The translations under genes and the position numbers were made by a program. From contig NZ_MTJN01000002.1 of NCBI RefSeq assembly GCF_002017865.1, positions 806,001 through 870,000 of the forward strand: DNA of 64,000 bases, read 5' to 3'. Below are positions 1-64,000 of this stretch, one piece after another (the first letter of the stretch is position 1; each line of letters begins with the position of its first letter). The notes under the pieces are model-generated. The model was not told the DNA's origin. It searched no databases and was given only the letters and a program-made list of their open reading frames with translations. This DNA comes from Rhodoferax fermentans (lineage in GTDB: Bacteria; Pseudomonadota; Gammaproteobacteria; Burkholderiales; Burkholderiaceae_C).

Positions 1-318
1 AAACGGTTTGCTGACGTAATCGTCGGCGCCATTTTCCAGACCCATGATGCGGTCATAAATGCCGCGGCGTGCGGTCAACAAAATCACCGGGATCGTCGAA
101 CGCTGGCGGATTTCGCGCGACAGCTGCAGCCCATCCACCCCTGGCAGCATCACATCCAGCACCACCAGGTCAATCGGGTGACGCGCCAGCTCAGCCCACA
201 TCTGGACGCCATCACCGGCGGTGTGTGCTTTGAAATTAAAACGTGCCAGGTAGTCAGCCAGCAAGCTGGTGATTTCTGCGTCGTCGTCAACGATCAAAAG
301 TTGGGGTTGTGGCTTCAT
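1..318 (-). CDS. OmpR-family response regulator, N-terminal part (gene runs off the left edge)
   Basis: Read on the minus strand from an ATG at 318, the 106 visible residues form a complete CheY-like receiver domain. The acidic pocket is D11-D12, the phosphate-accepting aspartate is D55 in the LVVLDVMLPG motif, and the conserved lysine is K104 in YVSKPF. The run ENGADDYVSKPF is typical of OmpR/PhoB regulators, so a winged-helix DNA-binding domain is expected beyond the edge. It would act in the cytoplasm as the output half of a two-component system. The partner kinase is probably also off the window. The regulon cannot be told from the receiver alone. Confidence 0.85.
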   Translation of the reverse strand, partial: MKPQPQLLIVDDDAEITSLLADYLARFNFKAHTAGDGVQMWAELARHPIDLVVLDVMLPGVDGLQLSREIRQRSTIPVILLTARRGIYDRIMGLENGADDYVSKPF

Positions 319-514
319 GGCGAACTGCACTGCGGCAAAACCAGTTTAGAACGCAGCGCCTGGGCCGATGGGGCGAATTGGGCGGCTTTTCAACCCCTGT
401 TGGTTTTCTCCAGATGACATTTGTATCTGGCCTGACACAAAGCAGACATTGGCGCGAAACCGGGGGGTTTCAAAATGCTGACACCCTCCTCTTCAACCCC
501 GGAAAGGACACGAC

Positions 515-724
515 ATGGGCTCCATCTCTGGTGTCAGTGGCATGCGCAATGCTTGGACCCAAGTCACCCCACAGCGCGACCAGAGACAGGACAAGCCTGC
601 CGCTCGCATCGACGCAGACAGCGGCTCGGATGAGCAAGCGAGCCCGGACAACGCCGTCTCGGACATCGGCCAGATCACCGACATGCCAACGGAGTTCGGC
701 GGATCAGAAGACGCCGGGCACTGA
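515..724 (+). CDS. Small acidic hypothetical protein, possibly a decayed EF-hand-type protein
   Basis: The ATG follows a good ribosome binding site (GGAAAGGA, about 6 bases upstream) and gives 69 residues. It starts with a Ser/Gly-rich SISGVSGM segment followed by a Q/R-rich stretch. It then has RIDADSGSDE, which looks like the beginning of a calcium-binding loop (DxDxSG) but does not continue as an EF-hand. Small secreted EF-hand proteins of Burkholderiales often begin in a similar way, so this may be a shortened or frameshifted relative. The resemblance is from memory and weak. The gene is isolated between two minus-strand genes. No function is assigned. Confidence 0.4.
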   Translation: MGSISGVSGMRNAWTQVTPQRDQRQDKPAARIDADSGSDEQASPDNAVSDIGQITDMPTEFGGSEDAGH

Positions 725-750
725 GCGTCAGAACCTCAATCTGCCCTCGC

Positions 751-1647
751 CTATTCTGGTTTTCTCACTCTCAAAAACGAAGCAAATCGCGGCAGGCCTT
801 TGGGTGTGCGCTCGCGGTAGCGGTAGCTCACCAGACTGCCGATGGGCGGTGGGTCGGCGCGTTGGGCGTCGCTGAAACCGGTGCCCAGAGCAAAACGCTG
901 GCCACTGGGCAACTCCAGCAACAAGGCGCCCATCTGGCCATGCAGGCGACCTTTGCCCGGCAGGTGGCCCACCACCCGGGCCTCGTCGTCGGGCTGCGGT
1001 TTGAGCTTGCGCAAGGCGCTGCTGCGCCCAGGTGACCACAAGGCGTCGGCGCGGTGCAACACCAGCCCCTCGCCACCGCCTTGCACCGTGGTGGTCAGCA
1101 GGGCTTGCAAGGCCTGAGCATCCGACACACGCTGCTGAGGCACGGCCTGTAACCAGGGCTGGGCGGCTTGTGCCAGCACGGCCTGCAAACGCTGAACACG
1201 TTCACCAAAAGGCTCAGGGGCACCGGGCAAGTCAAACACCATGTAGCGCACTTGGCGCCAATCGTCCTCCAGCGGAGTAGCGCGGCGCACCAGGCCTGAG
1301 AGTTCGTCAAAACGACCGCGCCCGAGCCACAACTCTCCGTCGAGCGCCACAGCAGGCAGAGCGGCGGTGAACCAGCCAGGCGCTGCAATCACCCTGCCAC
1401 TGCGAAAACGCAGGGTCTGGCCGTCCCAGAAGGCGCGCACACCGTCGAGTTTTTCACTCACCAGGTGAGCCGCCGGGTCCTCTTTGGCCAACCAGTCGCT
1501 GGCCAGCATCAAGGCCGGGATGTTGGCAGCGGCCAGCGCGTCCGGTGTGCCCGATGGGCTGGCGGCAGCGGCCAACACCGGTGGACAGGCCCCACCGAGC
1601 AACAACGCCAGGCAAGCGACCGATGTGGCGGAGCGTGAAAAATGCAT
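751..1647 (-). CDS. Exported ATP-type DNA ligase (LigE-like)
   Basis: A compact ligase of 298 residues. The nucleotidyltransferase motifs are in order: the adenylation motif SEKLDGVRAFWDG with the nucleophile near K66, motif III LDGELW, motif IV EGLVLH and motif V RKLKP, followed by a short OB-like C-terminus ending RTPKGLPRFASFLRVRKPE. The ATG at 1647 is preferred over one nine codons upstream because AAAGGGGG precedes it and it opens a clean signal peptide ending near VLAAAAS. Ligases of this family with leader peptides are known in Neisseria and Haemophilus and are thought to seal nicks in the periplasm, perhaps in DNA being taken up. No competence gene is visible nearby. Confidence 0.85.
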   Translation of the reverse strand: MHFSRSATSVACLALLLGGACPPVLAAAASPSGTPDALAAANIPALMLASDWLAKEDPAAHLVSEKLDGVRAFWDGQTLRFRSGRVIAAPGWFTAALPAVALDGELWLGRGRFDELSGLVRRATPLEDDWRQVRYMVFDLPGAPEPFGERVQRLQAVLAQAAQPWLQAVPQQRVSDAQALQALLTTTVQGGGEGLVLHRADALWSPGRSSALRKLKPQPDDEARVVGHLPGKGRLHGQMGALLLELPSGQRFALGTGFSDAQRADPPPIGSLVSYRYRERTPKGLPRFASFLRVRKPE

Positions 1648-1672
1648 GGAATGCCCCCTTTCGTTGTAGAAC

Positions 1673-1723
1673 AAAAAGGCCTCAAGCCCTTGTTCAACAA
1701 GGGCCTATTACTATGACTTTGAT
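1673..1723 (-). repeat. Palindromic repeat, intergenic copy A
   Basis: The core is a near-perfect palindrome, GCCCTTGTT-C-AACAAGGGC, followed on the minus strand by the family tail TTGAGGCC. It lies just upstream of the ligase start. See the repeat-family finding. Confidence 0.75.
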
Positions 1724-1806
1724 ATCAACAGCTGTGACGGCTCGGGTGATCCGGTTCCACCCCTGCACGAAACAAAGCGACCGCAGTGTTGGGGCCTCAG
1801 CCCCGA

Positions 1807-2415
1807 TCAGGCCGCCAGCCGCGATGACTTGGGCACATGCGCCATCAAAAACGCCATCTGGTCCACGAGGATGCGGCGGTTGCGCAGGATGAAGTCTTCC
1901 CACAGGCTGGGCACATAAGGCGTGTAGAGCAGCGGCATGTTGGCCTGCTCGGGCGTGCGGTGGCTTTTGCGGTGGTTGCAGGGTTTGCAGGCGGTGACCA
2001 CATTCATCCAGGTGTCAATGCCCTTTTGGGCAAACGGGATGATGTGTTCACGTGTCAGGTCGGCCTCGGCAAACCAATCACCACAGTAGGCGCAGATGTT
2101 GCGGTCGCGCGCAAACAATTTGGCATTGGTCAGGCCCGGGCGCAGCTCAAACGGGTTGATGTTGGGCACCCCCTTGGTGCCAATGATGCTAGAGACCGTG
2201 ATGACCGACTGTTTACCGGTGATCGCGTTGTGGCCCCCGTGGAACACGGCCACCTCATGGCCCATTTCCCAGCGGACCTCCTCGGCGGCGTAGTGCAACA
2301 CCGCTTGTTCCAGCGAAATCCACGATTGGGGCAGCCCCTGGGCTGACAGCTTCAAGACTTTCAAAACACGACTCCCAAAAAAGACGTTATCCGAAACCCG
2401 TTCAAAACCTGACAT
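1807..2415 (-). CDS. HNH endonuclease family protein
   Basis: A protein of 202 residues with a central-to-C-terminal HNH/zinc-finger fold: CAYCGDWF, then LTREHIIPFAQKG, then W-N-V-V-T-A-C-K-P-C-N-H-R-K. The two CxxC pairs bind a structural zinc; the REHI histidine, the asparagine and the CNHRK segment make the beta-beta-alpha-metal active site. The N-terminal 90 residues carry no motif I recognise. Homologues of this size are widespread as stand-alone genes in Burkholderiales and are not part of a known restriction system. It is divergent from ribF, with about 160 bases between the starts. Confidence 0.8.
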   Translation of the reverse strand: MSGFERVSDNVFFGSRVLKVLKLSAQGLPQSWISLEQAVLHYAAEEVRWEMGHEVAVFHGGHNAITGKQSVITVSSIIGTKGVPNINPFELRPGLTNAKLFARDRNICAYCGDWFAEADLTREHIIPFAQKGIDTWMNVVTACKPCNHRKSHRTPEQANMPLLYTPYVPSLWEDFILRNRRILVDQMAFLMAHVPKSSRLAA

Positions 2416-2575
2416 TCACCACCAGAACATTTGGCACGCCCCTGAAGGGATGCAGGAAACGCGCCAATATCCATCCCAACACCGGTCTGGGACACAATAT
2501 ACCCCCTTTACGTGTCAAATTGGCGTCAAGCCCACTTGAACTTTGCCTATTGCGCTATTTAAGTTATAACAAAGA

Positions 2576-3571
2576 ATGAAGATTTACAGGGGTTTCAAGC
2601 ATCCGGACATTGCACCGGCGTGTGCCTTGACGATTGGCAACTTTGACGGCGTGCACCGCGGCCACCAGGCCATGCTCTCGCTGCTCAAGGGTGAGGCCCA
2701 GCAACGTGGGGTGCCCAGCTGTGTGCTGACCTTCGAGCCACACCCGCGCGACCACTTTGCCGCCATCACCCACAACCCGGCGCGGGCACCGGCGCGCGTG
2801 GGCACCCTGCGCGACAAACTGATTGATCTGGCGGCCTGTGGTGTCGACCAGATTGTGGTGCTGCCTTTTGACAGCCATCTGGCCAATCTGTCACCGATGG
2901 ACTTCATCAACCAGGTGCTGCGCCGTGGTTTGGGTGCCACCTATGTGCTGGTGGGGGATGACTTCCGTTTTGGTGCACGGCGCTCCGGTGACTATGCGCT
3001 GCTCGACCAGGCCGGGCTGGACCAGGGTTTTGATGTGGCCCGCATGAACAGTTACGAGGTGCACAACCTGCGCGTGTCCAGCTCAGCGGTACGTGAGGCG
3101 CTGGGGCAAGGCCGCATGAAAGACGCCACCCGCCTGATGGGCCACCCCTACCGCATCTCGGGCCATGTGGTGCATGGCCGCAAACTCGGGCGCTCGCTCG
3201 GCTTCAAAACCCTCAACATGCGGTTTGCGCACTGGAAACCGGCCGCCAGTGGCATTTTTGCAGTGCTGGTCTATGGCCTGAGCCCGCAGCCGCTGCGTGG
3301 TGTGGCCAACATGGGCATCCGCCCATCGCTTGACCCCAACGATGTCAACGGCGGGCGTGTGCTGCTGGAAACCCATTGCCTGGACTGGCCAGAGAGCCTG
3401 GGTGCCGAAGGTGCCTACGGCAAAATTGTGCGTGTGGAACTGCTCCACAAGTTACACGAAGAACGCAAATACGCGTCCCTGGACGCGTTGACGGCGGGCA
3501 TCCACCAGGACTGCCTCGATGCCCGCACCTACTTTGACACCCACCCTGAAGCGGGCAGCACCAAAACCTGA
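2576..3571 (+). CDS. ribF: Bifunctional riboflavin kinase / FAD synthetase
   Basis: The 331 residues match the usual length. The N-terminal adenylyltransferase half has the nucleotide-binding motif GNFDGVHRGH at residues 22-31. The C-terminal flavokinase half starts near residue 190 with GHPYRISGHVVHGRKLGR and the LGFKTLN motif. It makes FMN and then FAD from riboflavin in the cytoplasm. ribF next to ileS and lspA is a common proteobacterial order; here three short genes separate them. The ATG has only a weak Shine-Dalgarno-like AAAG upstream, and the upstream stretch is AT-rich, suiting a nearby promoter. Confidence 0.95.
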   Translation: MKIYRGFKHPDIAPACALTIGNFDGVHRGHQAMLSLLKGEAQQRGVPSCVLTFEPHPRDHFAAITHNPARAPARVGTLRDKLIDLAACGVDQIVVLPFDSHLANLSPMDFINQVLRRGLGATYVLVGDDFRFGARRSGDYALLDQAGLDQGFDVARMNSYEVHNLRVSSSAVREALGQGRMKDATRLMGHPYRISGHVVHGRKLGRSLGFKTLNMRFAHWKPAASGIFAVLVYGLSPQPLRGVANMGIRPSLDPNDVNGGRVLLETHCLDWPESLGAEGAYGKIVRVELLHKLHEERKYASLDALTAGIHQDCLDARTYFDTHPEAGSTKT

Positions 3572-3641
3572 GCCCTCTCGGCCTGGTGTGCAGACGGTCT
3601 GTCCGCCCAGCCCCCGTTGTGCCATCCGCTACGATGTCCCC

Positions 3642-4394
3642 ATGCCCATTGATTACGCGCGCAGCCTGACCGCCGAAGATCGCTCCCTGCGCAGTGATCG
3701 CCACCTCGGGTTCACACTCGCCTTTGTGGCGGGTGCTGCCAACGCGGGGGCTTACCTGGCGGTCAAGCTCTACACCTCACACATGACCGGTCTGGTGTCA
3801 TCCCTGGCGGACCACATCGCGCTGGGTGAACTCACCCTGGCGCTCAGTGCCTTCGGTGCCGTGTTGTCCTTTCTGCTCGGCGCCACCACCTGCGCACTGA
3901 TGGTCAACTACGCCAAACGACGTCGGCTGCACAGCCGATACGCGCTGCCGCTATTGCTGGAGGCCTTGTTGTTGCTGGTGTTTGGCCTGCTGGGCGCCAG
4001 ACTGGCGGGGATGCAAGCTTTGTTTGTCCCGGTGACGGTGATGCTGCTGTGTTTCATCATGGGGCTGCAGAACGCCGTCATCACCAAGATCTCGGGCGCG
4101 GTGGTACGGACCACCCACCTCACCGGTGTGATCACCGACCTGGGCATTGAAATAGGTCGCCTGCTCTACTGGAACCGAAGCAGCCGTCCGCAGGACGAAC
4201 ACGTGGTGGCCGACCGCGCCAGGTTGGCCATGCTGGTCATGATGTGTATGTACTTTCTGCTGGGCGGCATTGTGGGTGCGCTCGGCTTCAAACACCTGGG
4301 TTACCTCGCCACGCTGCCGCTTGCCGCCTTGCTGGTCGCCCTGTGTCTTGTGCCCATCGTCGACGATCTCAAAAACACCCTCCAACCCGCATGA
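3642..4394 (+). CDS. YoaK-like DUF1275 membrane protein
   Basis: The 250 residues form about six hydrophobic helices. The DUF1275 features are GFTLAFVAGAANAGAYLAV near the start, then SHMTGLVSSLAD, and in the middle MLLCFIMGLQNAVITKISG followed by VVRTTHLTGVITDLG. The family is predicted to be an inner-membrane permease; its substrate is unknown. The ATG at 3642 is chosen because longer versions of the frame overlap the end of ribF and add a sequence unlike the family. It probably forms its own unit after ribF. Confidence 0.85.
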   Translation: MPIDYARSLTAEDRSLRSDRHLGFTLAFVAGAANAGAYLAVKLYTSHMTGLVSSLADHIALGELTLALSAFGAVLSFLLGATTCALMVNYAKRRRLHSRYALPLLLEALLLLVFGLLGARLAGMQALFVPVTVMLLCFIMGLQNAVITKISGAVVRTTHLTGVITDLGIEIGRLLYWNRSSRPQDEHVVADRARLAMLVMMCMYFLLGGIVGALGFKHLGYLATLPLAALLVALCLVPIVDDLKNTLQPA

Positions 4395-4462
4395 CCCACC
4401 TAAGATAGCGCTGCATACCTCTCTGTCAATTGTGCTGATAGGCATCACCATCAGGAGTCCCC

Positions 4463-4855
4463 ATGCTTGCCCATTCGCTGTCCCCTTGCATCACCACAAC
4501 AAAGGTCGAAGAGTCGCGTGACTTCTACGTCAGGCACTTTGGCGCAAAGGTCACTTTCGACTGCGGCTGGTACGTCAGCCTCGGCTTCGGACAGGGGGCA
4601 TCGCTTCAGTTCATGGCACCTCAACCCGAGCAGCCGGTCTGTAACCCAGCTGGCTTGACCTACAACTTCAGCGTGTCCGATGTTGACGCCGAGTTTCAGT
4701 CATTGGCGGCGTCTGGTCTGGTGGCCGTTTTGCCACTCGAAGACCATCCTTGGGGAGATCGCGGTTTTGCTGTTCAAGACCCCAACGGCATCCTTCTCTA
4801 CATCTACGCCGAGCGCGAACCCAGCCCTGAATTCAAACAGTATTTCAAGCCCTGA
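4463..4855 (+). CDS. VOC (glyoxalase/bleomycin-resistance fold) protein
   Basis: A 130-residue protein of the vicinal-oxygen-chelate superfamily with two beta-alpha-beta-beta-beta modules. The first begins SPCITTTKVEESRDFYVRHFG; the second ends with the family signature GDRGFAVQDPNGILLYIY. Candidate metal or ligand residues lie in those strands, but the substrate cannot be read from sequence. The ATG is preceded by CAGGAG. Its stop is only 4 bases before the start of the DUF1801 gene, so the two are almost certainly co-transcribed. Confidence 0.85.
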   Translation: MLAHSLSPCITTTKVEESRDFYVRHFGAKVTFDCGWYVSLGFGQGASLQFMAPQPEQPVCNPAGLTYNFSVSDVDAEFQSLAASGLVAVLPLEDHPWGDRGFAVQDPNGILLYIYAEREPSPEFKQYFKP

Positions 4856-4859
4856 CGCC

Positions 4860-5219
4860 ATGCCCGCCAATCGCATCTCCAAATTACTCGAAGACATCCG
4901 CGCAATCGATCCTGAGCGTTTCGAGCTGGTACAAGCATTGAGGAACATCGTTCTGGGTCTGGATTCATCCATCTCCGAGGAGGTGAAGTACGGTGGTATC
5001 TTGTTCGCCGCTGACCAGCCTTTTTGCGGCATCTTCGTGTACACCAAACACGTTTCGCTGGAGTTCAGTGCGGGCGCGTCGCTCCCAGACACCTTCAAAG
5101 TACTGGAGGGTGAAGGCAAGTTACGCCGCCACATCAAGCTGACGTCTGCACAGGACATCGCGCAAAAGCATGTCAGTGACTATCTTCTTTTGGCGCTGAA
5201 AGCATCTCCCAAACCCTGA
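4860..5219 (+). CDS. DUF1801-like small protein
   Basis: A 119-residue protein whose core, SEEVKYGGILFAADQPFCGIFVYTKH, followed by VSLEFSAGASLPDTFKVLEGEGKLRRHIKL, is characteristic of the DUF1801/YdhG-like fold. Function is not known; the fold resembles the small substrate-binding iron-carrier (frataxin-like) domains. It follows the VOC gene by four bases and its ATG is coupled to it. Confidence 0.75.
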   Translation: MPANRISKLLEDIRAIDPERFELVQALRNIVLGLDSSISEEVKYGGILFAADQPFCGIFVYTKHVSLEFSAGASLPDTFKVLEGEGKLRRHIKLTSAQDIAQKHVSDYLLLALKASPKP

Positions 5220-5388
5220 GACCCAGCCCCACGCCACCGTGCGCCAGCAGGGCCTACGGTAAAATCCACCGTTTCGCGCGGCAACACCGACTGCACAACG
5301 AACTCACCACCCTTGCCTGGACGCTTAGGCACTGGCATTCGTCAAAACTGCCAAGATGCCCGTGCCTACTTTGCCTTTCAGCCGAACC

Positions 5389-8253
5389 ATGACCACACCT
5401 ACCGACTACCGCAGCACCCTGAACCTGCCCGACACCCCGTTTCCGATGCGTGGCGACCTGCCCAAGCGTGAACCGGTGTGGGTCAAATCCTGGGAAGACC
5501 AAGGCCTGTACCAGAAGCTGCGCACCGCGCGCCAAGGCGCCCCGCTGTTTGTGCTGCACGACGGCCCGCCCTACGCCAACGGCCAGATCCACATGGGCCA
5601 CGCGGTCAACAAGATTCTGAAAGACATGATCGTCAAGGCGCGCCAGCTCAAGGGGCTGGACGCGGTCTACATCCCGGGCTGGGACTGCCACGGCCTGCCG
5701 ATTGAAAACGCGATTGAAAAAAAGTTTGGCCGCAAATTGGCACGTGACGACATGCAGGCCAAGAGCCGCGCCTACGCCACCGAACAGATCGCCTTACAAA
5801 TGGCCGACTTCAAGCGCCTGGGTGTGCTGGGCGACTGGGAGCACCCCTACCGCACCATGGACTTCAAGAACGAGGCCGATGAAATCCGCGCGTTCAAACG
5901 TGTGATCGAGCGCGGTTTTGTCTACCGTGGCTTGAAACCGGTGTATTGGTGTTTTGACTGCGGCTCGTCCTTGGCCGAGTTCGAGATCGAATACGCCGAC
6001 AAGAAGTCACAAACACTGGACGTTGGCTTTGTGTGTGCCGAGCCCGCCAAACTCGCCGCAGCCTTTGGCCTGAACGCGATCAACAAAGACGCCTTTGCCG
6101 TCATCTGGACCACCACCGCCTGGACCATCCCGGCCAACCAGGCGCTGAACCTGAACCCGGAGCTGACCTACGCGCTGGTCGATACCGAGCGTGGCCTCTT
6201 GGTGCTGGCCGAGAGTCTGGTTGAGAAATGTATGACGCGTTTTGGTCTGACCGGCAACGTGGTCGCCACCACCCTGGGTAAAAACCTCGGTGGTTTGAAC
6301 TTCAAACACCCGTTCGCCCATGTGGACGCGGGTTACGACCGCCTGAGCCCGATCTACCTGGCCGACTACGCCACCGCCGACGACGGCACCGGCATCGTGC
6401 ACTCTGCCCCAGCCTACGGTTTGGAGGATTTCAACAGCTGTGTCTCACACGGCATGAAGTACGACGACATCCTGAACCCGGTGCAGGGCAATGGCGTCTA
6501 CGCGCCCGAGCTGCCGCTGTTTGGCAACCAGCAGATCTGGAAGGCTTGCCCGGTGATCATCGACGCACTGCGTGACGCCGGACGCCTGTTTGCCACCGAG
6601 AACATCGTGCACAGTTACCCACATTGCTGGCGCCACAAGACGCCGGTGATCTACCGCGCCGCCGCCCAGTGGTTCATCCGTATGGACGAGGGTGAGGGCA
6701 TCTTTACCAAGGACAAAGCGCCTCAGACCCTCAGGCAGACTGCCTTGGCCGCTATTGAAAACACAGCGTTTTACCCAGAGAACGGCAAGGTGCGGCTGCG
6801 CGACATGATCGCCGGGCGGCCCGACTGGTGTATCTCTAGACAACGCAGCTGGGGGGTGCCGCTGCCGTTTTTCCTGCACAAGGACAGCGGCGAGTTGCAT
6901 CCCAAAACCATGGACATCCTCGACATCGCCGCCAACATGGTGGAAGAAGGTGGCATCGAAGCCTGGAGCAAGGCCAGCACCGAAGACATTCTGGCCACGG
7001 TGGACGCACAAGCCGATGCGCCGTTCTACACCAAGAGCAGCGACATTCTGGAAGTCTGGTTTGACTCCGGCACCACCCACACCACGGTGCTCAAAGGCTC
7101 CCACCCCGGTTGCGGGCATGACAGCGGCCCAGAAGCCGACCTGTATCTGGAAGGCCACGACCAGCACCGCGGCTGGTTCCACTCCAGCCTGTTGACCGCT
7201 TGTGCGATGTACGACCGTGCGCCCTACTTGGGCATCCTGACGCACGGCTTCACCGTGGACAGCAAGGGCCACAAGATGAGCAAAAGCGCCGGCAACGGCG
7301 TTGACCCGCAGGAAACCAGCAAGAAGCTCGGCGCCGAGATCATCCGCCTGTGGGTGGCTGCCAGCGACTACTCGGGCGACATCGCCGGTGACGACAAGAT
7401 CCTGGCGCGGGTGGTGGACACCTACCGCCGGGTGCGCAACACGCTCAAGTTCCTGCTGGCCAACACCCAGGACTTTGACCCGGCCAAGGACAGCGTGCCC
7501 GCAGACCAGCTGCTGGAAATTGACCGCTACGCGTTAAGCCGTGCCGCGCAGTTGCAAGCCGACATCCTGGCGCATTTTGAGGTCTATGAATTCCACCCAG
7601 TGGTGGCCAAGCTGCAGATTTATTGCTCGGAAGACCTGGGCGCGTTCTATTTGGACGTGCTCAAGGACCGGCTCTACACCACCGGCGCCAACTCGCTGGC
7701 CCGGCGCAGCGCGCAAACCGCGCTGTGGCAAATCACGCAGTCCATGCTGCGCTGGATGGCACCTTTCTTGAGCTTCACCGCGGAAGAAGCCTGGGCTGTG
7801 TTGGGTGCCGAAGGCAAAACCCCGGCGGCCACGCGCGACTCGATCTTCATGGACACCTACAGCACCCAGCCTGAGCCCAATGCCGAGCTGCTGGCCAAGT
7901 GGAACCGCATCCGCGAGATCCGCGACTTGGTCAACAAAGACATCGAGGTTTTGCGCGCCAACGGCCAGGTCGGCTCGTCCTTGCAAGCCGTGGTGGAACT
8001 CACCGTCGGCCCAGATGATCTGGCCTTGCTGCAAAGCCTGGGCGCGGATCTGAAGTTTGTGTTCATCACCTCCGCTATTGAACTGGTAGCTGGTGAGGCT
8101 TTATCCATCAGGGCTAGTGCCTCAAATGGCGTGAAGTGTGAGCGTTGCTGGCATTACAGCGACGAGCTGGGCACCGACCCCGCTCACCCGACCCTGTGCC
8201 CGCGTTGCACCAGCAACCTGTTTGGCAGCGGTGAAACCCGGAGCTTTGCCTGA
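5389..8253 (+). CDS. ileS: Isoleucyl-tRNA synthetase
   Basis: A class I synthetase of 954 residues that charges tRNA-Ile and edits valine. Visible are the HIGH-type motif [15 protein letters not shown] near residue 65, the large editing insertion with [18 protein letters not shown], the KMSKS loop [13 protein letters not shown] near residue 628, and a C-terminal zinc knuckle made of CERCWHY and CPRC. The ATG at 5389 is preferred over one eleven codons earlier because family members start at this point. Just before the zinc knuckle, residues of about 896-915 are encoded by a copy of the interspersed palindromic repeat. The stop codon shares one base with the lspA start. Confidence 0.97.
8074..8132 (+). 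repeat. Palindromic repeat, in-frame copy B inside ileS
   Basis: Family order is visible: GCTATTGAA, GGTAGCTGG, then GAGGCTTTATCCATCAGGG and CTAGTGCCTCAAATGGCG. It is translated as part of IleS ([19 protein letters not shown]), forming the linker before the C-terminal zinc knuckle. Confidence 0.7.
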
Positions 8254-8780
8254 TGGCCAGCAAAGGCAGGGGCGCAGGCCGATCCAACATGAGCTTCAAG
8301 TCGGGCTCGGGCAGCTGGTTGCCCTGGCTGGCTTGGTCGCTGGTGGTGATCCTGGTCGACCAGTTCACCAAGGTGCTGGTGCTGGGTTATTACCAACTCG
8401 GTGACAGCCACCCGGTGACGAGCTTTTTCAACCTGGTGCGCGTGCACAACCACGGCGCGGCATTTTCGTTTCTGGCCAGCTCGGGCGGCTGGCAGCGCTG
8501 GTTGTTCACCGGTATTGGCATCGGTGCGGCGGTGTTGATCATCTGGCTGCTCAAGTCCCACCCCGGGCAAAAACTGTTTGCTTTTGCGCTGGCCAGCATT
8601 CTGGGTGGCGCACTGGGCAATGTCATTGACCGGCTGTTGCACGGTTATGTGGTCGATTTTCTGGACTTTTACTGGAAAAACTGGCATTTTCCGGCCTTCA
8701 ACATCGCCGACAGTGCCATCACCCTGGGCGCGATTTGCCTGATCCTCGACGAGCTGCTGCGTGTGCGCCGTGGCCGCTGA
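8253..8780 (+). CDS. lspA: Lipoprotein signal peptidase II
   Basis: An inner-membrane aspartyl protease of 175 residues that removes signal peptides from diacylated prolipoproteins. Four hydrophobic helices are visible. The catalytic aspartates lie in [15 protein letters not shown] and [11 protein letters not shown], and the family motif [13 protein letters not shown] is present. It overlaps the ileS stop by one base, so it is translationally coupled. Confidence 0.96.
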
Positions 8781-8805
8781 AACCCACTTGAACTAGACCA
8801 CCACA

Positions 8806-10479
8806 TTGACCCACCTGCTCAACCTGCTCGCCGCGATTGCCCTGCTGGTGTGGGGCACCCACCTGGTGCGCAAGGACACATTGCGGGTGTTGGGCGCCAA
8901 CCTGCGCCGGGTGCTGGCGCAAAGTGTGGGCAACCGTTTCACGGCGGTGCTCTCTGGCGTGGGGGTCACCGCGCTGCTGCAGTCAAGCACCGCCACCGCG
9001 CTGATCATCTCGGCCTTTGTGGGCCAGGGGCTCATGAGCCTACCCGCCGCGTTGGCGGTGATGCTGGGCGCCGATGTGGGCACCAGCCTGATGGCGTTGG
9101 TGTTCTCGCGTGATCTGTCCTGGCTGTCACCGCTGTTCATTTTTCTTGGGGTGGTGCTGTTCATTGCCAAACAAAGCACCAGCACCGGTTATGTCGGACG
9201 CATCCTGATTGGTCTGGGCCTGATGCTGCTGGCGCTGAGCCTGGTCCGGGCCTCGGCCAACGAACTCACGCAAGCGCAGGCGGTGCGCGACCTGCTGGCC
9301 ACCTTGGGCAGCGACCGGCTGCTCGAGATCACCATCGGCGCGGTGTTGTCGGTGCTGAGTTATTCGAGCCTGGCGATTGTGCTGCTGATCGCCACCCTGG
9401 CCAACAGCCATGTGGTCACGGTGGATGTGGCGCTCGGCCTGGTGTTGGGCGCCAACCTGGGCAGTGGCCTGCTGGCGGTATTGACCACGCTGCGCTCCCC
9501 CATCGAAGCGCGTCAGGTCCCCATGGGCAACCTGATCTTCAAGCTGATGGGTGTGGCGCTGATGGCACCCAGCATGGGCCTGTGGCTCAGCCATGTGCGC
9601 CCCAACGTGGCCGACGCGGCCACCACCGTGGTGCTGTTTCACTTCATGTTCAACGCGCTGGCGGCGTTGTTATTCATTGGCCTGACCCAGGTGGTGGCGC
9701 GCTGGGTGGCCTACTGGCTGCCGATCCCCAAGCGCAACGCCCTCAATGGCCGCCACCGCCATCTGGACGCCTCGGCGCTGGCGACACCCTCGGTGGCGCT
9801 GGCCTGTGCGGTGCGCGAGGCCATGCACCAGGCCGACGTGGTGGAGACCATGCTGCGCGGTGTGCTCGATGTGATCAAGACCAACGACCTCGATCTGGCC
9901 AAGTCGCTACAGAAGATGGACGACACGGTGGACCGGCTTTACTCCGACATCAAGTACTACCTGACCAAGATCTCGCGCGAGGCGCTCAACGACAAGGAAG
10001 GCCGACGCTGGACCGATGTGATCAGCTTCACGATCAACATGGAGCAGATCGGCGACATCGTCGAGCGCATCCTCGAAGACATCGAAAACAAGAAGATCCG
10101 CACCGGGCGCGAGTTTTCACCAGCTGGCATGGCCGAGATCACCGAGTTGCATGGTGACTTGGTCAACAACCTGCGTCTGGGCATGAGTGTGTTCCTCAAC
10201 GACGACCCGCGCGACGCGATCAAGTTACTCGAAGAAAAAACGCGTTTCCGTGATCTGGAGCTGAAATACGCCGCCAACCACCTTAACCGGCTGACCGACA
10301 ACACGCTGGAGAGCATCGAAACCAGTTCGTTACACCTGGATTTGATCAGCGAGCTCAAACGCATCAACTCGCTGATTTGTGCGATTGCCTACCCGATTCT
10401 GGAGTCCACCGGCGCGCTGGCGCCCAACCGCCTGCGTCAGCCCGCAGCTGCACCGGGTTCACCTGACTCGGCCATTTGA
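8806..10479 (+). CDS. Na/Pi cotransporter family protein with PhoU-like tail
   Basis: The 557 residues start at a TTG; no in-frame ATG fits the expected first helix. The N-terminal 330 residues hold two inverted Na/Pi-cotransport repeats. The first carries the intact LLQSSTATALI signature. The second has SYSSLAIVLL instead of the usual QSS motif. The C-terminal 220 residues are helical and PhoU-like (DTVDRLYSDIKYYLTKIS, NMEQIGDIVERILEDI). The group is thought to move phosphate with sodium, perhaps outwards. It follows lspA by 25 bases and may be in the same transcript. Confidence 0.88.
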   Translation: MTHLLNLLAAIALLVWGTHLVRKDTLRVLGANLRRVLAQSVGNRFTAVLSGVGVTALLQSSTATALIISAFVGQGLMSLPAALAVMLGADVGTSLMALVFSRDLSWLSPLFIFLGVVLFIAKQSTSTGYVGRILIGLGLMLLALSLVRASANELTQAQAVRDLLATLGSDRLLEITIGAVLSVLSYSSLAIVLLIATLANSHVVTVDVALGLVLGANLGSGLLAVLTTLRSPIEARQVPMGNLIFKLMGVALMAPSMGLWLSHVRPNVADAATTVVLFHFMFNALAALLFIGLTQVVARWVAYWLPIPKRNALNGRHRHLDASALATPSVALACAVREAMHQADVVETMLRGVLDVIKTNDLDLAKSLQKMDDTVDRLYSDIKYYLTKISREALNDKEGRRWTDVISFTINMEQIGDIVERILEDIENKKIRTGREFSPAGMAEITELHGDLVNNLRLGMSVFLNDDPRDAIKLLEEKTRFRDLELKYAANHLNRLTDNTLESIETSSLHLDLISELKRINSLICAIAYPILESTGALAPNRLRQPAAAPGSPDSAI

Positions 10480-10516
10480 GCGCATGTCCAGTGGGCTGGA
10501 CGCGCGCACCCGCCAC

Positions 10517-11044
10517 ATGAAGCGCACATCACTCACCCTGACCCTGGCTCTGGCGGCCCTGTTCGCCAGCCCCTGGGTGCACGCACAAAACCACCAACTT
10601 GCCACCTGGCCAGCACACCGCCCTGTCCCGGCACGGGTGGGCACCGACCTTCAGGGCAAGGTGTGGCACTTGGCCGACTTGCGTGGCAAGGCGGTGTTGA
10701 TCAATTTTTGGGCCAGTTGGTGTGCGCCCTGCCTGGCAGAAATGCCGTCCCTGCAAACCTTGGCGCAAGCCTATGGGCCCGAGAAACTGGTGGTGCTGGC
10801 GGTGAACTTCAAGGAGTCAAACGCCATCGTGCAGCGTTTTGTGCAACGAACCCAGTTTGATCTGCCGGTGCTGCTGGACCCGACCGGGGTGATGGCAAAC
10901 CAGTGGGGTGCCCGTGTGTTCCCGACCACCGTGTTGGTGGCCGCCAACGGGCAAGTGCGTACAGTGATTCGCGGTGAGGTGGATTGGTCAAGCCAGCAGG
11001 CCGCCACACTGATCGAGCCTTTGCTGAACCCTTCGGCCCCCTAG
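10517..11044 (+). CDS. TlpA-type exported thioredoxin
   Basis: The 175 residues begin with a signal peptide (MKRTSLTLTLALAALFASPWVHAQ). A thioredoxin fold follows with the redox site WASWCAPC and the cis-proline loop near VFPTTVLV. It is likely a periplasmic disulfide reductase of the TlpA/ResA class, used for cytochrome c maturation or oxidase copper-site assembly. The ATG at 10517 is chosen because it opens the signal peptide; longer versions overlap the transporter gene in another frame. Confidence 0.85.
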   Translation: MKRTSLTLTLALAALFASPWVHAQNHQLATWPAHRPVPARVGTDLQGKVWHLADLRGKAVLINFWASWCAPCLAEMPSLQTLAQAYGPEKLVVLAVNFKESNAIVQRFVQRTQFDLPVLLDPTGVMANQWGARVFPTTVLVAANGQVRTVIRGEVDWSSQQAATLIEPLLNPSAP

Positions 11045-11172
11045 GCCCTCCAGGCACACCGCGATAATCTGCGCTTCGACCACGGGCCAGCCCGGCATCG
11101 CCACAGCCGAGATGCGTACCTTTCCCTACGCAGACGGCACTTGTCCTTTTCCACTTTTCCGGAGCTCTCTAC

Positions 11173-12300
11173 ATGACCCCCGTTCACACCCAAGCACGCC
11201 GTGCTTTTATGAAAAATATGGCGGCAGCCGCCGCAGCAGCTTCATTGCCTGCTATATCTTTTGCACAAAACACAGCAGCGACCGAACACAAGTTTGCGCC
11301 GCAAGCAGGCACCTGGCGCAGTTTTGAGGTCACCACCCGGGTCAACATCCTCAAGCCCCAAGGTGTCACACGCCTGTGGCTGCCCATGCCGTCCGTCAAT
11401 ACCGACTGGCAACAATCCTTGGGCAGCAGTTTCTCCAGCAATGGCAAGACCCAGATCACCAGCGATGGTCGGTATGGTGCACAGATGTTGTATGTCGAGT
11501 TTGCCGAGAACGAAGCCAAACCTGTTGTCGAGCTGACCAGCAAAGTCCGGACCCAAAACCGCTCTGTCGACTGGGCACACCCACACGCCGCCAGCGAAGA
11601 CCAGGCGGCGCTGAACTATTGGACCCAGCCCACCCATTTGTTGCCCACCGACGGCATCGTGCGCCAGACCGCGCTGCAAGCCATTCGCGGCGCACGTACC
11701 GATGTTGAAAAAGCCCAAAAACTCTACGACTGGGTGGTGGTCAACACCTTCCGTGAACCCAAGGTGCAAGGCTGCGGCGAGGGCGAGATCCAGACCATGC
11801 TGGAAACCGGCAACCTGGGTGGCAAATGTGCGGACCTGAATGCGCTGTTTGTCGGCTTGTGCCGCTCGGTCGGTCTGCCCGCCCGCGATGTTTACGGGCT
11901 GCGGTTGGCGCCCTCGGCCTTTGGTTACAAGCAGTTGGGTGGCAATTCAGCCAGCCTGCAGGGTGCACAGCACTGCCGGGCTGAGGTCTACCTCAAGCAG
12001 TATGGCTGGGTGGCGATGGACCCTGCGGACGTGACCAAGGTCATGCGCCAGGAAACACCAGAGTGGATCAAGTCGTCCAACCATGCCCTGGTGGCCCCGG
12101 TCAACAAGGCCCTTTTTGGCAGCTGGGAAGGCAACTGGATGGCCTACAACACCGCCCACGACGTGACGCTGCCCCATTCCACCGGGCCGCGCTTGGGCTT
12201 CCTGATGTACCCGGTGGCCGAAAATGCCGCTGGCCGCCTGGACTCTTACGCCCCGGACGACTTCAAATACCAGATCAGCGCCCGGGACATCACGGCTTGA
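11173..12300 (+). CDS. Tat-exported transglutaminase-like protein
   Basis: The 375 residues begin with a twin-arginine leader (ARRAFMKNMAAAAAAASLP) ending near SFAQ. The core has the transglutaminase-like fold: catalytic cysteine in GGKCADLNALFVGLCRSVGLPAR, the histidine region QHCRAEVYLKQYGWVAMDPADV and its aspartate. Proteins of this type are predicted proteases or amidases rather than true transglutaminases; the substrate is unknown. GGAG precedes the ATG at a suitable distance. A Tat leader suggests export in folded form. Confidence 0.85.
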   Translation: MTPVHTQARRAFMKNMAAAAAAASLPAISFAQNTAATEHKFAPQAGTWRSFEVTTRVNILKPQGVTRLWLPMPSVNTDWQQSLGSSFSSNGKTQITSDGRYGAQMLYVEFAENEAKPVVELTSKVRTQNRSVDWAHPHAASEDQAALNYWTQPTHLLPTDGIVRQTALQAIRGARTDVEKAQKLYDWVVVNTFREPKVQGCGEGEIQTMLETGNLGGKCADLNALFVGLCRSVGLPARDVYGLRLAPSAFGYKQLGGNSASLQGAQHCRAEVYLKQYGWVAMDPADVTKVMRQETPEWIKSSNHALVAPVNKALFGSWEGNWMAYNTAHDVTLPHSTGPRLGFLMYPVAENAAGRLDSYAPDDFKYQISARDITA

Positions 12301-12367
12301 TGGTCAGACTGGGCTTGGGGTGTCCCCACGCCCGCTGACACGGTGTCGGTTTTTATAGAGGTTCTGG

Positions 12368-12490
12368 ATGAAAGTCTTATTTGTTCTTGCTTTGGCTACA
12401 TGGGTTTGCGGGTGCGCTCACGCCACCGCAGAATCCGGGCACAACACCGTGATCGTGCAAAGCAACACCCCTGGGTTGGAAGGCCGATGA
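12368..12490 (+). CDS. 40-residue lipoprotein-like peptide overlapping miaA
   Basis: A short frame with GAGG spaced for the ATG encodes a hydrophobic leader [16 protein letters not shown] followed by about 25 polar residues ending TPGLEGR. VCGC resembles a lipobox, with Cys16 as the candidate lipidated residue; cleavage after AHA by signal peptidase I is an alternative. Its stop overlaps the miaA start as ATGA, the typical arrangement of translational coupling. This supports a real gene, or a leader peptide that controls miaA translation. No family is recognised. Confidence 0.6.
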
Positions 12491-13500
12491 ACCAGCCCGC
12501 TGCCCTGCCCCCCTACTTGGCGCTGGTTGGCCCCACCGCAGCGGGCAAAACCGCCGCCGCGCTGGCCATTGCACAGCAACACCCGGTCGAGATCATCAGC
12601 ATTGACTCGGCCCTGGTTTACCGGGGCATGGACATTGGCACCGCCAAACCCAGCGCAGCTGAACTGGCCGCCGCACCGCACCATCTGATCAACATCCGCG
12701 ACCCCTTGCACGCCTACAGCGCGGCCGAGTTTGTGGCAGATGCCAGCCAGCTGATCCACGACATCCACACCCGTGGCAAGTTGCCGTTGCTGGTCGGTGG
12801 CACCATGCTGTATCTGAAGGCCCTGCGCCAGGGTCTGGACGACCTGCCCAAGGCCGATGCGGCCGTGCGCGCCCAGATCGAATTGGAAGCCGCGCAACAC
12901 GGCTGGCCCGCGATGCATGCTGAGCTGGCGCAAGTGGACCCGGTCACGGCCGCACGGCTGGCACCTGGCGACTCACAACGCATCTCGCGGGCGCTGGAGG
13001 TGTGGCGCCTCACCGGGCAAACGCTGGCCAGTTTTCACACTAGCAAAAAAGAAGCTACTAGCCCAATGGATACAAGGGCTACAGGCCCAAATGGTGCTGA
13101 AGATGCTGCAACGTCGATGCTGATCTCGCTGGAGCCGCTGGAGCGCAGCTGGCTGCATTTGCGCATTGCCCAGCGTTTTGACGAGATGCTCAGACAAGGC
13201 TTGCTCGACGAGGTGCAGGCCTTGCGCGCGCGCGGTGACCTGAACCCCGATTTGCCCTCGATGCGCTGCGTCGGTTACCGCCAGGTCTGGGAAGCGCTCG
13301 ACGGCCTGTGGCCTATCAGTGAGTTGCGCGACAAAGGCATTTTTGCCACCCGCCAACTCGCCAAACGCCAGATCACCTGGCTACGCAGCATGCCCGAGCG
13401 CCAGGTTGTGGCCTGCGATACACCCGATGCATTGCAACAGGTGCTGGCGCTGGCCAATACCTTTGTGGCGGGTTTGCCCCCAGAGACACTGCGGCACTGA
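12487..13500 (+). CDS. miaA: tRNA dimethylallyltransferase
   Basis: Adds a dimethylallyl group to A37 of tRNAs reading UNN codons. The 337 residues show the P-loop [15 protein letters not shown] near residues 16-30, [19 protein letters not shown], the [11 protein letters not shown] segment and [13 protein letters not shown], and the C-terminal [15 protein letters not shown] and [14 protein letters not shown]. Residues 184-203, between the [10 protein letters not shown] helix and the [17 protein letters not shown] strand, are encoded by a copy of the palindromic repeat. The start overlaps the upstream small peptide gene by four bases. Confidence 0.96.
13036..13096 (+). repeat. Palindromic repeat, in-frame copy C inside miaA
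   Basis: Visible order: GAAGCTACTAGCCC, AATGGATACAAGGGCTAC and AGGCCCAAATGG. It keeps the miaA frame and encodes a Ser/Thr/Lys-rich linker ([19 protein letters not shown]). Confidence 0.8.
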
Positions 13501-13550
13501 CATCTGGCCTATCCTCGCCGCACCGCAGGACAGCCCCACAGCACCCCACC

Positions 13551-14213
13551 ATGAGCCTGATCATCCAGAACTTGAGCAAACACTACGGCAGCGTGCCGGT
13601 GTTTCGCAACGTCTCGCTTCATGTGCAGACGGGTGAGTTTGTCGCCATCGTGGGTGAATCGGGTGTCGGCAAATCCACCCTGCTCAACTGCATGGCCGGG
13701 CTCGACAGCTGGGACAGCGGCAGCGTGCTGCTGGACGGGCTGGACCTGAGCACCCAGAGTGACGACCAGCTGGCCCGCCTGCGGCGCGAAAAAACCGGTT
13801 TTGTGTTCCAGGCCTTCCACGTGTTGCCGCACCTGAGCGTGAGCCAGAACGTGGCCCTGCCGCTGATGCTGCTGGGTCAGCTGGACGAGGCACGCGTACA
13901 AACCATGTTGACCGAGGTCGGCCTCGAAGGTTTGGGTGAGCGCCTGCCACAACAGCTCAGCGGTGGCCAGTTGCAGCGGGTGGCGATTGCCCGGGCGCTG
14001 GTGCACCGGCCGATGTTGCTGCTGGCCGACGAACCTACCGGCAACCTCGACCCACGCACCGCCGAGCGGGTGATGGACGCCCTGGTCAGCCAGACCCGCG
14101 CCCATGGCGCCGCGATGGTGCTGGTGACACACTCGGTGGCCGCTGCGGCGCGTGCCGACCGCAGGCTGCTGCTGACTGCCGACGGTTTGCTGGACCATGC
14201 TGATCCGGCTTGA
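13551..14213 (+). CDS. ABC transporter ATPase of the LolD/YbbA type
   Basis: The 220 residues hold one nucleotide-binding domain: Walker A GESGVGKST near residue 35, signature [15 protein letters not shown], Walker B LLLADEPTGNLD and the switch histidine in VLVTHS. This type pairs with FtsX-like permeases (LolCE, MacB, YbbP), but none is adjacent. The only FtsX-type permease in the window is at 24578, 10 kb away, and is a plausible partner. The end overlaps the start of the next gene by 17 bases. Confidence 0.9.
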   Translation: MSLIIQNLSKHYGSVPVFRNVSLHVQTGEFVAIVGESGVGKSTLLNCMAGLDSWDSGSVLLDGLDLSTQSDDQLARLRREKTGFVFQAFHVLPHLSVSQNVALPLMLLGQLDEARVQTMLTEVGLEGLGERLPQQLSGGQLQRVAIARALVHRPMLLLADEPTGNLDPRTAERVMDALVSQTRAHGAAMVLVTHSVAAAARADRRLLLTADGLLDHADPA

Positions 14214-16074
14214 CTTTGCCGACCCGCACCGCCCACCCGGCGCACCCGACGCCGCAGGCACACCAGGCAGCAGCGCAGCATCGGGCACTTTGCGCGCCAG
14301 TTTCGAGGCACCGCTACACACACTGATCGCCCACACGCCCGAGCAGGTCAAACCTCTGCTAAACGCGGTGGACAACTTTGCCAAGCAAGGCCTGTGGTGT
14401 GTGGGGTATTTACGTTATGAAGCGGCCAGCGCCTTCGATGCGGCACTGCAAACCCACCCAGCAAACGGCCCGCTGGCTTGGTTTGGCGTGTTTGAACAGG
14501 CCCAAACCTGGCCAGAGACGCCAACGGTGGCCACTGCAGCCCGGTCACAAGATGCACCGCCTCCAGCGGCCCCAGGTGGCCCTGGTTCGCAAATTCAGCC
14601 CCAAGACCTGACGCCCACTTCTGTGACTTGGCAGAACCCACTGAGCCACGAGCAGTTCGATAACAACCTGGCCACCATCCACGAGGCGATTGGCGCCGGT
14701 GAGTATTACCAGGTGAACTACACGACCCCACTGCAAGGTGACTTTGTGGGCGACCCGCTGGTGCTGTTCGCACGCCTGCAACAAGCCCAACCCGGTGGTT
14801 ACGCGGCGTTCATTGACACTGGCGCCGAGCAAATCCTGTCCGTTTCACCCGAGCTGTTTTTTGACTGGGACGGCCAGCACATCCTGACCCGGCCAATGAA
14901 AGGCACCGCCCCACGCGGCCAGACGCCGCAGGAGGATGCGGCCTTGGTGCAAGCGCTCACAGCGTCACCCAAGGAACGCGCCGAGAACGTGATGATTGTG
15001 GATTTGCTGCGCAACGACCTGTCGCGCATCGCCCTTCCCCACACGGTGCAGGTGCCGTCCCTGTTTGCCGTGCAGACCCTGCCCACGGTGCACCAGATGG
15101 TGTCGGACGTGACCGCTCAAACCCGCCCCAGTACGAGCTTGAGCGAAGTGTTTGGCGCGCTGTTTCCTTGCGGCTCGATCACCGGCGCACCCAAAGTGCG
15201 GGCCATGCAGGCCATCCACGACCTTGAACCCGAGGCTCGCGACGTCTACTGCGGTGCCATCGGTGTGGTGCGTCCCGGCGGCCACGCCACCTTCAACGTG
15301 GCGATCCGCACGGTGACGCTGTATGGCCAACAAGCCCGCTGCGGTATTGGCAGCGGCATCACCTTTGACGCCACCGCGCCCAACGAATGGCGTGAATGGC
15401 AACACAAACGCGGTTTTCTGGAGCGCGCCAGCGAAGCCTTTCAACTGCTGGAAACCCTGCGTCTGCAGGCCGGTGTGTTTCACCATTTAGGAGCACACTT
15501 GGCAAGATTGGCGAGGGCTGCAGCGCATTTTGGCTATCCTTATGACGAGGGGCGTGTGCGCGCTGCCTTGCAAACCCTGCTGGGCCCCAACACGCCTCAT
15601 CAAGATGACAGCGTTGCCTGGCGGGTGCGCCTGCTGCTGGATGCCCAGGGAACACCGGTGGTTGAGAGGTTTAAGCTAAATCACACCCCAGCCCTCGTAT
15701 CGCTTGGGCTAGCAGCTATTCCTTTTGAAGCAGCACAGAGTGAATTCACCCGCTTCAAAACCACCCGCCGCGCCCACTACGAGGCCTTGGCCCCCACCGA
15801 CCCAGCCGCTTTTGACACCCTGCTCTACAACGAACGTGGTGAACTGACCGAATGCACCCGAGGTAACATCGCGGTGCTGCTGGACGGCCAGTGGCTCACC
15901 CCCGCACTGCACTGCGGCCTGCTGGATGGCGTGGGGCGGGCGCAGTATCTGGCGCAAGGCCGATTAAAAGAAGCCATCATCACCCTGGCCGACCTGCCGC
16001 GTGTGCAGCGCTGGGCATTTGTCAACAGCTTGCGCGGGTGGGTGGATGCGCAGCTGGTGGGCAGGGGCGACTGA
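14197..16074 (+). CDS. pabB: Aminodeoxychorismate synthase component I fused to aminodeoxychorismate lyase
   Basis: A fusion of 625 residues. The first 420 or so are a chorismate-binding enzyme domain with YYQVNYTTPL, GTAPRG, ENVMIVDLLRNDLSRI and PCGSITGAPKVRAMQAI. The remainder is a PabC-like class IV PLP lyase with LLETLRLQAGVFHHLGAHLARL, TLLYNERGELTECTRGN and CGLLDGVGR. Together they convert chorismate to p-aminobenzoate for folate, needing a separate glutamine amidotransferase. The lyase half contains a repeat-encoded segment near residues 492-513. The ATG lies inside the previous gene. Confidence 0.9.
   Translation: MLIRLDFADPHRPPGAPDAAGTPGSSAASGTLRASFEAPLHTLIAHTPEQVKPLLNAVDNFAKQGLWCVGYLRYEAASAFDAALQTHPANGPLAWFGVFEQAQTWPETPTVATAARSQDAPPPAAPGGPGSQIQPQDLTPTSVTWQNPLSHEQFDNNLATIHEAIGAGEYYQVNYTTPLQGDFVGDPLVLFARLQQAQPGGYAAFIDTGAEQILSVSPELFFDWDGQHILTRPMKGTAPRGQTPQEDAALVQALTASPKERAENVMIVDLLRNDLSRIALPHTVQVPSLFAVQTLPTVHQMVSDVTAQTRPSTSLSEVFGALFPCGSITGAPKVRAMQAIHDLEPEARDVYCGAIGVVRPGGHATFNVAIRTVTLYGQQARCGIGSGITFDATAPNEWREWQHKRGFLERASEAFQLLETLRLQAGVFHHLGAHLARLARAAAHFGYPYDEGRVRAALQTLLGPNTPHQDDSVAWRVRLLLDAQGTPVVERFKLNHTPALVSLGLAAIPFEAAQSEFTRFKTTRRAHYEALAPTDPAAFDTLLYNERGELTECTRGNIAVLLDGQWLTPALHCGLLDGVGRAQYLAQGRLKEAIITLADLPRVQRWAFVNSLRGWVDAQLVGRGD
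15672..15733 (-). repeat. Palindromic repeat, in-frame copy D inside the pabB fusion
   Basis: On the minus strand it reads AATAGCTGCTAGCCC, AAGCGATACGAGGGCT and GGGGTGTGATTTAG, in family order but reverse to the gene. On the plus strand it is translated without a stop (KLNHTPALVSLGLAAIPFEA). Confidence 0.7.
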
Positions 16075-16641
16075 GTGCATCCAACGGGCTGGCCGCGCCG
16101 CCCACCACCAACTTAAGCACATACGTGTCAATCAAGATGCTGGAAACAGCCAGAACCACCCCAACGCTGCCCAGATAAGGGGGCTTGGTAGCCAAGGCAA
16201 CTGCACGGCCAGAACTCGATCCCACAACAGCAAGGTGCTCAGCGCCTGATTGAGGGTGGCCACCGACACGTTGCGCTGTGTAGTCAACATGGAGGAAAAC
16301 TGCTGTACCTCCACCGCAACCATGTCACTCGGGTGATGAAAATCTCACCCAATACACGTCAGCCTCTTCTGTGCGCAGGCTATAGTCTTTGTGACGCAAG
16401 ACCTCTCGCCATCAGTCCTGCAACCGGGTCGATTAGGGGAGTTTGGAGAATGGTTTTCATGAGAGGCACAACAACCTTTTTGTTTACACAGCCTTCGGCT
16501 TTTAGATCAGGGCTGCAAGCGACTGTTTGGCGATGGTAGAACACCCGTAAAAACTCGCTTACCCAGCTTTTTATGCCGTCTAGGGCGGGCTGCTCAGGAT
16601 AAGCACTTGACTCCATCACGTTCTACATCAAAAGGACACCA
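16075..16641. other. Gene-poor accessory stretch
   Basis: No intact gene is supported between the pabB stop and the frameshifted gene at 16642. Base composition shifts from GC-rich to more AT-rich near 16.3 kb. The left part holds a degraded membrane-protein fragment on the minus strand (listed separately). Short frames at 16333-16539 (plus) and 16380-16619 (minus) have no recognisable motif. Confidence 0.5.
16132..16323 (-). pseudogene. Degraded membrane-protein fragment, perhaps an ABC exporter transmembrane segment
   Basis: The minus-strand frame reads VEVQQFSSMLTTQRNVS, then TLNQALSTLLLWDRVLAVQL, before running into unrelated sequence. A second frame just downstream (ending near 16080) continues with hydrophobic residues (GVVLAVSSILIDTYVLKLVVG). 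This looks like one membrane segment broken by a frameshift. The pattern faintly resembles the helix pair before the ATPase of peptidase-containing ABC exporters. That match is from memory only and weak. Confidence 0.3.
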
Positions 16642-17054
16642 ATGAGTTCGACCGTGTTTTCACGATATTTTCAGGCGTTGTAACGTTCGTTCTCGGCCAG
16701 GTTTTTGTGAAACCGGTTATTGATCCTGTCCAAGACTTGAAGAAAACGATTAGGCAGATTTCCCACTGCCTTATTGAACGTGCAAACGTAATTGCAAATC
16801 CCGGCATTCCAACTTCCGCAGTGAAGCGTGAAAATTCGCAAGATCTGCGGTGCCTTTCATCTCAGCTGCAAGCCCATCTATATTTGGTTCCGCTGTATGG
16901 CATCATGGGGAAGGTTTTCATTCTTGCGTCAAAGCAAAGCATACGTGCCGCTTCCATTGCATTAATTGGTCTCTCGAACAGCATACATCAGCCATCCGAG
17001 CATATTTACAATGGAAGTGAAAAGCGTGTTGAGACCATATGCGACTCGCAATGA
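16642..17054 (+). pseudogene. Membrane-anchored hypothetical protein, frameshifted at its fifth codon
   Basis: An ATG at 16642 preceded by AAAAGGACACC opens a frame that stops after 13 codons. The adjacent frame is open from before that ATG to 17054. It encodes EFDRVFTIFSGVVTFVLGQVF, a membrane anchor, and then DPVQDLKKTIRQISHCLIERA, IPTSAVKRENSQDLRCLSSQLQ and the tail KRVETICDSQ. One base lost or gained between ATGAG and TTCGACC would join start and body. The only in-frame start left, GTG 16707, would remove the anchor. It may be a pseudogene, a sequencing error or a real restart. The body is like a family of uncharacterised proteobacterial proteins; function unknown. Confidence 0.55.
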
Positions 17055-17207
17055 ATCTTTCTAGCAGAGGGTGATCGGTTGCAAAAAAATTCTTGACGTT
17101 GAACCCATTACTTCAGTGAACCACCACACGCTGCACCTGTGGTTCTCTCAGTTTTGCGACGGTAACCCCTTAATTAAAATCTTATATCTTCTTCTTTAGC
17201 AAGACCC

Positions 17208-17891
17208 GTGAGTAACACAAAAAATATCCTCCTTTTGGTAGGCCGAGATGATTGGCAAAAAGATGAGGCTTTGAATTTAGTTTTACTCAATAAGTTAACA
17301 AAATACAATATCGAAATAATTTGGGAAGACCCTGCAGCCAAAGTCATTCATCATCTCAGAAAAATTGAGAACAAAATAGGCATTCATGAGAAAACAGTAA
17401 AACACCTGAATCTCCGGATAGTTCAGATAGTTTATGGATTATTAAACCCATCTTATCTTGCCTATCTCTATAAAAGAAGAAGCAAATCTGTGTTATCTCG
17501 TTGCCATTCATTAGCAAAAATGATTTGCAAACGTGGTATTGCGGCACAGACAATCATTCTTTCACGATCTTCTGGCGGGCGAGTTGCATCGTTAATTGCA
17601 GATGAATTGGGAATCAAACATATTGTTTGTTTAGGCTACCCTTTCAATCATCCAGATCACGGGGATGAACCCGAACGATATGCACACTTGGTACATTTAA
17701 AAACACCAATGCTCATTATTCAAGGGATTGATGATGCGTATGGCGGCTTAGAAATAAAATACAAGTATGCTTTTAGTGAAAACATAGAGCTCTCTTTTTT
17801 CAAATCCGATCATAACTTCGACATTTCCGATGCAATGGCTCACGAAATCGTCGAGTTGATTGAACGTGTCACGGGTTTGGGCCAAAAATAA
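17208..17891 (+). CDS. Alpha/beta-hydrolase-like protein (KANL3/Tex30-like), AT-rich
   Basis: Starts at GTG and encodes 227 residues. The C-terminal half resembles the KANL3/Tex30 type of alpha/beta hydrolase: IILSRSSGGRVASLIADE (nucleophile elbow, Ser of SSGG), HIVCLGYPFNHPD, HLVHLKTPMLIIQGIDDAYGG (acid) and KSDHNFD (histidine). The N-terminal half is basic and unusual (HLNLRIVQIVYGLLNPS). Base composition and codon choice (AAA, TTA, ATA frequent) differ sharply from all neighbours, so horizontal transfer is likely. No partner genes are seen. Confidence 0.65.
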   Translation: MSNTKNILLLVGRDDWQKDEALNLVLLNKLTKYNIEIIWEDPAAKVIHHLRKIENKIGIHEKTVKHLNLRIVQIVYGLLNPSYLAYLYKRRSKSVLSRCHSLAKMICKRGIAAQTIILSRSSGGRVASLIADELGIKHIVCLGYPFNHPDHGDEPERYAHLVHLKTPMLIIQGIDDAYGGLEIKYKYAFSENIELSFFKSDHNFDISDAMAHEIVELIERVTGLGQK

Positions 17892-17998
17892 CAAAACTTG
17901 ACGCTAGACGACATGACGTGCCCTCATTGAAGTAAAAGTTAACCCGCCTTGCAGACCGCACGCACTCTACAGGGATGACCCGGTGCCGGACAATGTAT

Positions 17999-18052
17999 AA
18001 AAATGGCACGCTATCCCTGATGTTACCTGGGCTAGCAGCTATACATTCTGAA
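17999..18052 (-). repeat. Palindromic repeat, intergenic copy P
   Basis: On the minus strand it shows ATAGCTGCTAGCCCAG, a loop and a GGGATAGCG-type tail. The stem is imperfect, making this one of the more diverged copies. Confidence 0.5.
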
Positions 18053-18098
18053 TCTTCCAACAGCTACTTCGGACGCTTCAAAATCACGCGCTGCGGCA

Positions 18099-18118
18099 AC
18101 ACCGCCGTGCGGCGGTGT
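18099..18118. terminator. Hairpin downstream of dctD
   Basis: Perfect 8-bp stem, ACACCGCC-GTGC-GGCGGTGT, eleven bases beyond the dctD stop. There is no clear T-run on either side, so it may be a weak or factor-assisted terminator, or a message-stabilising hairpin. Confidence 0.4.
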
Positions 18119-18128
18119 CTTCGTGCGT

Positions 18129-19472
18129 TCAGCCCGCGCCAATCTCCGACAACCCGTATTTCCTGATCTTGTCGTGCAAGGTGGTTTTGGCCAGGCCGAG
18201 GGCTTCGGCGCTGCGCGCCAGGCTGCCGTGGTGGCGACGCAGGGCGTCGGCGATCAGGGCGCGCTCAAAGGCGTTGACGGTCTCGGCCAGGGGGCGCACA
18301 CGGTCATCCGCTTCGTTGCCAAAAGGCGGCGCGCCAGACTCGATGCCCAGCACACAGCGGTCGGCCACGTTGCGCAGTTCACGCACATTGCCGGGCCAGT
18401 GGTAGGCCATCAGCTGGCCGGTGCGTGCGGCGTCATCGGCTGGCACCGGCCGCCCATGGCGCGCTGCCGCCTGCAGCAAAAAGTGCTGAAACAACAGCGG
18501 GATGTCTTCACGCCGCTCGCGCAGCGGTGGCAAGGGCACGGTGGCGACACTGAGCCGGTAATACAGATCGGCGCGAAAACGGCCCTGCTCGGACAAGGCG
18601 CGCAGGTCTTCCTTGGTGGCGGCCACAATGCGGCAGTCAATCGGGATCGGGGTGTTGGAGCCCAGCCGCTCGAGCGTGCGTTCCTGCAGCACACGTAACA
18701 GCTTGATCTGCATCGGCACCGGCATGGTCTCGATTTCGTCGAGGAACAAAGTACCGCCATTGGCGTATTCGATCTTGCCGATGCGGCGTTTGCTGGCGCC
18801 GGTGTAGGCGCCTGCCTCGTGGCCAAAAATTTCGCTCTCAAACAGCGTCTCGGGCAAACCACCACAGTTGATCGCCACGAAGTTGCCTTTGCGCCGCGAG
18901 CTGGCCTCGTGCAGGCAGCGCGCGACCAGTTCCTTGCCGGTGCCGGTTTCGCCCTGGATCAGCACATCGGCGGCGCTGTCGGCCAAGCCGCTGATCAGTG
19001 TGCGCAGTTTGCGCATGCCGTCTGCGTTGCCAATCAGGCGCGCTTCGATCTGGTCGCGGCCATCCAGGCGGTTGCGCAGGTCGCGCACTTCCAGGGTAAG
19101 CTGGCGTTTCTCCAACGCACGGCGCACCACCTCGACCAGGTATTCCGGCGAAAACGGCTTCTGGATGAAATCGTGCGCACCGTCTTTCATGGCCTGGACC
19201 GCCATCGAGATGTCGCCATGGCCGGTGATCAACACCACCGGCAGCTGTGGGTCCACCGCCAGCACTTCGCGCAAAAAAGTCATGCCGTCCATACGCGGCA
19301 GGCGGATGTCGCTGACGATGACACCGCGAAAATCCTTGCCCAACAAGGGCCTAGCCGCCTCGGCGCTGGCCACACTGTCGGTCAAGATGCCTTCAAGCTG
19401 CAGCGCCTCCTCACAACCCAGGCGCACATCCGGGTCGTCTTCGATGATCAGTACTTTGAGGGCGTCGGTCAT
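18129..19472 (-). CDS. dctD: C4-dicarboxylate response regulator, sigma-54 activator
   Basis: The 447 residues show three domains. The receiver spans about 1-120, with the phosphorylated aspartate in VSDIRLPRMDG. The AAA+ domain has Walker A GETGTGKE, Walker B-type GGTLFLDEIETMP and the sigma-54 contact loop GAYTGA (tyrosine in place of the usual phenylalanine, a tolerated variant). The C-terminal Fis-type helix-turn-helix is LARSAEALGLAKTTLHDKIRKYGL. It should activate dctA on signal from DctB. The start overlaps the dctB stop by four bases. Confidence 0.93.
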   Translation of the reverse strand: MTDALKVLIIEDDPDVRLGCEEALQLEGILTDSVASAEAARPLLGKDFRGVIVSDIRLPRMDGMTFLREVLAVDPQLPVVLITGHGDISMAVQAMKDGAHDFIQKPFSPEYLVEVVRRALEKRQLTLEVRDLRNRLDGRDQIEARLIGNADGMRKLRTLISGLADSAADVLIQGETGTGKELVARCLHEASSRRKGNFVAINCGGLPETLFESEIFGHEAGAYTGASKRRIGKIEYANGGTLFLDEIETMPVPMQIKLLRVLQERTLERLGSNTPIPIDCRIVAATKEDLRALSEQGRFRADLYYRLSVATVPLPPLRERREDIPLLFQHFLLQAAARHGRPVPADDAARTGQLMAYHWPGNVRELRNVADRCVLGIESGAPPFGNEADDRVRPLAETVNAFERALIADALRRHHGSLARSAEALGLAKTTLHDKIRKYGLSEIGAG

Positions 19473-21331
19473 GGTGCCGGTGTGGCTAGGGGGATATCCA
19501 GGGTGAAGACGGCGCCGCCGTCAGGATGGTTGGCGCCGCTGAGCGTACCACCGAAGTCGCTCACGATACCGGCCGAAATCACCAGCCCCAGGCCAAGGCC
19601 AACCCCGGCCTCTTTGGTGGTGAAGAAGGGTTCAAACAAACGCGCCAACACCTCCGCACTCAGGCCCACACCGTGGTCCCGCACGGTCAGGCGCAGCATG
19701 CTGCCCTGGGTGGTGCCATGGATCTCCAGACCAGGACGGGTGTGACCAACCATGGCGTCGAGTGCATTGCTGAGCAGGTTGACGATGACCTGCTCCAGCC
19801 GGTTGGCGTCACACAACGCGAACAGTGCTGCATCAGGGAAATCCATCTTGACCTCGGCGCCGCTGCTGCGCAGGCGCTGGTCCAGGATGGCCACCGCATG
19901 GGTGACCACCTGGCAGATGTCGACCGGCCGGGCTTGCCCGCTGGACTTGTGGGCAAAGGCCTTGAGTTGCCCGGTGATCAAGCCCATGCGGTCCACCAGC
20001 TGGGCGATGCGCTCCAGGTTGGAGCGTGCGGTGCTGTCGTCACCCCGTTCCAGAAAACGCACCGCATTGCCTGAGAGTGTGCGCAGCGCCGCCAGCGGCT
20101 GGTTGAGTTCATGCGCGATGCCCGCCGAGAGCTGACCGATGACCGCCAGTTTGCCGGCCTGGATCAACTCGTCCTGCGCAGCGCGTAATGTGCGCTCAGC
20201 GCGCACCCGCTCCACCACTTCGTCTTGGAGTTGCTGGTTGGCACAAGACAGATCTGCGGTGCGTTCCTCGACCTTGCGTTCGAGCTCATCGTGGGCCTTT
20301 TGCAAGGCTTCGCGGGCGGCCAGGCGGTCGCGCAGGTGCCGGCGACGCTGGTAGACCATTGAGGCCAGAATCCACAGCAGAATCGTTGTGACACCCGCCA
20401 CACTGGCGCGGATGAAGCTCATCTCGTTGACCGGTTTGACGTGGGAGAACACCGTGAGTGTCCAGGGTGTGCCGGGCATGGCCTGGGACTGTGCCAGAAA
20501 GTTGCCCGCCACCGGATAGGCCGAGACCATCTCCTGCGGCTGTTTGGCCAGCTGCACCAGGCGTGCACCCTGGCTCAGGTCGCCCATCTCCCTGACACCG
20601 AGTGGTTGCAGGGCGCGGCGGTTGTACTGCTGGGTGCGGTCAAAACTTTTGCGGGTACCCTCGTCCAGGGGCCGCAGTGTGGTGAACTTCCAGTCGGGCA
20701 CCGAGCTCAGGATGACCACCCCGTTTTCATCAGCCACCAGCACCGGCGCCTCCACCGTGGACCACGACTGCTCCAACTGGTCCAGACCCACCTTGACAAT
20801 CGCCACACCGAGGGTGCGGCTGTCGTCACTCAAAGCTGAGGACAGGTAATAACCCGGTTCACTGCGGGTGGTGCCGATGCCAAAAAAGCGCCCACTGCCG
20901 GTGTCCATCGCTTCACGGAAGTACGGGCGAAAAGCGAGGTCTTCGCCCAGGTAACTGTCACTGCGTCGCCAGTTGCTGGTGGCACGTACCGTACCCTGGT
21001 CGTTGATCACGTAAATGGCCAAGGTGCCTGCGCGTTCATTGAGGCGCTCAAGGTAGACATTGGCTTGGGCGGTGCGGCGTGGGTCGTCTGCCTGGGTGAG
21101 TACATCCAGAACGTCGCGTTCCAAACCGAGGGTGGCCGGGAAATAGGCGTATTTGCCAATTTCGCGCTCCAGGCTGGCGGTGTACAGATCAAGCCGATGC
21201 CTGCCGGTGGTCTGCAACTCGGTCAAACCCATGCGCTGGCTGATCTGATAGGTCGTCAGCGATGTCGCGGCCACCAGCGCAGTCAGCACCAGCAACAGTA
21301 GGGAAAAGCGCAAGGGTTGACGGGTGAACAT
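19469..21331 (-). CDS. dctB: C4-dicarboxylate sensor histidine kinase
   Basis: The 620 residues show a first membrane helix (RFSLLLLVLTALVAATSLTTY), a periplasmic double-PDC sensor of about 260 residues, a second helix (GVTTILLWILASMVY), a coiled coil, then the HisKA motif GIAHELNQPLAALRTLSGNA with the phospho-accepting histidine, and HATPase boxes including DHGVGLSAEVLARLFEPFFTTKEAGVGLGLGL-type blocks. It senses external succinate, fumarate or malate. Genetic coupling to dctD and dctA supports the call. Confidence 0.93.
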   Translation of the reverse strand: MFTRQPLRFSLLLLVLTALVAATSLTTYQISQRMGLTELQTTGRHRLDLYTASLEREIGKYAYFPATLGLERDVLDVLTQADDPRRTAQANVYLERLNERAGTLAIYVINDQGTVRATSNWRRSDSYLGEDLAFRPYFREAMDTGSGRFFGIGTTRSEPGYYLSSALSDDSRTLGVAIVKVGLDQLEQSWSTVEAPVLVADENGVVILSSVPDWKFTTLRPLDEGTRKSFDRTQQYNRRALQPLGVREMGDLSQGARLVQLAKQPQEMVSAYPVAGNFLAQSQAMPGTPWTLTVFSHVKPVNEMSFIRASVAGVTTILLWILASMVYQRRRHLRDRLAAREALQKAHDELERKVEERTADLSCANQQLQDEVVERVRAERTLRAAQDELIQAGKLAVIGQLSAGIAHELNQPLAALRTLSGNAVRFLERGDDSTARSNLERIAQLVDRMGLITGQLKAFAHKSSGQARPVDICQVVTHAVAILDQRLRSSGAEVKMDFPDAALFALCDANRLEQVIVNLLSNALDAMVGHTRPGLEIHGTTQGSMLRLTVRDHGVGLSAEVLARLFEPFFTTKEAGVGLGLGLVISAGIVSDFGGTLSGANHPDGGAVFTLDIPLATPAP

Positions 21332-21434
21332 GGGCTGGGCAGGTGGCTTTCAAAAAACGTTGTCTATCCCATCAAAAAATGCGGCAGACCTCACAACAAC
21401 AGCTGCAAGTATCTGCCAGATGCTGGTGATGCCA

Positions 21435-21455
21435 GCCCTGTTGTATGAACAGGGC
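21435..21455. other. Hairpin between dctA and dctB
   Basis: GCCCTGTT-GTATG-AACAGGGC gives an 8-bp perfect stem just after the dctA stop. Without a T-run it is more likely to stabilise the dctA message or to be a diverged core of the palindromic repeat family than to terminate. Confidence 0.4.
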
Positions 21456-21464
21456 GCCACCAAA

Positions 21465-22814
21465 CTACACCACGTTGCCTTTGCGTGTCGGCACAGCACT
21501 GGTGGGCTGATCTTCCCACTTGGACATATCGAGCTCACCCTCGGTCTTCGCCACAATCGCGGTGCAGACCATGTCGCCACCCACATTCAGGCAGGTGCGG
21601 CCCATGTCGAGCAAAGCATCAATGCCCAGGATCATCGCGTAGGCAGCTGCCACGGCAGAACCTGCCTCGACCTTGATGCCAATCGACTCAAGCGCCATCA
21701 GCAACATGATGGCGCCAGCACCCGGCACACCGGCGCTACCGATGGCAGCCAGGGTGGCGGTGGTGACCACAACCATCTGCTGCTCAAACGTCAACGGGTG
21801 GCCGGTGGCATAACCGATGAACATGGCGCACACACCCACGTAGATCGCGGTGCCGTTCATGTTGATGGTGGCGCCCAGCGGCAGGGTGAAGGACGAGATG
21901 GTGCGTGGCACACCGAGCTTTTCTTCAGACACCCGCATGGTGACTGGCAAGGTGCCGTTCGAAGAACGGGTCACAAATGCGGTGATCAGCGCCTCGTTGG
22001 CACCCTTGAAGAACTTGATCACACCGAGCCGGTACACCGCCAGCAAACCGCCGTAACCAATGATCGTCAGCGCAACGAATGCCAGGTAAACCGTGACGGT
22101 CACGTAGAGCAGCGGGCCCAGTGCCTTGGCACCTTGTTGGGCAAACACCATGGCGATCAGGAAGAACACACCAATCGGTGCGTACTGCATGATGCCGCGA
22201 ACAATTTTGTACATGGTCTCAGCCGCCGCGTTGACCAGGCCAAACAGCGAGTTCGCGCCCTTGGCTACAGCTGGATCTTCGGACTCCTTGGTAAAGGAAA
22301 TCGCCAGACCAAACAACATGGCAAAAAAGATGATCGGCAACACATCCCCCTTGGCCAGCGACTCGGCCGGGTTGGTCGGGATGATATTGAGGAAGATGGT
22401 CGAGAGTGAAGGCGCCTCGGCAACCTTGCCCTTGACCGCTTCCACGCCAACAATCTCCATGCCCAGACCAGGTTGCAGCAGGTTGGCAAAGAACAGACCC
22501 ACAGCCACGGAGGCTGCCGAGGTGGCCATGTAAAAAGCAATGATTTTGACCCCCACACGCCCGAGCCGCGACGGCTCAATGCTGGCAGCACCCGCAATCA
22601 GCGAGAAGAAGATCACCGGCACCACAATCATCTTGAGCAGACGGATGAAGATGTCGCCAAAAATCTTGGTGTTGTCGACAAACGCCTTGCTGTTGGCCGG
22701 GTCACCAAAACCCAGCAAAATACCCACGATACAGCCTGCGACCAGCCCGACCATGATCCGCGTGAGCAGATTGGTCTTGAAATACCAGTCAAGCATTCCT
22801 CTTTTTTGACTCAT
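21465..22814 (-). CDS. dctA: C4-dicarboxylate:cation symporter
   Basis: An inner-membrane glutamate/dicarboxylate transporter of 449 residues. The family signatures are FVTRSSNGTLPVTMRVSEEKLGVPRTISSF (serine-rich hairpin), TLPLGATINMNGTAIYVGV (NMNGT motif) and GIDALLDMGRTCLNVGGD near the end. It imports succinate, fumarate and malate with protons or sodium. GAGGAAG precedes the ATG. A sigma-54-type promoter candidate lies about 55-70 bases upstream. Confidence 0.95.
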   Translation of the reverse strand: MSQKRGMLDWYFKTNLLTRIMVGLVAGCIVGILLGFGDPANSKAFVDNTKIFGDIFIRLLKMIVVPVIFFSLIAGAASIEPSRLGRVGVKIIAFYMATSAASVAVGLFFANLLQPGLGMEIVGVEAVKGKVAEAPSLSTIFLNIIPTNPAESLAKGDVLPIIFFAMLFGLAISFTKESEDPAVAKGANSLFGLVNAAAETMYKIVRGIMQYAPIGVFFLIAMVFAQQGAKALGPLLYVTVTVYLAFVALTIIGYGGLLAVYRLGVIKFFKGANEALITAFVTRSSNGTLPVTMRVSEEKLGVPRTISSFTLPLGATINMNGTAIYVGVCAMFIGYATGHPLTFEQQMVVVTTATLAAIGSAGVPGAGAIMLLMALESIGIKVEAGSAVAAAYAMILGIDALLDMGRTCLNVGGDMVCTAIVAKTEGELDMSKWEDQPTSAVPTRKGNVV

Positions 22815-22867
22815 GTTGTCTTCCTCGGTTAAAAAATTGCAATCAATCTGAGCCTGCGAACTTGCGC

Positions 22868-22883
22868 TGCACTCGAACAGCCA
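22868..22883 (-). promoter_or_regulatory. Candidate sigma-54 promoter for dctA
   Basis: On the minus strand TGGCTGTTCGAGTGCA has the invariant GG and GC separated by 10 bases and matches the consensus -24 box (TGGC) and -12 box (TGC), but differs at several other positions. It would give a leader of about 40 bases. dctA is the classic DctD/sigma-54 target. Confidence 0.5.
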
Positions 22884-22924
22884 CGCGCGCAGGTGCGGCC
22901 GTCCGGGGCAAGCTCAGGCAGGGT

Positions 22925-24334
<1,410 letters not shown>

Positions 24335-24474
24335 GGGGACTCCTGCAATCGGGTTGCGGCCAAAGGCCGTGCCGCAAGCCTGCGGCCTCTCTCTCACAGC
24401 ATGGAGCGTACCAATCCACACAGATTGCAAGTCATTGATTCATAAAGATAAAATAGCATTTTTTGCAGCCATCA

Positions 24475-24520
24475 TTCGGTTTTCCGAACAATTGACCAGC
24501 AAGCTGATCGGAAATCCGAA
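24475..24520. promoter_or_regulatory. Paired palindromic operator-like sites upstream of aspA
   Basis: TTCGGTTTTCCGAA (24475-24488) and TCGGAAATCCGA (24508-24519) are two similar palindromes whose centres are 32 bases apart, about three helical turns. They lie in the divergent region between aspA and the permease gene, 140-185 bases before the aspA start. The spacing suggests one dimeric regulator bound twice on the same face. The regulator is unknown. Confidence 0.5.
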
Positions 24521-24535
24521 CAAAACAAAACCCTG

Positions 24536-24565
24536 TCGGGCAGCACTTGGCCAAGCGCTGCCCGA
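24536..24565. other. Strong hairpin before the FtsX-type permease gene
   Basis: Arms TCGGGCAGC and GCTGCCCGA flank a loop that itself contains the palindrome TTGGCCAA. It ends 12 bases before the permease ATG and would fold in its leader. On the minus strand it is followed by a T-rich run, so it could also act as a terminator for leftward transcription. Confidence 0.5.
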
Positions 24566-24577
24566 GAATGGCGCCTG

Positions 24578-27184
24578 ATGTTTGCTCTGCTCACCACCTT
24601 CTCCTGGCAGGAATTGCGCCAGCACCCCTGGCGCAATGCAGCTGCCGTGCTGGCGGTGACGCTGGGTGTGGCGCTGGCGTTTTCTGTGCACCTGATCAAC
24701 AACTCGGCGCTCGACGAGTTTGCCCAGGCAGCCCGCGCGGTAGGTGGCCAGAGTGACCTGGAAGTGTCTGGCGTACAAGGTAACTTTGACCAGGCTGTCT
24801 ACAAAAAGATAGCACAAACCCCAGGCGTGACAACGGCCTCACCGATTCTGGAGATCAACAGTTATGTGTTGACGCCACAGGGCAAACGCGCGTTGCGGGT
24901 GGTGGGGGTGGACGCCTTGAGTGTGTTTGCCACCTCACCGGACCTGGTGCCCTTGCCCAAAGCTGCGCCGGTGGACCGCTGGGTGCTGTTTGCGCCGGGG
25001 CAGATGTTTTTGAACGCGGCGGCCAAACGCCTTCTCTGGCCCACAGGCGCCGGGCCTGCAAGCTCAAGCAGCGGCCTCCAGGTACAAAGTGGCATGACCT
25101 GGGTGGATGCCCAGGTGGCTGGCAGCGTGCGCGCCACGGGCCCAGCACTGGCGGTGATGGACATCGGCGCCGCGCAGGACCTGTTTGACAAACCCAAGCA
25201 GCTCACCCGCATCGACCTGCGGCTGGACAAAGGTGTGGACCGTGATGCTTTGGCCCGCCAGTTACAGGCGGCCCCCGACTGGCCCGCTGATGTGCGGGTG
25301 GCGCAGCCCCAAGAGGCCGAGTCCCAGATCAACAACCTGTCACGTGCCTACCGGGTCAACCTCACGGTGCTGGCGCTGATTGCGCTGTTCACCGGCGCGT
25401 TTCTGGTGTTTTCGGTGCTGTCGCTGAGTGTGGCCAAACGCGCGCAGCAATTTGCACTGCTGGGCGTGCTGGGCCTGTCCGGTCGTGACCGGCTCAAGCT
25501 GGTGTTGTGGGAGTCACTGGCGCTGGGCCTGGTGGGCAGCCTGGCCGGGCTGGCGCTGGGCACTGGGCTGGCGGCGCTGGCGCTGGGCCTGCTCGGTGGT
25601 GACCTGGGCAGCGGCTTTTTCTCGGGCGCCTCACCGAGCCTGCAGTTCAGCCCTGTGGCCGCTTTGGTCTATGGTGCTTTGGGTGTGGCAGCGGCGTTGG
25701 TGGGCGGCTGGTGGCCAGCACGGGTGGCACAACAACTGCCACCCGCCCAAACCCTCAAAGGCCTGGGCAACCTGGGTGTGGGGACCAAGTCGCACTGGAT
25801 CAGTTTACTTTTGATAGCTTTTGGCGCTTTATTGACAAGGGCTCCACCCGTTTTTGGCATACCTTTGGCGGCCTATGTGTCGGTCGGGATGCTGCTGGTG
25901 GGTGGCATCACCGCCCTGCCGTGGTTGATTGGCCTGCTGCTGGGCTGGCTGGCACCCCGGCTGGCACGCCAGACCTTGCCACTGCTGGCGGTGGAACGCG
26001 CCCGGCGCCAGCGCGACACCGCGGCGGTGGCTGTCAGCGGTGTCGCGGCCTCGCTGAGCCTGGCGGTGGCGTTAACGGTGATGGTGGCGAGTTTTCGCGA
26101 CTCGGTCACCCAGTGGCTGGACCGGTTGCTGCCCGCGGACCTGTATGTGCGCAGCGCGGTGGGCATGAGCGCCAGCGACACCGTGTTTTTTGACCCGGAC
26201 TTTGTGCAAGCGGCGGCCCAGCTGCCGGGGGTGAGCAAGCTGCAACCACAACGCCTGTTGCCCCTGAGCCTCAGCCCCAGCCTGCCCGCAGTGGCGCTGC
26301 TGGCACGTGAGCTGGGTGACCCGACGCGCAGCCTGCCGCTTCTGGCGCCGCCGCTGCCGGTGCCACCCGGCCAGATTGGGGTCTACGTGAGTGAGGCGGT
26401 GGTCGATTTACATGGCGCCCAGGTCGGCCAGAGCTTGCCCGCGCTTTCCAAGGCTTTTAGGCCTCTATCCCTTATGGATCAAGGGGGTAGAGCTACATTT
26501 TTTGTGGCAGGTGTGTGGCGCGACTACGCCCGCCAGTCGGGATCGATCGCGATCGATCTGGCAGATTTTCGGCGCCTCACCAACGACCAGCGCGCCAACG
26601 ACCTGGCGCTGTGGCTGGACCAGCCCGAGGACACGGCTCGGGTGCAGCAGGCCCTGCAGGCACTGGCCGGGCCGCAGGCAAACCAAGGTGCCGATGCCCA
26701 GCGTGGCACCGGTGGCCTGCTGGAGTTTGGCAGCTCGGCCCAGATCCGAGCCATCTCGCTCAAAATTTTTGACCGCAGTTTTGCGGTGACCTACTGGCTG
26801 CAGGCGGTGGCGATTGGCATTGGCCTGTTTGGGGTGGCGGCCAGTTTCAGCGCGCAGGTGTTGTCGCGGCGCAAAGAGTTTGGCCTGCTGGCCCACCTGG
26901 GGCTGACGCGCCGCCAGATCCTCAGTGTGGTGGCGCTCGAAGGCCTGGCCTGGACCACGCTGGGTGCCATCGCGGGCCTGGGCCTGGGCCTGGTGGTGGC
27001 GCTGGTGTTGGTGCTGGTGGTCAACCCGCAGAGTTTTCACTGGACCATGGACCTGATGCTGCCCTGGGCCAAGTTGCTGACGCTGTGCCTGTCGGTCGTG
27101 GCAGCAGGCACCCTGACCGCTTGGCTGGCAGCCCGCGCCGCTGCAGGCCAGGACGCGGTGTTGGCGGTGAAAGAGGATTGGTGA
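24578..27184 (+). CDS. Large FtsX-type ABC transporter permease (YbbP-like)
   Basis: The 868 residues have an N-terminal membrane helix, a periplasmic domain of the MacB/LolC type, three helices near residues 262-400, two more near 420-460, a second large periplasmic domain and three C-terminal helices. This duplicated FtsX layout (10 helices) is typical of YbbP. It probably extracts a hydrophobic substrate from the membrane using an ATPase of the LolD type; the only such ATPase in the window is at 13551. Two segments, near residues 410-427 and 625-644, are encoded by palindromic repeats. Confidence 0.88.
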   Translation: MFALLTTFSWQELRQHPWRNAAAVLAVTLGVALAFSVHLINNSALDEFAQAARAVGGQSDLEVSGVQGNFDQAVYKKIAQTPGVTTASPILEINSYVLTPQGKRALRVVGVDALSVFATSPDLVPLPKAAPVDRWVLFAPGQMFLNAAAKRLLWPTGAGPASSSSGLQVQSGMTWVDAQVAGSVRATGPALAVMDIGAAQDLFDKPKQLTRIDLRLDKGVDRDALARQLQAAPDWPADVRVAQPQEAESQINNLSRAYRVNLTVLALIALFTGAFLVFSVLSLSVAKRAQQFALLGVLGLSGRDRLKLVLWESLALGLVGSLAGLALGTGLAALALGLLGGDLGSGFFSGASPSLQFSPVAALVYGALGVAAALVGGWWPARVAQQLPPAQTLKGLGNLGVGTKSHWISLLLIAFGALLTRAPPVFGIPLAAYVSVGMLLVGGITALPWLIGLLLGWLAPRLARQTLPLLAVERARRQRDTAAVAVSGVAASLSLAVALTVMVASFRDSVTQWLDRLLPADLYVRSAVGMSASDTVFFDPDFVQAAAQLPGVSKLQPQRLLPLSLSPSLPAVALLARELGDPTRSLPLLAPPLPVPPGQIGVYVSEAVVDLHGAQVGQSLPALSKAFRPLSLMDQGGRATFFVAGVWRDYARQSGSIAIDLADFRRLTNDQRANDLALWLDQPEDTARVQQALQALAGPQANQGADAQRGTGGLLEFGSSAQIRAISLKIFDRSFAVTYWLQAVAIGIGLFGVAASFSAQVLSRRKEFGLLAHLGLTRRQILSVVALEGLAWTTLGAIAGLGLGLVVALVLVLVVNPQSFHWTMDLMLPWAKLLTLCLSVVAAGTLTAWLAARAAAGQDAVLAVKEDW
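25807..25858 (+). repeat. Palindromic repeat, in-frame copy E inside the permease gene
   Basis: Visible: GATAGCTTTTGGCGC, TTTATTGACAAGGGC and a CCACCCGTTTTTGG tail. It encodes a hydrophobic stretch (LLIAFGALLTRAPPVFG) inside a membrane segment; stem conservation is moderate. Confidence 0.6.
26450..26506 (-). repeat. Palindromic repeat, in-frame copy F inside the permease gene
   Basis: On the minus strand: AATGTAGCTCTACCCCC, TTGATCCATAAGGGATAG and AGGCCTAAAAG. On the coding strand it is read as KAFRPLSLMDQGGRATFF in the second periplasmic domain. Confidence 0.75.
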
Positions 27185-27226
27185 AACAACAGCGTCGATG
27201 ACGGTGGTTTGGCCTGTGGCCAGGCC

Positions 27227-30200
27227 TCACGGCCAGGCCGTGCGTCCGTCGGAGGACCAAGCCGCATCAGGCTGCCAGTTGGCCAGCCAGTCGACCAGCG
27301 CCGGGCCGGGCATCGGGTGGGCAATGCCATACCCCTGCGCCAAATCACAGCCCAGCTGCAGCAAACGTGTGCCATGGGCCACGGTCTCGACGCCTTCGGC
27401 CAGCACCTCGCGCCCGAAGGCACGCGCCAGGCTGATCACGCCCCGCAAAATCGCCAGATCGTCGGCGTCGTCGAGCATGTTGCGCACAAAACTCTGGTCA
27501 ATCTTGATGGTCTGCACCGGCAGGTGTTTCAGGTAACTCAGTGAGGAGTAGCCGGTGCCAAAGTCGTCCAGCGCAAAACCCACACCCAGTTGTGCGCAAG
27601 ATCGAATCACCAAAGCGGTGCGCGCCAGGTCACGCAATGCACTGGTTTCGAGCACCTCCATTTGCAGCAAGGCCGGGTTGGCCCCCGGCACACTGGCCAA
27701 CAATTCACCCAGACGCTGGACAAAATCATCCTGCTGCAGCTGTCTGGCAGCCACATTCACACTGACCTGCAGGTGCAGGCCCAGGTCTTGCCATTCCTGC
27801 ATTTGCACCAACGCGGTGCGTATCACCCATTCACCCAGGTTCACCGCGAGCATGTGGTCATCGATCAGCGGCAAAAACTGGGCCGGTGCCAGCAGGCCCC
27901 GTGTCGGGTGTAACCAGCGCACCAACGCCTCGGCACCCAGCACCTGACCAGTGCGCATATTGACCTTGGGCTGGTAATACAGCACCAGCTCGTTGTGATC
28001 GATGGCGCGGGCAATCTCTTCCAGGCTCTCGTGCAGGCCGCGCACGCTGTGGTCGTGTACCGCGTCAAACGCGTGGTAGCGGTTTTTGCCGGTCAGCTTG
28101 GCCTGGTACATGGCCTGGTCTGCCTGGCGCAGCAGCTGGTCGGCATCCACCGCTTGTGCCTGCGGGTAAAAGGTCACGCCCAGGCTGGCTGACACGCTCA
28201 GCTGGGTGTCGGCAAACTGCACCGGCCGCGCCACGGCGGCCAGCAGCCGCTGCATGGTTTGGGAGCAGTCCTCTGCGTCCGAGAGGTCAGTCAACACCGC
28301 CACAAACTCATCCCCACCGAGCCGGGCCAGGGTGTCCCCCTCGCGCAGCACATGTTTCATGTTGTCGGCCACTGCCACCAGCAAGAAGTCGCCCGCTTCG
28401 TGGCCAAAGCTGTCGTTGACCAGTTTGAACCCATCGAGGTCCAGATACACCACCGCCAGCAGGCGATCACGCCGCTGCACCTGCGACATCGCCTGCTGCA
28501 GCCGGTCTGCCAGCAGGACACGATTGGGCAAATGGGTCAAAGGGTCAAAGTGAGCCAGGTTTTCCAGCTGCTGCTGGTGCGCCTTGATGTCGCTGAGGTC
28601 AAAAAACATGGCCACATGGTGCTGAATTTGGCCCTGCGGGTCGCGCACAGCGGTGATGGTCAGCATCTCGGCATAGTCCTCACCACTCTTGCGCCGGTTC
28701 CAGATTTCGCCATGCCAGTACCCCTGGTGCGCCAGATCCGCATACATGCTGCGGTAGAACTCGGCGCTGTGGCGCCCCGAGGACAGCAGCCTCGGGTTCT
28801 TGCCCAGCACCTCGGTTCGGCTGTAGCCGGTGATGGTGGTGAAGGCCGCGTTGACGTTGATGATGTCACCGGTCGGATCGGTGATCAGGATGCCCTCACG
28901 GGCATGCTCGAACACGCTGGCATCGAGCATCAGCTGGGCCTCCAGGCGTTTTTGTTCACTGATGTCTTCGTAGATGCCCAGCACACCAAAAATCTCACCA
29001 TCCGGGTCACGCAGCGGCACCTTGGAGATGCGGTTCCAGCGCAACTTGCCACGGCGGTTGACAAAACGGTCTTCATAAAACAGCTTCGGAACCCCCGAGG
29101 CCATCACCACCAGATCGTCGTCACGGTAACGCTGCGCACGCTCGGGCTCGGCCACATCAAAATCGCCCTTGCCGACCAGGGCTCGGGCATGCGAGCGGCC
29201 ACAGTCTTTGGCAAACACACTGTTGCAGCCCAGGAAACGCAGGTCACGGCCTTTCCAGAAGATACCGATCGGCACGTTGTCAATGACCGTCATCAGCAAC
29301 TCGCGCGACTGTTCGGTAGCCCGCTCAGAGGCCTGGCGGTTGGCCACCTCGGTGCGCAGGCGGCGCTGCGCCAAGGCCAGCCGAACCCCCAGCAGCCCCA
29401 CCAGCATCAGCGCCACCATCGACACAATGAACGGCGTGCGGTAGCGTGAGACCACGTCGCGCCAGGTGAAGGCCGGCATCAGATCAAAGGGTGGCAGGCG
29501 CAAGGCCCGCAAGGTGTCAGCCACCTGTGCGTAATCAGCTGGCACCGAAAACCCGCGTATGCCCATGGCACGGGCCTCGGCTGAGTCACCGTCGATGGAA
29601 AACAGCGCGGCTGTGACACGCCGCGCCAAGCGCTCATCCACATGCCCCAGGTAAGACAAAGGCCACTCCGGGTAGAGGGTCGTCGATGATGGCACCGGAA
29701 ACGTATCGAGCTTTTGGGTGTGGATCACCCGCACCTGACCGGGTTTGAGCTTGCCCTCGCGCTGCAGGGCTTCGAGCACACCGGTGCGCACAAAGCCGAC
29801 ATCGGCTTTTTTGTTCAGCACCGCCTCCATCACCCGGTCATGCGGCTGGCCCGTGAGCAACAAGTTGCCGTCTGCCTGTGGATTGACCCCGGCCTGCAGC
29901 AGCTCCAGCACCTGCATCTGGTACCCGCCGAGTGACTCCACATCCACAGCGGCAATGGTCTTGCCTTGGAGTTCTGACAAGGTGGCCACCGGTGGGGCAT
30001 CGGCCCGGGTAAAGATCACACCGCCGTAATTGGCCACTTCCTGCCCACTCTCATCCACCAGCAGCGTGGCCAGCGGCGCCTTCAGACCGGCACGGCGCGC
30101 CAGCAGCACATACTGGCCCGGATTGGTCAGCACAAAATCGACCTGCCGGTTGACCACGGCCTGCTGCAGCTCGGCCGGGTCATAGACCAAGACCTCAAAG

Positions 30201-30472
30201 TCGTACTCAGGAACCGCCGCCTCGAGCACCTTGGCCAAGGGTTGCCATTGCATCAAGGCCTGGGGTTTGGGTCGGTAGGCGCGCACCCCAATCCGGACCG
30301 GTTCGGCCGCCAACACCGGCCAAGTCAACAACACGCCAGACAGCATCAGCCAGAGCAACAACAAACCACGCCCCCACACCCGGGCTGTCGCACAAAAGCC
30401 GCAGGCGGCCACCCCCATCGACTCCCTGGCAGGGGCACTTGGGGGCCGAAGTGGCAAGAAAACAGGCAGCAT
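27227..30472 (-). CDS. PhnD-like sensor / PAS / GGDEF / EAL signalling protein
   Basis: The 1081 residues run: leader helix; periplasmic phosphonate-type binding domain (EPVRIGVRAYRPKPQAL to about residue 330); transmembrane helix (TPFIVSMVALMLVGLLGV); PAS domains near 390 and 520; a GGDEF domain with intact LGGDEF and an inhibitory RxxD site (REGD) five residues before it; and an EAL domain with intact EALVRW and DDFGTGYSSLSYL. Both cyclic-di-GMP synthesis and breakdown motifs look complete. It likely links a small ligand outside the cell to cyclic-di-GMP. It is convergent with the permease gene. Confidence 0.92.
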   Translation of the reverse strand: MLPVFLPLRPPSAPARESMGVAACGFCATARVWGRGLLLLWLMLSGVLLTWPVLAAEPVRIGVRAYRPKPQALMQWQPLAKVLEAAVPEYDFEVLVYDPAELQQAVVNRQVDFVLTNPGQYVLLARRAGLKAPLATLLVDESGQEVANYGGVIFTRADAPPVATLSELQGKTIAAVDVESLGGYQMQVLELLQAGVNPQADGNLLLTGQPHDRVMEAVLNKKADVGFVRTGVLEALQREGKLKPGQVRVIHTQKLDTFPVPSSTTLYPEWPLSYLGHVDERLARRVTAALFSIDGDSAEARAMGIRGFSVPADYAQVADTLRALRLPPFDLMPAFTWRDVVSRYRTPFIVSMVALMLVGLLGVRLALAQRRLRTEVANRQASERATEQSRELLMTVIDNVPIGIFWKGRDLRFLGCNSVFAKDCGRSHARALVGKGDFDVAEPERAQRYRDDDLVVMASGVPKLFYEDRFVNRRGKLRWNRISKVPLRDPDGEIFGVLGIYEDISEQKRLEAQLMLDASVFEHAREGILITDPTGDIINVNAAFTTITGYSRTEVLGKNPRLLSSGRHSAEFYRSMYADLAHQGYWHGEIWNRRKSGEDYAEMLTITAVRDPQGQIQHHVAMFFDLSDIKAHQQQLENLAHFDPLTHLPNRVLLADRLQQAMSQVQRRDRLLAVVYLDLDGFKLVNDSFGHEAGDFLLVAVADNMKHVLREGDTLARLGGDEFVAVLTDLSDAEDCSQTMQRLLAAVARPVQFADTQLSVSASLGVTFYPQAQAVDADQLLRQADQAMYQAKLTGKNRYHAFDAVHDHSVRGLHESLEEIARAIDHNELVLYYQPKVNMRTGQVLGAEALVRWLHPTRGLLAPAQFLPLIDDHMLAVNLGEWVIRTALVQMQEWQDLGLHLQVSVNVAARQLQQDDFVQRLGELLASVPGANPALLQMEVLETSALRDLARTALVIRSCAQLGVGFALDDFGTGYSSLSYLKHLPVQTIKIDQSFVRNMLDDADDLAILRGVISLARAFGREVLAEGVETVAHGTRLLQLGCDLAQGYGIAHPMPGPALVDWLANWQPDAAWSSDGRTAWP

Positions 30473-30512
30473 GGTGTGTCAAATGTTAATTCATGAATAC
30501 AAAACTCACTTC

Positions 30513-30529
30513 TTGGCACGAAGTATGCT
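30513..30529 (+). promoter_or_regulatory. Strong sigma-54 promoter match for the amino-acid ABC operon
   Basis: TTGGCACGAAGTATGCT matches the consensus TTGGCACG at the -24 side and has GC exactly 10 bases after GG. Only one base of the -12 element differs. The predicted transcription start is near 30540, giving a leader of about 115 bases. Sigma-54 with NtrC commonly drives amino-acid importers of this type. Confidence 0.7.
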
Positions 30530-30654
30530 GATCCCACCACACCTGTGTCCTAGGTAGAAACATCCGCCAGAAGGGCCTGACGCTGAACTTAAAATATTGT
30601 GTTCGCGATTTTTTAACCCGCCGTATTCCGGCACTGTCGTAAGAAAGTCACTGT

Positions 30655-31422
30655 ATGAAGAAACTCCTGCTAGCTGCTGCCATCACCGCCATGTGCGCCA
30701 CCGCCTTTGCGGCAGGCAAGGATCTCAAGGTCGCGATTGATGCCACCTACGAGCCCTTCACCTTCAAAACCGCCGATGGCAAACCCACCGGCTTTGACGT
30801 GGACATTGCCAACGCCCTGTGCGAAGAAATCAAGCGGACCTGCGTGTTTGTGGAACAACCCTGGGACGGCATGATCCCCGGCCTGCTGGCCAAAAAGTAC
30901 GACGTGATCATCAGCTCGATGTCGATCACCGAAGAACGCCTCAAACAAGTTGACTTCACCGACAAGTACTACAACACCCCAAGCAAGATCGTCCTCAAGA
31001 AAGACATCAAGTTTGACGGCCCGGCCTCCCTCAAAGGCAAGAAGATTGGTGTGCTGAAGGCCTCCACCCAAGAAAAATACGCTTTGGGCGAACTCAAGAC
31101 CGTGGGTGTTGAGGTGGTGTCGTATGACGCACAAGACCAGGTCTACCTGGACATCAAGGCCGGCCGTCTGGACGGCACCGTGGCTGACACCCTGGAAGTC
31201 ACCGGTGGTTTCCTGACCAAGCCGGGCGGTGAAAACTACCAGTTCGTAGGCACTGAGCTGTTCATTCCCAAATACTTCGGCACCGGTGCCGGTGTGGCAT
31301 TGCGCAAAGGCCAAGCCGAACTCAAAGGTCAGATCAGTGCTGCCATCAAGGCCATCCGCGCCAATGGCAAGTACAAGACCATCAACGACAAGTACTTCAA
31401 GTTCGACGTTTACGGCAAGTAA
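30655..31422 (+). CDS. Polar amino-acid ABC transporter substrate-binding protein
   Basis: The 255 residues begin with a signal peptide (MKKLLLAAAITAMCATAFAA). The family 3 periplasmic-binding fold follows: DATYEPFTFKTADGKPTGFDVDIANALCEEI, then SSMSITEERLKQVDFTDKYY and GRLDGTVADTLEV. This resembles lysine/arginine/ornithine or histidine binding proteins, though the ligand is not proven. It is the first gene of a unit of two permeases, a deacylase and an ATPase. Confidence 0.92.
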   Translation: MKKLLLAAAITAMCATAFAAGKDLKVAIDATYEPFTFKTADGKPTGFDVDIANALCEEIKRTCVFVEQPWDGMIPGLLAKKYDVIISSMSITEERLKQVDFTDKYYNTPSKIVLKKDIKFDGPASLKGKKIGVLKASTQEKYALGELKTVGVEVVSYDAQDQVYLDIKAGRLDGTVADTLEVTGGFLTKPGGENYQFVGTELFIPKYFGTGAGVALRKGQAELKGQISAAIKAIRANGKYKTINDKYFKFDVYGK

Positions 31423-31452
31423 ACCCTCATCAGCGGCGCCCTCCCTCACGCA

Positions 31453-32139
31453 ATGCAGTCTTATTTCTGGGTCATCCTTCACGGCTCTCTGCTGACGGTG
31501 GGGGTTTCTTTGCTGGCGCTGCTGGTATCGGTGATTTTTGGTCTGGCCGGTGCTGCGGCCAAACTCTCGGGTAAGCCCCTCTTGGTGGGGCTTGCCACCC
31601 TCTACAGCACGATCATTCGTGGTATTCCTGATCTTGTGCTGATGTTGCTGGTGTTTTACGGCGGCACCATCGGCATCAATACCTTGCTGGAAAAACTCGG
31701 CTCCGAGGCCACAGTCGACATCGAGCCCTTCATGGCCGGGGTGTTGACCATTGGCTTCATCTACGGCGCCTACATGACAGAGACCTTCCGGGGCGCGATC
31801 CTGAGCATCCCCAAAGGCCAGATGGAAGCCGCCTGGGCCTTTGGCATGAGCCGCTTCCAGACCTTTTTGCGCATCACGCTGCCGCAGATGGTGCGTTATG
31901 CGCTGCCCGGCTTCACCAACAACTGGCTGGTGCTGATCAAGGCCACCGCCTTGGTGAGTCTGATTGGTCTGCAGGAAATGACCTACCTGGCCAAACAGGC
32001 CAGTGCCGCCACCCGCTCACCCTTCATCTTTTTCATGTTCACCGGGGCGCTGTTCCTGATCTACACCTCGGTGTCGCTGTTTGTCCTGAAAAAGGTCAAT
32101 GCACGCTACAGCCTGGGCACCAAACGAGGCCAGTTGTAA
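31453..32139 (+). CDS. Amino-acid ABC permease (HisQ-like)
   Basis: An inner-membrane protein of 228 residues with about five helices and the EAA-type loop EAAWAFGMSRFQTFLRITLPQMVRYALPG that contacts the ATPase. It forms a heterodimer with the next gene product. The start lies 30 bases after the binding protein and its stop shares one base with the next ATG. Confidence 0.92.
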   Translation: MQSYFWVILHGSLLTVGVSLLALLVSVIFGLAGAAAKLSGKPLLVGLATLYSTIIRGIPDLVLMLLVFYGGTIGINTLLEKLGSEATVDIEPFMAGVLTIGFIYGAYMTETFRGAILSIPKGQMEAAWAFGMSRFQTFLRITLPQMVRYALPGFTNNWLVLIKATALVSLIGLQEMTYLAKQASAATRSPFIFFMFTGALFLIYTSVSLFVLKKVNARYSLGTKRGQL

Positions 32140-32852
32140 TGGAATGGGCTGTCATTTTTGAGCCAGACAACCTGGCCTTGTTTGGCAATGGCATTGTCAT
32201 CACACTGTGGCTGCTGTTTGCCTCGCTGGCTGTGGGTGGGGTGCTGGCGCTGATGTTTGCGTTGATGCTGACTGGCCCCTGGGCGGCGTTGCGCTGGGTG
32301 GTCGGTGCCTACACCTTTGTGATTCGCGGCACACCGCTGCTGATCCAGGTCTATCTGATTTATTACGGCCTGGGCCAACTCGAGTGGATCCAGGCGCGCT
32401 GGGACGCGGTTTGGCCCTGGACCTATTTCAAAGAGCCGTTTTTCTGTGCGCTGCTGGCCTTCAGCCTGAACACGGCGGGGTACACCGCCGAGATGCTGGC
32501 CGGAGCGATTCGCGAAACCAGCGCGGGCGAGATCGAAGCCGCCCACGCCTACGGCATGAGCCGTGTCCAGACCATGTGGCGCGTGGTCTTGCCCAGCGCC
32601 CTGCGCCGCACCCTGCCCGCCTACAGCAACGAGGTGGTGATGATGTTGCATGCCACCAGCCTGGCCAGCGCGGTGCCCAATATGCTGGACGTCACCTCGG
32701 CGGCCAGCCGCATTTACGCCACCTACTATTTGCCGTTTGAGGCCTATCTGGCCGCCGCCGCGATTTACCTGACGGCCTCGTTCTGCCTGATCGGGTTTTT
32801 CCGCTTCAGCGAAGGTCGGCTGCTGGCCTATTTGGCGCCACGCAAACACTAA
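32139..32852 (+). CDS. Amino-acid ABC permease (HisM-like)
   Basis: The 237 residues are the second half of the membrane channel, with the EAA loop EIEAAHAYGMSRVQTMWRVVLPSALRRTLPA and about five helices. TAATG overlap with the upstream permease indicates coupled translation and equal amounts. Substrate is presumably a basic or polar amino acid, as for its partner. Confidence 0.92.
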   Translation: MEWAVIFEPDNLALFGNGIVITLWLLFASLAVGGVLALMFALMLTGPWAALRWVVGAYTFVIRGTPLLIQVYLIYYGLGQLEWIQARWDAVWPWTYFKEPFFCALLAFSLNTAGYTAEMLAGAIRETSAGEIEAAHAYGMSRVQTMWRVVLPSALRRTLPAYSNEVVMMLHATSLASAVPNMLDVTSAASRIYATYYLPFEAYLAAAAIYLTASFCLIGFFRFSEGRLLAYLAPRKH

Positions 32853-32870
32853 CCTGGATGGATTGTTGTC

Positions 32871-34001
32871 ATGCAGCGTATGGATCACCCCCTGTTGTCG
32901 CCCAGTCTGGGCAGCCACAAAACCCTGACCAGTTTTCACTTTGGCCAGCCCGGCTCGGGCCTCAAAATTTACATCCAGGCCAGCTTACACGCCGAAGAAT
33001 TGCCCGGCATGTTGGTGGCTCACCATTTGCGCGCGGCGCTTGAGGCGGCTGACGCCCAGGGCTTACTCTGTGGTGAAGTGGTGTTGGTGCCGGTGTCCAA
33101 CCCGATTGGCCTGGCCCAACGCCTGGACCACAAACCGATGGGGCGTTTTGAACTCGACACCTCGGAAAACTTCAACCGCCATTACCCCGATCTGGCCGAG
33201 GCAGTGGCGCCCGCCGTCATGAGCGCCTTGAGCGACGACGCGCAGGCCAATGTGGACCTGGTGCGCCAGGCCATGCGCGAGTACCTGCAGGCCTGGGCAC
33301 CCGACACCGAGCTGCAAAGCCTGCGCCGCAGGCTGCTGCTGCTGTCACACGACGCAGACTATGTGCTGGACCTGCACTGCGACTGTGAAGGTGTGCTGCA
33401 TTTCTACACCGAAGAACCGTGCTGGCCACAACTGGCGCCGTTGGCTCATTTTCTGAAAAGCCAAACCAGCTTGCTGGCACGCAATTCGGGCAACCGCCCG
33501 TTTGACGAATGCCTCTCCAGCGCCTGGTGGCAACTGGCCGACAAACTGCAGGCAGCCGGGTTTAACGCGCCGCTGCCCCAAGGCTGCTGCAGCACCACCG
33601 TGGAATTGCGCGGTGAACTGGACGTGAGCCATGCGCTGGCCCAACAGGATGCCCAAGCCATCACCAACTGGCTGCAACACGTTGGTGTCTGGGCCTGTGA
33701 GCGTGCGCCCGATGTCCCCGCACCCTTGTGTGAAGCCACGCCACTGGCCGGGTCTGAAACCCTGTATGCCCGCTCCCCTGGCGTGGTGGTGTTTGCCGCC
33801 GAACCTGGCCAGACCCTGGGCAAGGGTGACCTGGTGGCCGAGGTCATCAACCCGATCGAGGGCAGCGTCGAGCATGTCCGGGCGGGTGTCGATGGCCTGT
33901 TTTACGCCCGCATCCGCGACCGCTACATCACCACAGGTGGTGAACTGGGCAAAATTGCCGGCGCCCAGGCGTTTCGCACCGGTGCCCTGCTAGGGGCTTG
34001 A
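32871..34001 (+). CDS. M14-type deacylase (AstE/aspartoacylase family)
   Basis: The 376 residues form a zinc carboxypeptidase-like fold. The zinc ligands are in SLHAEELPG (His and Glu) and YVLDLHCDCEG (His). VSNPIGLAQR and a C-terminal beta domain (SPGVVVFAAEPGQTLGKGDLVAEVI) also fit. Relatives cleave N-acyl amino acids such as succinylglutamate, acetylaspartate and acetyl-diaminobutyrate. It sits 18 bases downstream of the permeases and before the ATPase, so the importer probably brings in an acylated amino acid that this enzyme opens. Confidence 0.85.
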   Translation: MQRMDHPLLSPSLGSHKTLTSFHFGQPGSGLKIYIQASLHAEELPGMLVAHHLRAALEAADAQGLLCGEVVLVPVSNPIGLAQRLDHKPMGRFELDTSENFNRHYPDLAEAVAPAVMSALSDDAQANVDLVRQAMREYLQAWAPDTELQSLRRRLLLLSHDADYVLDLHCDCEGVLHFYTEEPCWPQLAPLAHFLKSQTSLLARNSGNRPFDECLSSAWWQLADKLQAAGFNAPLPQGCCSTTVELRGELDVSHALAQQDAQAITNWLQHVGVWACERAPDVPAPLCEATPLAGSETLYARSPGVVVFAAEPGQTLGKGDLVAEVINPIEGSVEHVRAGVDGLFYARIRDRYITTGGELGKIAGAQAFRTGALLGA

Positions 34002-34031
34002 CCGCACCGCCCCGACTACAAGAGCTTTTCC

Positions 34032-34811
34032 ATGACCGCCACCACCACCCTCAAACTCCAGGTTGAAAACATCCACAAGCGCTTTGGCTCCAACGAGGTG
34101 CTCAAGGGGGTGTCGCTGACCGCCCATGCGGGCGATGTGATCAGCATCATTGGCAGCTCGGGCTCGGGCAAAAGCACCTTTCTGCGGTGTATCAACATGC
34201 TGGAAAAGCCCCACCAAGGCCGCATCAACGTGGCCGGTGAAGAGTTACACCTGAACCCCAGCGCCAACGGTGAGTTACACCCCGCCAACCCGAAACAGCT
34301 GGCGCGCCTGCGCACCAAGCTGGCCATGGTGTTCCAGCACTTCAACCTGTGGGCGCACATGACGGTGTTGCAAAACATCATCGAGGCGCCGGTGCATGTG
34401 CTGAAGGTGCCGCACGACCAGGCGGTGGAAACCGCCCGCAAGTACCTGGCCAAGGTCGGTCTGGAAGGCAAGGAAGACGCCTATCCCGCACACCTGAGTG
34501 GTGGCCAGCAGCAACGTGTGGCGATTGCCCGCGCGCTGGCGATGGAGCCTGAGGTGATGTTGTTTGACGAGCCCACCAGCGCACTTGACCCCGAACTGGT
34601 GTCCGAGGTGCTCAAGGTCATGAAAAACCTGGCTTTGGAAGGCCGCACCATGGTGGTGGTGACGCATGAAATGGGCTTTGCCCGCGAGGTCTCCAACCAC
34701 CTGATCTTTTTGCACAAGGGCCTGATCGAAGAAGAAGGCAACCCGGCGCATGTGCTCTCCAACCCCAAGAGTGTGCGCCTGGCGCAGTTCCTCTCGGGCA
34801 GCCTCAAATAG
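34032..34811 (+). CDS. Amino-acid ABC transporter ATPase (HisP-like)
   Basis: The 259 residues show Walker [10 protein letters not shown], the [21 protein letters not shown] segment typical of polar amino-acid ATPases, signature [15 protein letters not shown], Walker [15 protein letters not shown] and the switch histidine in [12 protein letters not shown]. It completes the importer encoded from 30655. It is followed by a palindromic repeat before the next gene. Confidence 0.93.
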
Positions 34812-34814
34812 GCA

Positions 34815-34867
34815 TCAAAACAGGCCCTAGCCCTTAATCCATAAGGGTTAGTAGCTCACATTTTTGA
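34815..34867 (-). repeat. Palindromic repeat, intergenic copy J
   Basis: On the minus strand it reads GTGAGCTACTAACCCTTA, TGGATTAAGGGCTAG and GGCCTGTTTTG. It separates the ATPase gene from the PLP enzyme gene, filling almost the whole gap. Confidence 0.8.
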
Positions 34868-34875
34868 GAACATCT

Positions 34876-35919
34876 ATGAACTGGCTTCACAACGCCATCG
34901 CGCAGATCGAGGCCGACTACCAGCGCAGCGCCGACACCCACCTGATCGCCCTGCCGCTGCCCGGCTTTGCCAAACACGGCATCGACCTGTACCTCAAAGA
35001 CGAGTCCACCCACCCCACCGGCAGTCTGAAACACCGGCTGGCACGTTCGCTGTTTTTGTACGGCCTGTGCAATGGCTGGATCCACGAGGGCTCCACCGTG
35101 GTCGAATCCTCCAGCGGCTCCACCGCCGTGAGTGAGGCCTACTTTGCCCGGCTGCTGGGCCTGCCGTTTATTGCGGTCATGCCACGCGGCACCTCGTGTG
35201 AAAAGATTGCCCAGATCGAGTTTTACGGTGGCCGCTGCCACCTGGTGGACAGCGCCAGCGCCGTCTACGACGAAGCGCGCGAACTGGCTCGTAACACCGG
35301 TGGCCACTACATGGACCAGTTCACCTATGCCGAACGCGCCACCGACTGGCGTTCCAGCAACAATATCGCGCAAAGCATGTTCAGCCAGATGGCGCGTGAA
35401 CGTTTCCCGGTGCCGCGCTGGATTGTGGTGGGCGCCGGCACTGGCGGCACCAGCGCCACCATAGGCCGTTTTGTGCGTTACCAGCGCCACAACACCCAGC
35501 TGTGTGTGGCTGACCCGGTCGGCTCGGTGTTTGGTGAGTACCACCGCACCGGTGACGCCAGCGTCACCGGCCCGGGCTCGCACATCGAAGGCATTGGCCG
35601 ACCACGGGTCGAGCCCAGCTTCATCCGCACCCTGGTCGACCGCATGATCGAGGTGGCCGATGTCGATTCGGTGGCGGCCATGCAATTGCTCTCCGGTTTG
35701 CTCGGCCGCAAAGTCGGCCCCTCCACCGGCACCAACCTGGTCGGTATGCTGCAACTGGCCAGCGAGATGCGTGAACAAGGCCAGCAAGGCTCGATCCTGT
35801 CGCTGTTGTGTGACGCGGGTGAACGTTACCTGGGATCGTATTTTGATCCGGCGTGGGTCTCCAAAAACATCGGGGATTGCAGCACGGCGTTGGCACAACT
35901 CAGGACGCAGTTGAACTGA
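34876..35919 (+). CDS. PLP-dependent cysteine-synthase-family enzyme
   Basis: The 347 residues are a fold-type II PLP enzyme. The PLP lysine lies in [12 protein letters not shown], a substrate loop [19 protein letters not shown] replaces the usual TSGNT, a phosphate-binding glycine loop [14 protein letters not shown] follows, and the PLP-ring contact is in [14 protein letters not shown]. This subgroup includes cysteine desulfhydrases and lyases rather than true synthases; the reaction is not settled. Directly after the importer-deacylase operon, it may use the released amino acid. ATG 34876 is preferred over a TTG four codons upstream. Confidence 0.85.
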
Positions 35920-35941
35920 AACTAGTGATCGGGAGTACATC

Positions 35942-36814
35942 ATGAGACTCGTTGTTTTGGGCAAACACTTCCTGGGTGTCTTGGCGTTGACACTGCTCCC
36001 CGTCCTCACACAGGCCCAAAGCTTGATCACCGTTCCACGTTATGACGACGCAGACGAATATCTGCCAGAAGCCGAGAAAAAAAATGTAGACGGGGTGCGC
36101 TTGTTCCTGAAACAGCAGCCAGGCGAAGAGACCTGGACGGCGATTTCCGAACGCAGGGTAAGTGTGAAAGTGATTGCGCACATTCCTGAAGCGGCAAAAG
36201 CCGGTGTCATTGTTTTCCCAGGTGGCTCCGGCCAGTTGTCGATGACTGCTGATGACAGACTTGATCGCTCATTCAATTTCAGTGGACGGTCAAGGAGCTA
36301 TTACTGGCCCCTTGGACTGGCAACTTTTTTGGTGGATGCGCCATCAGACCATCTGGACAAGACAGGGATGACAGCAAAGTTTCGGGCCAGCCCGGAATTC
36401 ACCACCGATATGCGTGCCGTCATTTCCATGATCCGTCAAAAATTTGACAAACCACTGCACGCAGTCGGCCACTCCAACGGTGCCATTGCAGTGGCTACGG
36501 TTGCGGCTATGCAAGACCTACCGATTTCTAGCTACACGCTGATGGGCCCCAACTACGGCAGCACAGACACAGTGGCCAATACAAGCTATACAAAGCCCGT
36601 TTTCATCGTCGAGAACACAGAGGACACCTGCAAATTAAGCAGTGCCTCTGGTATTGATGCATTATCCAAATCCATCAACGCGCCAAGCATGAAAGTCAGC
36701 TGGATCAATGGTGGCAAGAATATTCTCGGCGGCCCGTGTGGACCATTCAGCAGGCACTCCTTCATTGGCGTTGAAGATCTAGCGATTCAGGCTGTCGCAG
36801 CATCGTTGCCTTGA
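35942..36814 (+). CDS. Exported alpha/beta-hydrolase-like protein
   Basis: The 290 residues start with a signal peptide cleaved near LTQAQS. The middle has a nucleophile elbow GHSNGAIAVATVAAMQ and the final third carries a possible catalytic histidine in GPFSRHSFIGVED. CKLSSASGID and GGKNILGGPCGPF contain two cysteines that could pair outside the cell. No close family is recognised. It starts 22 bases after the PLP enzyme and may share its transcript. GGAG-like sequence precedes the ATG. Confidence 0.7.
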   Translation: MRLVVLGKHFLGVLALTLLPVLTQAQSLITVPRYDDADEYLPEAEKKNVDGVRLFLKQQPGEETWTAISERRVSVKVIAHIPEAAKAGVIVFPGGSGQLSMTADDRLDRSFNFSGRSRSYYWPLGLATFLVDAPSDHLDKTGMTAKFRASPEFTTDMRAVISMIRQKFDKPLHAVGHSNGAIAVATVAAMQDLPISSYTLMGPNYGSTDTVANTSYTKPVFIVENTEDTCKLSSASGIDALSKSINAPSMKVSWINGGKNILGGPCGPFSRHSFIGVEDLAIQAVAASLP

Positions 36815-36992
36815 AACAAGACTTTTGAAGGTGTTCCAGCGGCTTGGTCGATTGGGGACGATAAACAACGGATTTCATGGGGTAAGCCAATAAACATCCG
36901 TTTGGTCAATTCATTTTGTCGTCTAGCTGGAGTTGATCAAAATAGAGACGTTGGCACAGACGTCGCCCCACCATCCACACAAGGACAGACCG

Positions 36993-37394
36993 ATGATCAA
37001 GCAGGTTGGCCCCACCACCATCAACGAGCACCATCTCGCCTCCTGCCACTGCGGTGCGGTGGTGTTGCGCCTGCATCTGCCGGATGGCATTGTGGATCCG
37101 CGTCGTTGTGACTGTTCGATCTGCCGCCGAAAAGGCGCCATCGTGGCGTCTGTGCCCTTGTCAGGCATCGAGGTGGTTCAAGGCCACGACAAGCTGCGTT
37201 TGTACGAGTTCAACACCAAAACAGCCAAACACTATTTTTGCTCTGTGTGCGGGATCTACACCCACCACCAGCGCCGATCCAATCCCAACGAGTACGGTTA
37301 CAACGTGGGTTGTCTGGACGGTGTCAATCCGTTTGATATCCAAGACGTGCCCACCAACGATGGGGTGAATCACCCCGCTGATCGGCTGCGCTAG
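36993..37394 (+). CDS. GFA/CENP-V-type zinc protein
   Basis: A 133-residue protein with the glutathione-dependent formaldehyde-activating fold. Zinc ligands are CHCGAV near residue 18, CDCSICRRKG, and CSVCGIYTHHQRR. Members bind zinc in two sites; most have no proven enzyme activity. ATG 36993 (AAGGACA upstream) is chosen over one 20 codons earlier because the upstream extension is unlike the family. Confidence 0.88.
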   Translation: MIKQVGPTTINEHHLASCHCGAVVLRLHLPDGIVDPRRCDCSICRRKGAIVASVPLSGIEVVQGHDKLRLYEFNTKTAKHYFCSVCGIYTHHQRRSNPNEYGYNVGCLDGVNPFDIQDVPTNDGVNHPADRLR

Positions 37395-37470
37395 CAGTTG
37401 TGTTGAGAGAAGTCGACACTCAGCTCAAGCTTCATCGGTCCACAGGCGTTTGTCCCACAAGGAACCCTCC

Positions 37471-37785
37471 ATGAGTATCTCGAAAGCATTTGCCGTTTTC
37501 CTAAAAGAAGCGCCAGCCCAAGCACAAGCCTGGATGCAGATGGCACAGGCCCTGGATCAGGCCAGTGCTTTGGACAAAAAGACCGAGGAATTGGCCTACA
37601 TTGCGGTCCTTGCTGCCACCGGCAACACCTCTGGTGTGCCATTTCATGTGCTCTCGGCCAAATCACAGGGGGCGTCACGGCAAGAAGTTCTGAGCGCGGT
37701 GCTGCTCGGCCTGCCCGCCGCCGGTGCCACGGTCATTGGGGCCTTGCCTGTTGCCTTGGAGGCCTACGATGGGCAAGATCAATAA
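37471..37785 (+). CDS. AhpD/CMD-fold protein without the redox cysteines
   Basis: A 104-residue helical protein of the carboxymuconolactone decarboxylase/AhpD fold (KKTEELAYIAVLAATGN, SGVPFHVLSAKSQGASRQEVLSAVLLGL). The usual CxxC pair before the histidine is absent (TSGVPFH), so peroxidase-type chemistry is unlikely. AAGGAAC precedes the ATG. It overlaps the next small gene by 17 bases. Confidence 0.75.
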   Translation: MSISKAFAVFLKEAPAQAQAWMQMAQALDQASALDKKTEELAYIAVLAATGNTSGVPFHVLSAKSQGASRQEVLSAVLLGLPAAGATVIGALPVALEAYDGQDQ

Positions 37786-37939
37786 GCTGTGGCATGAGCA
37801 ACACGCCATGCCCAAAAACCCCAGTCTGCAACAACGTATCGACTGGCATCTGGTGCATCACAGGGCCTGCAACTGCCGCCCGATCCCGGCCGGTATTCTC
37901 AAAGCCCTTCAAGACCGGGCGCCGAAACCCGGCGCTTGA
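37769..37939 (+). CDS. Small cysteine-containing hypothetical protein
   Basis: A frame of 56 residues that starts inside the previous gene, indicating coupling. It has NPSLQQRIDWHLVHHRACNCRPIPAGI, a pattern of charged helix plus HxxxCxCRPIP that I have seen in small Betaproteobacteria proteins. Possible metal binding is an inference. Length and overlap fit a real gene, but evidence is limited. Confidence 0.5.
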   Translation: MGKINKLWHEQHAMPKNPSLQQRIDWHLVHHRACNCRPIPAGILKALQDRAPKPGA

Positions 37940-37948
37940 GACATCCTC

Positions 37949-39088
37949 TTGCACACCCCGACCTTCACCCCCCTGACCCGCCGCCAGTGGCTGGCGGCGA
38001 CGCTGATTGCCCCGCTGTGGCATAACCAGGCGCAGGCGCAAAGCAACGACCCCACCGCCGCGCCAGCAGTGCTGGTCAAACGCCTGCTGCAGTTCCCACG
38101 TGATCTGGGCAGCCACCCGGACACGGCCACCGAATGGTGGTATGTCACCGGTGAGTTGCAGGCGCAGGGCCGCTTGTTTGGTTTTCAGCTGACCTTTTTC
38201 CGCTCTCGGGTGCCCAGTACACAGGCCATGCGCTCCGGCTTTGCGGCCAAACAGCTTCACTTTGCCCATGCGGCGGTCACCGATGTGACGGGCCAGCGCC
38301 TGTTGCACGACCAGCGGATTGCCCGCAGTTCGGGTAACGCACAAGTCGACTTGGCCCAGGCCAGTGACACCGATACCGATGTCAGCCTGCGTGACTGGTC
38401 GCTGCAGCGGCGTAGCAGCAGCTACCTGGCGCGTGCCAATGGCGCAGGTTTTGCCTTTGAGCTGAACCTGCAGGAAACCCAGCCGCTGCTGCTGCAAGGT
38501 GATGCAGGCCTGTCGCGCAAAGGACCCGAGGCGAGCCAGGCAAGCTTTTATTACAGCCTGCCGCAGCTTCGTGTGAGTGGCCAGTTGACACTGGACGGTC
38601 AGCGCCAGGCGGTGACCGGGCGCGCCTGGCTGGACCATGAGTGGAGCCAGTCCATCATGGCGCCGCAGGCGGTGGGCTGGGACTGGATCGGCATGAACCT
38701 CAACGATGGCAGCGCACTCACCGCCTTTCGCTTGCGCAACAAAACGGGTGGCACGGTCTGGGCCGGTGGCTCCTGGCGCGCCAAGGATGCCTTGGTGCCG
38801 GTGGTCTTTGGGCACGATCAGGTGAGTTTTGAACCCATACGCCGCTGGACCAGCCCGGCCAGTGCCACAAGCTACCCGGTGGAATGGCGAGTGACCGTGC
38901 CCGATGCCTCATCCACCCCCAGACGCTACACCGTGCGCGCCTTGGTCGACAACCAGGAACTCGACAGCAGCCGCTCCACCGGCGCGATCTACTGGGAAGG
39001 ACTGAGCGACTTGCTCGATGAGCAGGGCAAGCCGCTGGGTCGGGGATATCTGGAGATGACAGGCTACGCCAAACCTCTCAGCCTGTGA
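37949..39088 (+). CDS. Secreted AttH-like hydrolase (COG5621 type), Tat leader
   Basis: The 379 residues start at a TTG. A twin-arginine leader (LTRRQWLAATLIAPL) ends near AQAQS. The two-lipocalin-like fold has the family motifs TEWWYVTGEL, GFQLTFFRSR, FAHAAVTDVTG, FYYSLPQLRVSG and GRAWLDHEWSQS. Databases often label these carotenoid 1,2-hydratase, because CrtC is related, but the leader and motifs fit AttH better. Such genes commonly sit with a LolD-type ATPase and an FtsX permease; here those lie at 13551 and 24578. Confidence 0.85.
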   Translation: MHTPTFTPLTRRQWLAATLIAPLWHNQAQAQSNDPTAAPAVLVKRLLQFPRDLGSHPDTATEWWYVTGELQAQGRLFGFQLTFFRSRVPSTQAMRSGFAAKQLHFAHAAVTDVTGQRLLHDQRIARSSGNAQVDLAQASDTDTDVSLRDWSLQRRSSSYLARANGAGFAFELNLQETQPLLLQGDAGLSRKGPEASQASFYYSLPQLRVSGQLTLDGQRQAVTGRAWLDHEWSQSIMAPQAVGWDWIGMNLNDGSALTAFRLRNKTGGTVWAGGSWRAKDALVPVVFGHDQVSFEPIRRWTSPASATSYPVEWRVTVPDASSTPRRYTVRALVDNQELDSSRSTGAIYWEGLSDLLDEQGKPLGRGYLEMTGYAKPLSL

Positions 39089-39096
39089 GTCAATTG

Positions 39097-39152
39097 CTCT
39101 AGTTTTTGAAGCTATCCACCCATATACTACATGGGCTAGAGCCTATTTCCAG
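39097..39152 (+). repeat. Palindromic repeat, intergenic copy K
   Basis: Reads GAAGCTATCCACCCAT, ATACTACATGGGCTAG and AGCCTATTTCC. The stem is ACCCAT/ATGGGC. It ends just past the bchJ stop, so it lies between convergent genes. Confidence 0.7.
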
Positions 39153-39745
39153 CGCAATTCAAAACGGCACACATCGTCGCCCTTGGCTTCACATTCGGTC
39201 TCTTCGACTTGGGTGTTGGGGTGCACCAGCACCTGAAACAGGCGCTCAAAGGTGGCGGAATAGAAGTCGCACACCGGCACATCGGTGCGCACATCGCGGC
39301 ACAGTGGGTTGTTGCGAATCGTCAGCACCACCGTCTGTCCCACCTCGTAGCTGAACTGGCCACTGCCCGCAAAGGTCCAGCTGTGGCCGCCGATGGTTTT
39401 CAGCAGCAGACGCGCCGAGGCCGCAGCAGGTAGCGCCTTGAACACCACTTGCGCGGCCTTGGGGATGCGGTTGGCCAGCAGGTAGTCGGCGGTTTTGAGG
39501 CCAGCCTTCCAGGTGATGTCGGCACAGGTGGGCTGCCCCAACTGCTCACGCAAGACCTGGTGCAAGCGCCACACCTCGGTCTCGTTGACCATTTTTTCGG
39601 GCAGCTGATCGAGATAGTGCCCCAGCCGGGCCTGCACAAACAGACCAGCCGTGACATCCTGCCCGAAGCTCTCGCGCAGGGTCTCCAACACACGAATGAT
39701 GGCGTTGGGCCCAATGCGGCCCGCCACGCCGTCGGCTGCACCCAT
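39143..39745 (-). CDS. bchJ: BchJ, 4-vinyl-reductase-domain protein of bacteriochlorophyll synthesis
   Basis: The 200 residues have the V4R fold: PNAIIRVLETLRESFG, then DYLLANRIPKAAQVVFKALPAA, and the C-terminal cysteine cluster ending ECEAKGDDVCRFELRW. BchJ was first thought to reduce the 8-vinyl group; current work points to a role in handing over Mg-protoporphyrin intermediates. The ATG overlaps the bchE stop by one base, so the two are coupled. Confidence 0.9.
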   Translation of the reverse strand: MGAADGVAGRIGPNAIIRVLETLRESFGQDVTAGLFVQARLGHYLDQLPEKMVNETEVWRLHQVLREQLGQPTCADITWKAGLKTADYLLANRIPKAAQVVFKALPAAASARLLLKTIGGHSWTFAGSGQFSYEVGQTVVLTIRNNPLCRDVRTDVPVCDFYSATFERLFQVLVHPNTQVEETECEAKGDDVCRFELRWK

Positions 39746-41427
39746 CAAGCTCTGGCCATTTCTTCTTCGGTCATTTGCTCTTTACCACCACCACAGGCCG
39801 ATACAGGCATTGCAGCGGCTGCGGCGGCTTGTGCGGCAATGGCTTCTGCAGCGATGTCCTCGCCCTTCTTGCGGCGCATCTCGATCTTGGGACCGTGCAT
39901 GGTGATCCAGCCTTCGTCGGCCTTGGCCACCAGAGCGGCATCGGGGCGTTCGTGGCGCACACCCTGGTCGAACTTGAAGTCGACCTTTTTCTTGCTCTGC
40001 GGGCCCCAGTAACCGACCCGGCCCAGGTCGTAGAACTTGCGCTCAAAACCACTCTTCAAGAAGGCCTTCAAACAGCCCATCAGGTACTTGCGGCGCACCG
40101 GGTCGCGCGTCCAGGGGTACTGGAAGAAGGTCTTGTTCATGAAGAACCGGCGGTAGTTGTTCATCACCCGGTCCAGCAGCTCACCACGGTCCATGGCGGT
40201 GGGTTTCATGATCGGGGTGACAAAGTTGTACTTCTCGTAGTCGAACACCTCGACCTTGTCGCCCAGTTCCTGGAACAGGTCGGAGAACGGCCACGGGGTG
40301 TACATCGCCCAGTTGGCCATGTCGGGGTTCCAGTCGCGCGTCATGCGATAGGTTTCCTCGATGGTCTCGGCGGTTTCGTTTTCCAGACCGACGATGAACT
40401 GCGCTTCGGTCACGATGCCGGCTTCACGCAGCAGGCGGATCGCCTTCTTGTTCTGCTCAATCGTGGTCTCTTTGTTGAACAAATCGAGCTTGAGCTGGGC
40501 CGCCGCTTCGGTACCGAGCGACACGTGGATCAGGCCAGCCTTGCGGTACAACGGCAGCAGTTTTTCGTCACGCAGGATGTCGGTCACGCGGGTGTTGATA
40601 CCCCACAGCACCGGTAACTTGCGCTCAACCAGCTCTTCACAGAACTGGATGAACTTCTTGCGGTGGATGGTGGGCTCTTCGTCGGCCAGGATGAAGAAGC
40701 CGACCTTGTGGTTCTTGACCAGGTCTTCGATCTCGTCGACCACCTTTTTCGGGTCACGGATGCGGTAGTCGCGCCAGAACTTCCACTGGCTGCAGAAACT
40801 GCAGGTGAACGGGCAGCCGCGCGCAAAGTTGGGGATCGCCACCCGCACATTCATCGGGGTGTAGATGTATTTGCTCCAGTCCAGGATGCCCCAGTCTGGT
40901 GTGATGGTGTCCAGGTCGGCAATCGGTGGCTCGGCCGGGGTGGCCACAATCTTGCCCTCGTCGTTGCGGTAGGCAATGCCTTTGACAGCGTCGCGGTTTT
41001 GCATGAAGTCACCGGCGTCCACCGCTTTCACCAGGTTCAGGAACACCTGTTCACCCTCACCACGCACAATCGCATCAATCCAGGGCGACTCACCGAGCAC
41101 CTGCGAGAACATGAAGGTGGCGTGGATACCACCCAGCACGGTCACGATGTTCGGATTGACCTCCTTCACCACCTGCAACAGGCGCTGCGCCTTGTAGATC
41201 GACGGGGTGATGGCCGTGCAGCCAACGATGTCAGGCTTGATCTCGGCAAACTTCTGGCGCATGGCGTCTTCACTCAGGTCCAGCGTCATGGCATCAACAA
41301 ACACCACATCGGTATAACCGCCTGCCTTGAGGTAACCAGTCAGGTAAGCCACCCATGCTGGAGGCCACGTGCCGGCAATTTCAGCACCACCCGAGTGGTA
41401 ATTGGGGTGAACGAGCATTACGCGCAT
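39745..41427 (-). CDS. bchE: Anaerobic Mg-protoporphyrin IX monomethyl ester cyclase
   Basis: The 560 residues have an N-terminal B12-binding domain ([30 protein letters not shown]) and a radical-SAM domain with the iron-sulfur motif GCPFTCSFC near residue 203. BchE makes the fifth ring of bacteriochlorophyll without oxygen and needs B12 and SAM. ATG 41427 is preferred (GGAAAAG upstream) over a start 24 codons earlier, because the upstream part overlaps promoter elements. It is first in the bchE-bchJ unit. Confidence 0.95.
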
Positions 41428-41485
41428 AACTTTTCCAGTAAGTTGTAGGACCAGGCTACTGTGCCTAGGCTGCTGTTTTGTGACA

Positions 41486-41499
41486 TTGATGAATGTCAA
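41486..41499. promoter_or_regulatory. FNR-type site 1 upstream of bchE
   Basis: TTGAT-GAAT-GTCAA matches the FNR consensus TTGAT-N4-ATCAA at 9 of 10 positions. It is centred 65 bases before the bchE ATG and overlaps the PpsR-type box by six bases. Activation centred at -41.5 would place a start near 41451, a 24-base leader. Confidence 0.6.
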
Positions 41500-41511
41500 C
41501 TTTTGTTGACA
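41494..41511. promoter_or_regulatory. PpsR/CrtJ-type box upstream of bchE
   Basis: TGTCAA-CTTTTG-TTGACA fits TGT-N12-ACA exactly, with an extended 6-bp palindrome on each side. It is 67 bases upstream of the bchE ATG. PpsR/CrtJ represses bch and puc genes in oxygen in other purple bacteria. On the minus strand its TTGACA half could serve as the -35 element. Confidence 0.7.
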
Positions 41512-41523
41512 TTCTGCGGCATT

Positions 41524-41537
41524 TTGACGTGCATCAA
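41524..41537. promoter_or_regulatory. FNR-type site 2 upstream of bchE
   Basis: TTGAC-GTGC-ATCAA is a second 9-of-10 match, 38 bases upstream (centre to centre) of the first on the bchE side. Two FNR-type sites flank the PpsR box. Confidence 0.5.
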
Positions 41538-41595
41538 CAGTTTGAGCAAGAGGTACTGTCCGGGGCAGATGACACCCCGATGGACAGCGCGATCG

Positions 41596-42072
41596 TCAGC
41601 GGACTTGGGCGCTGGCCACGTCCCAGCCGAACTTCACATCGCCACCCAAGCCGCCTTTGCCATCCTGGGGTTTGTAGGCAAATTCGATGTCGCGGTAGGT
41701 CAGCGTGACAGCTTCGATGATCTCGCCACCGTCCGCGCAGGATGGCTGGACGCTGGTGACATGCACCTCTTTCAGGCTCACTTGCAGGAAATCCTTTTGG
41801 CCTTCACCCGCCTTGCGGGACGTCAGCACCACCGTCTTGAAGAGTTTGCCCGCCGCACAGTGTTTGGCCAGCAGGGGTGATGCCTTGTCATAGAGATGCA
41901 CAAAGCTCAAGGGCTCCGCCACCGTTTTGCCCTTGCCGGTGCTGGTGCCGCCGACCTGCCCGGCGGTGGCAATGCCCCAGCTCCAGGACAAGACGTCAAC
42001 CGCCCCCTTGTGGTCCTTGTTGCTTGACTCACCCTCGACACCGTCAAACTTGATAAAACAATCGATGGCCAT
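41596..42072 (-). CDS. hcp: Hcp-family type VI secretion tube protein
   Basis: The 158 residues belong to the Hcp1 family: MAIDCFIKFDGVEGESSNKDHKGAVDVLSWSWGI, LSFVHLYDKASPLLAKHCAAGK and ISF-type strands such as LQVSLKEVHVTSVQPSC. CCAAGGAG precedes the ATG. Hcp hexamers form the inner tube of the type VI machine. No other type VI gene is seen in this window, so this is an orphan copy that would serve an apparatus encoded elsewhere. Confidence 0.88.
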   Translation of the reverse strand: MAIDCFIKFDGVEGESSNKDHKGAVDVLSWSWGIATAGQVGGTSTGKGKTVAEPLSFVHLYDKASPLLAKHCAAGKLFKTVVLTSRKAGEGQKDFLQVSLKEVHVTSVQPSCADGGEIIEAVTLTYRDIEFAYKPQDGKGGLGGDVKFGWDVASAQVR

Positions 42073-42288
42073 CGTGTGCTCCTTGGTCAGTGAAAAAACC
42101 GGTGATGCAAGTGGGGTTTGGCGGGTATGAGGTGGAGCCAAGCAGCTTGGTCCATTTGCCGCTCCCTTTTTTTTGGCACGAGTATAGGAAGCAGCTTGGA
42201 GAAGCGTCAACGCCATCACGCCCAGCGGAGCTAGCGACCCGACCTACCCCCCTGAAGGACGAGGTGAAGTTGCTAGACTTCCCCCCCA

Positions 42289-44907
42289 ATGACCGACCAC
42301 ACCCTGCCACACACCCCCATGATGACCCAGTACCTGGGCCTCAAAGCGGATCACCCCCACACCCTGCTGTTCTACCGCATGGGCGACTTTTACGAGCTGT
42401 TTTATGCCGATGCCGAAAAAGCCGCGCGCCTGCTCAACATCACCCTGACGCAGCGTGGCCAGAGCGCAGGGCAGCCGGTGGTGATGGCCGGGGTGCCATT
42501 CCACTCGGTCGAGACCTATCTGGCGCGGCTGATCAAGCTCGGTGAGTCGGTGGCGATTTGTGAACAGGTCGGCGACCCGGCCACAGCCAAAGGCCCGGTC
42601 GAGCGCAAGGTGGTGCGGGTGGTCACGCCCGGCACCCTGACCGATCTGGAATTGCTCAACGACAAGACCGAGGCGCTGCTGCTCTCGGTGCACCAAGGCC
42701 CGCGCAACAGCTGCGGCCTGGCCTGGCTCAGCGTGACCCAGGGGGTGGTGCATCTGGCCGAATGTGCGCTGGACGACTTGGCCAACTGGGTATTGCGCGT
42801 GGGTCCGGGTGAGCTGATCTTCAGCGCCGGGGCCACACCAGCGTTTGAGGCGCGGCTGCGCGCGATTCCAGTCACCACACCGCTGTCGATCTCCGTGCGG
42901 CCAGACTGGCAGTTTGACACCGGCCTGGGCCAACGCACCCTCACCCAACACCTCAACACCGCCAGCCTGGCGCCCTGGCACGCGCAAGAACTGGTGCTGG
43001 CCCAGGCGGCGGCAGCCGCGCTGCTGAGTTACACCGAACACACCCAAGGCCGGGCACTCACGCACATCCATAGCGTGCAGGTGCAGCGCGAGGGCGATCT
43101 GATCGACCTGCCGCCCACCACCCGGCGCAACCTGGAGCTGGTGCAGACGCTGCGCGGTGAAGATTCACCTACGCTGTTCTCCTTGCTCGACACCTGCCAG
43201 ACCGGCATGGGCAGCCGCCTGCTCAAAAGCTGGCTGCTCTCACCCCGGCGCGACCGCAGCGAAGCGATACAACGCCACCGCGCGATTGAGGCGCTGCGCA
43301 GCGGCCCCACGCTGTCAGCCGGTGCTGGCCCGTGGGACAAACTGCGCCAGCAGCTCAAGGGCAGCACCGATGTACAACGCATCACCGCACGCATCGCGCT
43401 GCGCCAGGTGCGTCCGCGTGAGCTGGTGGGCTTGCAAGTCACGCTCCAAAAAACAGAGCTACTGGCCCCCGTGATACAAGGGCTAGAGGCCTACTTGACG
43501 CAAATTTCTCAGAACCTGCTGCCGCCCGTCGGTTGCGCCGAGTTGTTGCGCGCCGCGATCGACGCCGAGCCCGCCGCGCTGGTGCGCGACGGCGGTGTGA
43601 TCGCCAGCGGCTTTGATGCCGAACTCGACGAGTTGCGCGCCATCCAGACCAATTGCGACGGCTTTTTGCTGGACCTGGAAACCCGCGAACGGGCCCGCAC
43701 CGGCATCAGCAACCTGCGGGTGCAGTTCAACAAGGTGCACGGCTTTTTCATCGAGGTGACGCAAGGCCAGGCCAGCAAGGTGCCCGACGACTACCGTCGC
43801 CGCCAGACCCTGAAAAACGCCGAGCGTTTCATCACGCCCGAACTCAAAGCCTTTGAAGACAAGGCCCTGAGTGCGCAAGAGCGTGCCCTGGCGCGGGAAA
43901 AATGGCTCTACGAGCAGCTGCTGGACCAGTTGCAAGCCTATGTCCCCGCCCTCACCCGGCTAGCCGACGCGCTGGCCACACTCGACGCCCTGTGCGCCCT
44001 GGCCGAGCGCAGCCTCACCCTGGACTGGTGTGCGCCGCAGTTTGTCAAAGAGCCGTGTATCGACATCGACGCCGGTCGTCACCCGGTGGTGCAGGCGCGC
44101 CTGGCTGAACTGAGCTCAGGTGCATTCATCGCCAACGACACCCGCCTGAGTGTCAAACAGCGCATGCAAATCATCACCGGCCCCAACATGGGCGGTAAAT
44201 CGACCTACATGCGCCAGATTGCGGTGATTGTGCTGCTGGCCAGCATGGGCAGTTATGTGCCTGCCAGCGCCTGCCGACTGGGGCCGATCGACGCCATCCA
44301 CACCCGCATCGGCGCGGCCGACGACTTGGCCAACGCCCAGTCCACCTTCATGCTGGAGATGTTGGAAGCCGCACAAATCTTGAACGCCGCCACACCCAAC
44401 TCCCTGGTGCTGATGGACGAGATTGGCCGCGGCACCAGCACCTTTGACGGCCTGGCGCTGGCATCAGCCATTGCCACCCAGTTACACGACAAAACCCAGG
44501 CTTACACCCTGTTTGCCACCCACTACTTTGAGCTGACCGAGTTCCCGGCCAGCCACCATGCTGCGATCAACGTGCATGTGAGCGCGGCCGAAAGTGGCCG
44601 CGACATCGTGTTCCTGCACGAGATCCAGCCGGGACCTGCCAGCAAGAGTTACGGTATCCAGGTGGCGCGCCTGGCGGGTATGCCCGCTGCGGTGGTCAAC
44701 CACGCGCGCCACACGCTGGAAGCGCTGGAAGCCCAGGCCAGCCAGCACCAGGCCCAGGTCGATCTGTTTGCGGCACCTGCCGCTACAGAGGTCATAGCTG
44801 AAAGCCCAGTCGAAGCCTGGGCTAAAGCCCTCAATCCTGATGATTTGAGTCCGCGTGAGGCGCTGGAGGCGCTGTACCAGCTCAAGAAGCTGAGCGTCCA
44901 AGGATAA
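42289..44907 (+). CDS. mutS: DNA mismatch repair protein MutS
   Basis: The 872 residues cover all MutS domains. The mismatch-wedge motif is [13 protein letters not shown] near residue 28, connector and lever/clamp domains follow, then the ATPase with Walker [14 protein letters not shown] near residue 631, [16 protein letters not shown] and THYFELT. It recognises mispairs with MutL. Two palindromic repeats are translated within it: one in the lever region (near residues 387-406) and one near the C-terminal tail before the [16 protein letters not shown] tetramer/interaction segment. It is divergent from hcp. Confidence 0.97.
43448..43507 (+). repeat. Palindromic repeat, in-frame copy G inside mutS
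   Basis: AGAGCTACTGGCCCCCG, TGATACAAGGGCTAG and AGGCCTACTTGACG show the full family order. It encodes [19 protein letters not shown] in the lever region. Confidence 0.8.
44786..44846 (+). repeat. Palindromic repeat, in-frame copy H inside mutS
   Basis: TCATAGCTGAAAGCCCAG, TCGAAGCCTGGGCTA and AAGCCCTCAATCC. Stem AGCCCAG/CTGGGCT is intact. It encodes [16 protein letters not shown]. Confidence 0.7.
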
Positions 44908-44994
44908 ATTTGGTCCAAAGCGCCAGCCCCTGGTGAGGGGCGGGCCCACTTGCACAACACGCCCCAATAACCATACACACCCCGTTCGTATGGC

Positions 44995-45009
44995 GCGGGC
45001 CTGGCCCGC
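44995..45009. terminator. GC-rich inverted repeat after mutS
   Basis: GCGGG-CCTGG-CCCGC, followed by AAAATAG rather than a T-run. It is a possible weak terminator between mutS and the bd oxidase operon. Confidence 0.3.
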
Positions 45010-45094
45010 AAAATAGCCCCTTGCGGGAGAATCCTCAAGCGCGCCGACTGCATCCTTGGTCGAGATGCGGTTCTCACCATCGTCAAACCTCACC

Positions 45095-46510
45095 ATGTTC
45101 AACCTCACCGCACTCGAACTGGCGCGAATCCAGTTCGGATTCACGATCACCTTCCACATCATCTTTCCCGCCATCACCATTGGCCTGGCGGCTTACCTCG
45201 CCGTGCTCGAAGCCTTGTGGCTGAAAAAACAGGACATGGTCTACAAAACCCTGTACCACTTCTGGTCCAAGATCTTCGCCGTGAACTTTGCGATGGGTGT
45301 GGTGTCTGGCCTGGTGATGGCCTACCAGTTTGGCACCAACTGGAGCCAATACTCCGAGTTTGCGGGCAGTGTCACCGGGCCGCTTTTGACTTATGAGGTG
45401 TTGACGGCGTTTTTTCTGGAAGCCGGTTTTCTGGGTGTGATGTTGTTCGGCTGGAACAAGGTGGGACCACGCCTGCACTTCTTTGCCACCGTGATGGTGG
45501 CGCTGGGCACTTTGGTCTCGGCGACCTGGATCCTGGCCTCCAACAGCTGGATGCAAACACCACAGGGGCACGAAATCATCAACGGTGTGGTGGTGCCGGT
45601 GGATTGGGTCGCCATCATCTTCAACCCGTCCTTTCCGTATCGGCTGGCCCACATGGTGGTGGCTGCATTCATCTCAACCGCCTTGCTGGTGGCTGCATCG
45701 GGTGCCTGGCACCTGCTCAAGGGCAATCACAAGCCGGAAATCAAGAAGATGTTCTCCATGGCCTTGTGGATGTTGCTGTTCGCGGCGCCGCTGCAAGTCT
45801 TTGTGGGTGATTTGCACGGCTTGAACACACTCAAACACCAGCCGGCCAAGATCGCGGCCATGGAAGGCCATTGGGAGAACACACCGGGTGAGGGTGTGCC
45901 GCTGGTGCTGTTCGGCTGGCCCGACATGGAGGCTGAAACCACCCGCTACAAGATCGAAATCCCGAACCTGGGTGGTTTGATCTTGACTCATGATTGGCAC
46001 GGCCAGTACCCGGGTTTGAAAGAGTTCCCCCGGGAAGACCGCCCCAATGCCACCGTGGTGTTCTGGACCTTTCGTGTGATGGTGGGGCTGGGTATGTTGA
46101 TGATTGTGCTGGCGTTGTGGGGAGCCTGGTCACATTGGCGCCAACGTGCCTATGAGTCGCCTGCGCTGTGGCGCTTTGCGCTGCTGATGGGGCCGTCCGG
46201 CGTGCTGGCCATGCTGGCGGGCTGGTACACCACGGAAATCGGCCGACAGCCCTGGGTGGTCTACGGGCTGATGCGCACGGCGGAAGCGGTGTCCAAGCAC
46301 TCCGCAATGACGCTGAGCATCAGCCTGCTGGTGCTGGTGATTGTGTACATCGCTGTGTTTGGCGCGGGCGTGGCGTACCTGCTCAAACTCATTGGACAAG
46401 GCCCGGACGTGCACGAGCCCCCACCCGACGGGGACGCGCTGGACCAACGACCCGCACGTCCGCTGTCGGCCGCCACGCCGCCTGCGCAACCACCCATCAC
46501 CACGGTCTGA
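45095..46510 (+). CDS. cioA: Cytochrome bd quinol oxidase subunit I, cyanide-insensitive type
   Basis: The 471 residues span about nine helices and carry the heme-ligand and quinol-site motifs of CydA: N-terminal FGFTITFHIIFPAITIGLAAY (heme ligand histidine), EVLTAFFLEAGFLGVMLFGWN and GWYTTEIGRQPWVVYG. The periplasmic quinol loop is short, as in CioA, not long as in E. coli CydA. It reduces oxygen to water with quinol. ATG 45095 opens the first helix region; an upstream frame adds 13 unlike residues. Confidence 0.93.
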   Translation: MFNLTALELARIQFGFTITFHIIFPAITIGLAAYLAVLEALWLKKQDMVYKTLYHFWSKIFAVNFAMGVVSGLVMAYQFGTNWSQYSEFAGSVTGPLLTYEVLTAFFLEAGFLGVMLFGWNKVGPRLHFFATVMVALGTLVSATWILASNSWMQTPQGHEIINGVVVPVDWVAIIFNPSFPYRLAHMVVAAFISTALLVAASGAWHLLKGNHKPEIKKMFSMALWMLLFAAPLQVFVGDLHGLNTLKHQPAKIAAMEGHWENTPGEGVPLVLFGWPDMEAETTRYKIEIPNLGGLILTHDWHGQYPGLKEFPREDRPNATVVFWTFRVMVGLGMLMIVLALWGAWSHWRQRAYESPALWRFALLMGPSGVLAMLAGWYTTEIGRQPWVVYGLMRTAEAVSKHSAMTLSISLLVLVIVYIAVFGAGVAYLLKLIGQGPDVHEPPPDGDALDQRPARPLSAATPPAQPPITTV

Positions 46511-46525
46511 CCAAGGAAGCACAAC

Positions 46526-47533
46526 ATGGGTATCGATCTCCCCCTGATCTGGCTGCTGATCATCGGCTTTGGCGTGATGATGTATGTGATCGCCGACGGC
46601 TTCGACCTCGGGATCGGGATTCTGTTTCCGCTCGTCACAGACCGCAGCCACCGCGACGCGATGGTCAACACCGTGGCACCGGTGTGGGACGGCAACGAAA
46701 CCTGGCTGGTGCTGGGTGGCGCTGCGCTCATGGCGGCTTTTCCCAAGGCCTACGCCATTTTGCTCAGCGCGTTTTATGTGCCCCTCATCCTCATGCTGCT
46801 CGGCTTGATCTGGCGCGGCGTGTCTTTCGAGTTCCGTTTCAAGGCCGACGAGACCCACAAACCCTTCTGGGACAAAGCCTTCATGCTGGGCTCCTTCGTG
46901 ACGGCCTTCTGCCAAGGCGCCATCCTCGGGGCCTTTATCAGCGGCATCGAGATCGTCGACGGCAACGCGGTGTATGGGGTCATGGACTGGTTGACACCGT
47001 TTTCGGTCTTCACGGGCTTAGGGGTTGTGATCGCGTATGCGCTCTTGGGATCAACCTGGCTCATTCTCAAAACCGAAGGTGATTTACAACGACAAATGAT
47101 CCAGATCACCAAACCCGCCACGTTTGCCTTGTTGGCGGCCATCGCCACGGCCTCGATTTGGACACCTTTGGCACACCCAGACATTGCCGGGCGCTGGTTC
47201 AGCCAACCCAACATCTGGTTTTTTGTGCCGGTGCCTGTTCTTGTGGCACTGGCCACCTATTACATCCTGCACACACTCAACAACGACCCACACGCTGGCC
47301 CGTTCATCTGGTCGCTGCTGCTGATTTTTCTGGGTTACAGCGGGTTTGTGATCAGCATCTGGCCCAACATCGTGCCGCCGTCCCTGTCCATCTGGGCGGC
47401 AGCCGCGCCGCCGCAAAGCATGGGCTTCGCCTTGGTGGGGGCGCTGCTGATCATCCCGATGATTCTTGGTTATTCCGCCTGGGCTTATTACGTGTTTCGG
47501 GGCAAAGTCAAGGTGGGTGAGGGGTACCACTGA
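46526..47533 (+). CDS. cioB: Cytochrome bd quinol oxidase subunit II
   Basis: The 335 residues form eight or nine helices, starting DLPLIWLLIIGFGVMMYVIADGFDLGIGILFP and holding WDGNETWLVLGGAALMAAFPKAYA, the CydB/CioB signature. It is 15 bases after cioA with a good AAGGAAG ribosome site. Together with CioA and the following small subunit it makes the oxidase, likely expressed when oxygen is low or respiration is inhibited. Confidence 0.93.
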   Translation: MGIDLPLIWLLIIGFGVMMYVIADGFDLGIGILFPLVTDRSHRDAMVNTVAPVWDGNETWLVLGGAALMAAFPKAYAILLSAFYVPLILMLLGLIWRGVSFEFRFKADETHKPFWDKAFMLGSFVTAFCQGAILGAFISGIEIVDGNAVYGVMDWLTPFSVFTGLGVVIAYALLGSTWLILKTEGDLQRQMIQITKPATFALLAAIATASIWTPLAHPDIAGRWFSQPNIWFFVPVPVLVALATYYILHTLNNDPHAGPFIWSLLLIFLGYSGFVISIWPNIVPPSLSIWAAAAPPQSMGFALVGALLIIPMILGYSAWAYYVFRGKVKVGEGYH

Positions 47534-47683
47534 ATGGCGAATCCGCCCACACCCACCCAAGCTCGCGAAACCCTGCGGCGGGTCGGCTGGCTGATCCTGA
47601 TCTGGGCCTGCAGTGTTGCAGGGCTAGGTGTTGTTGCGCTGGGTATGCGCCTGCTCATGAGCTGGGCGGGCATGACGCGTTGA
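47534..47683 (+). CDS. DUF2474 small subunit of the cio oxidase
   Basis: A 49-residue single-helix protein. A basic N-terminal (ARETLRRVGW) precedes one transmembrane helix (LILIWACSVAGLGVVALGMRLL). It starts directly after the cioB stop. DUF2474 genes commonly end CioAB operons and are thought to act as CydX-like accessory subunits. Confidence 0.8.
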   Translation: MANPPTPTQARETLRRVGWLILIWACSVAGLGVVALGMRLLMSWAGMTR

Positions 47684-47740
47684 GCCAGCGCAGCGCTGTG
47701 TGCTGAGGCACCGGGCAGCGCCACCCTGCTCGGCAGCGGC

Positions 47741-48928
47741 TCAGTCCAGCAGCGCCGCGTAGACCATGTCGCGGAACAACATGCGGTAGTACTCACGCTG
47801 GTTCGGGGCCTGCAACATCAAGCAGGCAAACATGTCCAGCGCCGGATCGACAAAAAACGAGGTGCCAGCCAGCCCACCCCAGAAATAGGTGCCCACCGAA
47901 CCCGGCACCGGCGCCACACCCAGGTGTTTGCGCACCGCAAAACCCAGGCCAAAACCGTGCCCGGCGGGCAACAGCGCACGAGAGCCACCCGGTGCCACCG
48001 GGATGTCACCCAGGTGGTCGGTGGTCATGAAGTCCACCGTGCGCGGGCCCAGCAGGCGCACACCGTCGAGTTCACCGCGGTTCAGCAAAAAATGCAGAAA
48101 ACGTGCGTAGTCCTGCGCGGTGGAGATCAGGCCACCACCGCCCGAGGCCAGTGTCGCGTCGGTACGCACGTCGATCACCTTCATCTGCAGGCCACCATCG
48201 GGGTCGCGGGCAAAGGGTTCGGCAATGTGGTCGTGAAATTCGGGCGGCACGGTGAAGGCGGTGTTGGGCATACGCAGTGGCTCAAACAACTGCTCTTGTA
48301 AAAACTGCTGCAGCGGCTGCGCGCTGATCACCTCGATGACGCGGCCCAGCACATCGGTGGCACGGCTGTACTCAAACATCTGGCCGGGCTGGTACATCAG
48401 CGGCAGCGCGGCAAGTTGTTGGGTGAAATCGGCCAGGCTGCGATCGCGTGAACCCAGGCGCAGCTGCGCGTACTGGCGCTGCACCGGGCCGCTGCCGAGA
48501 AACTCGTAGGTCAGGCCGGCCGTGTGGCGCAGCAGGTCGTGCACCGTGGCGTCACGCATCACCGGCTGCAGCTCGGTGGCCTCACCGTTCATCGCCACGT
48601 TTTGCTGCGCAAATTCGGGCAGGTATTTGGCCACCGGGTCGGCCAGCAACAGGCGTCCCTGCTCCACCAGCATCATGGCCGCCACCGACACAATCGGTTT
48701 GGTCATCGAGTAGATGCGAAAACGCGCATCGTTGTGCATGGCTTCACCGGTGCGCGGGTTGAGCTGGCCGACGCTGTCCATCAAGGCCAGCTTGCCGTGG
48801 CGTGCCACCACGGCCACCGCGCCGGGCAGGCGTTGGTCAGCCACCTCACGCTGCAGAACAGCCATCAGGCGCGCCAGGCGCTCGCTGCTCAGCCCCACTT
48901 TTTCAGGAGAAACGTTTTGAAGAGTCAT
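47741..48928 (-). CDS. Serine hydrolase of the beta-lactamase/EstB family
   Basis: The 395 residues show the class C/penicillin-binding fold: the SxxK motif in FRIYSMTKPIVSVAAMM, the YxN-type residue in YSRATDVLGRVIE, and the third motif region near HGFGLGFAVRK. No signal peptide is apparent, so an esterase role inside the cell is likely. A palindromic repeat sits next to its start. Confidence 0.9.
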   Translation of the reverse strand: MTLQNVSPEKVGLSSERLARLMAVLQREVADQRLPGAVAVVARHGKLALMDSVGQLNPRTGEAMHNDARFRIYSMTKPIVSVAAMMLVEQGRLLLADPVAKYLPEFAQQNVAMNGEATELQPVMRDATVHDLLRHTAGLTYEFLGSGPVQRQYAQLRLGSRDRSLADFTQQLAALPLMYQPGQMFEYSRATDVLGRVIEVISAQPLQQFLQEQLFEPLRMPNTAFTVPPEFHDHIAEPFARDPDGGLQMKVIDVRTDATLASGGGGLISTAQDYARFLHFLLNRGELDGVRLLGPRTVDFMTTDHLGDIPVAPGGSRALLPAGHGFGLGFAVRKHLGVAPVPGSVGTYFWGGLAGTSFFVDPALDMFACLMLQAPNQREYYRMLFRDMVYAALLD

Positions 48929-48929
48929 A

Positions 48930-48982
48930 TCAAAAATATAGCTATAGGCCCTTTATAAATAAGGGCTAGAGGTCAAAATGGC
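48930..48982 (+). repeat. Palindromic repeat, intergenic copy L
   Basis: AATATAGCTATAGGCC, CTTTATAAATAAGGGCTAG and AGGTCAAAATGGC. It shows the family order clearly, between the hydrolase start and the channel gene. Confidence 0.85.
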
Positions 48983-49076
48983 GTAAAAATCAAAAATCCG
49001 CAGCATGCATCTTGCGTCAAGGTATTGTGACGACAGGACGGTGTGGGACCTCTCGCTCAGACCAAATTGGCGCGGC

Positions 49077-49946
49077 TCACTCCTGCGCCGCGCCGTCATG
49101 TTCATAACGGGGCAGGCTGGCGCCGCAGTGGCGGCAATAGCGGGCGTCGGGCATGTGCCCTTCGGTCAGGCACACATGGCAGGTGCGGGTGGTGGTGGCT
49201 GCGCGGCGCGCGTAGGTCATCTCGGCGGTGACGATGCCGGTGGGCACCGCCAGTGTGCCCCAACCCAGCAACATCATGAGCGAGGCAATCAGCCGCCCCA
49301 GATCGGTCTTGGGCGTGATGTCGCCAAAACCCACGGTGGTCATGGTGGTGATGGCCCAGTAGACCGAGGTCGGGATACTGGTGAAACCATTGGCCGGACC
49401 CTCCACCACGTACATCAGGGTGCCAATCACCAGCACAATCATTAACACCGCTGCCAGAAACACCGCAATCTTGCGGCGACTCGCTCGCAGGGCCTGGCCA
49501 ATTGCCTGGTACTCGGACACATAGGCGGTGAGTTTGAAGATCCGAAACACCCGCAGCAAACGCAGAACACGCACGTCGATCAGCGCCCCCACCTCGGGTA
49601 CCAGCAGAGCCAGGTAGGTGGGCAACAGCGCCAGCAGGTCAATCACCCCGTAAAAACTGAGCACATAACGCCAGGGATGGCGCACGCAGGCCAGCCGCGC
49701 CAGGTACTCCACCGTGAAGATCAGGGTGAAAAACCACTCGGCAGGGGTGAACAGGTGGTGGTAAGCCAGGTTGATGCTGTGCACACTGTCAGCCACCACC
49801 ACCGCCACGCTGGTCAGGATGACAGCAATCAGCACCTGGTCAAACAGCCGTCCGGCACGGGTGTCGGCCTCAAAAATGATGGTGTAGAGCCGCAGCCGCC
49901 AGCCTTCCAGTGGTTTACCCAGGATTTCTGCTTTGGATGAGGGCAC
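49077..49946 (-). CDS. Voltage-gated-type K+ channel with C-terminal zinc ribbon
   Basis: The 289 residues form a six-helix channel. Helix S4 has arginines spaced as in LRLLRVFRIFKL, the selectivity filter is TTVGFGDITPKT, and S6 follows as LGRLIASLMMLLGWGTLAVPTGIVTAEM. Unusually, the C-terminal end has CHVC and CRHC pairs in a zinc-ribbon pattern. The zinc ribbon might sense metal, redox state or a partner; this is an inference. The ATG is the only good start. Confidence 0.88.
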   Translation of the reverse strand: MPSSKAEILGKPLEGWRLRLYTIIFEADTRAGRLFDQVLIAVILTSVAVVVADSVHSINLAYHHLFTPAEWFFTLIFTVEYLARLACVRHPWRYVLSFYGVIDLLALLPTYLALLVPEVGALIDVRVLRLLRVFRIFKLTAYVSEYQAIGQALRASRRKIAVFLAAVLMIVLVIGTLMYVVEGPANGFTSIPTSVYWAITTMTTVGFGDITPKTDLGRLIASLMMLLGWGTLAVPTGIVTAEMTYARRAATTTRTCHVCLTEGHMPDARYCRHCGASLPRYEHDGAAQE

Positions 49947-50007
49947 GGTTTACCTTGTGGTGGTTGCGAAAACGCCGATTTTGCACTGCCTGAACCCACC
50001 GCCCCAC

Positions 50008-50025
50008 ATGGCACGCTTACTGCTT
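50008..50025 (+). promoter_or_regulatory. Strong sigma-54 promoter match for aapJQMP
   Basis: ATGGCACGCTTACTGCTT matches consensus TGGCACG and has GC exactly 10 bases after GG, then TGCT. The predicted start near 50035 leaves a leader of about 150 bases. This suits NtrC-regulated amino-acid uptake. Confidence 0.7.
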
Positions 50026-50185
50026 GTTACACCGTCATCAGTCAGGGTGTGAATCACCTCTACTTGCTGGTTTGCTCACGTAAACCCGGATGCCTTTCGA
50101 AATATGCACTGCTAGAGTGCATCGCTTGGCGGCAATGTGGGGCACGCCTCCTGAAACCCTTTTCATCAACCGGAGATCTTCACCT

Positions 50186-51220
50186 ATGCGTATCAGCACT
50201 GTAAAAACACTGGCAGTGATTGCCACAGCCATCGGCACGTTGACAGCCCTTCCCGCGCATGCGGGTAAAACCCTGGACAGCATCAAGTCACGTGGTCAGG
50301 TGATCTGTGGTGTCAACACCGGCCTGGCAGGTTTTGGCGCTGCCGACTCTGCCGGCAAATGGACCGGGCTGGATGTGGATGTGTGCCGCGCTGTGGCGGC
50401 GGCCGTGCTGGGTGATGCAGAAAAGGTGAAGTACGTGCCGCTGAACGCACAACAGCGCTTCACCGCGCTGCAGTCCGGCGAAGTGGATGTGTTGTCACGC
50501 AACACCACCTTCACCCTGACACGTGATGCTTCCCTGGGCCTGAACCTGACCGCTGTAACCTACTACGACGGCCAGGGTTTCATGGTGCCGGTCAAGAGCA
50601 AGATCAAGAGTGCGACCCAGCTCAAGGGCCAGACCGTGTGTGTGCAGTCCGGCACCACCACCGAGAAAAACCTGACCGATTACTCCAAGGCCAAGGGCCT
50701 GGGCATCAAACCGGTGGTGTTTGAACAACTCGAAGCCGCTGAAAACGCCTACTTCACCGGCCGTTGCATCGCCTACACCACCGACGCCTCTGGCCTGGCA
50801 TCCACCCGCAACAAGGTGGCCAAGGTGCCGGCAGACCACATCATCCTGCCCGAGCTGATTTCCAAGGAACCCCTGGGCCCGATGGTGCGCCGCGGTGACG
50901 ACGAGTGGTATGCCATTGTGAAGTGGGTGATTTATGGCCTGCTCGAAGCGGAGGAGTACGGCGTGACCCAGGCCAATGTCGACTCGCTCAAGACCAGCAG
51001 CACCGATCCGGTGGTCAAGCGTATTCTGGGTACCTCGGAAGATACCGGCAAACTGCTGGGCCTGGACAAAGAATGGATGGCCCGTGCGATCAAGGCCACC
51101 GGCAACTACGGTGAAATTTTTGAGCGCAATGTCGGCCCCAAATCGGCATTGGGCTTGCCCCGTGGTGTCAATAACCAGTGGAACAAAGGCGGCCTGATGT
51201 ACGCCTACCCGGTTCGCTGA
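50186..51220 (+). CDS. aapJ: General L-amino-acid ABC transporter binding protein
   Basis: A signal peptide (MRISTVKTLAVIATAIGTL) cleaved near AHAG leads a 344-residue family 3 binding protein: LDSIKSRGQVICGVNTGLAGFGAAD, GLDVDVCRAVAAAVLGD, QRFTALQSGEVDVLSRNTTFTLTRD and the C-terminal RGVNNQWNKGGLMYAYPVR. This is the AapJ/BztA type, used for broad amino-acid uptake. ATG 50186 opens the signal peptide; an upstream frame adds 32 unlike residues. Confidence 0.93.
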   Translation: MRISTVKTLAVIATAIGTLTALPAHAGKTLDSIKSRGQVICGVNTGLAGFGAADSAGKWTGLDVDVCRAVAAAVLGDAEKVKYVPLNAQQRFTALQSGEVDVLSRNTTFTLTRDASLGLNLTAVTYYDGQGFMVPVKSKIKSATQLKGQTVCVQSGTTTEKNLTDYSKAKGLGIKPVVFEQLEAAENAYFTGRCIAYTTDASGLASTRNKVAKVPADHIILPELISKEPLGPMVRRGDDEWYAIVKWVIYGLLEAEEYGVTQANVDSLKTSSTDPVVKRILGTSEDTGKLLGLDKEWMARAIKATGNYGEIFERNVGPKSALGLPRGVNNQWNKGGLMYAYPVR

Positions 51221-51237
51221 TCGACTGTCTGTCACGC

Positions 51238-51283
51238 TGCGCCGCTTGATGTCGCACCTGCGATGCCTGCGGCGCATTTTTTT
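51238..51283 (+). terminator. Terminator-like hairpin between aapJ and aapQ
   Basis: Stem TGCGCCGC/GCGGCGCA (8 bp) followed by seven T's, starting 18 bases after the aapJ stop. It should partly stop transcription so that more binding protein than permease is made. Confidence 0.75.
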
Positions 51284-51342
51284 AGGCATTCCCTACCTGC
51301 CACACGTGGCTTCCATTCCAAGGCCTGCGGGCAAGAAGCACC

Positions 51343-52518
51343 ATGAGTTCTGACACCCCTCCCTCTCACCACCACTGGTCGTGGCGCAGCCAGGCGTTTC
51401 GCGGCATCGTCTACCAGGTGCTGGCCGTTGTGGCCATTGTGGCCGTGGTCTGGTTCCTGGCCCACAACACCCTGGTCAACATGCGGGTGCGCGGCATCCA
51501 GAGTGGTTTTGATTTTCTGAGCCAGGCCGCCGGTTTTGACATCGGTGAAAGCCTGTACCCCTTTGACTCCGAACAACCCTACTGGCAGGCGTTTCTGGTC
51601 GGTGTGACCAACACCCTGCGGGTGGCCATTGTGGGCATCATCCTGTCGACGGTGTTGGGCACCTTGCTGGGTATCGGGCGCTTCTCGCGCAACGCACTGG
51701 TGCGTGGCGTCTGCCTGTCGTATGTGGAAGCCTTTCGCAACATCCCGGTGCTGCTGCAATTGCTGATGTGGTACGTGATCCTGACCGAGGTCTTGCCCTC
51801 GGCAGACGTGGCCTGGCAAGTTGGCGACTTCTTTTTGTCCAAGGGTGGTTTGAACTACCCGATTCCCGTGTGGGCGGCTGGCCAACTCTGGGCCGCCTTT
51901 GGTCTGCTGGCTGGGGTGGCGCTGGTGCTGCTGTACCGACGCTGGGCCAAACGCCAGTTTGAAGCCACGGGGCAATTGCGCAGTGCGTTCTGGGTGCCGG
52001 TGCTGATCTTGGTCGCCTGCAGCCTGGCGGGCTGGGCCCTGGGTGGTGCCCCCACCGAACTGAACCGCCCTGTCAAGGGGGATTTTGCGATTGAGAATGG
52101 CGGTGCCCTGACGCCCGAGTTTCTGGCGGTGCTGATTGGCCTGACGCTCTACACCGCGTCCTTCATTGCCGAGGTGGTGCGCGGAGGTATTGCTTCGGTG
52201 CCACGCGGCCAGGGTGAAGCGGCCTCGGCGCTGGGTCTGTCGCAACAACAGGAAATGCGCCTGGTGATGCTGCCGCAGGCGCTGCGGGTGATCATCCCGC
52301 CGCTGACCAACCAGTACCTGAACCTGACCAAAAATTCCTCGCTGGCCGTGGCCATTGGTTACCCCGATGTGGTGTCGATTGCCAACACCGCGCTGAACCA
52401 GACCGGCCGCGCGGTGGAATGTATCTCGCTGGTGATGCTGGTGTACCTGATCACCTCACTGGGCACCTCGCTGCTGATGGGCTGGTACAACAGCCGCGCG
52501 GCGATCAAAGAGCGTTGA
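51343..52518 (+). CDS. aapQ: General L-amino-acid ABC transporter permease
   Basis: A 391-residue inner-membrane protein. A long insertion between the first helices carries a periplasmic loop (AAGFDIGESLYPFDSEQPYWQAF) typical of AapQ/BztB, and the EAA loop is GEAASALGLSQQQEMRLVMLPQALRVIIPP. It pairs with AapM. It lies 122 bases after aapJ with a terminator-like hairpin between. Confidence 0.93.
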   Translation: MSSDTPPSHHHWSWRSQAFRGIVYQVLAVVAIVAVVWFLAHNTLVNMRVRGIQSGFDFLSQAAGFDIGESLYPFDSEQPYWQAFLVGVTNTLRVAIVGIILSTVLGTLLGIGRFSRNALVRGVCLSYVEAFRNIPVLLQLLMWYVILTEVLPSADVAWQVGDFFLSKGGLNYPIPVWAAGQLWAAFGLLAGVALVLLYRRWAKRQFEATGQLRSAFWVPVLILVACSLAGWALGGAPTELNRPVKGDFAIENGGALTPEFLAVLIGLTLYTASFIAEVVRGGIASVPRGQGEAASALGLSQQQEMRLVMLPQALRVIIPPLTNQYLNLTKNSSLAVAIGYPDVVSIANTALNQTGRAVECISLVMLVYLITSLGTSLLMGWYNSRAAIKER

Positions 52519-52533
52519 ACAGGACAACACCAA

Positions 52534-53637
52534 ATGACCTCAACCACTTTTCAACCGATTGCACCGCGCCCTGCGCCGGTCAACTCCGAAGGCCCGCTGG
52601 CCTGGATCAAGAGCAACTTGCTGGCCGACTGGAAAACCAGCCTGGGCACCTTCGTGATTGGCGGCTTGCTGCTGTGGCTGCTGCCCCAGGCCATCCACTG
52701 GGCACTGATCTCCGCCAGCTGGTCGCCTCACTACGAGGTCTGCCATGCCGAAGGTGTCGGCGCCTGCTGGGGCGTGATTTCCGAGAAGTACCGCATCATC
52801 CTGTTTGGCCGTTACCCGTATGAAGAACAGTGGCGGCCCTTGATTGCCACCATTTTGCTGACCGGCTTGCTGGTGGTGAGTTGTATGCGCAGCTTCTGGA
52901 AAGCCTGGCTGCCGCTGCTTTGGCTGGCCGTGTTGGCGGTGTTTTTTGCACTGATGTACGGCAAGGTGTTTGGCCTGACCCAGGTCGACACCGACCGCTG
53001 GGGAGGCCTGCCGCTGACCATTCTGCTGTCCTCGCTGTCCCTGGTGCTGTGTTTCCCGATTGCCCTGCTGGTGGCACTGGGCCGACGCTCCAAGCTGCCG
53101 GCCATCCGCAGCTTCTGCACCATTTATGTCGAACTGATCCGTGGTGTGCCGCTGATCTCGGTGCTGTTCATGGCCTCGTTCATGTTCCCGCTGTTCATGC
53201 CCCAGGGCACGCAGATTGATGTGCTGGTGCGTGTGCTGGTCGGTATCACACTGTTTGCGGCGGCCTACATGGCCGAAGTGATCCGCGGTGGCCTGCAGGC
53301 CATTCCCAAAGGCCAGGTCGAGGCCGCCGCCACGCTGGGGCTGAGCTACTGGCAGACACAACGCATGATTGTGCTGCCGCAGGCGCTGGCGATGGTGGTG
53401 CCAGGCATCATGAACAACTTCATCTCCACCTTCAAGGACACCTCGCTGGTGACCATCGTGAGCCTGTACGAGCTGACCGGTGCGCTCAAACTCGGTGTCA
53501 ACTCCGATGCCAACTGGCGTCCTTACATCATCGAAGGCTACTTCTTCATTGCGCTGATCTACTTTGTGTTCTGTTTCTCCATGTCCCGCTACAGCCGTTG
53601 GGTGGAAAAACAGGTCAACAAGAGCAAGCTGCGCTGA
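52534..53637 (+). CDS. aapM: General L-amino-acid ABC transporter permease
   Basis: The 367 residues start with a cytoplasmic tail then helices; the EAA loop is [30 protein letters not shown]. It forms the channel with AapQ. The aapQ stop is 15 bases upstream. Typical AapM length and order support the call. Confidence 0.93.
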
Positions 53638-53663
53638 TTTTCCCCATTCAACCAAACACCACC

Positions 53664-54422
53664 ATGGCTGAAACCAACACCACCTCCCCCATCATCACGT
53701 TTGACAAAGTCAACAAGTGGTACGGCAACAACTTCCATGTGTTGCGCGACATTGACCTGAGCGTGGCCAAGGGCGAACGCATTGTCATCTGTGGCCCCTC
53801 AGGCTCAGGCAAATCAACACTGATCCGCTGCATCAACCGGCTCGAAGAACACCAGCAAGGCCACCTGATCGTGGATGGTGTGGAACTCACCGACGACATC
53901 AAGGCGATTGACCAGGTGCGCAAAGAAGTCGGCATGGTGTTCCAGCAGTTCAACCTGTTCCCACACCTCACCGTGCTGGAAAACCTGACCTTGTCACCGA
54001 TGTGGGTCGGCAAGATCCCCAAAAAAGAGGCCGAGGAAAAGGCCATGGTCCAGCTCAAACGGGTGCGTATTGCCGAACAGGCGCACAAATACCCGCTGCA
54101 GCTCTCGGGCGGCCAACAGCAGCGTGTGGCGATTGCGCGGGCCCTGTGCCTCAAACCCAAGATCATGCTGTTTGACGAACCCACCAGCGCACTCGACCCC
54201 GAGATGATCAAGGAAGTGCTCGACGTGATGATTGCCATGGCCAGCGAGGGCATCACCATGCTGTGTGTCACCCATGAAATGGGGTTTGCCAAGGCGGTGG
54301 CCGACCGTGTGATCTTCATGGACCAAGGCCAGATCGTTGAGCAGAACAACCCGCACGACTTCTTCAACAACCCGCAAAGTGAACGCAGCAAGGACTTCTT
54401 GTCGAAGATTCTGGGGCATTGA
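53664..54422 (+). CDS. aapP: General L-amino-acid ABC transporter ATPase
   Basis: The 252 residues show Walker [10 protein letters not shown], signature [15 protein letters not shown], Walker [15 protein letters not shown] and switch region [17 protein letters not shown]. It closes the aapJQMP unit. ATG 53664 is chosen over an upstream start that would extend into aapM. Confidence 0.94.
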
Positions 54423-54566
54423 GCGCACGCTTATTAGCCGCGTAAATCACGCTTGACTTGGATTGATCCAGGTGGTGCATGCTCGCACCGAAAGTGTGCA
54501 GACAGTAAGATCGCAGGTTCAGGGGCCGCATGGCGCCTGAAACCTTCGCAACTTCTGATCAATCAC

Positions 54567-55718
54567 ATGCAAACCTCTACTTCCTCCGCTGCTTCGCTCA
54601 CCCTGACAGCTGCTGCTGTGCTGGCCCTGAGCTCCTCCCTGGCGCATGCGCAAGACGTGCAAACCGTACGCATCGCCCACGCTGGCCCGACCTCGGGTGG
54701 TATTGCCCACATTGGCAAGGACACAGAAAACGGCGTGCGCATGGCGATTGATGACATCAATGCCCAGGCGCTGGTGATTGGTGGCAAGAAGATCAAGTTT
54801 GAACTGGCCCCGGAAGATGACGCCGGTGACCCGCGCCAAGCCACTGCCGTGGCGCAAAAGTTATGTGACTCCAAAGTGGCGGGTGTGGTGGGCCATTTGC
54901 AATCGGGCACCACCATCCCGGCTTCGAGCATCTACAACAAATGTGGCATTCCCCACATCACCGCTGCTGCCACCAACCCGGACGTGACCAAGCGCGGCTT
55001 CAACACCACCTACCGCCTGATCGCCAACGACAACTCGCTGGGTGCAGCCCTGGCTTATTTTGCCAACGACACACTCAAGATCAAGACGGTGGCGGTGATT
55101 GACGACCGCACCGCCTACGGTCAGGGTCTGGCCGATGTGTTCAAGGCCACCGCCGAACAACGTGGTGTGCAAGTGGTTGCCAACGAGTACACCACAGACA
55201 AAGCCACGGACTTCACCGCCATCCTGACCTCGATCAAGAGCAAGAAGCCCGACGCCATTTTCTACGGCGGCCTGGACGCCCAAGCCGGCCCGCTGCTGCG
55301 CCAGATGATGCAACTGGGCCTGCCCAATGTGAAACTGTTTGGTGGTGACGCCTTGTGCACCGAAAAACTGCCCGAACTCGCCAGCCTGTCCGACAACCTG
55401 GTCAACGTGACCTGCGCCACCGGCGGCGCCTCGGTGCAGAAAATGCAGGGTGGCCCTGAATGGAAAAAGCGCTACGACGCACGTTTCCCAGGCCAGTTCC
55501 AGATCTACAGCCCCTACGCTTATGACGCCACCTTTGTGCTGGTGGACGCGATGAAGCGCGCCAACTCGGTTGACCCGCAGGTCTATGTGCCTTTCCTGAG
55601 CAAGACACAGTTCAAGGGCATCACCGCCAACATCGCTTTCACCCCCAAGGGTGAACTGAGCACCCCGGCGGTCACACTCTACAGCTTCAAGGGCAAAGCA
55701 CGTGTTGCGCTGAACTGA
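54567..55718 (+). CDS. Branched-chain amino-acid ABC transporter binding protein, orphan
   Basis: The 383 residues are a LivJ-type Leu/Ile/Val binding protein with a signal peptide (ending LAHAQD). It has the type I fold with IAHAGPTSGGIAHIGKDTENGV, GVVGHLQSGTTIPASSIY and the hinge motif RTAYGQGLADVF. No LivHMGF genes follow; a terminator lies right after it, so it must serve a transporter encoded elsewhere. ATG 54567 opens the signal peptide. Confidence 0.93.
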   Translation: MQTSTSSAASLTLTAAAVLALSSSLAHAQDVQTVRIAHAGPTSGGIAHIGKDTENGVRMAIDDINAQALVIGGKKIKFELAPEDDAGDPRQATAVAQKLCDSKVAGVVGHLQSGTTIPASSIYNKCGIPHITAAATNPDVTKRGFNTTYRLIANDNSLGAALAYFANDTLKIKTVAVIDDRTAYGQGLADVFKATAEQRGVQVVANEYTTDKATDFTAILTSIKSKKPDAIFYGGLDAQAGPLLRQMMQLGLPNVKLFGGDALCTEKLPELASLSDNLVNVTCATGGASVQKMQGGPEWKKRYDARFPGQFQIYSPYAYDATFVLVDAMKRANSVDPQVYVPFLSKTQFKGITANIAFTPKGELSTPAVTLYSFKGKARVALN

Positions 55719-55753
55719 TCCGCCCGCCCCACTACCCAGTGGGGCTCCCCAAA

Positions 55754-55796
55754 AAAAAATGCGCTGTTGTCCCAACCGGGCGGCAGCGCATTTTTT
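55754..55796. terminator. Strong bidirectional terminator after the Liv-type gene
   Basis: Arms AAAAAATGCGCTG and CAGCGCATTTTTT form a 13-bp stem with a 17-base loop. The A-run and T-run make it effective on both strands. Confidence 0.85.
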
Positions 55797-55819
55797 GGCT
55801 GAGCGGTGCACGGCCAAAC

Positions 55820-55871
55820 AATCAAATAAAGAGCATTGAGCCCTTATAGATCAAGGGCTACAGGCCTATTT
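55820..55871 (+). repeat. Palindromic repeat, intergenic copy M
   Basis: GAGCATTGAGCCCTTA, TAGATCAAGGGCTAC and AGGCCTATTTCGCC. The stem is AGCCCTT/AAGGGCT. Confidence 0.8.
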
Positions 55872-55973
55872 CGCCATAAACAGAATGCCATCCAGAGTGA
55901 TGGCTAGCGACCAGTTGATGCCGTTTGGTCCACCAGACCTCAAGTCTGCGAGCTCTGTGCCGATGACATCTGT

Positions 55974-56303
55974 ATGCAAGTCACAGGCATTTCCTCCTCG
56001 AGCACATCTGGCAGCAGTTCGGCTGGCAGCGCCAGCCAGATTGCCCAGTTGCAAAAGCAGCTCAGGGACCTTACCCAGCAACTGAGGGACGTGGCGACCT
56101 CCAACATGGAGGCCAAGGCCAAGCAACAACAGGTGCAGTTGTTGCAGGCGCAGATCCTGGCCATTCAGGCCCAGATTGCGGCCATCCAGAATCAGAAACA
56201 GCAAGAACAGGCCAGCAAGGCCAGTGCGGCCCAGAACAAATCCCAGGCTGCCGCCGCCAGCAGCGACAAGGCCTTGGGCTCTCAGGTCGACGTCTACATC
56301 TGA
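55974..56303 (+). CDS. FlxA-like coiled-coil hypothetical protein
   Basis: The 109 residues start with a Ser/Gly-rich ISSSSTSGSSSAGSAS segment, then a long coiled coil rich in Gln, Leu and Ala (QIAQLQKQLRDLTQQLRDV, AKAKQQQVQLLQAQILAIQ), ending DVYI. This layout matches FlxA-like proteins, whose role is unknown. It is followed by pmbA on the other strand. Confidence 0.65.
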   Translation: MQVTGISSSSTSGSSSAGSASQIAQLQKQLRDLTQQLRDVATSNMEAKAKQQQVQLLQAQILAIQAQIAAIQNQKQQEQASKASAAQNKSQAAAASSDKALGSQVDVYI

Positions 56304-56367
56304 AGCAACAGCTTCACTCAACCGGCAAAGCGGCGCGGGCGACACCGCCCGCACAGGGCAGCGGTAT

Positions 56368-57810
56368 TCAGCTGCCTGCCACCTTCATCTTTTTGATCAA
56401 AATTGAGCCAACCGTCTTGGCACCCTGGTTGTAGGTATCGGCACCCACCGCCAGGATGTCCTTGAACATGGTTTTCATGTTGCCAGCGATGGTGATCTCT
56501 TCCACCGGGAAGGCGATGCGGCCGTTTTCCACCCAAAAACCGCTGGCACCGCGTGAATAGTCGCCGGTGACGCTGTTGACACCGCTCCCCATGAGCTCGG
56601 TGACAAACAGGCCGGTGCCCAGGCGTTGCAACATCGCATCCAGGTTGTCACCCGCGCGGGTCAGGCGTGAGGTGAGTGTCAGGTTGTGTGAACCGCCCGC
56701 GTTGCCGGTGGTTTTCATGCCCAGTTTGCGCGCCGAGTAACTGCCCAGAAAATACCCCTGCACCTTGCCCGCCTCCACCACGCTGCGCGCCTGTACCCGC
56801 ACACCTTCGTCGTCAAACGGCGAGCTGCCTTTGGCCCGTTTGACAAACGGGTCCTCCAAAATGTCGATGTGTTTCGGAAACACCTGTTTGCCCAACGAAT
56901 CGAGCAAATACGAACTCTTGCGGTAGAGCGAGCCACCACTCACCGCCTGCACAAAGGCGCCCAGCAAACCCGCCGCCAGCGGTGATTCAAACAACACCGG
57001 GCACTCGGTGGTGGCAATCTTGCGGGATTTGAGGCGGCTCAGCGCGCGCTCAGCGGCGTAACGGCCAATCGCCTCGGGCGAGGCCAGGTCGGCCGCATCA
57101 CGCTGCGAGCTGTACCAGTAATCGCGCTGCATGTTGGCGCCTTTGCCGGCAATCGGCGACACCGACACCGAGTGGCGCGAGCTGGCATAACCACCGCGAA
57201 AACCATGGGTGTGGGCGCTGAAAAAGTGCGACTGCTGGGCAGACACACCCGCACCTTCGCTGTTGGTGATGCGTTTGTCGAGACTCAAGGCGGCGTTTTC
57301 GGTCTGCAAGGCCAGCTGTGCGGCCTGCTCGCTGGTGATGGCCCAGGGGAAAAACAGGTCGAGATCAGTGCGCTGCTCGCCCGGTTGGGCAATGTCGGCC
57401 TCATCGGGCAAGGCAGCAAACGGGTCTTCGGCGGTGAAGCGGGCGATGTCAAACGCGGCCTGCACCGTCTGTTCGATGGCTTTCTGAGAAAAATCCGAGG
57501 TGCTGGCATTGCCCCGGCGCTGGCCGATATGCACCTTGATGCCCAGCGACTTGTCGCGGTTGCGCTCGACGTTCTCCAACTCACCCTTGCGCACCGACAC
57601 ACTCAGGCCACTGCCTTCGGAGGCATGCGCCGAGGCGTCGCTGGCACCAAGTTTTTTGGCGTGGTGAATGGCACTGTCCACCAGATCCTCAAAGAAAGTT
57701 CGGCTGTAGGCAAACCCCGCTTCAGCGGGAGCCGGAGTGCGTCTGGGCTGGCTCGGCGTCACAGTGGAGGAACGTTTGCGGGGGGTGGCTTTGGAAGCGA
57801 TGGAAGGCAT
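56368..57810 (-). CDS. pmbA: PmbA/TldE metalloprotease-family protein
   Basis: The 480 residues belong to the TldD/PmbA family. Family blocks include VSVRKGELENVERNRDKSLGIKV, VSPIAGKGANMQRDYWYSS, SPLAAGLLGAFVQAVSGGSLYRKSSYL and the GTGLFVTELMGSGVNSVTGDYSRGASGFWVENG region near the C-terminus. With TldD it processes small peptides such as microcin precursors and antitoxins. TldD is not in this window. It is divergent from yjgA, with about 70 bases between the two starts. Confidence 0.92.
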   Translation of the reverse strand: MPSIASKATPRKRSSTVTPSQPRRTPAPAEAGFAYSRTFFEDLVDSAIHHAKKLGASDASAHASEGSGLSVSVRKGELENVERNRDKSLGIKVHIGQRRGNASTSDFSQKAIEQTVQAAFDIARFTAEDPFAALPDEADIAQPGEQRTDLDLFFPWAITSEQAAQLALQTENAALSLDKRITNSEGAGVSAQQSHFFSAHTHGFRGGYASSRHSVSVSPIAGKGANMQRDYWYSSQRDAADLASPEAIGRYAAERALSRLKSRKIATTECPVLFESPLAAGLLGAFVQAVSGGSLYRKSSYLLDSLGKQVFPKHIDILEDPFVKRAKGSSPFDDEGVRVQARSVVEAGKVQGYFLGSYSARKLGMKTTGNAGGSHNLTLTSRLTRAGDNLDAMLQRLGTGLFVTELMGSGVNSVTGDYSRGASGFWVENGRIAFPVEEITIAGNMKTMFKDILAVGADTYNQGAKTVGSILIKKMKVAGS

Positions 57811-57883
57811 GGTGAAGGCGGCTGCGTGACTGGCACTCAGGTCCGTTTGGGTTTATTCATAGCGGCGGCTATGATACTTGGCT

Positions 57884-58537
57884 ATGTCAAGAAAACTGAA
57901 AAAAGGCTATTTTGTGCGCGGCGAGTTTGTGGCCGAGGGCAGCGAGCGCGATATTGAGCTCAAAGCCGAGCTCAAAGGCACCGACGATCTGAGCCGCACC
58001 GACCTCAAGCGCGAAAGCACCGAGCTGCAAAAACTCGGTGAAGCGCTGCTGACCCTGCGCGCCGATCTGTTGGCGCGTCTGCCCCTGAGCGACAAGTTCC
58101 GCGATGCGATTGCGGACGCCAAACGCATCACCAACTTCGAGGGCAAACGCCGCCAGATGCAGTACATCGGCAAGATGATGCGCAAGCTCGAACCAGCCGA
58201 GGTGGATGCGGTGCGTGCTGCCCTGGACGAGCAGGCCAATGGCTCAGCTGCTGAAAATCTGGCGCTGCACCAGGCCGAGCAATGGCGCGACCGCCTGATT
58301 TCGCAGGACGATGCCGCAGGCCAGTGGATTGAGCAGTACCCGACCACCGACACCCAGCAATTGCGCGCCCTGATCCGTCAGGCCCGCAAAGACGCGGTGC
58401 CCGAAAAACCCGGCGCTGCCGTGCGCCATGGCCGCGCTTACCGCGAGATTTTCCAGCTGGTGCGTGAGGCCCTGGGCGCCATCCCCGACCCGGACGCCGA
58501 TACCCCACCCTTTAGCGCCAGCAACGAGGCATCGTGA
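57884..58537 (+). CDS. yjgA: YjgA/DarP ribosome-associated protein (DUF615)
   Basis: The 217 residues are alpha-helical and carry the DUF615 block NFEGKRRQMQYIGKMMRKLE with basic surroundings. The homologue in E. coli binds late 50S ribosome precursors. The ATG at 57884 is in the common family start context MSRKLKKGYFV. The stop overlaps the mog start (GTGA). Confidence 0.9.
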   Translation: MSRKLKKGYFVRGEFVAEGSERDIELKAELKGTDDLSRTDLKRESTELQKLGEALLTLRADLLARLPLSDKFRDAIADAKRITNFEGKRRQMQYIGKMMRKLEPAEVDAVRAALDEQANGSAAENLALHQAEQWRDRLISQDDAAGQWIEQYPTTDTQQLRALIRQARKDAVPEKPGAAVRHGRAYREIFQLVREALGAIPDPDADTPPFSASNEAS

Positions 58538-59133
58538 GCACGGGCTCACCCTACCCACCGGTCAAGATCGGCATCGTGTCCATCAGCGACCGGGCCAGCA
58601 GCGGTGTTTACGAAGACAAAGGCCTGCCTGCCCTGCAAAGCTGGCTGGCACGCGCCCTCAAAAACCCGCTGCAGTTTGAGCCGCGCCTGATCCCGGACGA
58701 CCAAGCCACCATTGAAGCCACGCTGATTGCGCTGGTGGAAGCCGGTTGCGCCCTGGTGCTGACCACCGGCGGCACCGGCCCCGCCCTGCGCGATGTGACA
58801 CCCGAGGCAACGCTGGCGGTGGCACACAAGGAGATGCCCGGTTTTGGTGAACAGATGCGCCAGATCAGCCTGGCTTTTGTGCCCACCGCGATCCTGTCGC
58901 GCCAGGTGGCCGTGATCCGCGATCAGACACTGATCATCAACCTGCCGGGTCAGCCCAAGGCGATTGCCGAAACGCTGGAAGGCTTGAAAGACAACGACGG
59001 CAAGCAGCGGGTGCCCGGCATTTTTGCCGCCGTACCCTATTGCATCGACCTGATTGGTGGGCCCTACCTGGAAACAGATGCAGCGGTGTGCCAGGCGTTC
59101 CGGCCAAAAACCGCTATTCGCACATTTTCATAA
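58534..59133 (+). CDS. mog: Molybdopterin adenylyltransferase
   Basis: The 199 residues begin at a GTG overlapping the previous stop. The MoaB/Mog fold shows VKIGIVSISDRASSGVYEDKGLPAL, LVLTTGGTGPALRDVTPEAT and INLPGQPKAIAETLEGL. It activates molybdopterin with ATP before molybdenum insertion. Confidence 0.93.
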   Translation: MSTGSPYPPVKIGIVSISDRASSGVYEDKGLPALQSWLARALKNPLQFEPRLIPDDQATIEATLIALVEAGCALVLTTGGTGPALRDVTPEATLAVAHKEMPGFGEQMRQISLAFVPTAILSRQVAVIRDQTLIINLPGQPKAIAETLEGLKDNDGKQRVPGIFAAVPYCIDLIGGPYLETDAAVCQAFRPKTAIRTFS

Positions 59134-59195
59134 GAAATGTGCCGCTAGCCCTCTTAAAATAAGGGCTGATAGCTCCTATAACTATAGTCGTTTCA
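59122..59195 (-). repeat. Palindromic repeat, intergenic copy N
   Basis: On the minus strand: GGAGCTATCAGCCCTTA, TTTTAAGAGGGCTAGCG and GCACATTTC. The 3' end of mog overlaps its edge. A second AT-rich inverted piece (ATAGCTCCTATAACTATAG) follows. Confidence 0.75.
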
Positions 59196-59229
59196 CTGCT
59201 ATCACAACCCCTCAATAAATCGCATCATC

Positions 59230-60246
59230 ATGCCGATCTACCGCTGCAACAAGTGTGGATTCATTGCTGAAACCGTCCCGCTGCTGCCTGACAGCAAAAT
59301 CCCTTGCGCACGCTGCGCCCACCCCAGCAGTGTGTATGACACGGTTTTTTTCGCCGAGAAGCTGGTTGAAAAGTATTTTGCTGCCTTGCGCGAGATCGAG
59401 GCGCTGAAGGCGGCTGACCAGCCCGCAGCACCCGCCAACCCCATTGCAAGCAGCCCGGCACCGTCGGCCATCCCGCCCGCCATGCCTTTGAACCAGCTCA
59501 ACATACACAACACCAGCCAACTGGCCACCGCTGAGCAACATCTGCCGCTCCAACAGTGGTTTGCCGCCCGCCAGATCGAGGCCCGGTTTGACCACGCAGC
59601 CGTTGATACCACCGGCTTTTTTGACGACGCCGCGCGGGCTCTGAGTGACAACTTTGCACTGTATGGTGAACTGCTCAATCGCATCCGCTGGGCCTACCGC
59701 AACAGCCACAGCAACGTCAATCTGGAACTGGCCAACCTGAGCCAGAAGGACGCACAGGCGCTCAACAACCTGTGCCGCCAGTTTCACAGCCACTCGTTGT
59801 TTGCCACTTACCGTTACCAGAAAGTCGAAAAAATCGTCCGCCTGGGCTTGCAGACCGCTCCCACGGTGCGGCAGTTTTTTGAGGGCGGCTGGCTGGAGTG
59901 GTTTGCTTTGATCACGCTGCTTGAGCAGCTCAAAACCAAGAACCGTGTCTTTTCATGTGCCCGGGGTGTGAAAGTGGTGTTTGCCAACGACGACCTGCAT
60001 GAGATCGACGTGATGGCGCTGGTCAACGGCCAGACACCGGTCTACATCGAATGCAAAACCGGTGAGTTCCGCCGCGAGATCGACAAGTTTTTGCGGCTCA
60101 AAAAACGCCTTGGAATTCCGCGCCAGCAGTTCATCATATGCGCCAGCGAGCTCAGCGCCGAACAGGCTGCCGGGCTGTCGGCCATGTACGAGCTGAACTT
60201 TGTGAACCACGACACACTGGCTGACAAGCTGCAGGCCATTCTCTGA
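59230..60246 (+). CDS. Zinc-ribbon PD-(D/E)XK nuclease-like protein (DUF1887/Card1-like core)
   Basis: The 338 residues start with a zinc ribbon (Cys6, Cys9, Cys26, Cys29), then a Pro/Ala-rich linker, a helical region, and a C-terminal nuclease fold. The nuclease motif has HEIDVMAL (Glu258, Asp260) and ECKTG (Glu274, Lys276) followed by the helix FRREIDKFLRLKKRLGI, as in Card1/Can2 and other DUF1887 enzymes. No CARF domain is apparent, and no CRISPR array or cyclic-oligonucleotide synthase is nearby. A nuclease function is inferred. Confidence 0.7.
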   Translation: MPIYRCNKCGFIAETVPLLPDSKIPCARCAHPSSVYDTVFFAEKLVEKYFAALREIEALKAADQPAAPANPIASSPAPSAIPPAMPLNQLNIHNTSQLATAEQHLPLQQWFAARQIEARFDHAAVDTTGFFDDAARALSDNFALYGELLNRIRWAYRNSHSNVNLELANLSQKDAQALNNLCRQFHSHSLFATYRYQKVEKIVRLGLQTAPTVRQFFEGGWLEWFALITLLEQLKTKNRVFSCARGVKVVFANDDLHEIDVMALVNGQTPVYIECKTGEFRREIDKFLRLKKRLGIPRQQFIICASELSAEQAAGLSAMYELNFVNHDTLADKLQAIL

Positions 60247-60306
60247 CTTTTTCGGCCTTAGCCCTTGTCCAAAAAGAGCTGTTAGCCACAAATACTGAAG
60301 CTATTT
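60247..60306 (-). repeat. Palindromic repeat, intergenic copy O
   Basis: On the minus strand it starts GCTTCAGTATTTGTGGCTAAC and continues AGCTCTTTTTGGACAAGGGCT. The core is imperfect. It fills the gap to the cysE stop. Confidence 0.55.
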
Positions 60307-61074
60307 ACCCACCAGCTGGGTGAGTTTGTCGGCCTCAAAATGTTCGGCCAGGGTGGCGTCGCCGGGCACACAGTTGGTTTTGTCGCGGCTGGCCTGCAAG
60401 GTGTCGATGGCTTTCCACAACATTGCAATCTGGTGTTCGTGGCTGGACGCGTTGTCGATCAAACCGCGCATGGCCTGGCTCAACGGGTCGTCGCTTTGGG
60501 TCACACCGTAGGCAGAAAAACCCATTTTGGAGGCAGCCTCTTCGCGTTTGACATCGAGCTCAGCCTGGATGATGCGCGCCGGGTTGCCCACTGCCGTGGC
60601 ACCAGCTGGCACCGGTTTGGTCACCACCGCGTTTGACCCGACCTTGGCGCCGTCACCCACGGTGAAGCCTCCGAGCACCTGGGCACCCGCGCCCACCACC
60701 ACACCGCACCCCAGCGTCGGGTGGCGTTTGGCGCCCTTGTAGAGCGAGGTGCCGCCCAACGTCACACCCTGGTAGATGGTGCAGTCGTCACCAATTTCGG
60801 CGGTTTCCCCCACCACCACACCCATGGCATGGTCAAAAAACACGCGGTCACCAATGGTGGCGCCGGGGTGGATTTCGATGCCAGTCAAAAAGCGGGTGAT
60901 GTGGGAGACAAAACGCCCGAGCCATTTCAAACCATGCGTCCAGCAGGCATGGGCCAGCCGGTGCAGGATGACCGCATGCAAGCCGGGGTAACAGGTCAAC
61001 ACCTCCCAGGTGCTGCGGGCAGCCGGGTCACGTTCAAGAATGCACTGGATATCGGATCGGATTCGGGACAACAT
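60301..61074 (-). CDS. cysE: Serine O-acetyltransferase
   Basis: The 257 residues form an N-terminal helical part and a left-handed beta helix of hexapeptide repeats ([75 protein letters not shown]). It makes O-acetylserine for cysteine. The 3' tail from [20 protein letters not shown] onward is longer than in many homologues. It ends at the repeat copy O. Confidence 0.94.
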
Positions 61075-61083
61075 GGTTTGAGT

Positions 61084-61869
61084 CTAGTGGGATTCAGGCA
61101 AGGGCGTGGACGGCGCGGCCTTGAGCATCATTTTGGCCATGCCACGCAGGATGTGGATTTCTTCCTGGGTGACACCGGCACGGTTGAACAGCTGGTTGAG
61201 CCGGGGCATGAGTTTTTTGGGCGCCTGCGGGTCGAGGAAATCAATCGCCACCAGTGCCTGCTCCAGATGCGCCAGCATGCCTGCCACCTGCGCCGCATCA
61301 GCCAGGGCGGGCGCGGCCGTGGCCGATTGCACCGGGTAGCCGCCCAGCGCCTCGCGCCAGTCATAAGCAATCACCTGCAGCGCTGCAGCCAGGTTCAGCG
61401 AGCCAAACTGCGGGTTGCTCGGGATGCTCAGGCACACATGGCAGCGGTACACATCCTCGTTGGCCATGCCAAAACGCTCCGAGCCAAACAGGAAAGCCAC
61501 CCCAGAGTTGGATGCTTTTTCGGCCTCCAGCCCTTGTTCTGATTGGGCTAGCAGCTCCTGTTTCACGAGCGACTGGAAATGCTCACGTGGCCGCACCGTG
61601 GGTGGACCAAAGTCGCGCGGGGTCATGGCGGTGGCGCACAGGTGGCTCATGCCATCCAACGCCTCATCGAGCGTGTCGACAATGCGGCAGTTCTTGAGCA
61701 CATCGGTGGCGCCGCTGGCGCGCTGGATGGTTTCCTCACGGCGCAGCACATTGGCCCAGCGTGGCGCCACCAGCACCAGATCGTCAAAACCCATGGTTTT
61801 CATGGCGCGCGCGGCGGCGCCGACATTGCCGGCATGGCTGGTGTTGATCAGGATGAATCGGGTCTTCAT
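61084..61869 (-). CDS. trmJ: tRNA (Cm32/Um32) methyltransferase
   Basis: The 261 residues form a SpoU-type knot: INTSHAGNVGAAARAMKTMGFDDLVLVAPRW at the start, FLFGSERFGMANEDVYRC and SIPSNPQFGSLNLAAALQVIAYDW, then a C-terminal tail with a dimerisation helix. Residues near 102-119 are encoded by repeat copy I. The start is divergent from suhB, 112 bases away. It acts at tRNA position 32. Confidence 0.94.
   Translation of the reverse strand: MKTRFILINTSHAGNVGAAARAMKTMGFDDLVLVAPRWANVLRREETIQRASGATDVLKNCRIVDTLDEALDGMSHLCATAMTPRDFGPPTVRPREHFQSLVKQELLAQSEQGLEAEKASNSGVAFLFGSERFGMANEDVYRCHVCLSIPSNPQFGSLNLAAALQVIAYDWREALGGYPVQSATAAPALADAAQVAGMLAHLEQALVAIDFLDPQAPKKLMPRLNQLFNRAGVTQEEIHILRGMAKMMLKAAPSTPLPESH
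61515..61566 (-). repeat. Palindromic repeat, in-frame copy I inside trmJ
   Basis: On the minus strand: GGAGCTGCTAGCCCAAT, CAGAACAAGGGCTGG and AGGCCGAAAAAG. It runs in the same direction as the gene and is translated as LLAQSEQGLEAEKASN. Confidence 0.85.
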
Positions 61870-61980
61870 GGTGGGCCGTTAAAATAGACCGATTGTCGCT
61901 GCCCCACGAGGGTGCTGCGCCACTCCACAACTCACCATGCAGACTTGCCAAAGAGCCCGCATGGTCACTACCGAGCCACC

Positions 61981-62901
61981 ATGAACTCTCCGAATCTGCA
62001 CCCAATGATCAATGTGGCGGTGAAAGCCGCCCGCGCTGCCGGGGCCATCATCAACCGCGCCGCGCTCGACGTGGAATCCGTGCGGGTCTCGCAAAAACAG
62101 GTCAACGACTTTGTCACCGAGGTCGACCAGGCCTCCGAGCAAATGATCATCGAAACCCTGCTGGGCGCGTACCCGGGCCACGGCATCTGGGCTGAAGAGT
62201 CCGGCCGTGAACACGGCGCACGTGATTCCGAGTTTGTCTGGATCATCGACCCGCTGGACGGCACCACCAACTTCATCCACGGCCTGCCGGTTTACTGCGT
62301 AAGCATCGCGCTGGCTGTGCGTGGCAAGGTGGAACAAGCCGTCATTTACGACCCCAGCCGCAACGACCTGTTCACCGCCACCAAGGGCCGTGGCTCTTAC
62401 ATGAACAACCGCCGCATCCGGGTCGCCAAACGCAACCGGCTGCAAGAGTGCCTGATCTCCACCGGTTTCCCCTACCGCCCCGGTGATGACCTGCCCAGCT
62501 ACCTGCGCATGCTGGGTGACATCATGCAACGCACCGCCGGTGTGCGCCGCCCCGGTGCCGCTGCACTCGACCTGGCCTATGTGGCCGCTGGCTTCACCGA
62601 CGGCTTTTTCGAAAAAGGCCTGCAACCCTGGGATGTGGCCGCTGGTTCGCTGCTGGTCACCGAGGCGGGTGGTCTGGTCGGCAACCTGTCGGGTGACTCG
62701 GACTTCATGGAACAACACGAATGCCTGGCAGCCAACCCGCGCATCTACGGCCAGATGGTTGGCCTGCTGGGCAAATACAGCAAGTTCGCTGGCGCCGGTG
62801 ACAAGGCAGGTGTACGCGCTGCGGTGGCAGAAATGGCCGCCGCCAGCGCCGATGAAACGCTGCCAAGCAAGCCCACAGACGAAGCAGACGCTGATTTTTG
62901 A
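61981..62901 (+). CDS. suhB: Inositol monophosphatase family protein
   Basis: The 306 residues show the metal-binding motifs [15 protein letters not shown] and [15 protein letters not shown] and the catalytic-loop EES glutamate ([10 protein letters not shown]). SuhB also acts as a ribosomal RNA antitermination factor in E. coli. ATG 61981 is preferred over an upstream frame. Confidence 0.93.
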
Positions 62902-62928
62902 CACCAGCCGGGCTGCAAAAGCCGCAGA

Positions 62929-62946
62929 TGTCAACCCAGATTGACA
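62929..62946. promoter_or_regulatory. PpsR/CrtJ-type box upstream of bchI
   Basis: TGTCAA-CCCAGA-TTGACA has the same outer halves and spacing as the bchE box (TGT-N12-ACA). It is 53 bases before the bchI ATG. TTGACA could also be the -35 element. Confidence 0.7.
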
Positions 62947-62999
62947 TATCATGTCGAGTTGAGACAGAAGCAGATCAGAGTTTCTTTTTTGGACATCTC

Positions 63000-64000
63000 A
63001 TGGCACTCACTTTCCCTTTTGCAGCAATCGTCGGACAAGAAGAAATGCGGCTGGCCATCCAGATGCTGGCCGTCGATCCCACCATCGGTGGTGTACTGGT
63101 CCTGGGTGACCGGGGCACCGGCAAATCTACCGCCGTGCGGGCACTGGCGGACCTGTTGCCCCCCATCAAAGTAGTCAAAGACTGCGCCTACGGTTGCGAC
63201 CCGGCAGGCAGTTCCTTGTGTGAAGCCTGCCAGACCCAGGTCGGCCACAAGTTAAAAACCGAGACGCGCGCGGTGCCGGTGGTCGACCTGCCGCTGGGCG
63301 CCACCGAAGACCGTGTGGTCGGTGCACTGGACCTGGAAAAGGCCCTGTCGCAAGGCATCAAGAAGTTTGCCCCAGGCCTGCTGGCCCAAGCCAACCGTGG
63401 CTTTTTGTACATCGACGAGGTCAATCTGCTCGAAGACCACATCGTTGACTTGTTGATCGACGTGGCGGCCTCCGGCGAAAACCTGGTGGAACGCGAAGGC
63501 CTGAGCGTGCGCCACCCGGCGCGTTTTGTGCTTGTTGGCAGCGGCAACCCCGAAGAAGGTGAATTGCGGCCCCAGTTGCTGGACCGCTTTGGCCTGTCGG
63601 TCGAGGTGCGCACACCACAAGACCTGGACCTGCGGGTGCAGGTGGTGCGCCGTCGTGATGCGTTCGAGCGCAACCCAACGGCCTTCCGCGCCGAATGGGA
63701 AGACGCCAACACCAAGCTGCGCCAGCGCATTGTGCGTGCCAAAAAACTCATCCAGAACCTGCAGGTGTCAGACGATCTGCTGATGTCTTGCGCCACCTTG
63801 TGCCACAAACTCGGCACCGATGGCCTGCGCGCCGAGCTGACGCTGTTGCGTGCCACCCGCGCTTACGCCGCACTGCAGGGCGACAAAGTGGCCGAGCGCA
63901 GCCACTTGCGCGCCATCGCACCACTGGCCCTGCGCCACCGCTTGCGCCGCAACCCGCTCGACGACACCGGTTCCGGTACGCGCGTGCAGCGTGCCATGGA
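63000..64000 (+). CDS. bchI: Magnesium chelatase subunit I, 5' part (gene runs off the right edge)
   Basis: The first 333 residues are visible, all open: MALTFPFAAIVGQEEMRLA, Walker A GDRGTGKSTAVRALA, a four-cysteine insert CAYGCDPAGSSLCEAC, and Walker B GFLYIDEVNLLEDHIVDLL. This AAA+ ATPase and BchD put magnesium into protoporphyrin IX with BchH, the first committed step to bacteriochlorophyll. The ATG at 63000 follows TTTTTTGGACATCTC. bchD probably follows off the window. Confidence 0.95.
   Translation, partial: MALTFPFAAIVGQEEMRLAIQMLAVDPTIGGVLVLGDRGTGKSTAVRALADLLPPIKVVKDCAYGCDPAGSSLCEACQTQVGHKLKTETRAVPVVDLPLGATEDRVVGALDLEKALSQGIKKFAPGLLAQANRGFLYIDEVNLLEDHIVDLLIDVAASGENLVEREGLSVRHPARFVLVGSGNPEEGELRPQLLDRFGLSVEVRTPQDLDLRVQVVRRRDAFERNPTAFRAEWEDANTKLRQRIVRAKKLIQNLQVSDDLLMSCATLCHKLGTDGLRAELTLLRATRAYAALQGDKVAERSHLRAIAPLALRHRLRRNPLDDTGSGTRVQRAM

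Follow-up and report, generated by a model that had tools for sequence, protein, structure and literature searches.

An imperfect palindrome with a 45 bp core, extending to as much as ~60 bp, is found eight times inside genes and eight times between them in the window, by which we mean the whole 64-kb stretch of DNA that was analysed. Comparison with relatives suggests that the motif came to be in genes mostly by sequence change in place, without insertion of a repeat, and that something in the cells reads it; the explanation we consider the most probable is a chromosomal motif recognised by its sequence and kept in place by substitution, which would make it analogous to DNA uptake sequences.

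A covariance-model scan of the window returned 16 places at or above 21.7 bits, the best of the other, distinct places having 10.1 bits; this result alone is partly circular, since the 14 copies that trained the model are all among the 16. In plain-pattern searches, AGCTNNTAGCCCTT with at most two mismatches has 18 window matches, some of them outside the motif copies, versus 2.86 in shuffles, and 0 of 100 shuffles reach 18; for GGGCTAGAGGCC the count is 11 versus 6.06, a value reached by 5 of 100 shuffles. The exact half-site AAGGGCTAG, the sole candidate half-site tried, is not abundant by itself: it occurs three times on the two strands of the window, each time inside a copy. Extrapolation gives about 660-720 copies in the whole source genome. 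An Rfam scan of the window returned no match and the exact motif pattern had none in viral contigs; among phage records the motif pattern matched one, labelled Salmonella enterica serovar Typhimurium. The copies and the genes hosting two of them are listed here with their covariance-model scores:

1673..1717, minus strand: motif copy, intergenic, between co-oriented genes; 43.8 bits
8083..8127, plus strand: motif copy in ileS, in-place type; 30.9 bits; block present in 29/29 family orthologues
13048..13092, plus strand: motif copy in a variable loop of miaA, type unclear; 44.3 bits; other genera have the motif without the 11 extra residues
15678..15722, minus strand: motif copy in the pabB/aminodeoxychorismate lyase fusion, in-place type; 37.5 bits
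18001..18045, minus strand: motif copy, intergenic, convergent; 37.9 bits
24578..27184, plus strand: FtsX-like ABC permease, host of two copies
25811..25855, plus strand: motif copy in the FtsX-like permease, site 1, in-place type; 21.7 bits
26455..26499, minus strand: motif copy in the FtsX-like permease, site 2, compatible with an old insertion; 40.0 bits
34817..34861, minus strand: motif copy, intergenic; 39.3 bits; 4 relatives have an orthologous interval of 61-64 bp
39105..39148, plus strand: motif copy, intergenic, convergent; 31.1 bits, outside the training set
42289..44907, plus strand: mutS, host of two copies
43452..43496, plus strand: motif copy in mutS, site 1, in-place type; 44.3 bits; has rare codons in common with other genera; no insertion relative to E. 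coli MutS
44791..44835, plus strand: motif copy in mutS, site 2 (C-terminal linker), in-place type; 40.6 bits
48935..48979, plus strand: motif copy, intergenic; 46.9 bits
55827..55871, plus strand: motif copy, intergenic; 40.8 bits
59135..59179, minus strand: motif copy, intergenic; 42.0 bits
60248..60292, minus strand: motif copy, intergenic, convergent; 37.5 bits
61517..61561, minus strand: motif copy in trmJ, compatible with an old insertion; 43.8 bits

The genic copies are real DNA-level motifs, present far above chance. A weight matrix was built from 61 distinct copies, leaving out every called genic copy in the sequence to be scanned. It gives 30 sites of at least 12 bits across 308 called genes, whereas 40 synonymous shuffles average 0.8 such sites and never exceed 2. 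All 8 window genic copies are among the 30, the weakest being mutS site 2 (13.0 bits) and ileS (14.7). Together with the covariance model and the shuffle controls, this bears out the 16-copy repeat family described in an earlier note. That note was also right that half of the window copies (8/16) are translated and that all eight keep the reading frame without a stop: every host ORF stays open across its copy, and at mutS site 1 the consensus TAG reads GAG. The open frames mean less than they might seem to, since each orientation of the consensus offers one frame without stops. The 30 genic copies over 464 kb divide into 16 on the strand of the gene, of which 11 use the stop-free frame, 5 a frame that contains stops and none the third, and 14 on the opposite strand, of which just 2 use the stop-free frame, 11 the one whose consensus has a single TAA and 1 the third, so that stop avoidance fits the gene-strand set better than the opposite-strand set.

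At five of the eight genic sites in the window, namely both sites in MutS, IleS, FtsX site 1 and PabB, protein length is unchanged in relatives that lack the motif. The earlier note had proposed in-frame insertions of 15-20 residues like those of Rickettsia palindromic elements, to be checked against orthologues; those five same-length sites refute insertion as a general account of the window copies, the sites in TrmJ and FtsX site 2 are compatible with it, and MiaA speaks neither way. In mutS, the site 1 copy is no insertion relative to E. coli MutS. This site has rare codons (CTA CAA AAA ACA GAG CTA...) common to several genera, with CTA at codon 386 in 47 of 81 rows (column mean 0.25) and a GC3 of 0.56 versus 0.82 for the whole gene; only 20/81 rows at site 1 and 12/80 at site 2 score above all 60 synonymous shuffles. 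(Partial rows were left out, L095 for mutS site 2 and L256 and L259 for FtsX site 2, and 13 opposite-strand duplicates were removed from 72 motif matches.) No orthologue without the block was found among 29 ileS genes in the family, and the PDB protein in the alignments examined is longer than IleS at the copy position, so that these alignments show just the absence of an extra block here. For pabB there are no gaps at residues 492-511 between the window protein and 120 homologues, and length is identical in two genomes without the motif (G003 and G021); the gene of G005 is uninformative, its reading, as translated here, breaking off at the site. FtsX site 1 has no matching gap in nine outgroup proteins.

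The remaining sites are less uniform. At the very position of the copy, TrmJ has 14 residues more than its E. coli counterpart, and a protein comparison finds 12 residues missing there in 2 of 120 close homologues. FtsX site 2 is 9-10 residues longer than homologues from nine other families, and in Rhodoferax without the motif its length is the same to within one residue. From these alignments, TrmJ and perhaps FtsX site 2 fit an old insertion. The MiaA copy sits in a longer, variable loop where other genera already have the motif without the 11 extra residues, and whether the gap falls inside or behind the motif is a choice of alignment. Added length at these sites is what a mobile repeat inserting in frame into genes, in the manner of the Rickettsia elements, would leave; against it stand, besides the five sites of constant length and the kept length at FtsX site 2, orthologous fixed-length sites that differ in dialect (below) and nine comparisons of intergenic intervals, at 4 of the 7 intervals tried, that revealed no empty site. 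We regard such a repeat as unlikely. In one of these orthologous intervals, a low-copy genome (G002) has a decayed relic at near-equal length, 62 versus 64 bp. A MITE, marked by terminal inverted repeats, target duplication and empty sites, is neither favoured nor dismissed by these comparisons. The Rickettsia elements share with the present motif the in-frame translation of palindromic repeats in genes; as described in the consulted part of PMC10969869 they are insertions of about 150 bp with ORFs, whereas most genic copies in the window leave protein length unchanged.

Of the 43 copies outside genes that have both neighbours called, 33 are no more than 50 bp from the 3' end of a gene. By orientation of the neighbours, 14 are convergent, 28 co-oriented and 1 divergent, compared with 30, 139 and 45 for background gaps of at least 45 bp. 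This placement is what one would expect of a transcription terminator or 3' mRNA hairpin, the genic copies then being chance occurrences or relics, but those copies are well above chance, and the stem covaries little. Within the genome, 395 of 520 stem cells are paired versus about 386 in shuffles, and 15 changes are two-sided versus 134 one-sided; given so little compensation, what is conserved seems to be the sequence and not the pairing. The stem sequence is also uniform per genome, which pairing alone does not demand, and we find a terminator or hairpin improbable. For one of the 13 stem pairs, the T-A closing the loop, just 6 of 500 shuffles show as much pairing as is observed. An RNA function of the motif was set aside on account of the little stem covariation within the genome.

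The motif is present in part of the family. A strict 28-position pattern, by which copies in relatives were counted and at which genomes with zero may carry weaker copies, matches 30 of 150 family genomes and none of 291 genomes from other families, in keeping with the earlier note's pointer to Comamonadaceae, where the covariance model that it called for likewise gives matches beyond the 16 window places; among strict-zero genomes, covariance model R1 has 6 matches in G019, 1 in G028 and 2 in G029. A reversed control pattern gave one match (G447) in the order-wide search. Palindromic form, location at gene ends and hundreds of copies are also what a REP element mobilised by a RAYT (Y1 transposase) would display, and the single Y1 transposase match of the genome has one degenerate copy within 400 bp (L009, 27 bits). 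A Y1 match is, however, present in all 22 Rhodoferax genomes that were examined; 12 of them lack a strict-pattern match, and 11 of these lack a covariance-model match too (the twelfth being G019). At 12 other Y1 loci no convincing copy was seen (one match, 10.8 bits), which is a weak test because several come from genomes without the repeat or from other families. REP/RAYT systems are alike in being small palindromes at high copy; REPs are extragenic by name. Presence of a Y1 transposase does not follow that of the Comamonadaceae motif, and RAYT mobilisation leaves the in-place genic copies unexplained. We therefore consider it very unlikely. A word search for six Comamonadaceae genus names in a REP/RAYT paper (PMC3733652) found none.

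The motif occurs in lineage dialects, GCGC/GCGC and CCC/GGG, on which the genic and intergenic copies of one genome largely agree: CC/GG is found in 30/34 intergenic and 14/17 genic copies of G000, and GC/GC in 3/3 and 4/4 of G010. In G005 the intergenic copies are mixed and GC/GG intermediates occur. Agreement of genic match with genome-wide copy number is strongest at FtsX site 2 (Spearman 0.88), followed by miaA (0.64) and FtsX site 1 (0.62), and is weak for ileS taken by itself (rho 0.36, p 0.05); independent events are few, with 3/3 pairs at FtsX site 2 (sign test p 0.25) and 2/3 with one tie at FtsX site 1 (p 0.5). Homogeneous dialects and preserved length could also come from genes being overwritten in place, whether through ectopic gene conversion or through annealing of single-stranded repeat DNA at the replication fork, and changes are indeed clustered inside copies with conserved flanks, one example being FtsX site 2 of G000 and G004. 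We hold overwriting doubtful: codons in the genic copies stay compatible with the protein, the GC/GG intermediates suggest stepwise substitution, and short divergent copies are poor recombination substrates.

A motif recognised by sequence and maintained by substitution would work as follows. A trans-acting factor in these Comamonadaceae, a putative reader, would recognise the motif by its sequence; copies would arise, decay and switch dialect in place through point substitution, would be maintained by genome-wide selection or drive without insertion, and in genes would settle where the protein tolerates them, while old insertions may lie behind a few sites (trmJ, perhaps FtsX site 2). As for the drive, the likeliest, by analogy alone, would be that cells exchange motif-bearing DNA in preference to other DNA, as Neisseriaceae do with their DNA uptake sequences; the next candidate is a chromosome-organising protein that binds the motif. 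More tentatively, the motif may act as a long palindromic watermark of the chromosome, existing in dialects and serving as a signal for uptake or exchange or as the place where a chromosome-binding protein attaches; it would have written itself by substitution into conserved genes and stayed at orthologous codons in different genera.

High copy number, dialects and placement both in and between genes, by which DNA uptake sequences are known, are all found in the present motif. The part of PMC3630211 drawn on here reports for the Neisseriaceae sequences thousands of copies in lineage dialects, location in permissive parts of core genes, inverted pairs at terminators and a stop codon in one frame that restricts placement, all of which have likenesses here, and for Simonsiella dyad-symmetric overlapping pairs; the unit there is a 10-mer, whereas the Comamonadaceae motif is much longer, a full dyad of 45-60 bp, and is known from sequence alone. 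Parts of the motif had apparently been met before. A 2017 scan (PMC5217627, in the portion consulted) gives GCTTAT(N)5AAGCG in Acidovorax ebreus (114 copies, 4% in genes, 44 convergent versus 4 divergent) and ATAGCT(N)22CAAAAG in Polaromonas naphthalenivorans (125 copies, 14% in genes), spaced pairs that are mostly intergenic and listed just as potential novel motifs, with the most motif pairs of all, 140, in R. ferrireducens T118. Judged by letters and spacing, these pairs are apparently fragments of the same element; that portion of the paper is without the full element, the dialects, the orthologous genic sites or an in-place origin. For R. ferrireducens, the section used of PMC3110155 lists four copies of the BRE repeat, and CRISPR is the sole palindrome mentioned in the part seen of the paper on its genome (PMC2755013). 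Earlier descriptions of the coding copies and the dialects appear to be lacking in the literature searched, mainly titles, abstracts and open papers.

Our findings correct a tempting misreading, in which translated repeats are taken as insertions. If the genic copies were written in place, DNA-level selection shapes the core proteins MutS, IleS, MiaA, FtsX and PabB in part of the family, and the difference in dialect within Rhodoferax, among GCGC-type, CCC-type and motif-less relatives, is a natural experiment for tracing a putative reader protein.

The window, whose MutS is closest to Rhodoferax records, holds 16 copies of the palindromic repeat, 8 within genes and 8 intergenic, which bears out the earlier note's claim of a 16-copy family that is half genic; the core sequence is ATAGCTnCTAGCCCTTn7AAGGGCTAGAGGCC, with A/T-rich ends. 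A 464 kb sample comprising the window and 20 evenly spaced stretches contains 75 copies, of which 43 lie between genes, 30 within genes and 2 across a gene end, with genes called by a codon-usage script at a coding fraction of 0.83; extrapolation gives a genome total of roughly 720 copies, or roughly 660 if the 400 kb of spaced stretches alone is used. All 150 of the whole-genome candidates scored, from 2325 first-look candidates, have E < 1e-5.

The genic copies far exceed what the encoded proteins alone would generate. A weight matrix was built from 61 distinct copies, namely 33 intergenic copies (stretches and window) and the 30 best hits in the genome, taken whether genic or not, with 2 in common. 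Applied to 308 called genes, it finds 30 sites at ≥12 bits and 24 at ≥20 bits; 40 synonymous shuffles, which preserve each protein and its codon composition, give means of only 0.8 and 0.35, respectively, with a maximum of 2. The genic motif is therefore a feature of the DNA and no by-product of the proteins.

The earlier note had read the genic copies as in-frame insertions, and comparison with orthologues shows that they are mostly not: five of the eight sites are of unchanged length, trmJ and the second site in the FtsX-like permease gene are compatible with insertion, and miaA is ambiguous. In mutS, the site 1 block is missing from none of 80 Comamonadaceae orthologues (8 have extra residues adjoining it), 79 orthologues span site 2, two of them with 4 extra residues, and neither site is an insertion relative to E. 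coli MutS; the same length is also found in alignment rows with very different, GC-rich codons. At site 1, 20 of 81 rows score above all of their own 60 synonymous shuffles, as do 12 of 80 at site 2. The ileS block is absent from none of 29 family orthologues, being written in motif codons in some genera and in unrelated GC-rich codons in others, with a few extra codons in two orthologues (L207 and L219). FtsX site 1 is missing from none of 29 genus orthologues, and none of nine aligned proteins from nine other families has a matching gap. The pabB site is gap-free across the window protein and 120 homologues, with equal length in the motif-less genomes G003 and G021 (12/28 positions) and in motif-bearing relatives (18-21/28). 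By comparison, the trmJ site has 14 residues more than E. coli TrmJ at the same spot, and 12 residues are missing there in 2 of 120 homologues; FtsX site 2 exceeds the nine other-family proteins by 9-10 residues, but motif-less Rhodoferax have its length to within one residue. The miaA site lies in a variable loop where other genera already have the motif, and the window protein has 11 more residues beside it.

Two further observations concern mutS site 1. Ramlibacter albus MutS (L116) carries an extra peptide, REGGNPKLPDALDPRLRGDD, in the same loop, which may resemble a translated repeat of another family, and two MAG records (L077 and L079) have 32 extra residues immediately behind the site.

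For the intergenic copies, 7 of 8 were tried and flanking genes were located in relatives for 4, giving 9 comparisons. The orthologous interval holds the motif (21-26/28 positions) in 8 of these; the G002 interval (62 bp vs 64) has a likely relic at 17/28 positions. Interval lengths differ by at most 7 bp, except for one in G004, where the counterpart of window 48899-49076 is 80 bp longer with the motif in both. Between the window's own genome (G000) and G004, 12 of 16 sites fall within one alignment, 10 of them gap-free. Across the 464 kb, divergent gaps are avoided (1/43 intergenic copies vs 45/214 gaps) and convergent gaps preferred (14/43 vs 30/214), and a gene 3' end lies within 50 bp of 33 of the 43 copies. 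Separately, window 16075-18128 is a stretch of about 2 kb without a called gene or a longer G004 alignment, with the motif copy at 18001 near its edge.

A strict search with a 28-position pattern, allowing up to 3 mismatches, matches 30 of 150 family genomes (own genome included; up to 258 copies) and 17 of 36 genus genomes; the reversed control pattern matches 0 of the 150. An order-wide draw of 300 genomes yields four matches, all among the nine drawn from the window's family; the other 291 genomes, which belong to other families, give none, against one match to the reversed control. The motif occurs in two dialects, CCC/GGG in G000, G004 and G024, and GCGC/GCGC in other genera and Rhodoferax G010, with intermediate GC/GG forms in G005. 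Within one genome the dialect is largely the same in genic and intergenic copies, on small numbers outside G000 and with a mixture in G005.

The motif also occurs on plasmids. In a class 1 integron of pCTX-M3 (NC_004464.2, L296 1504-1548) it lies within the reading frame of the DUF1010 ORF that separates dfrA12 from aadA2; 1807 plasmid records match, with a DUF1010 ORF under the match in 26 of 30 among the matches listed. This hints that the DUF1010 cassette of the dfrA12-aadA2 integron is of Comamonadaceae origin, and the DUF1010 family may in part be translated repeat. An IncP plasmid integron region (LC623924.1, L297 2046-3686) has six copies spaced by about 319 bp. The sole plasmid record matching the CCC-dialect query is from Rhodoferax antarcticus (NZ_CP019241.1 14642-14681), with one copy at 95% over 40 bases.

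The match at genic sites rises with genome-wide copy number (each n counting the window's own genome): Spearman 0.88 for FtsX site 2 (n=29), where protein length is nearly fixed, 0.64 for miaA, 0.62 for FtsX site 1 and 0.36 for ileS (n=30 each). Genome-wide motif presence changes only 4 times on the tree, and the independent pairs that agree (3/3 for FtsX site 2; 2/3 with one tie for FtsX site 1) are too few for significance.

PMC5217627 lists two motif pairs as potential novel motifs, which look like fragments of the present element; our literature search turned up nothing on copies in coding sequence, on dialects or on an origin in place. Y1 transposase matches are present in 22 of 22 Rhodoferax genomes examined, whether the repeat is present or absent. 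Stem covariation within the genome is small, despite the uniform stem sequence. The closest precedent is an uptake-like drive (PMC3630211), which may apply here. A sequence that is uniform, differs between lineages, and is common to genic and intergenic copies points to a motif recognised by its sequence, and to a putative reader acting in trans.
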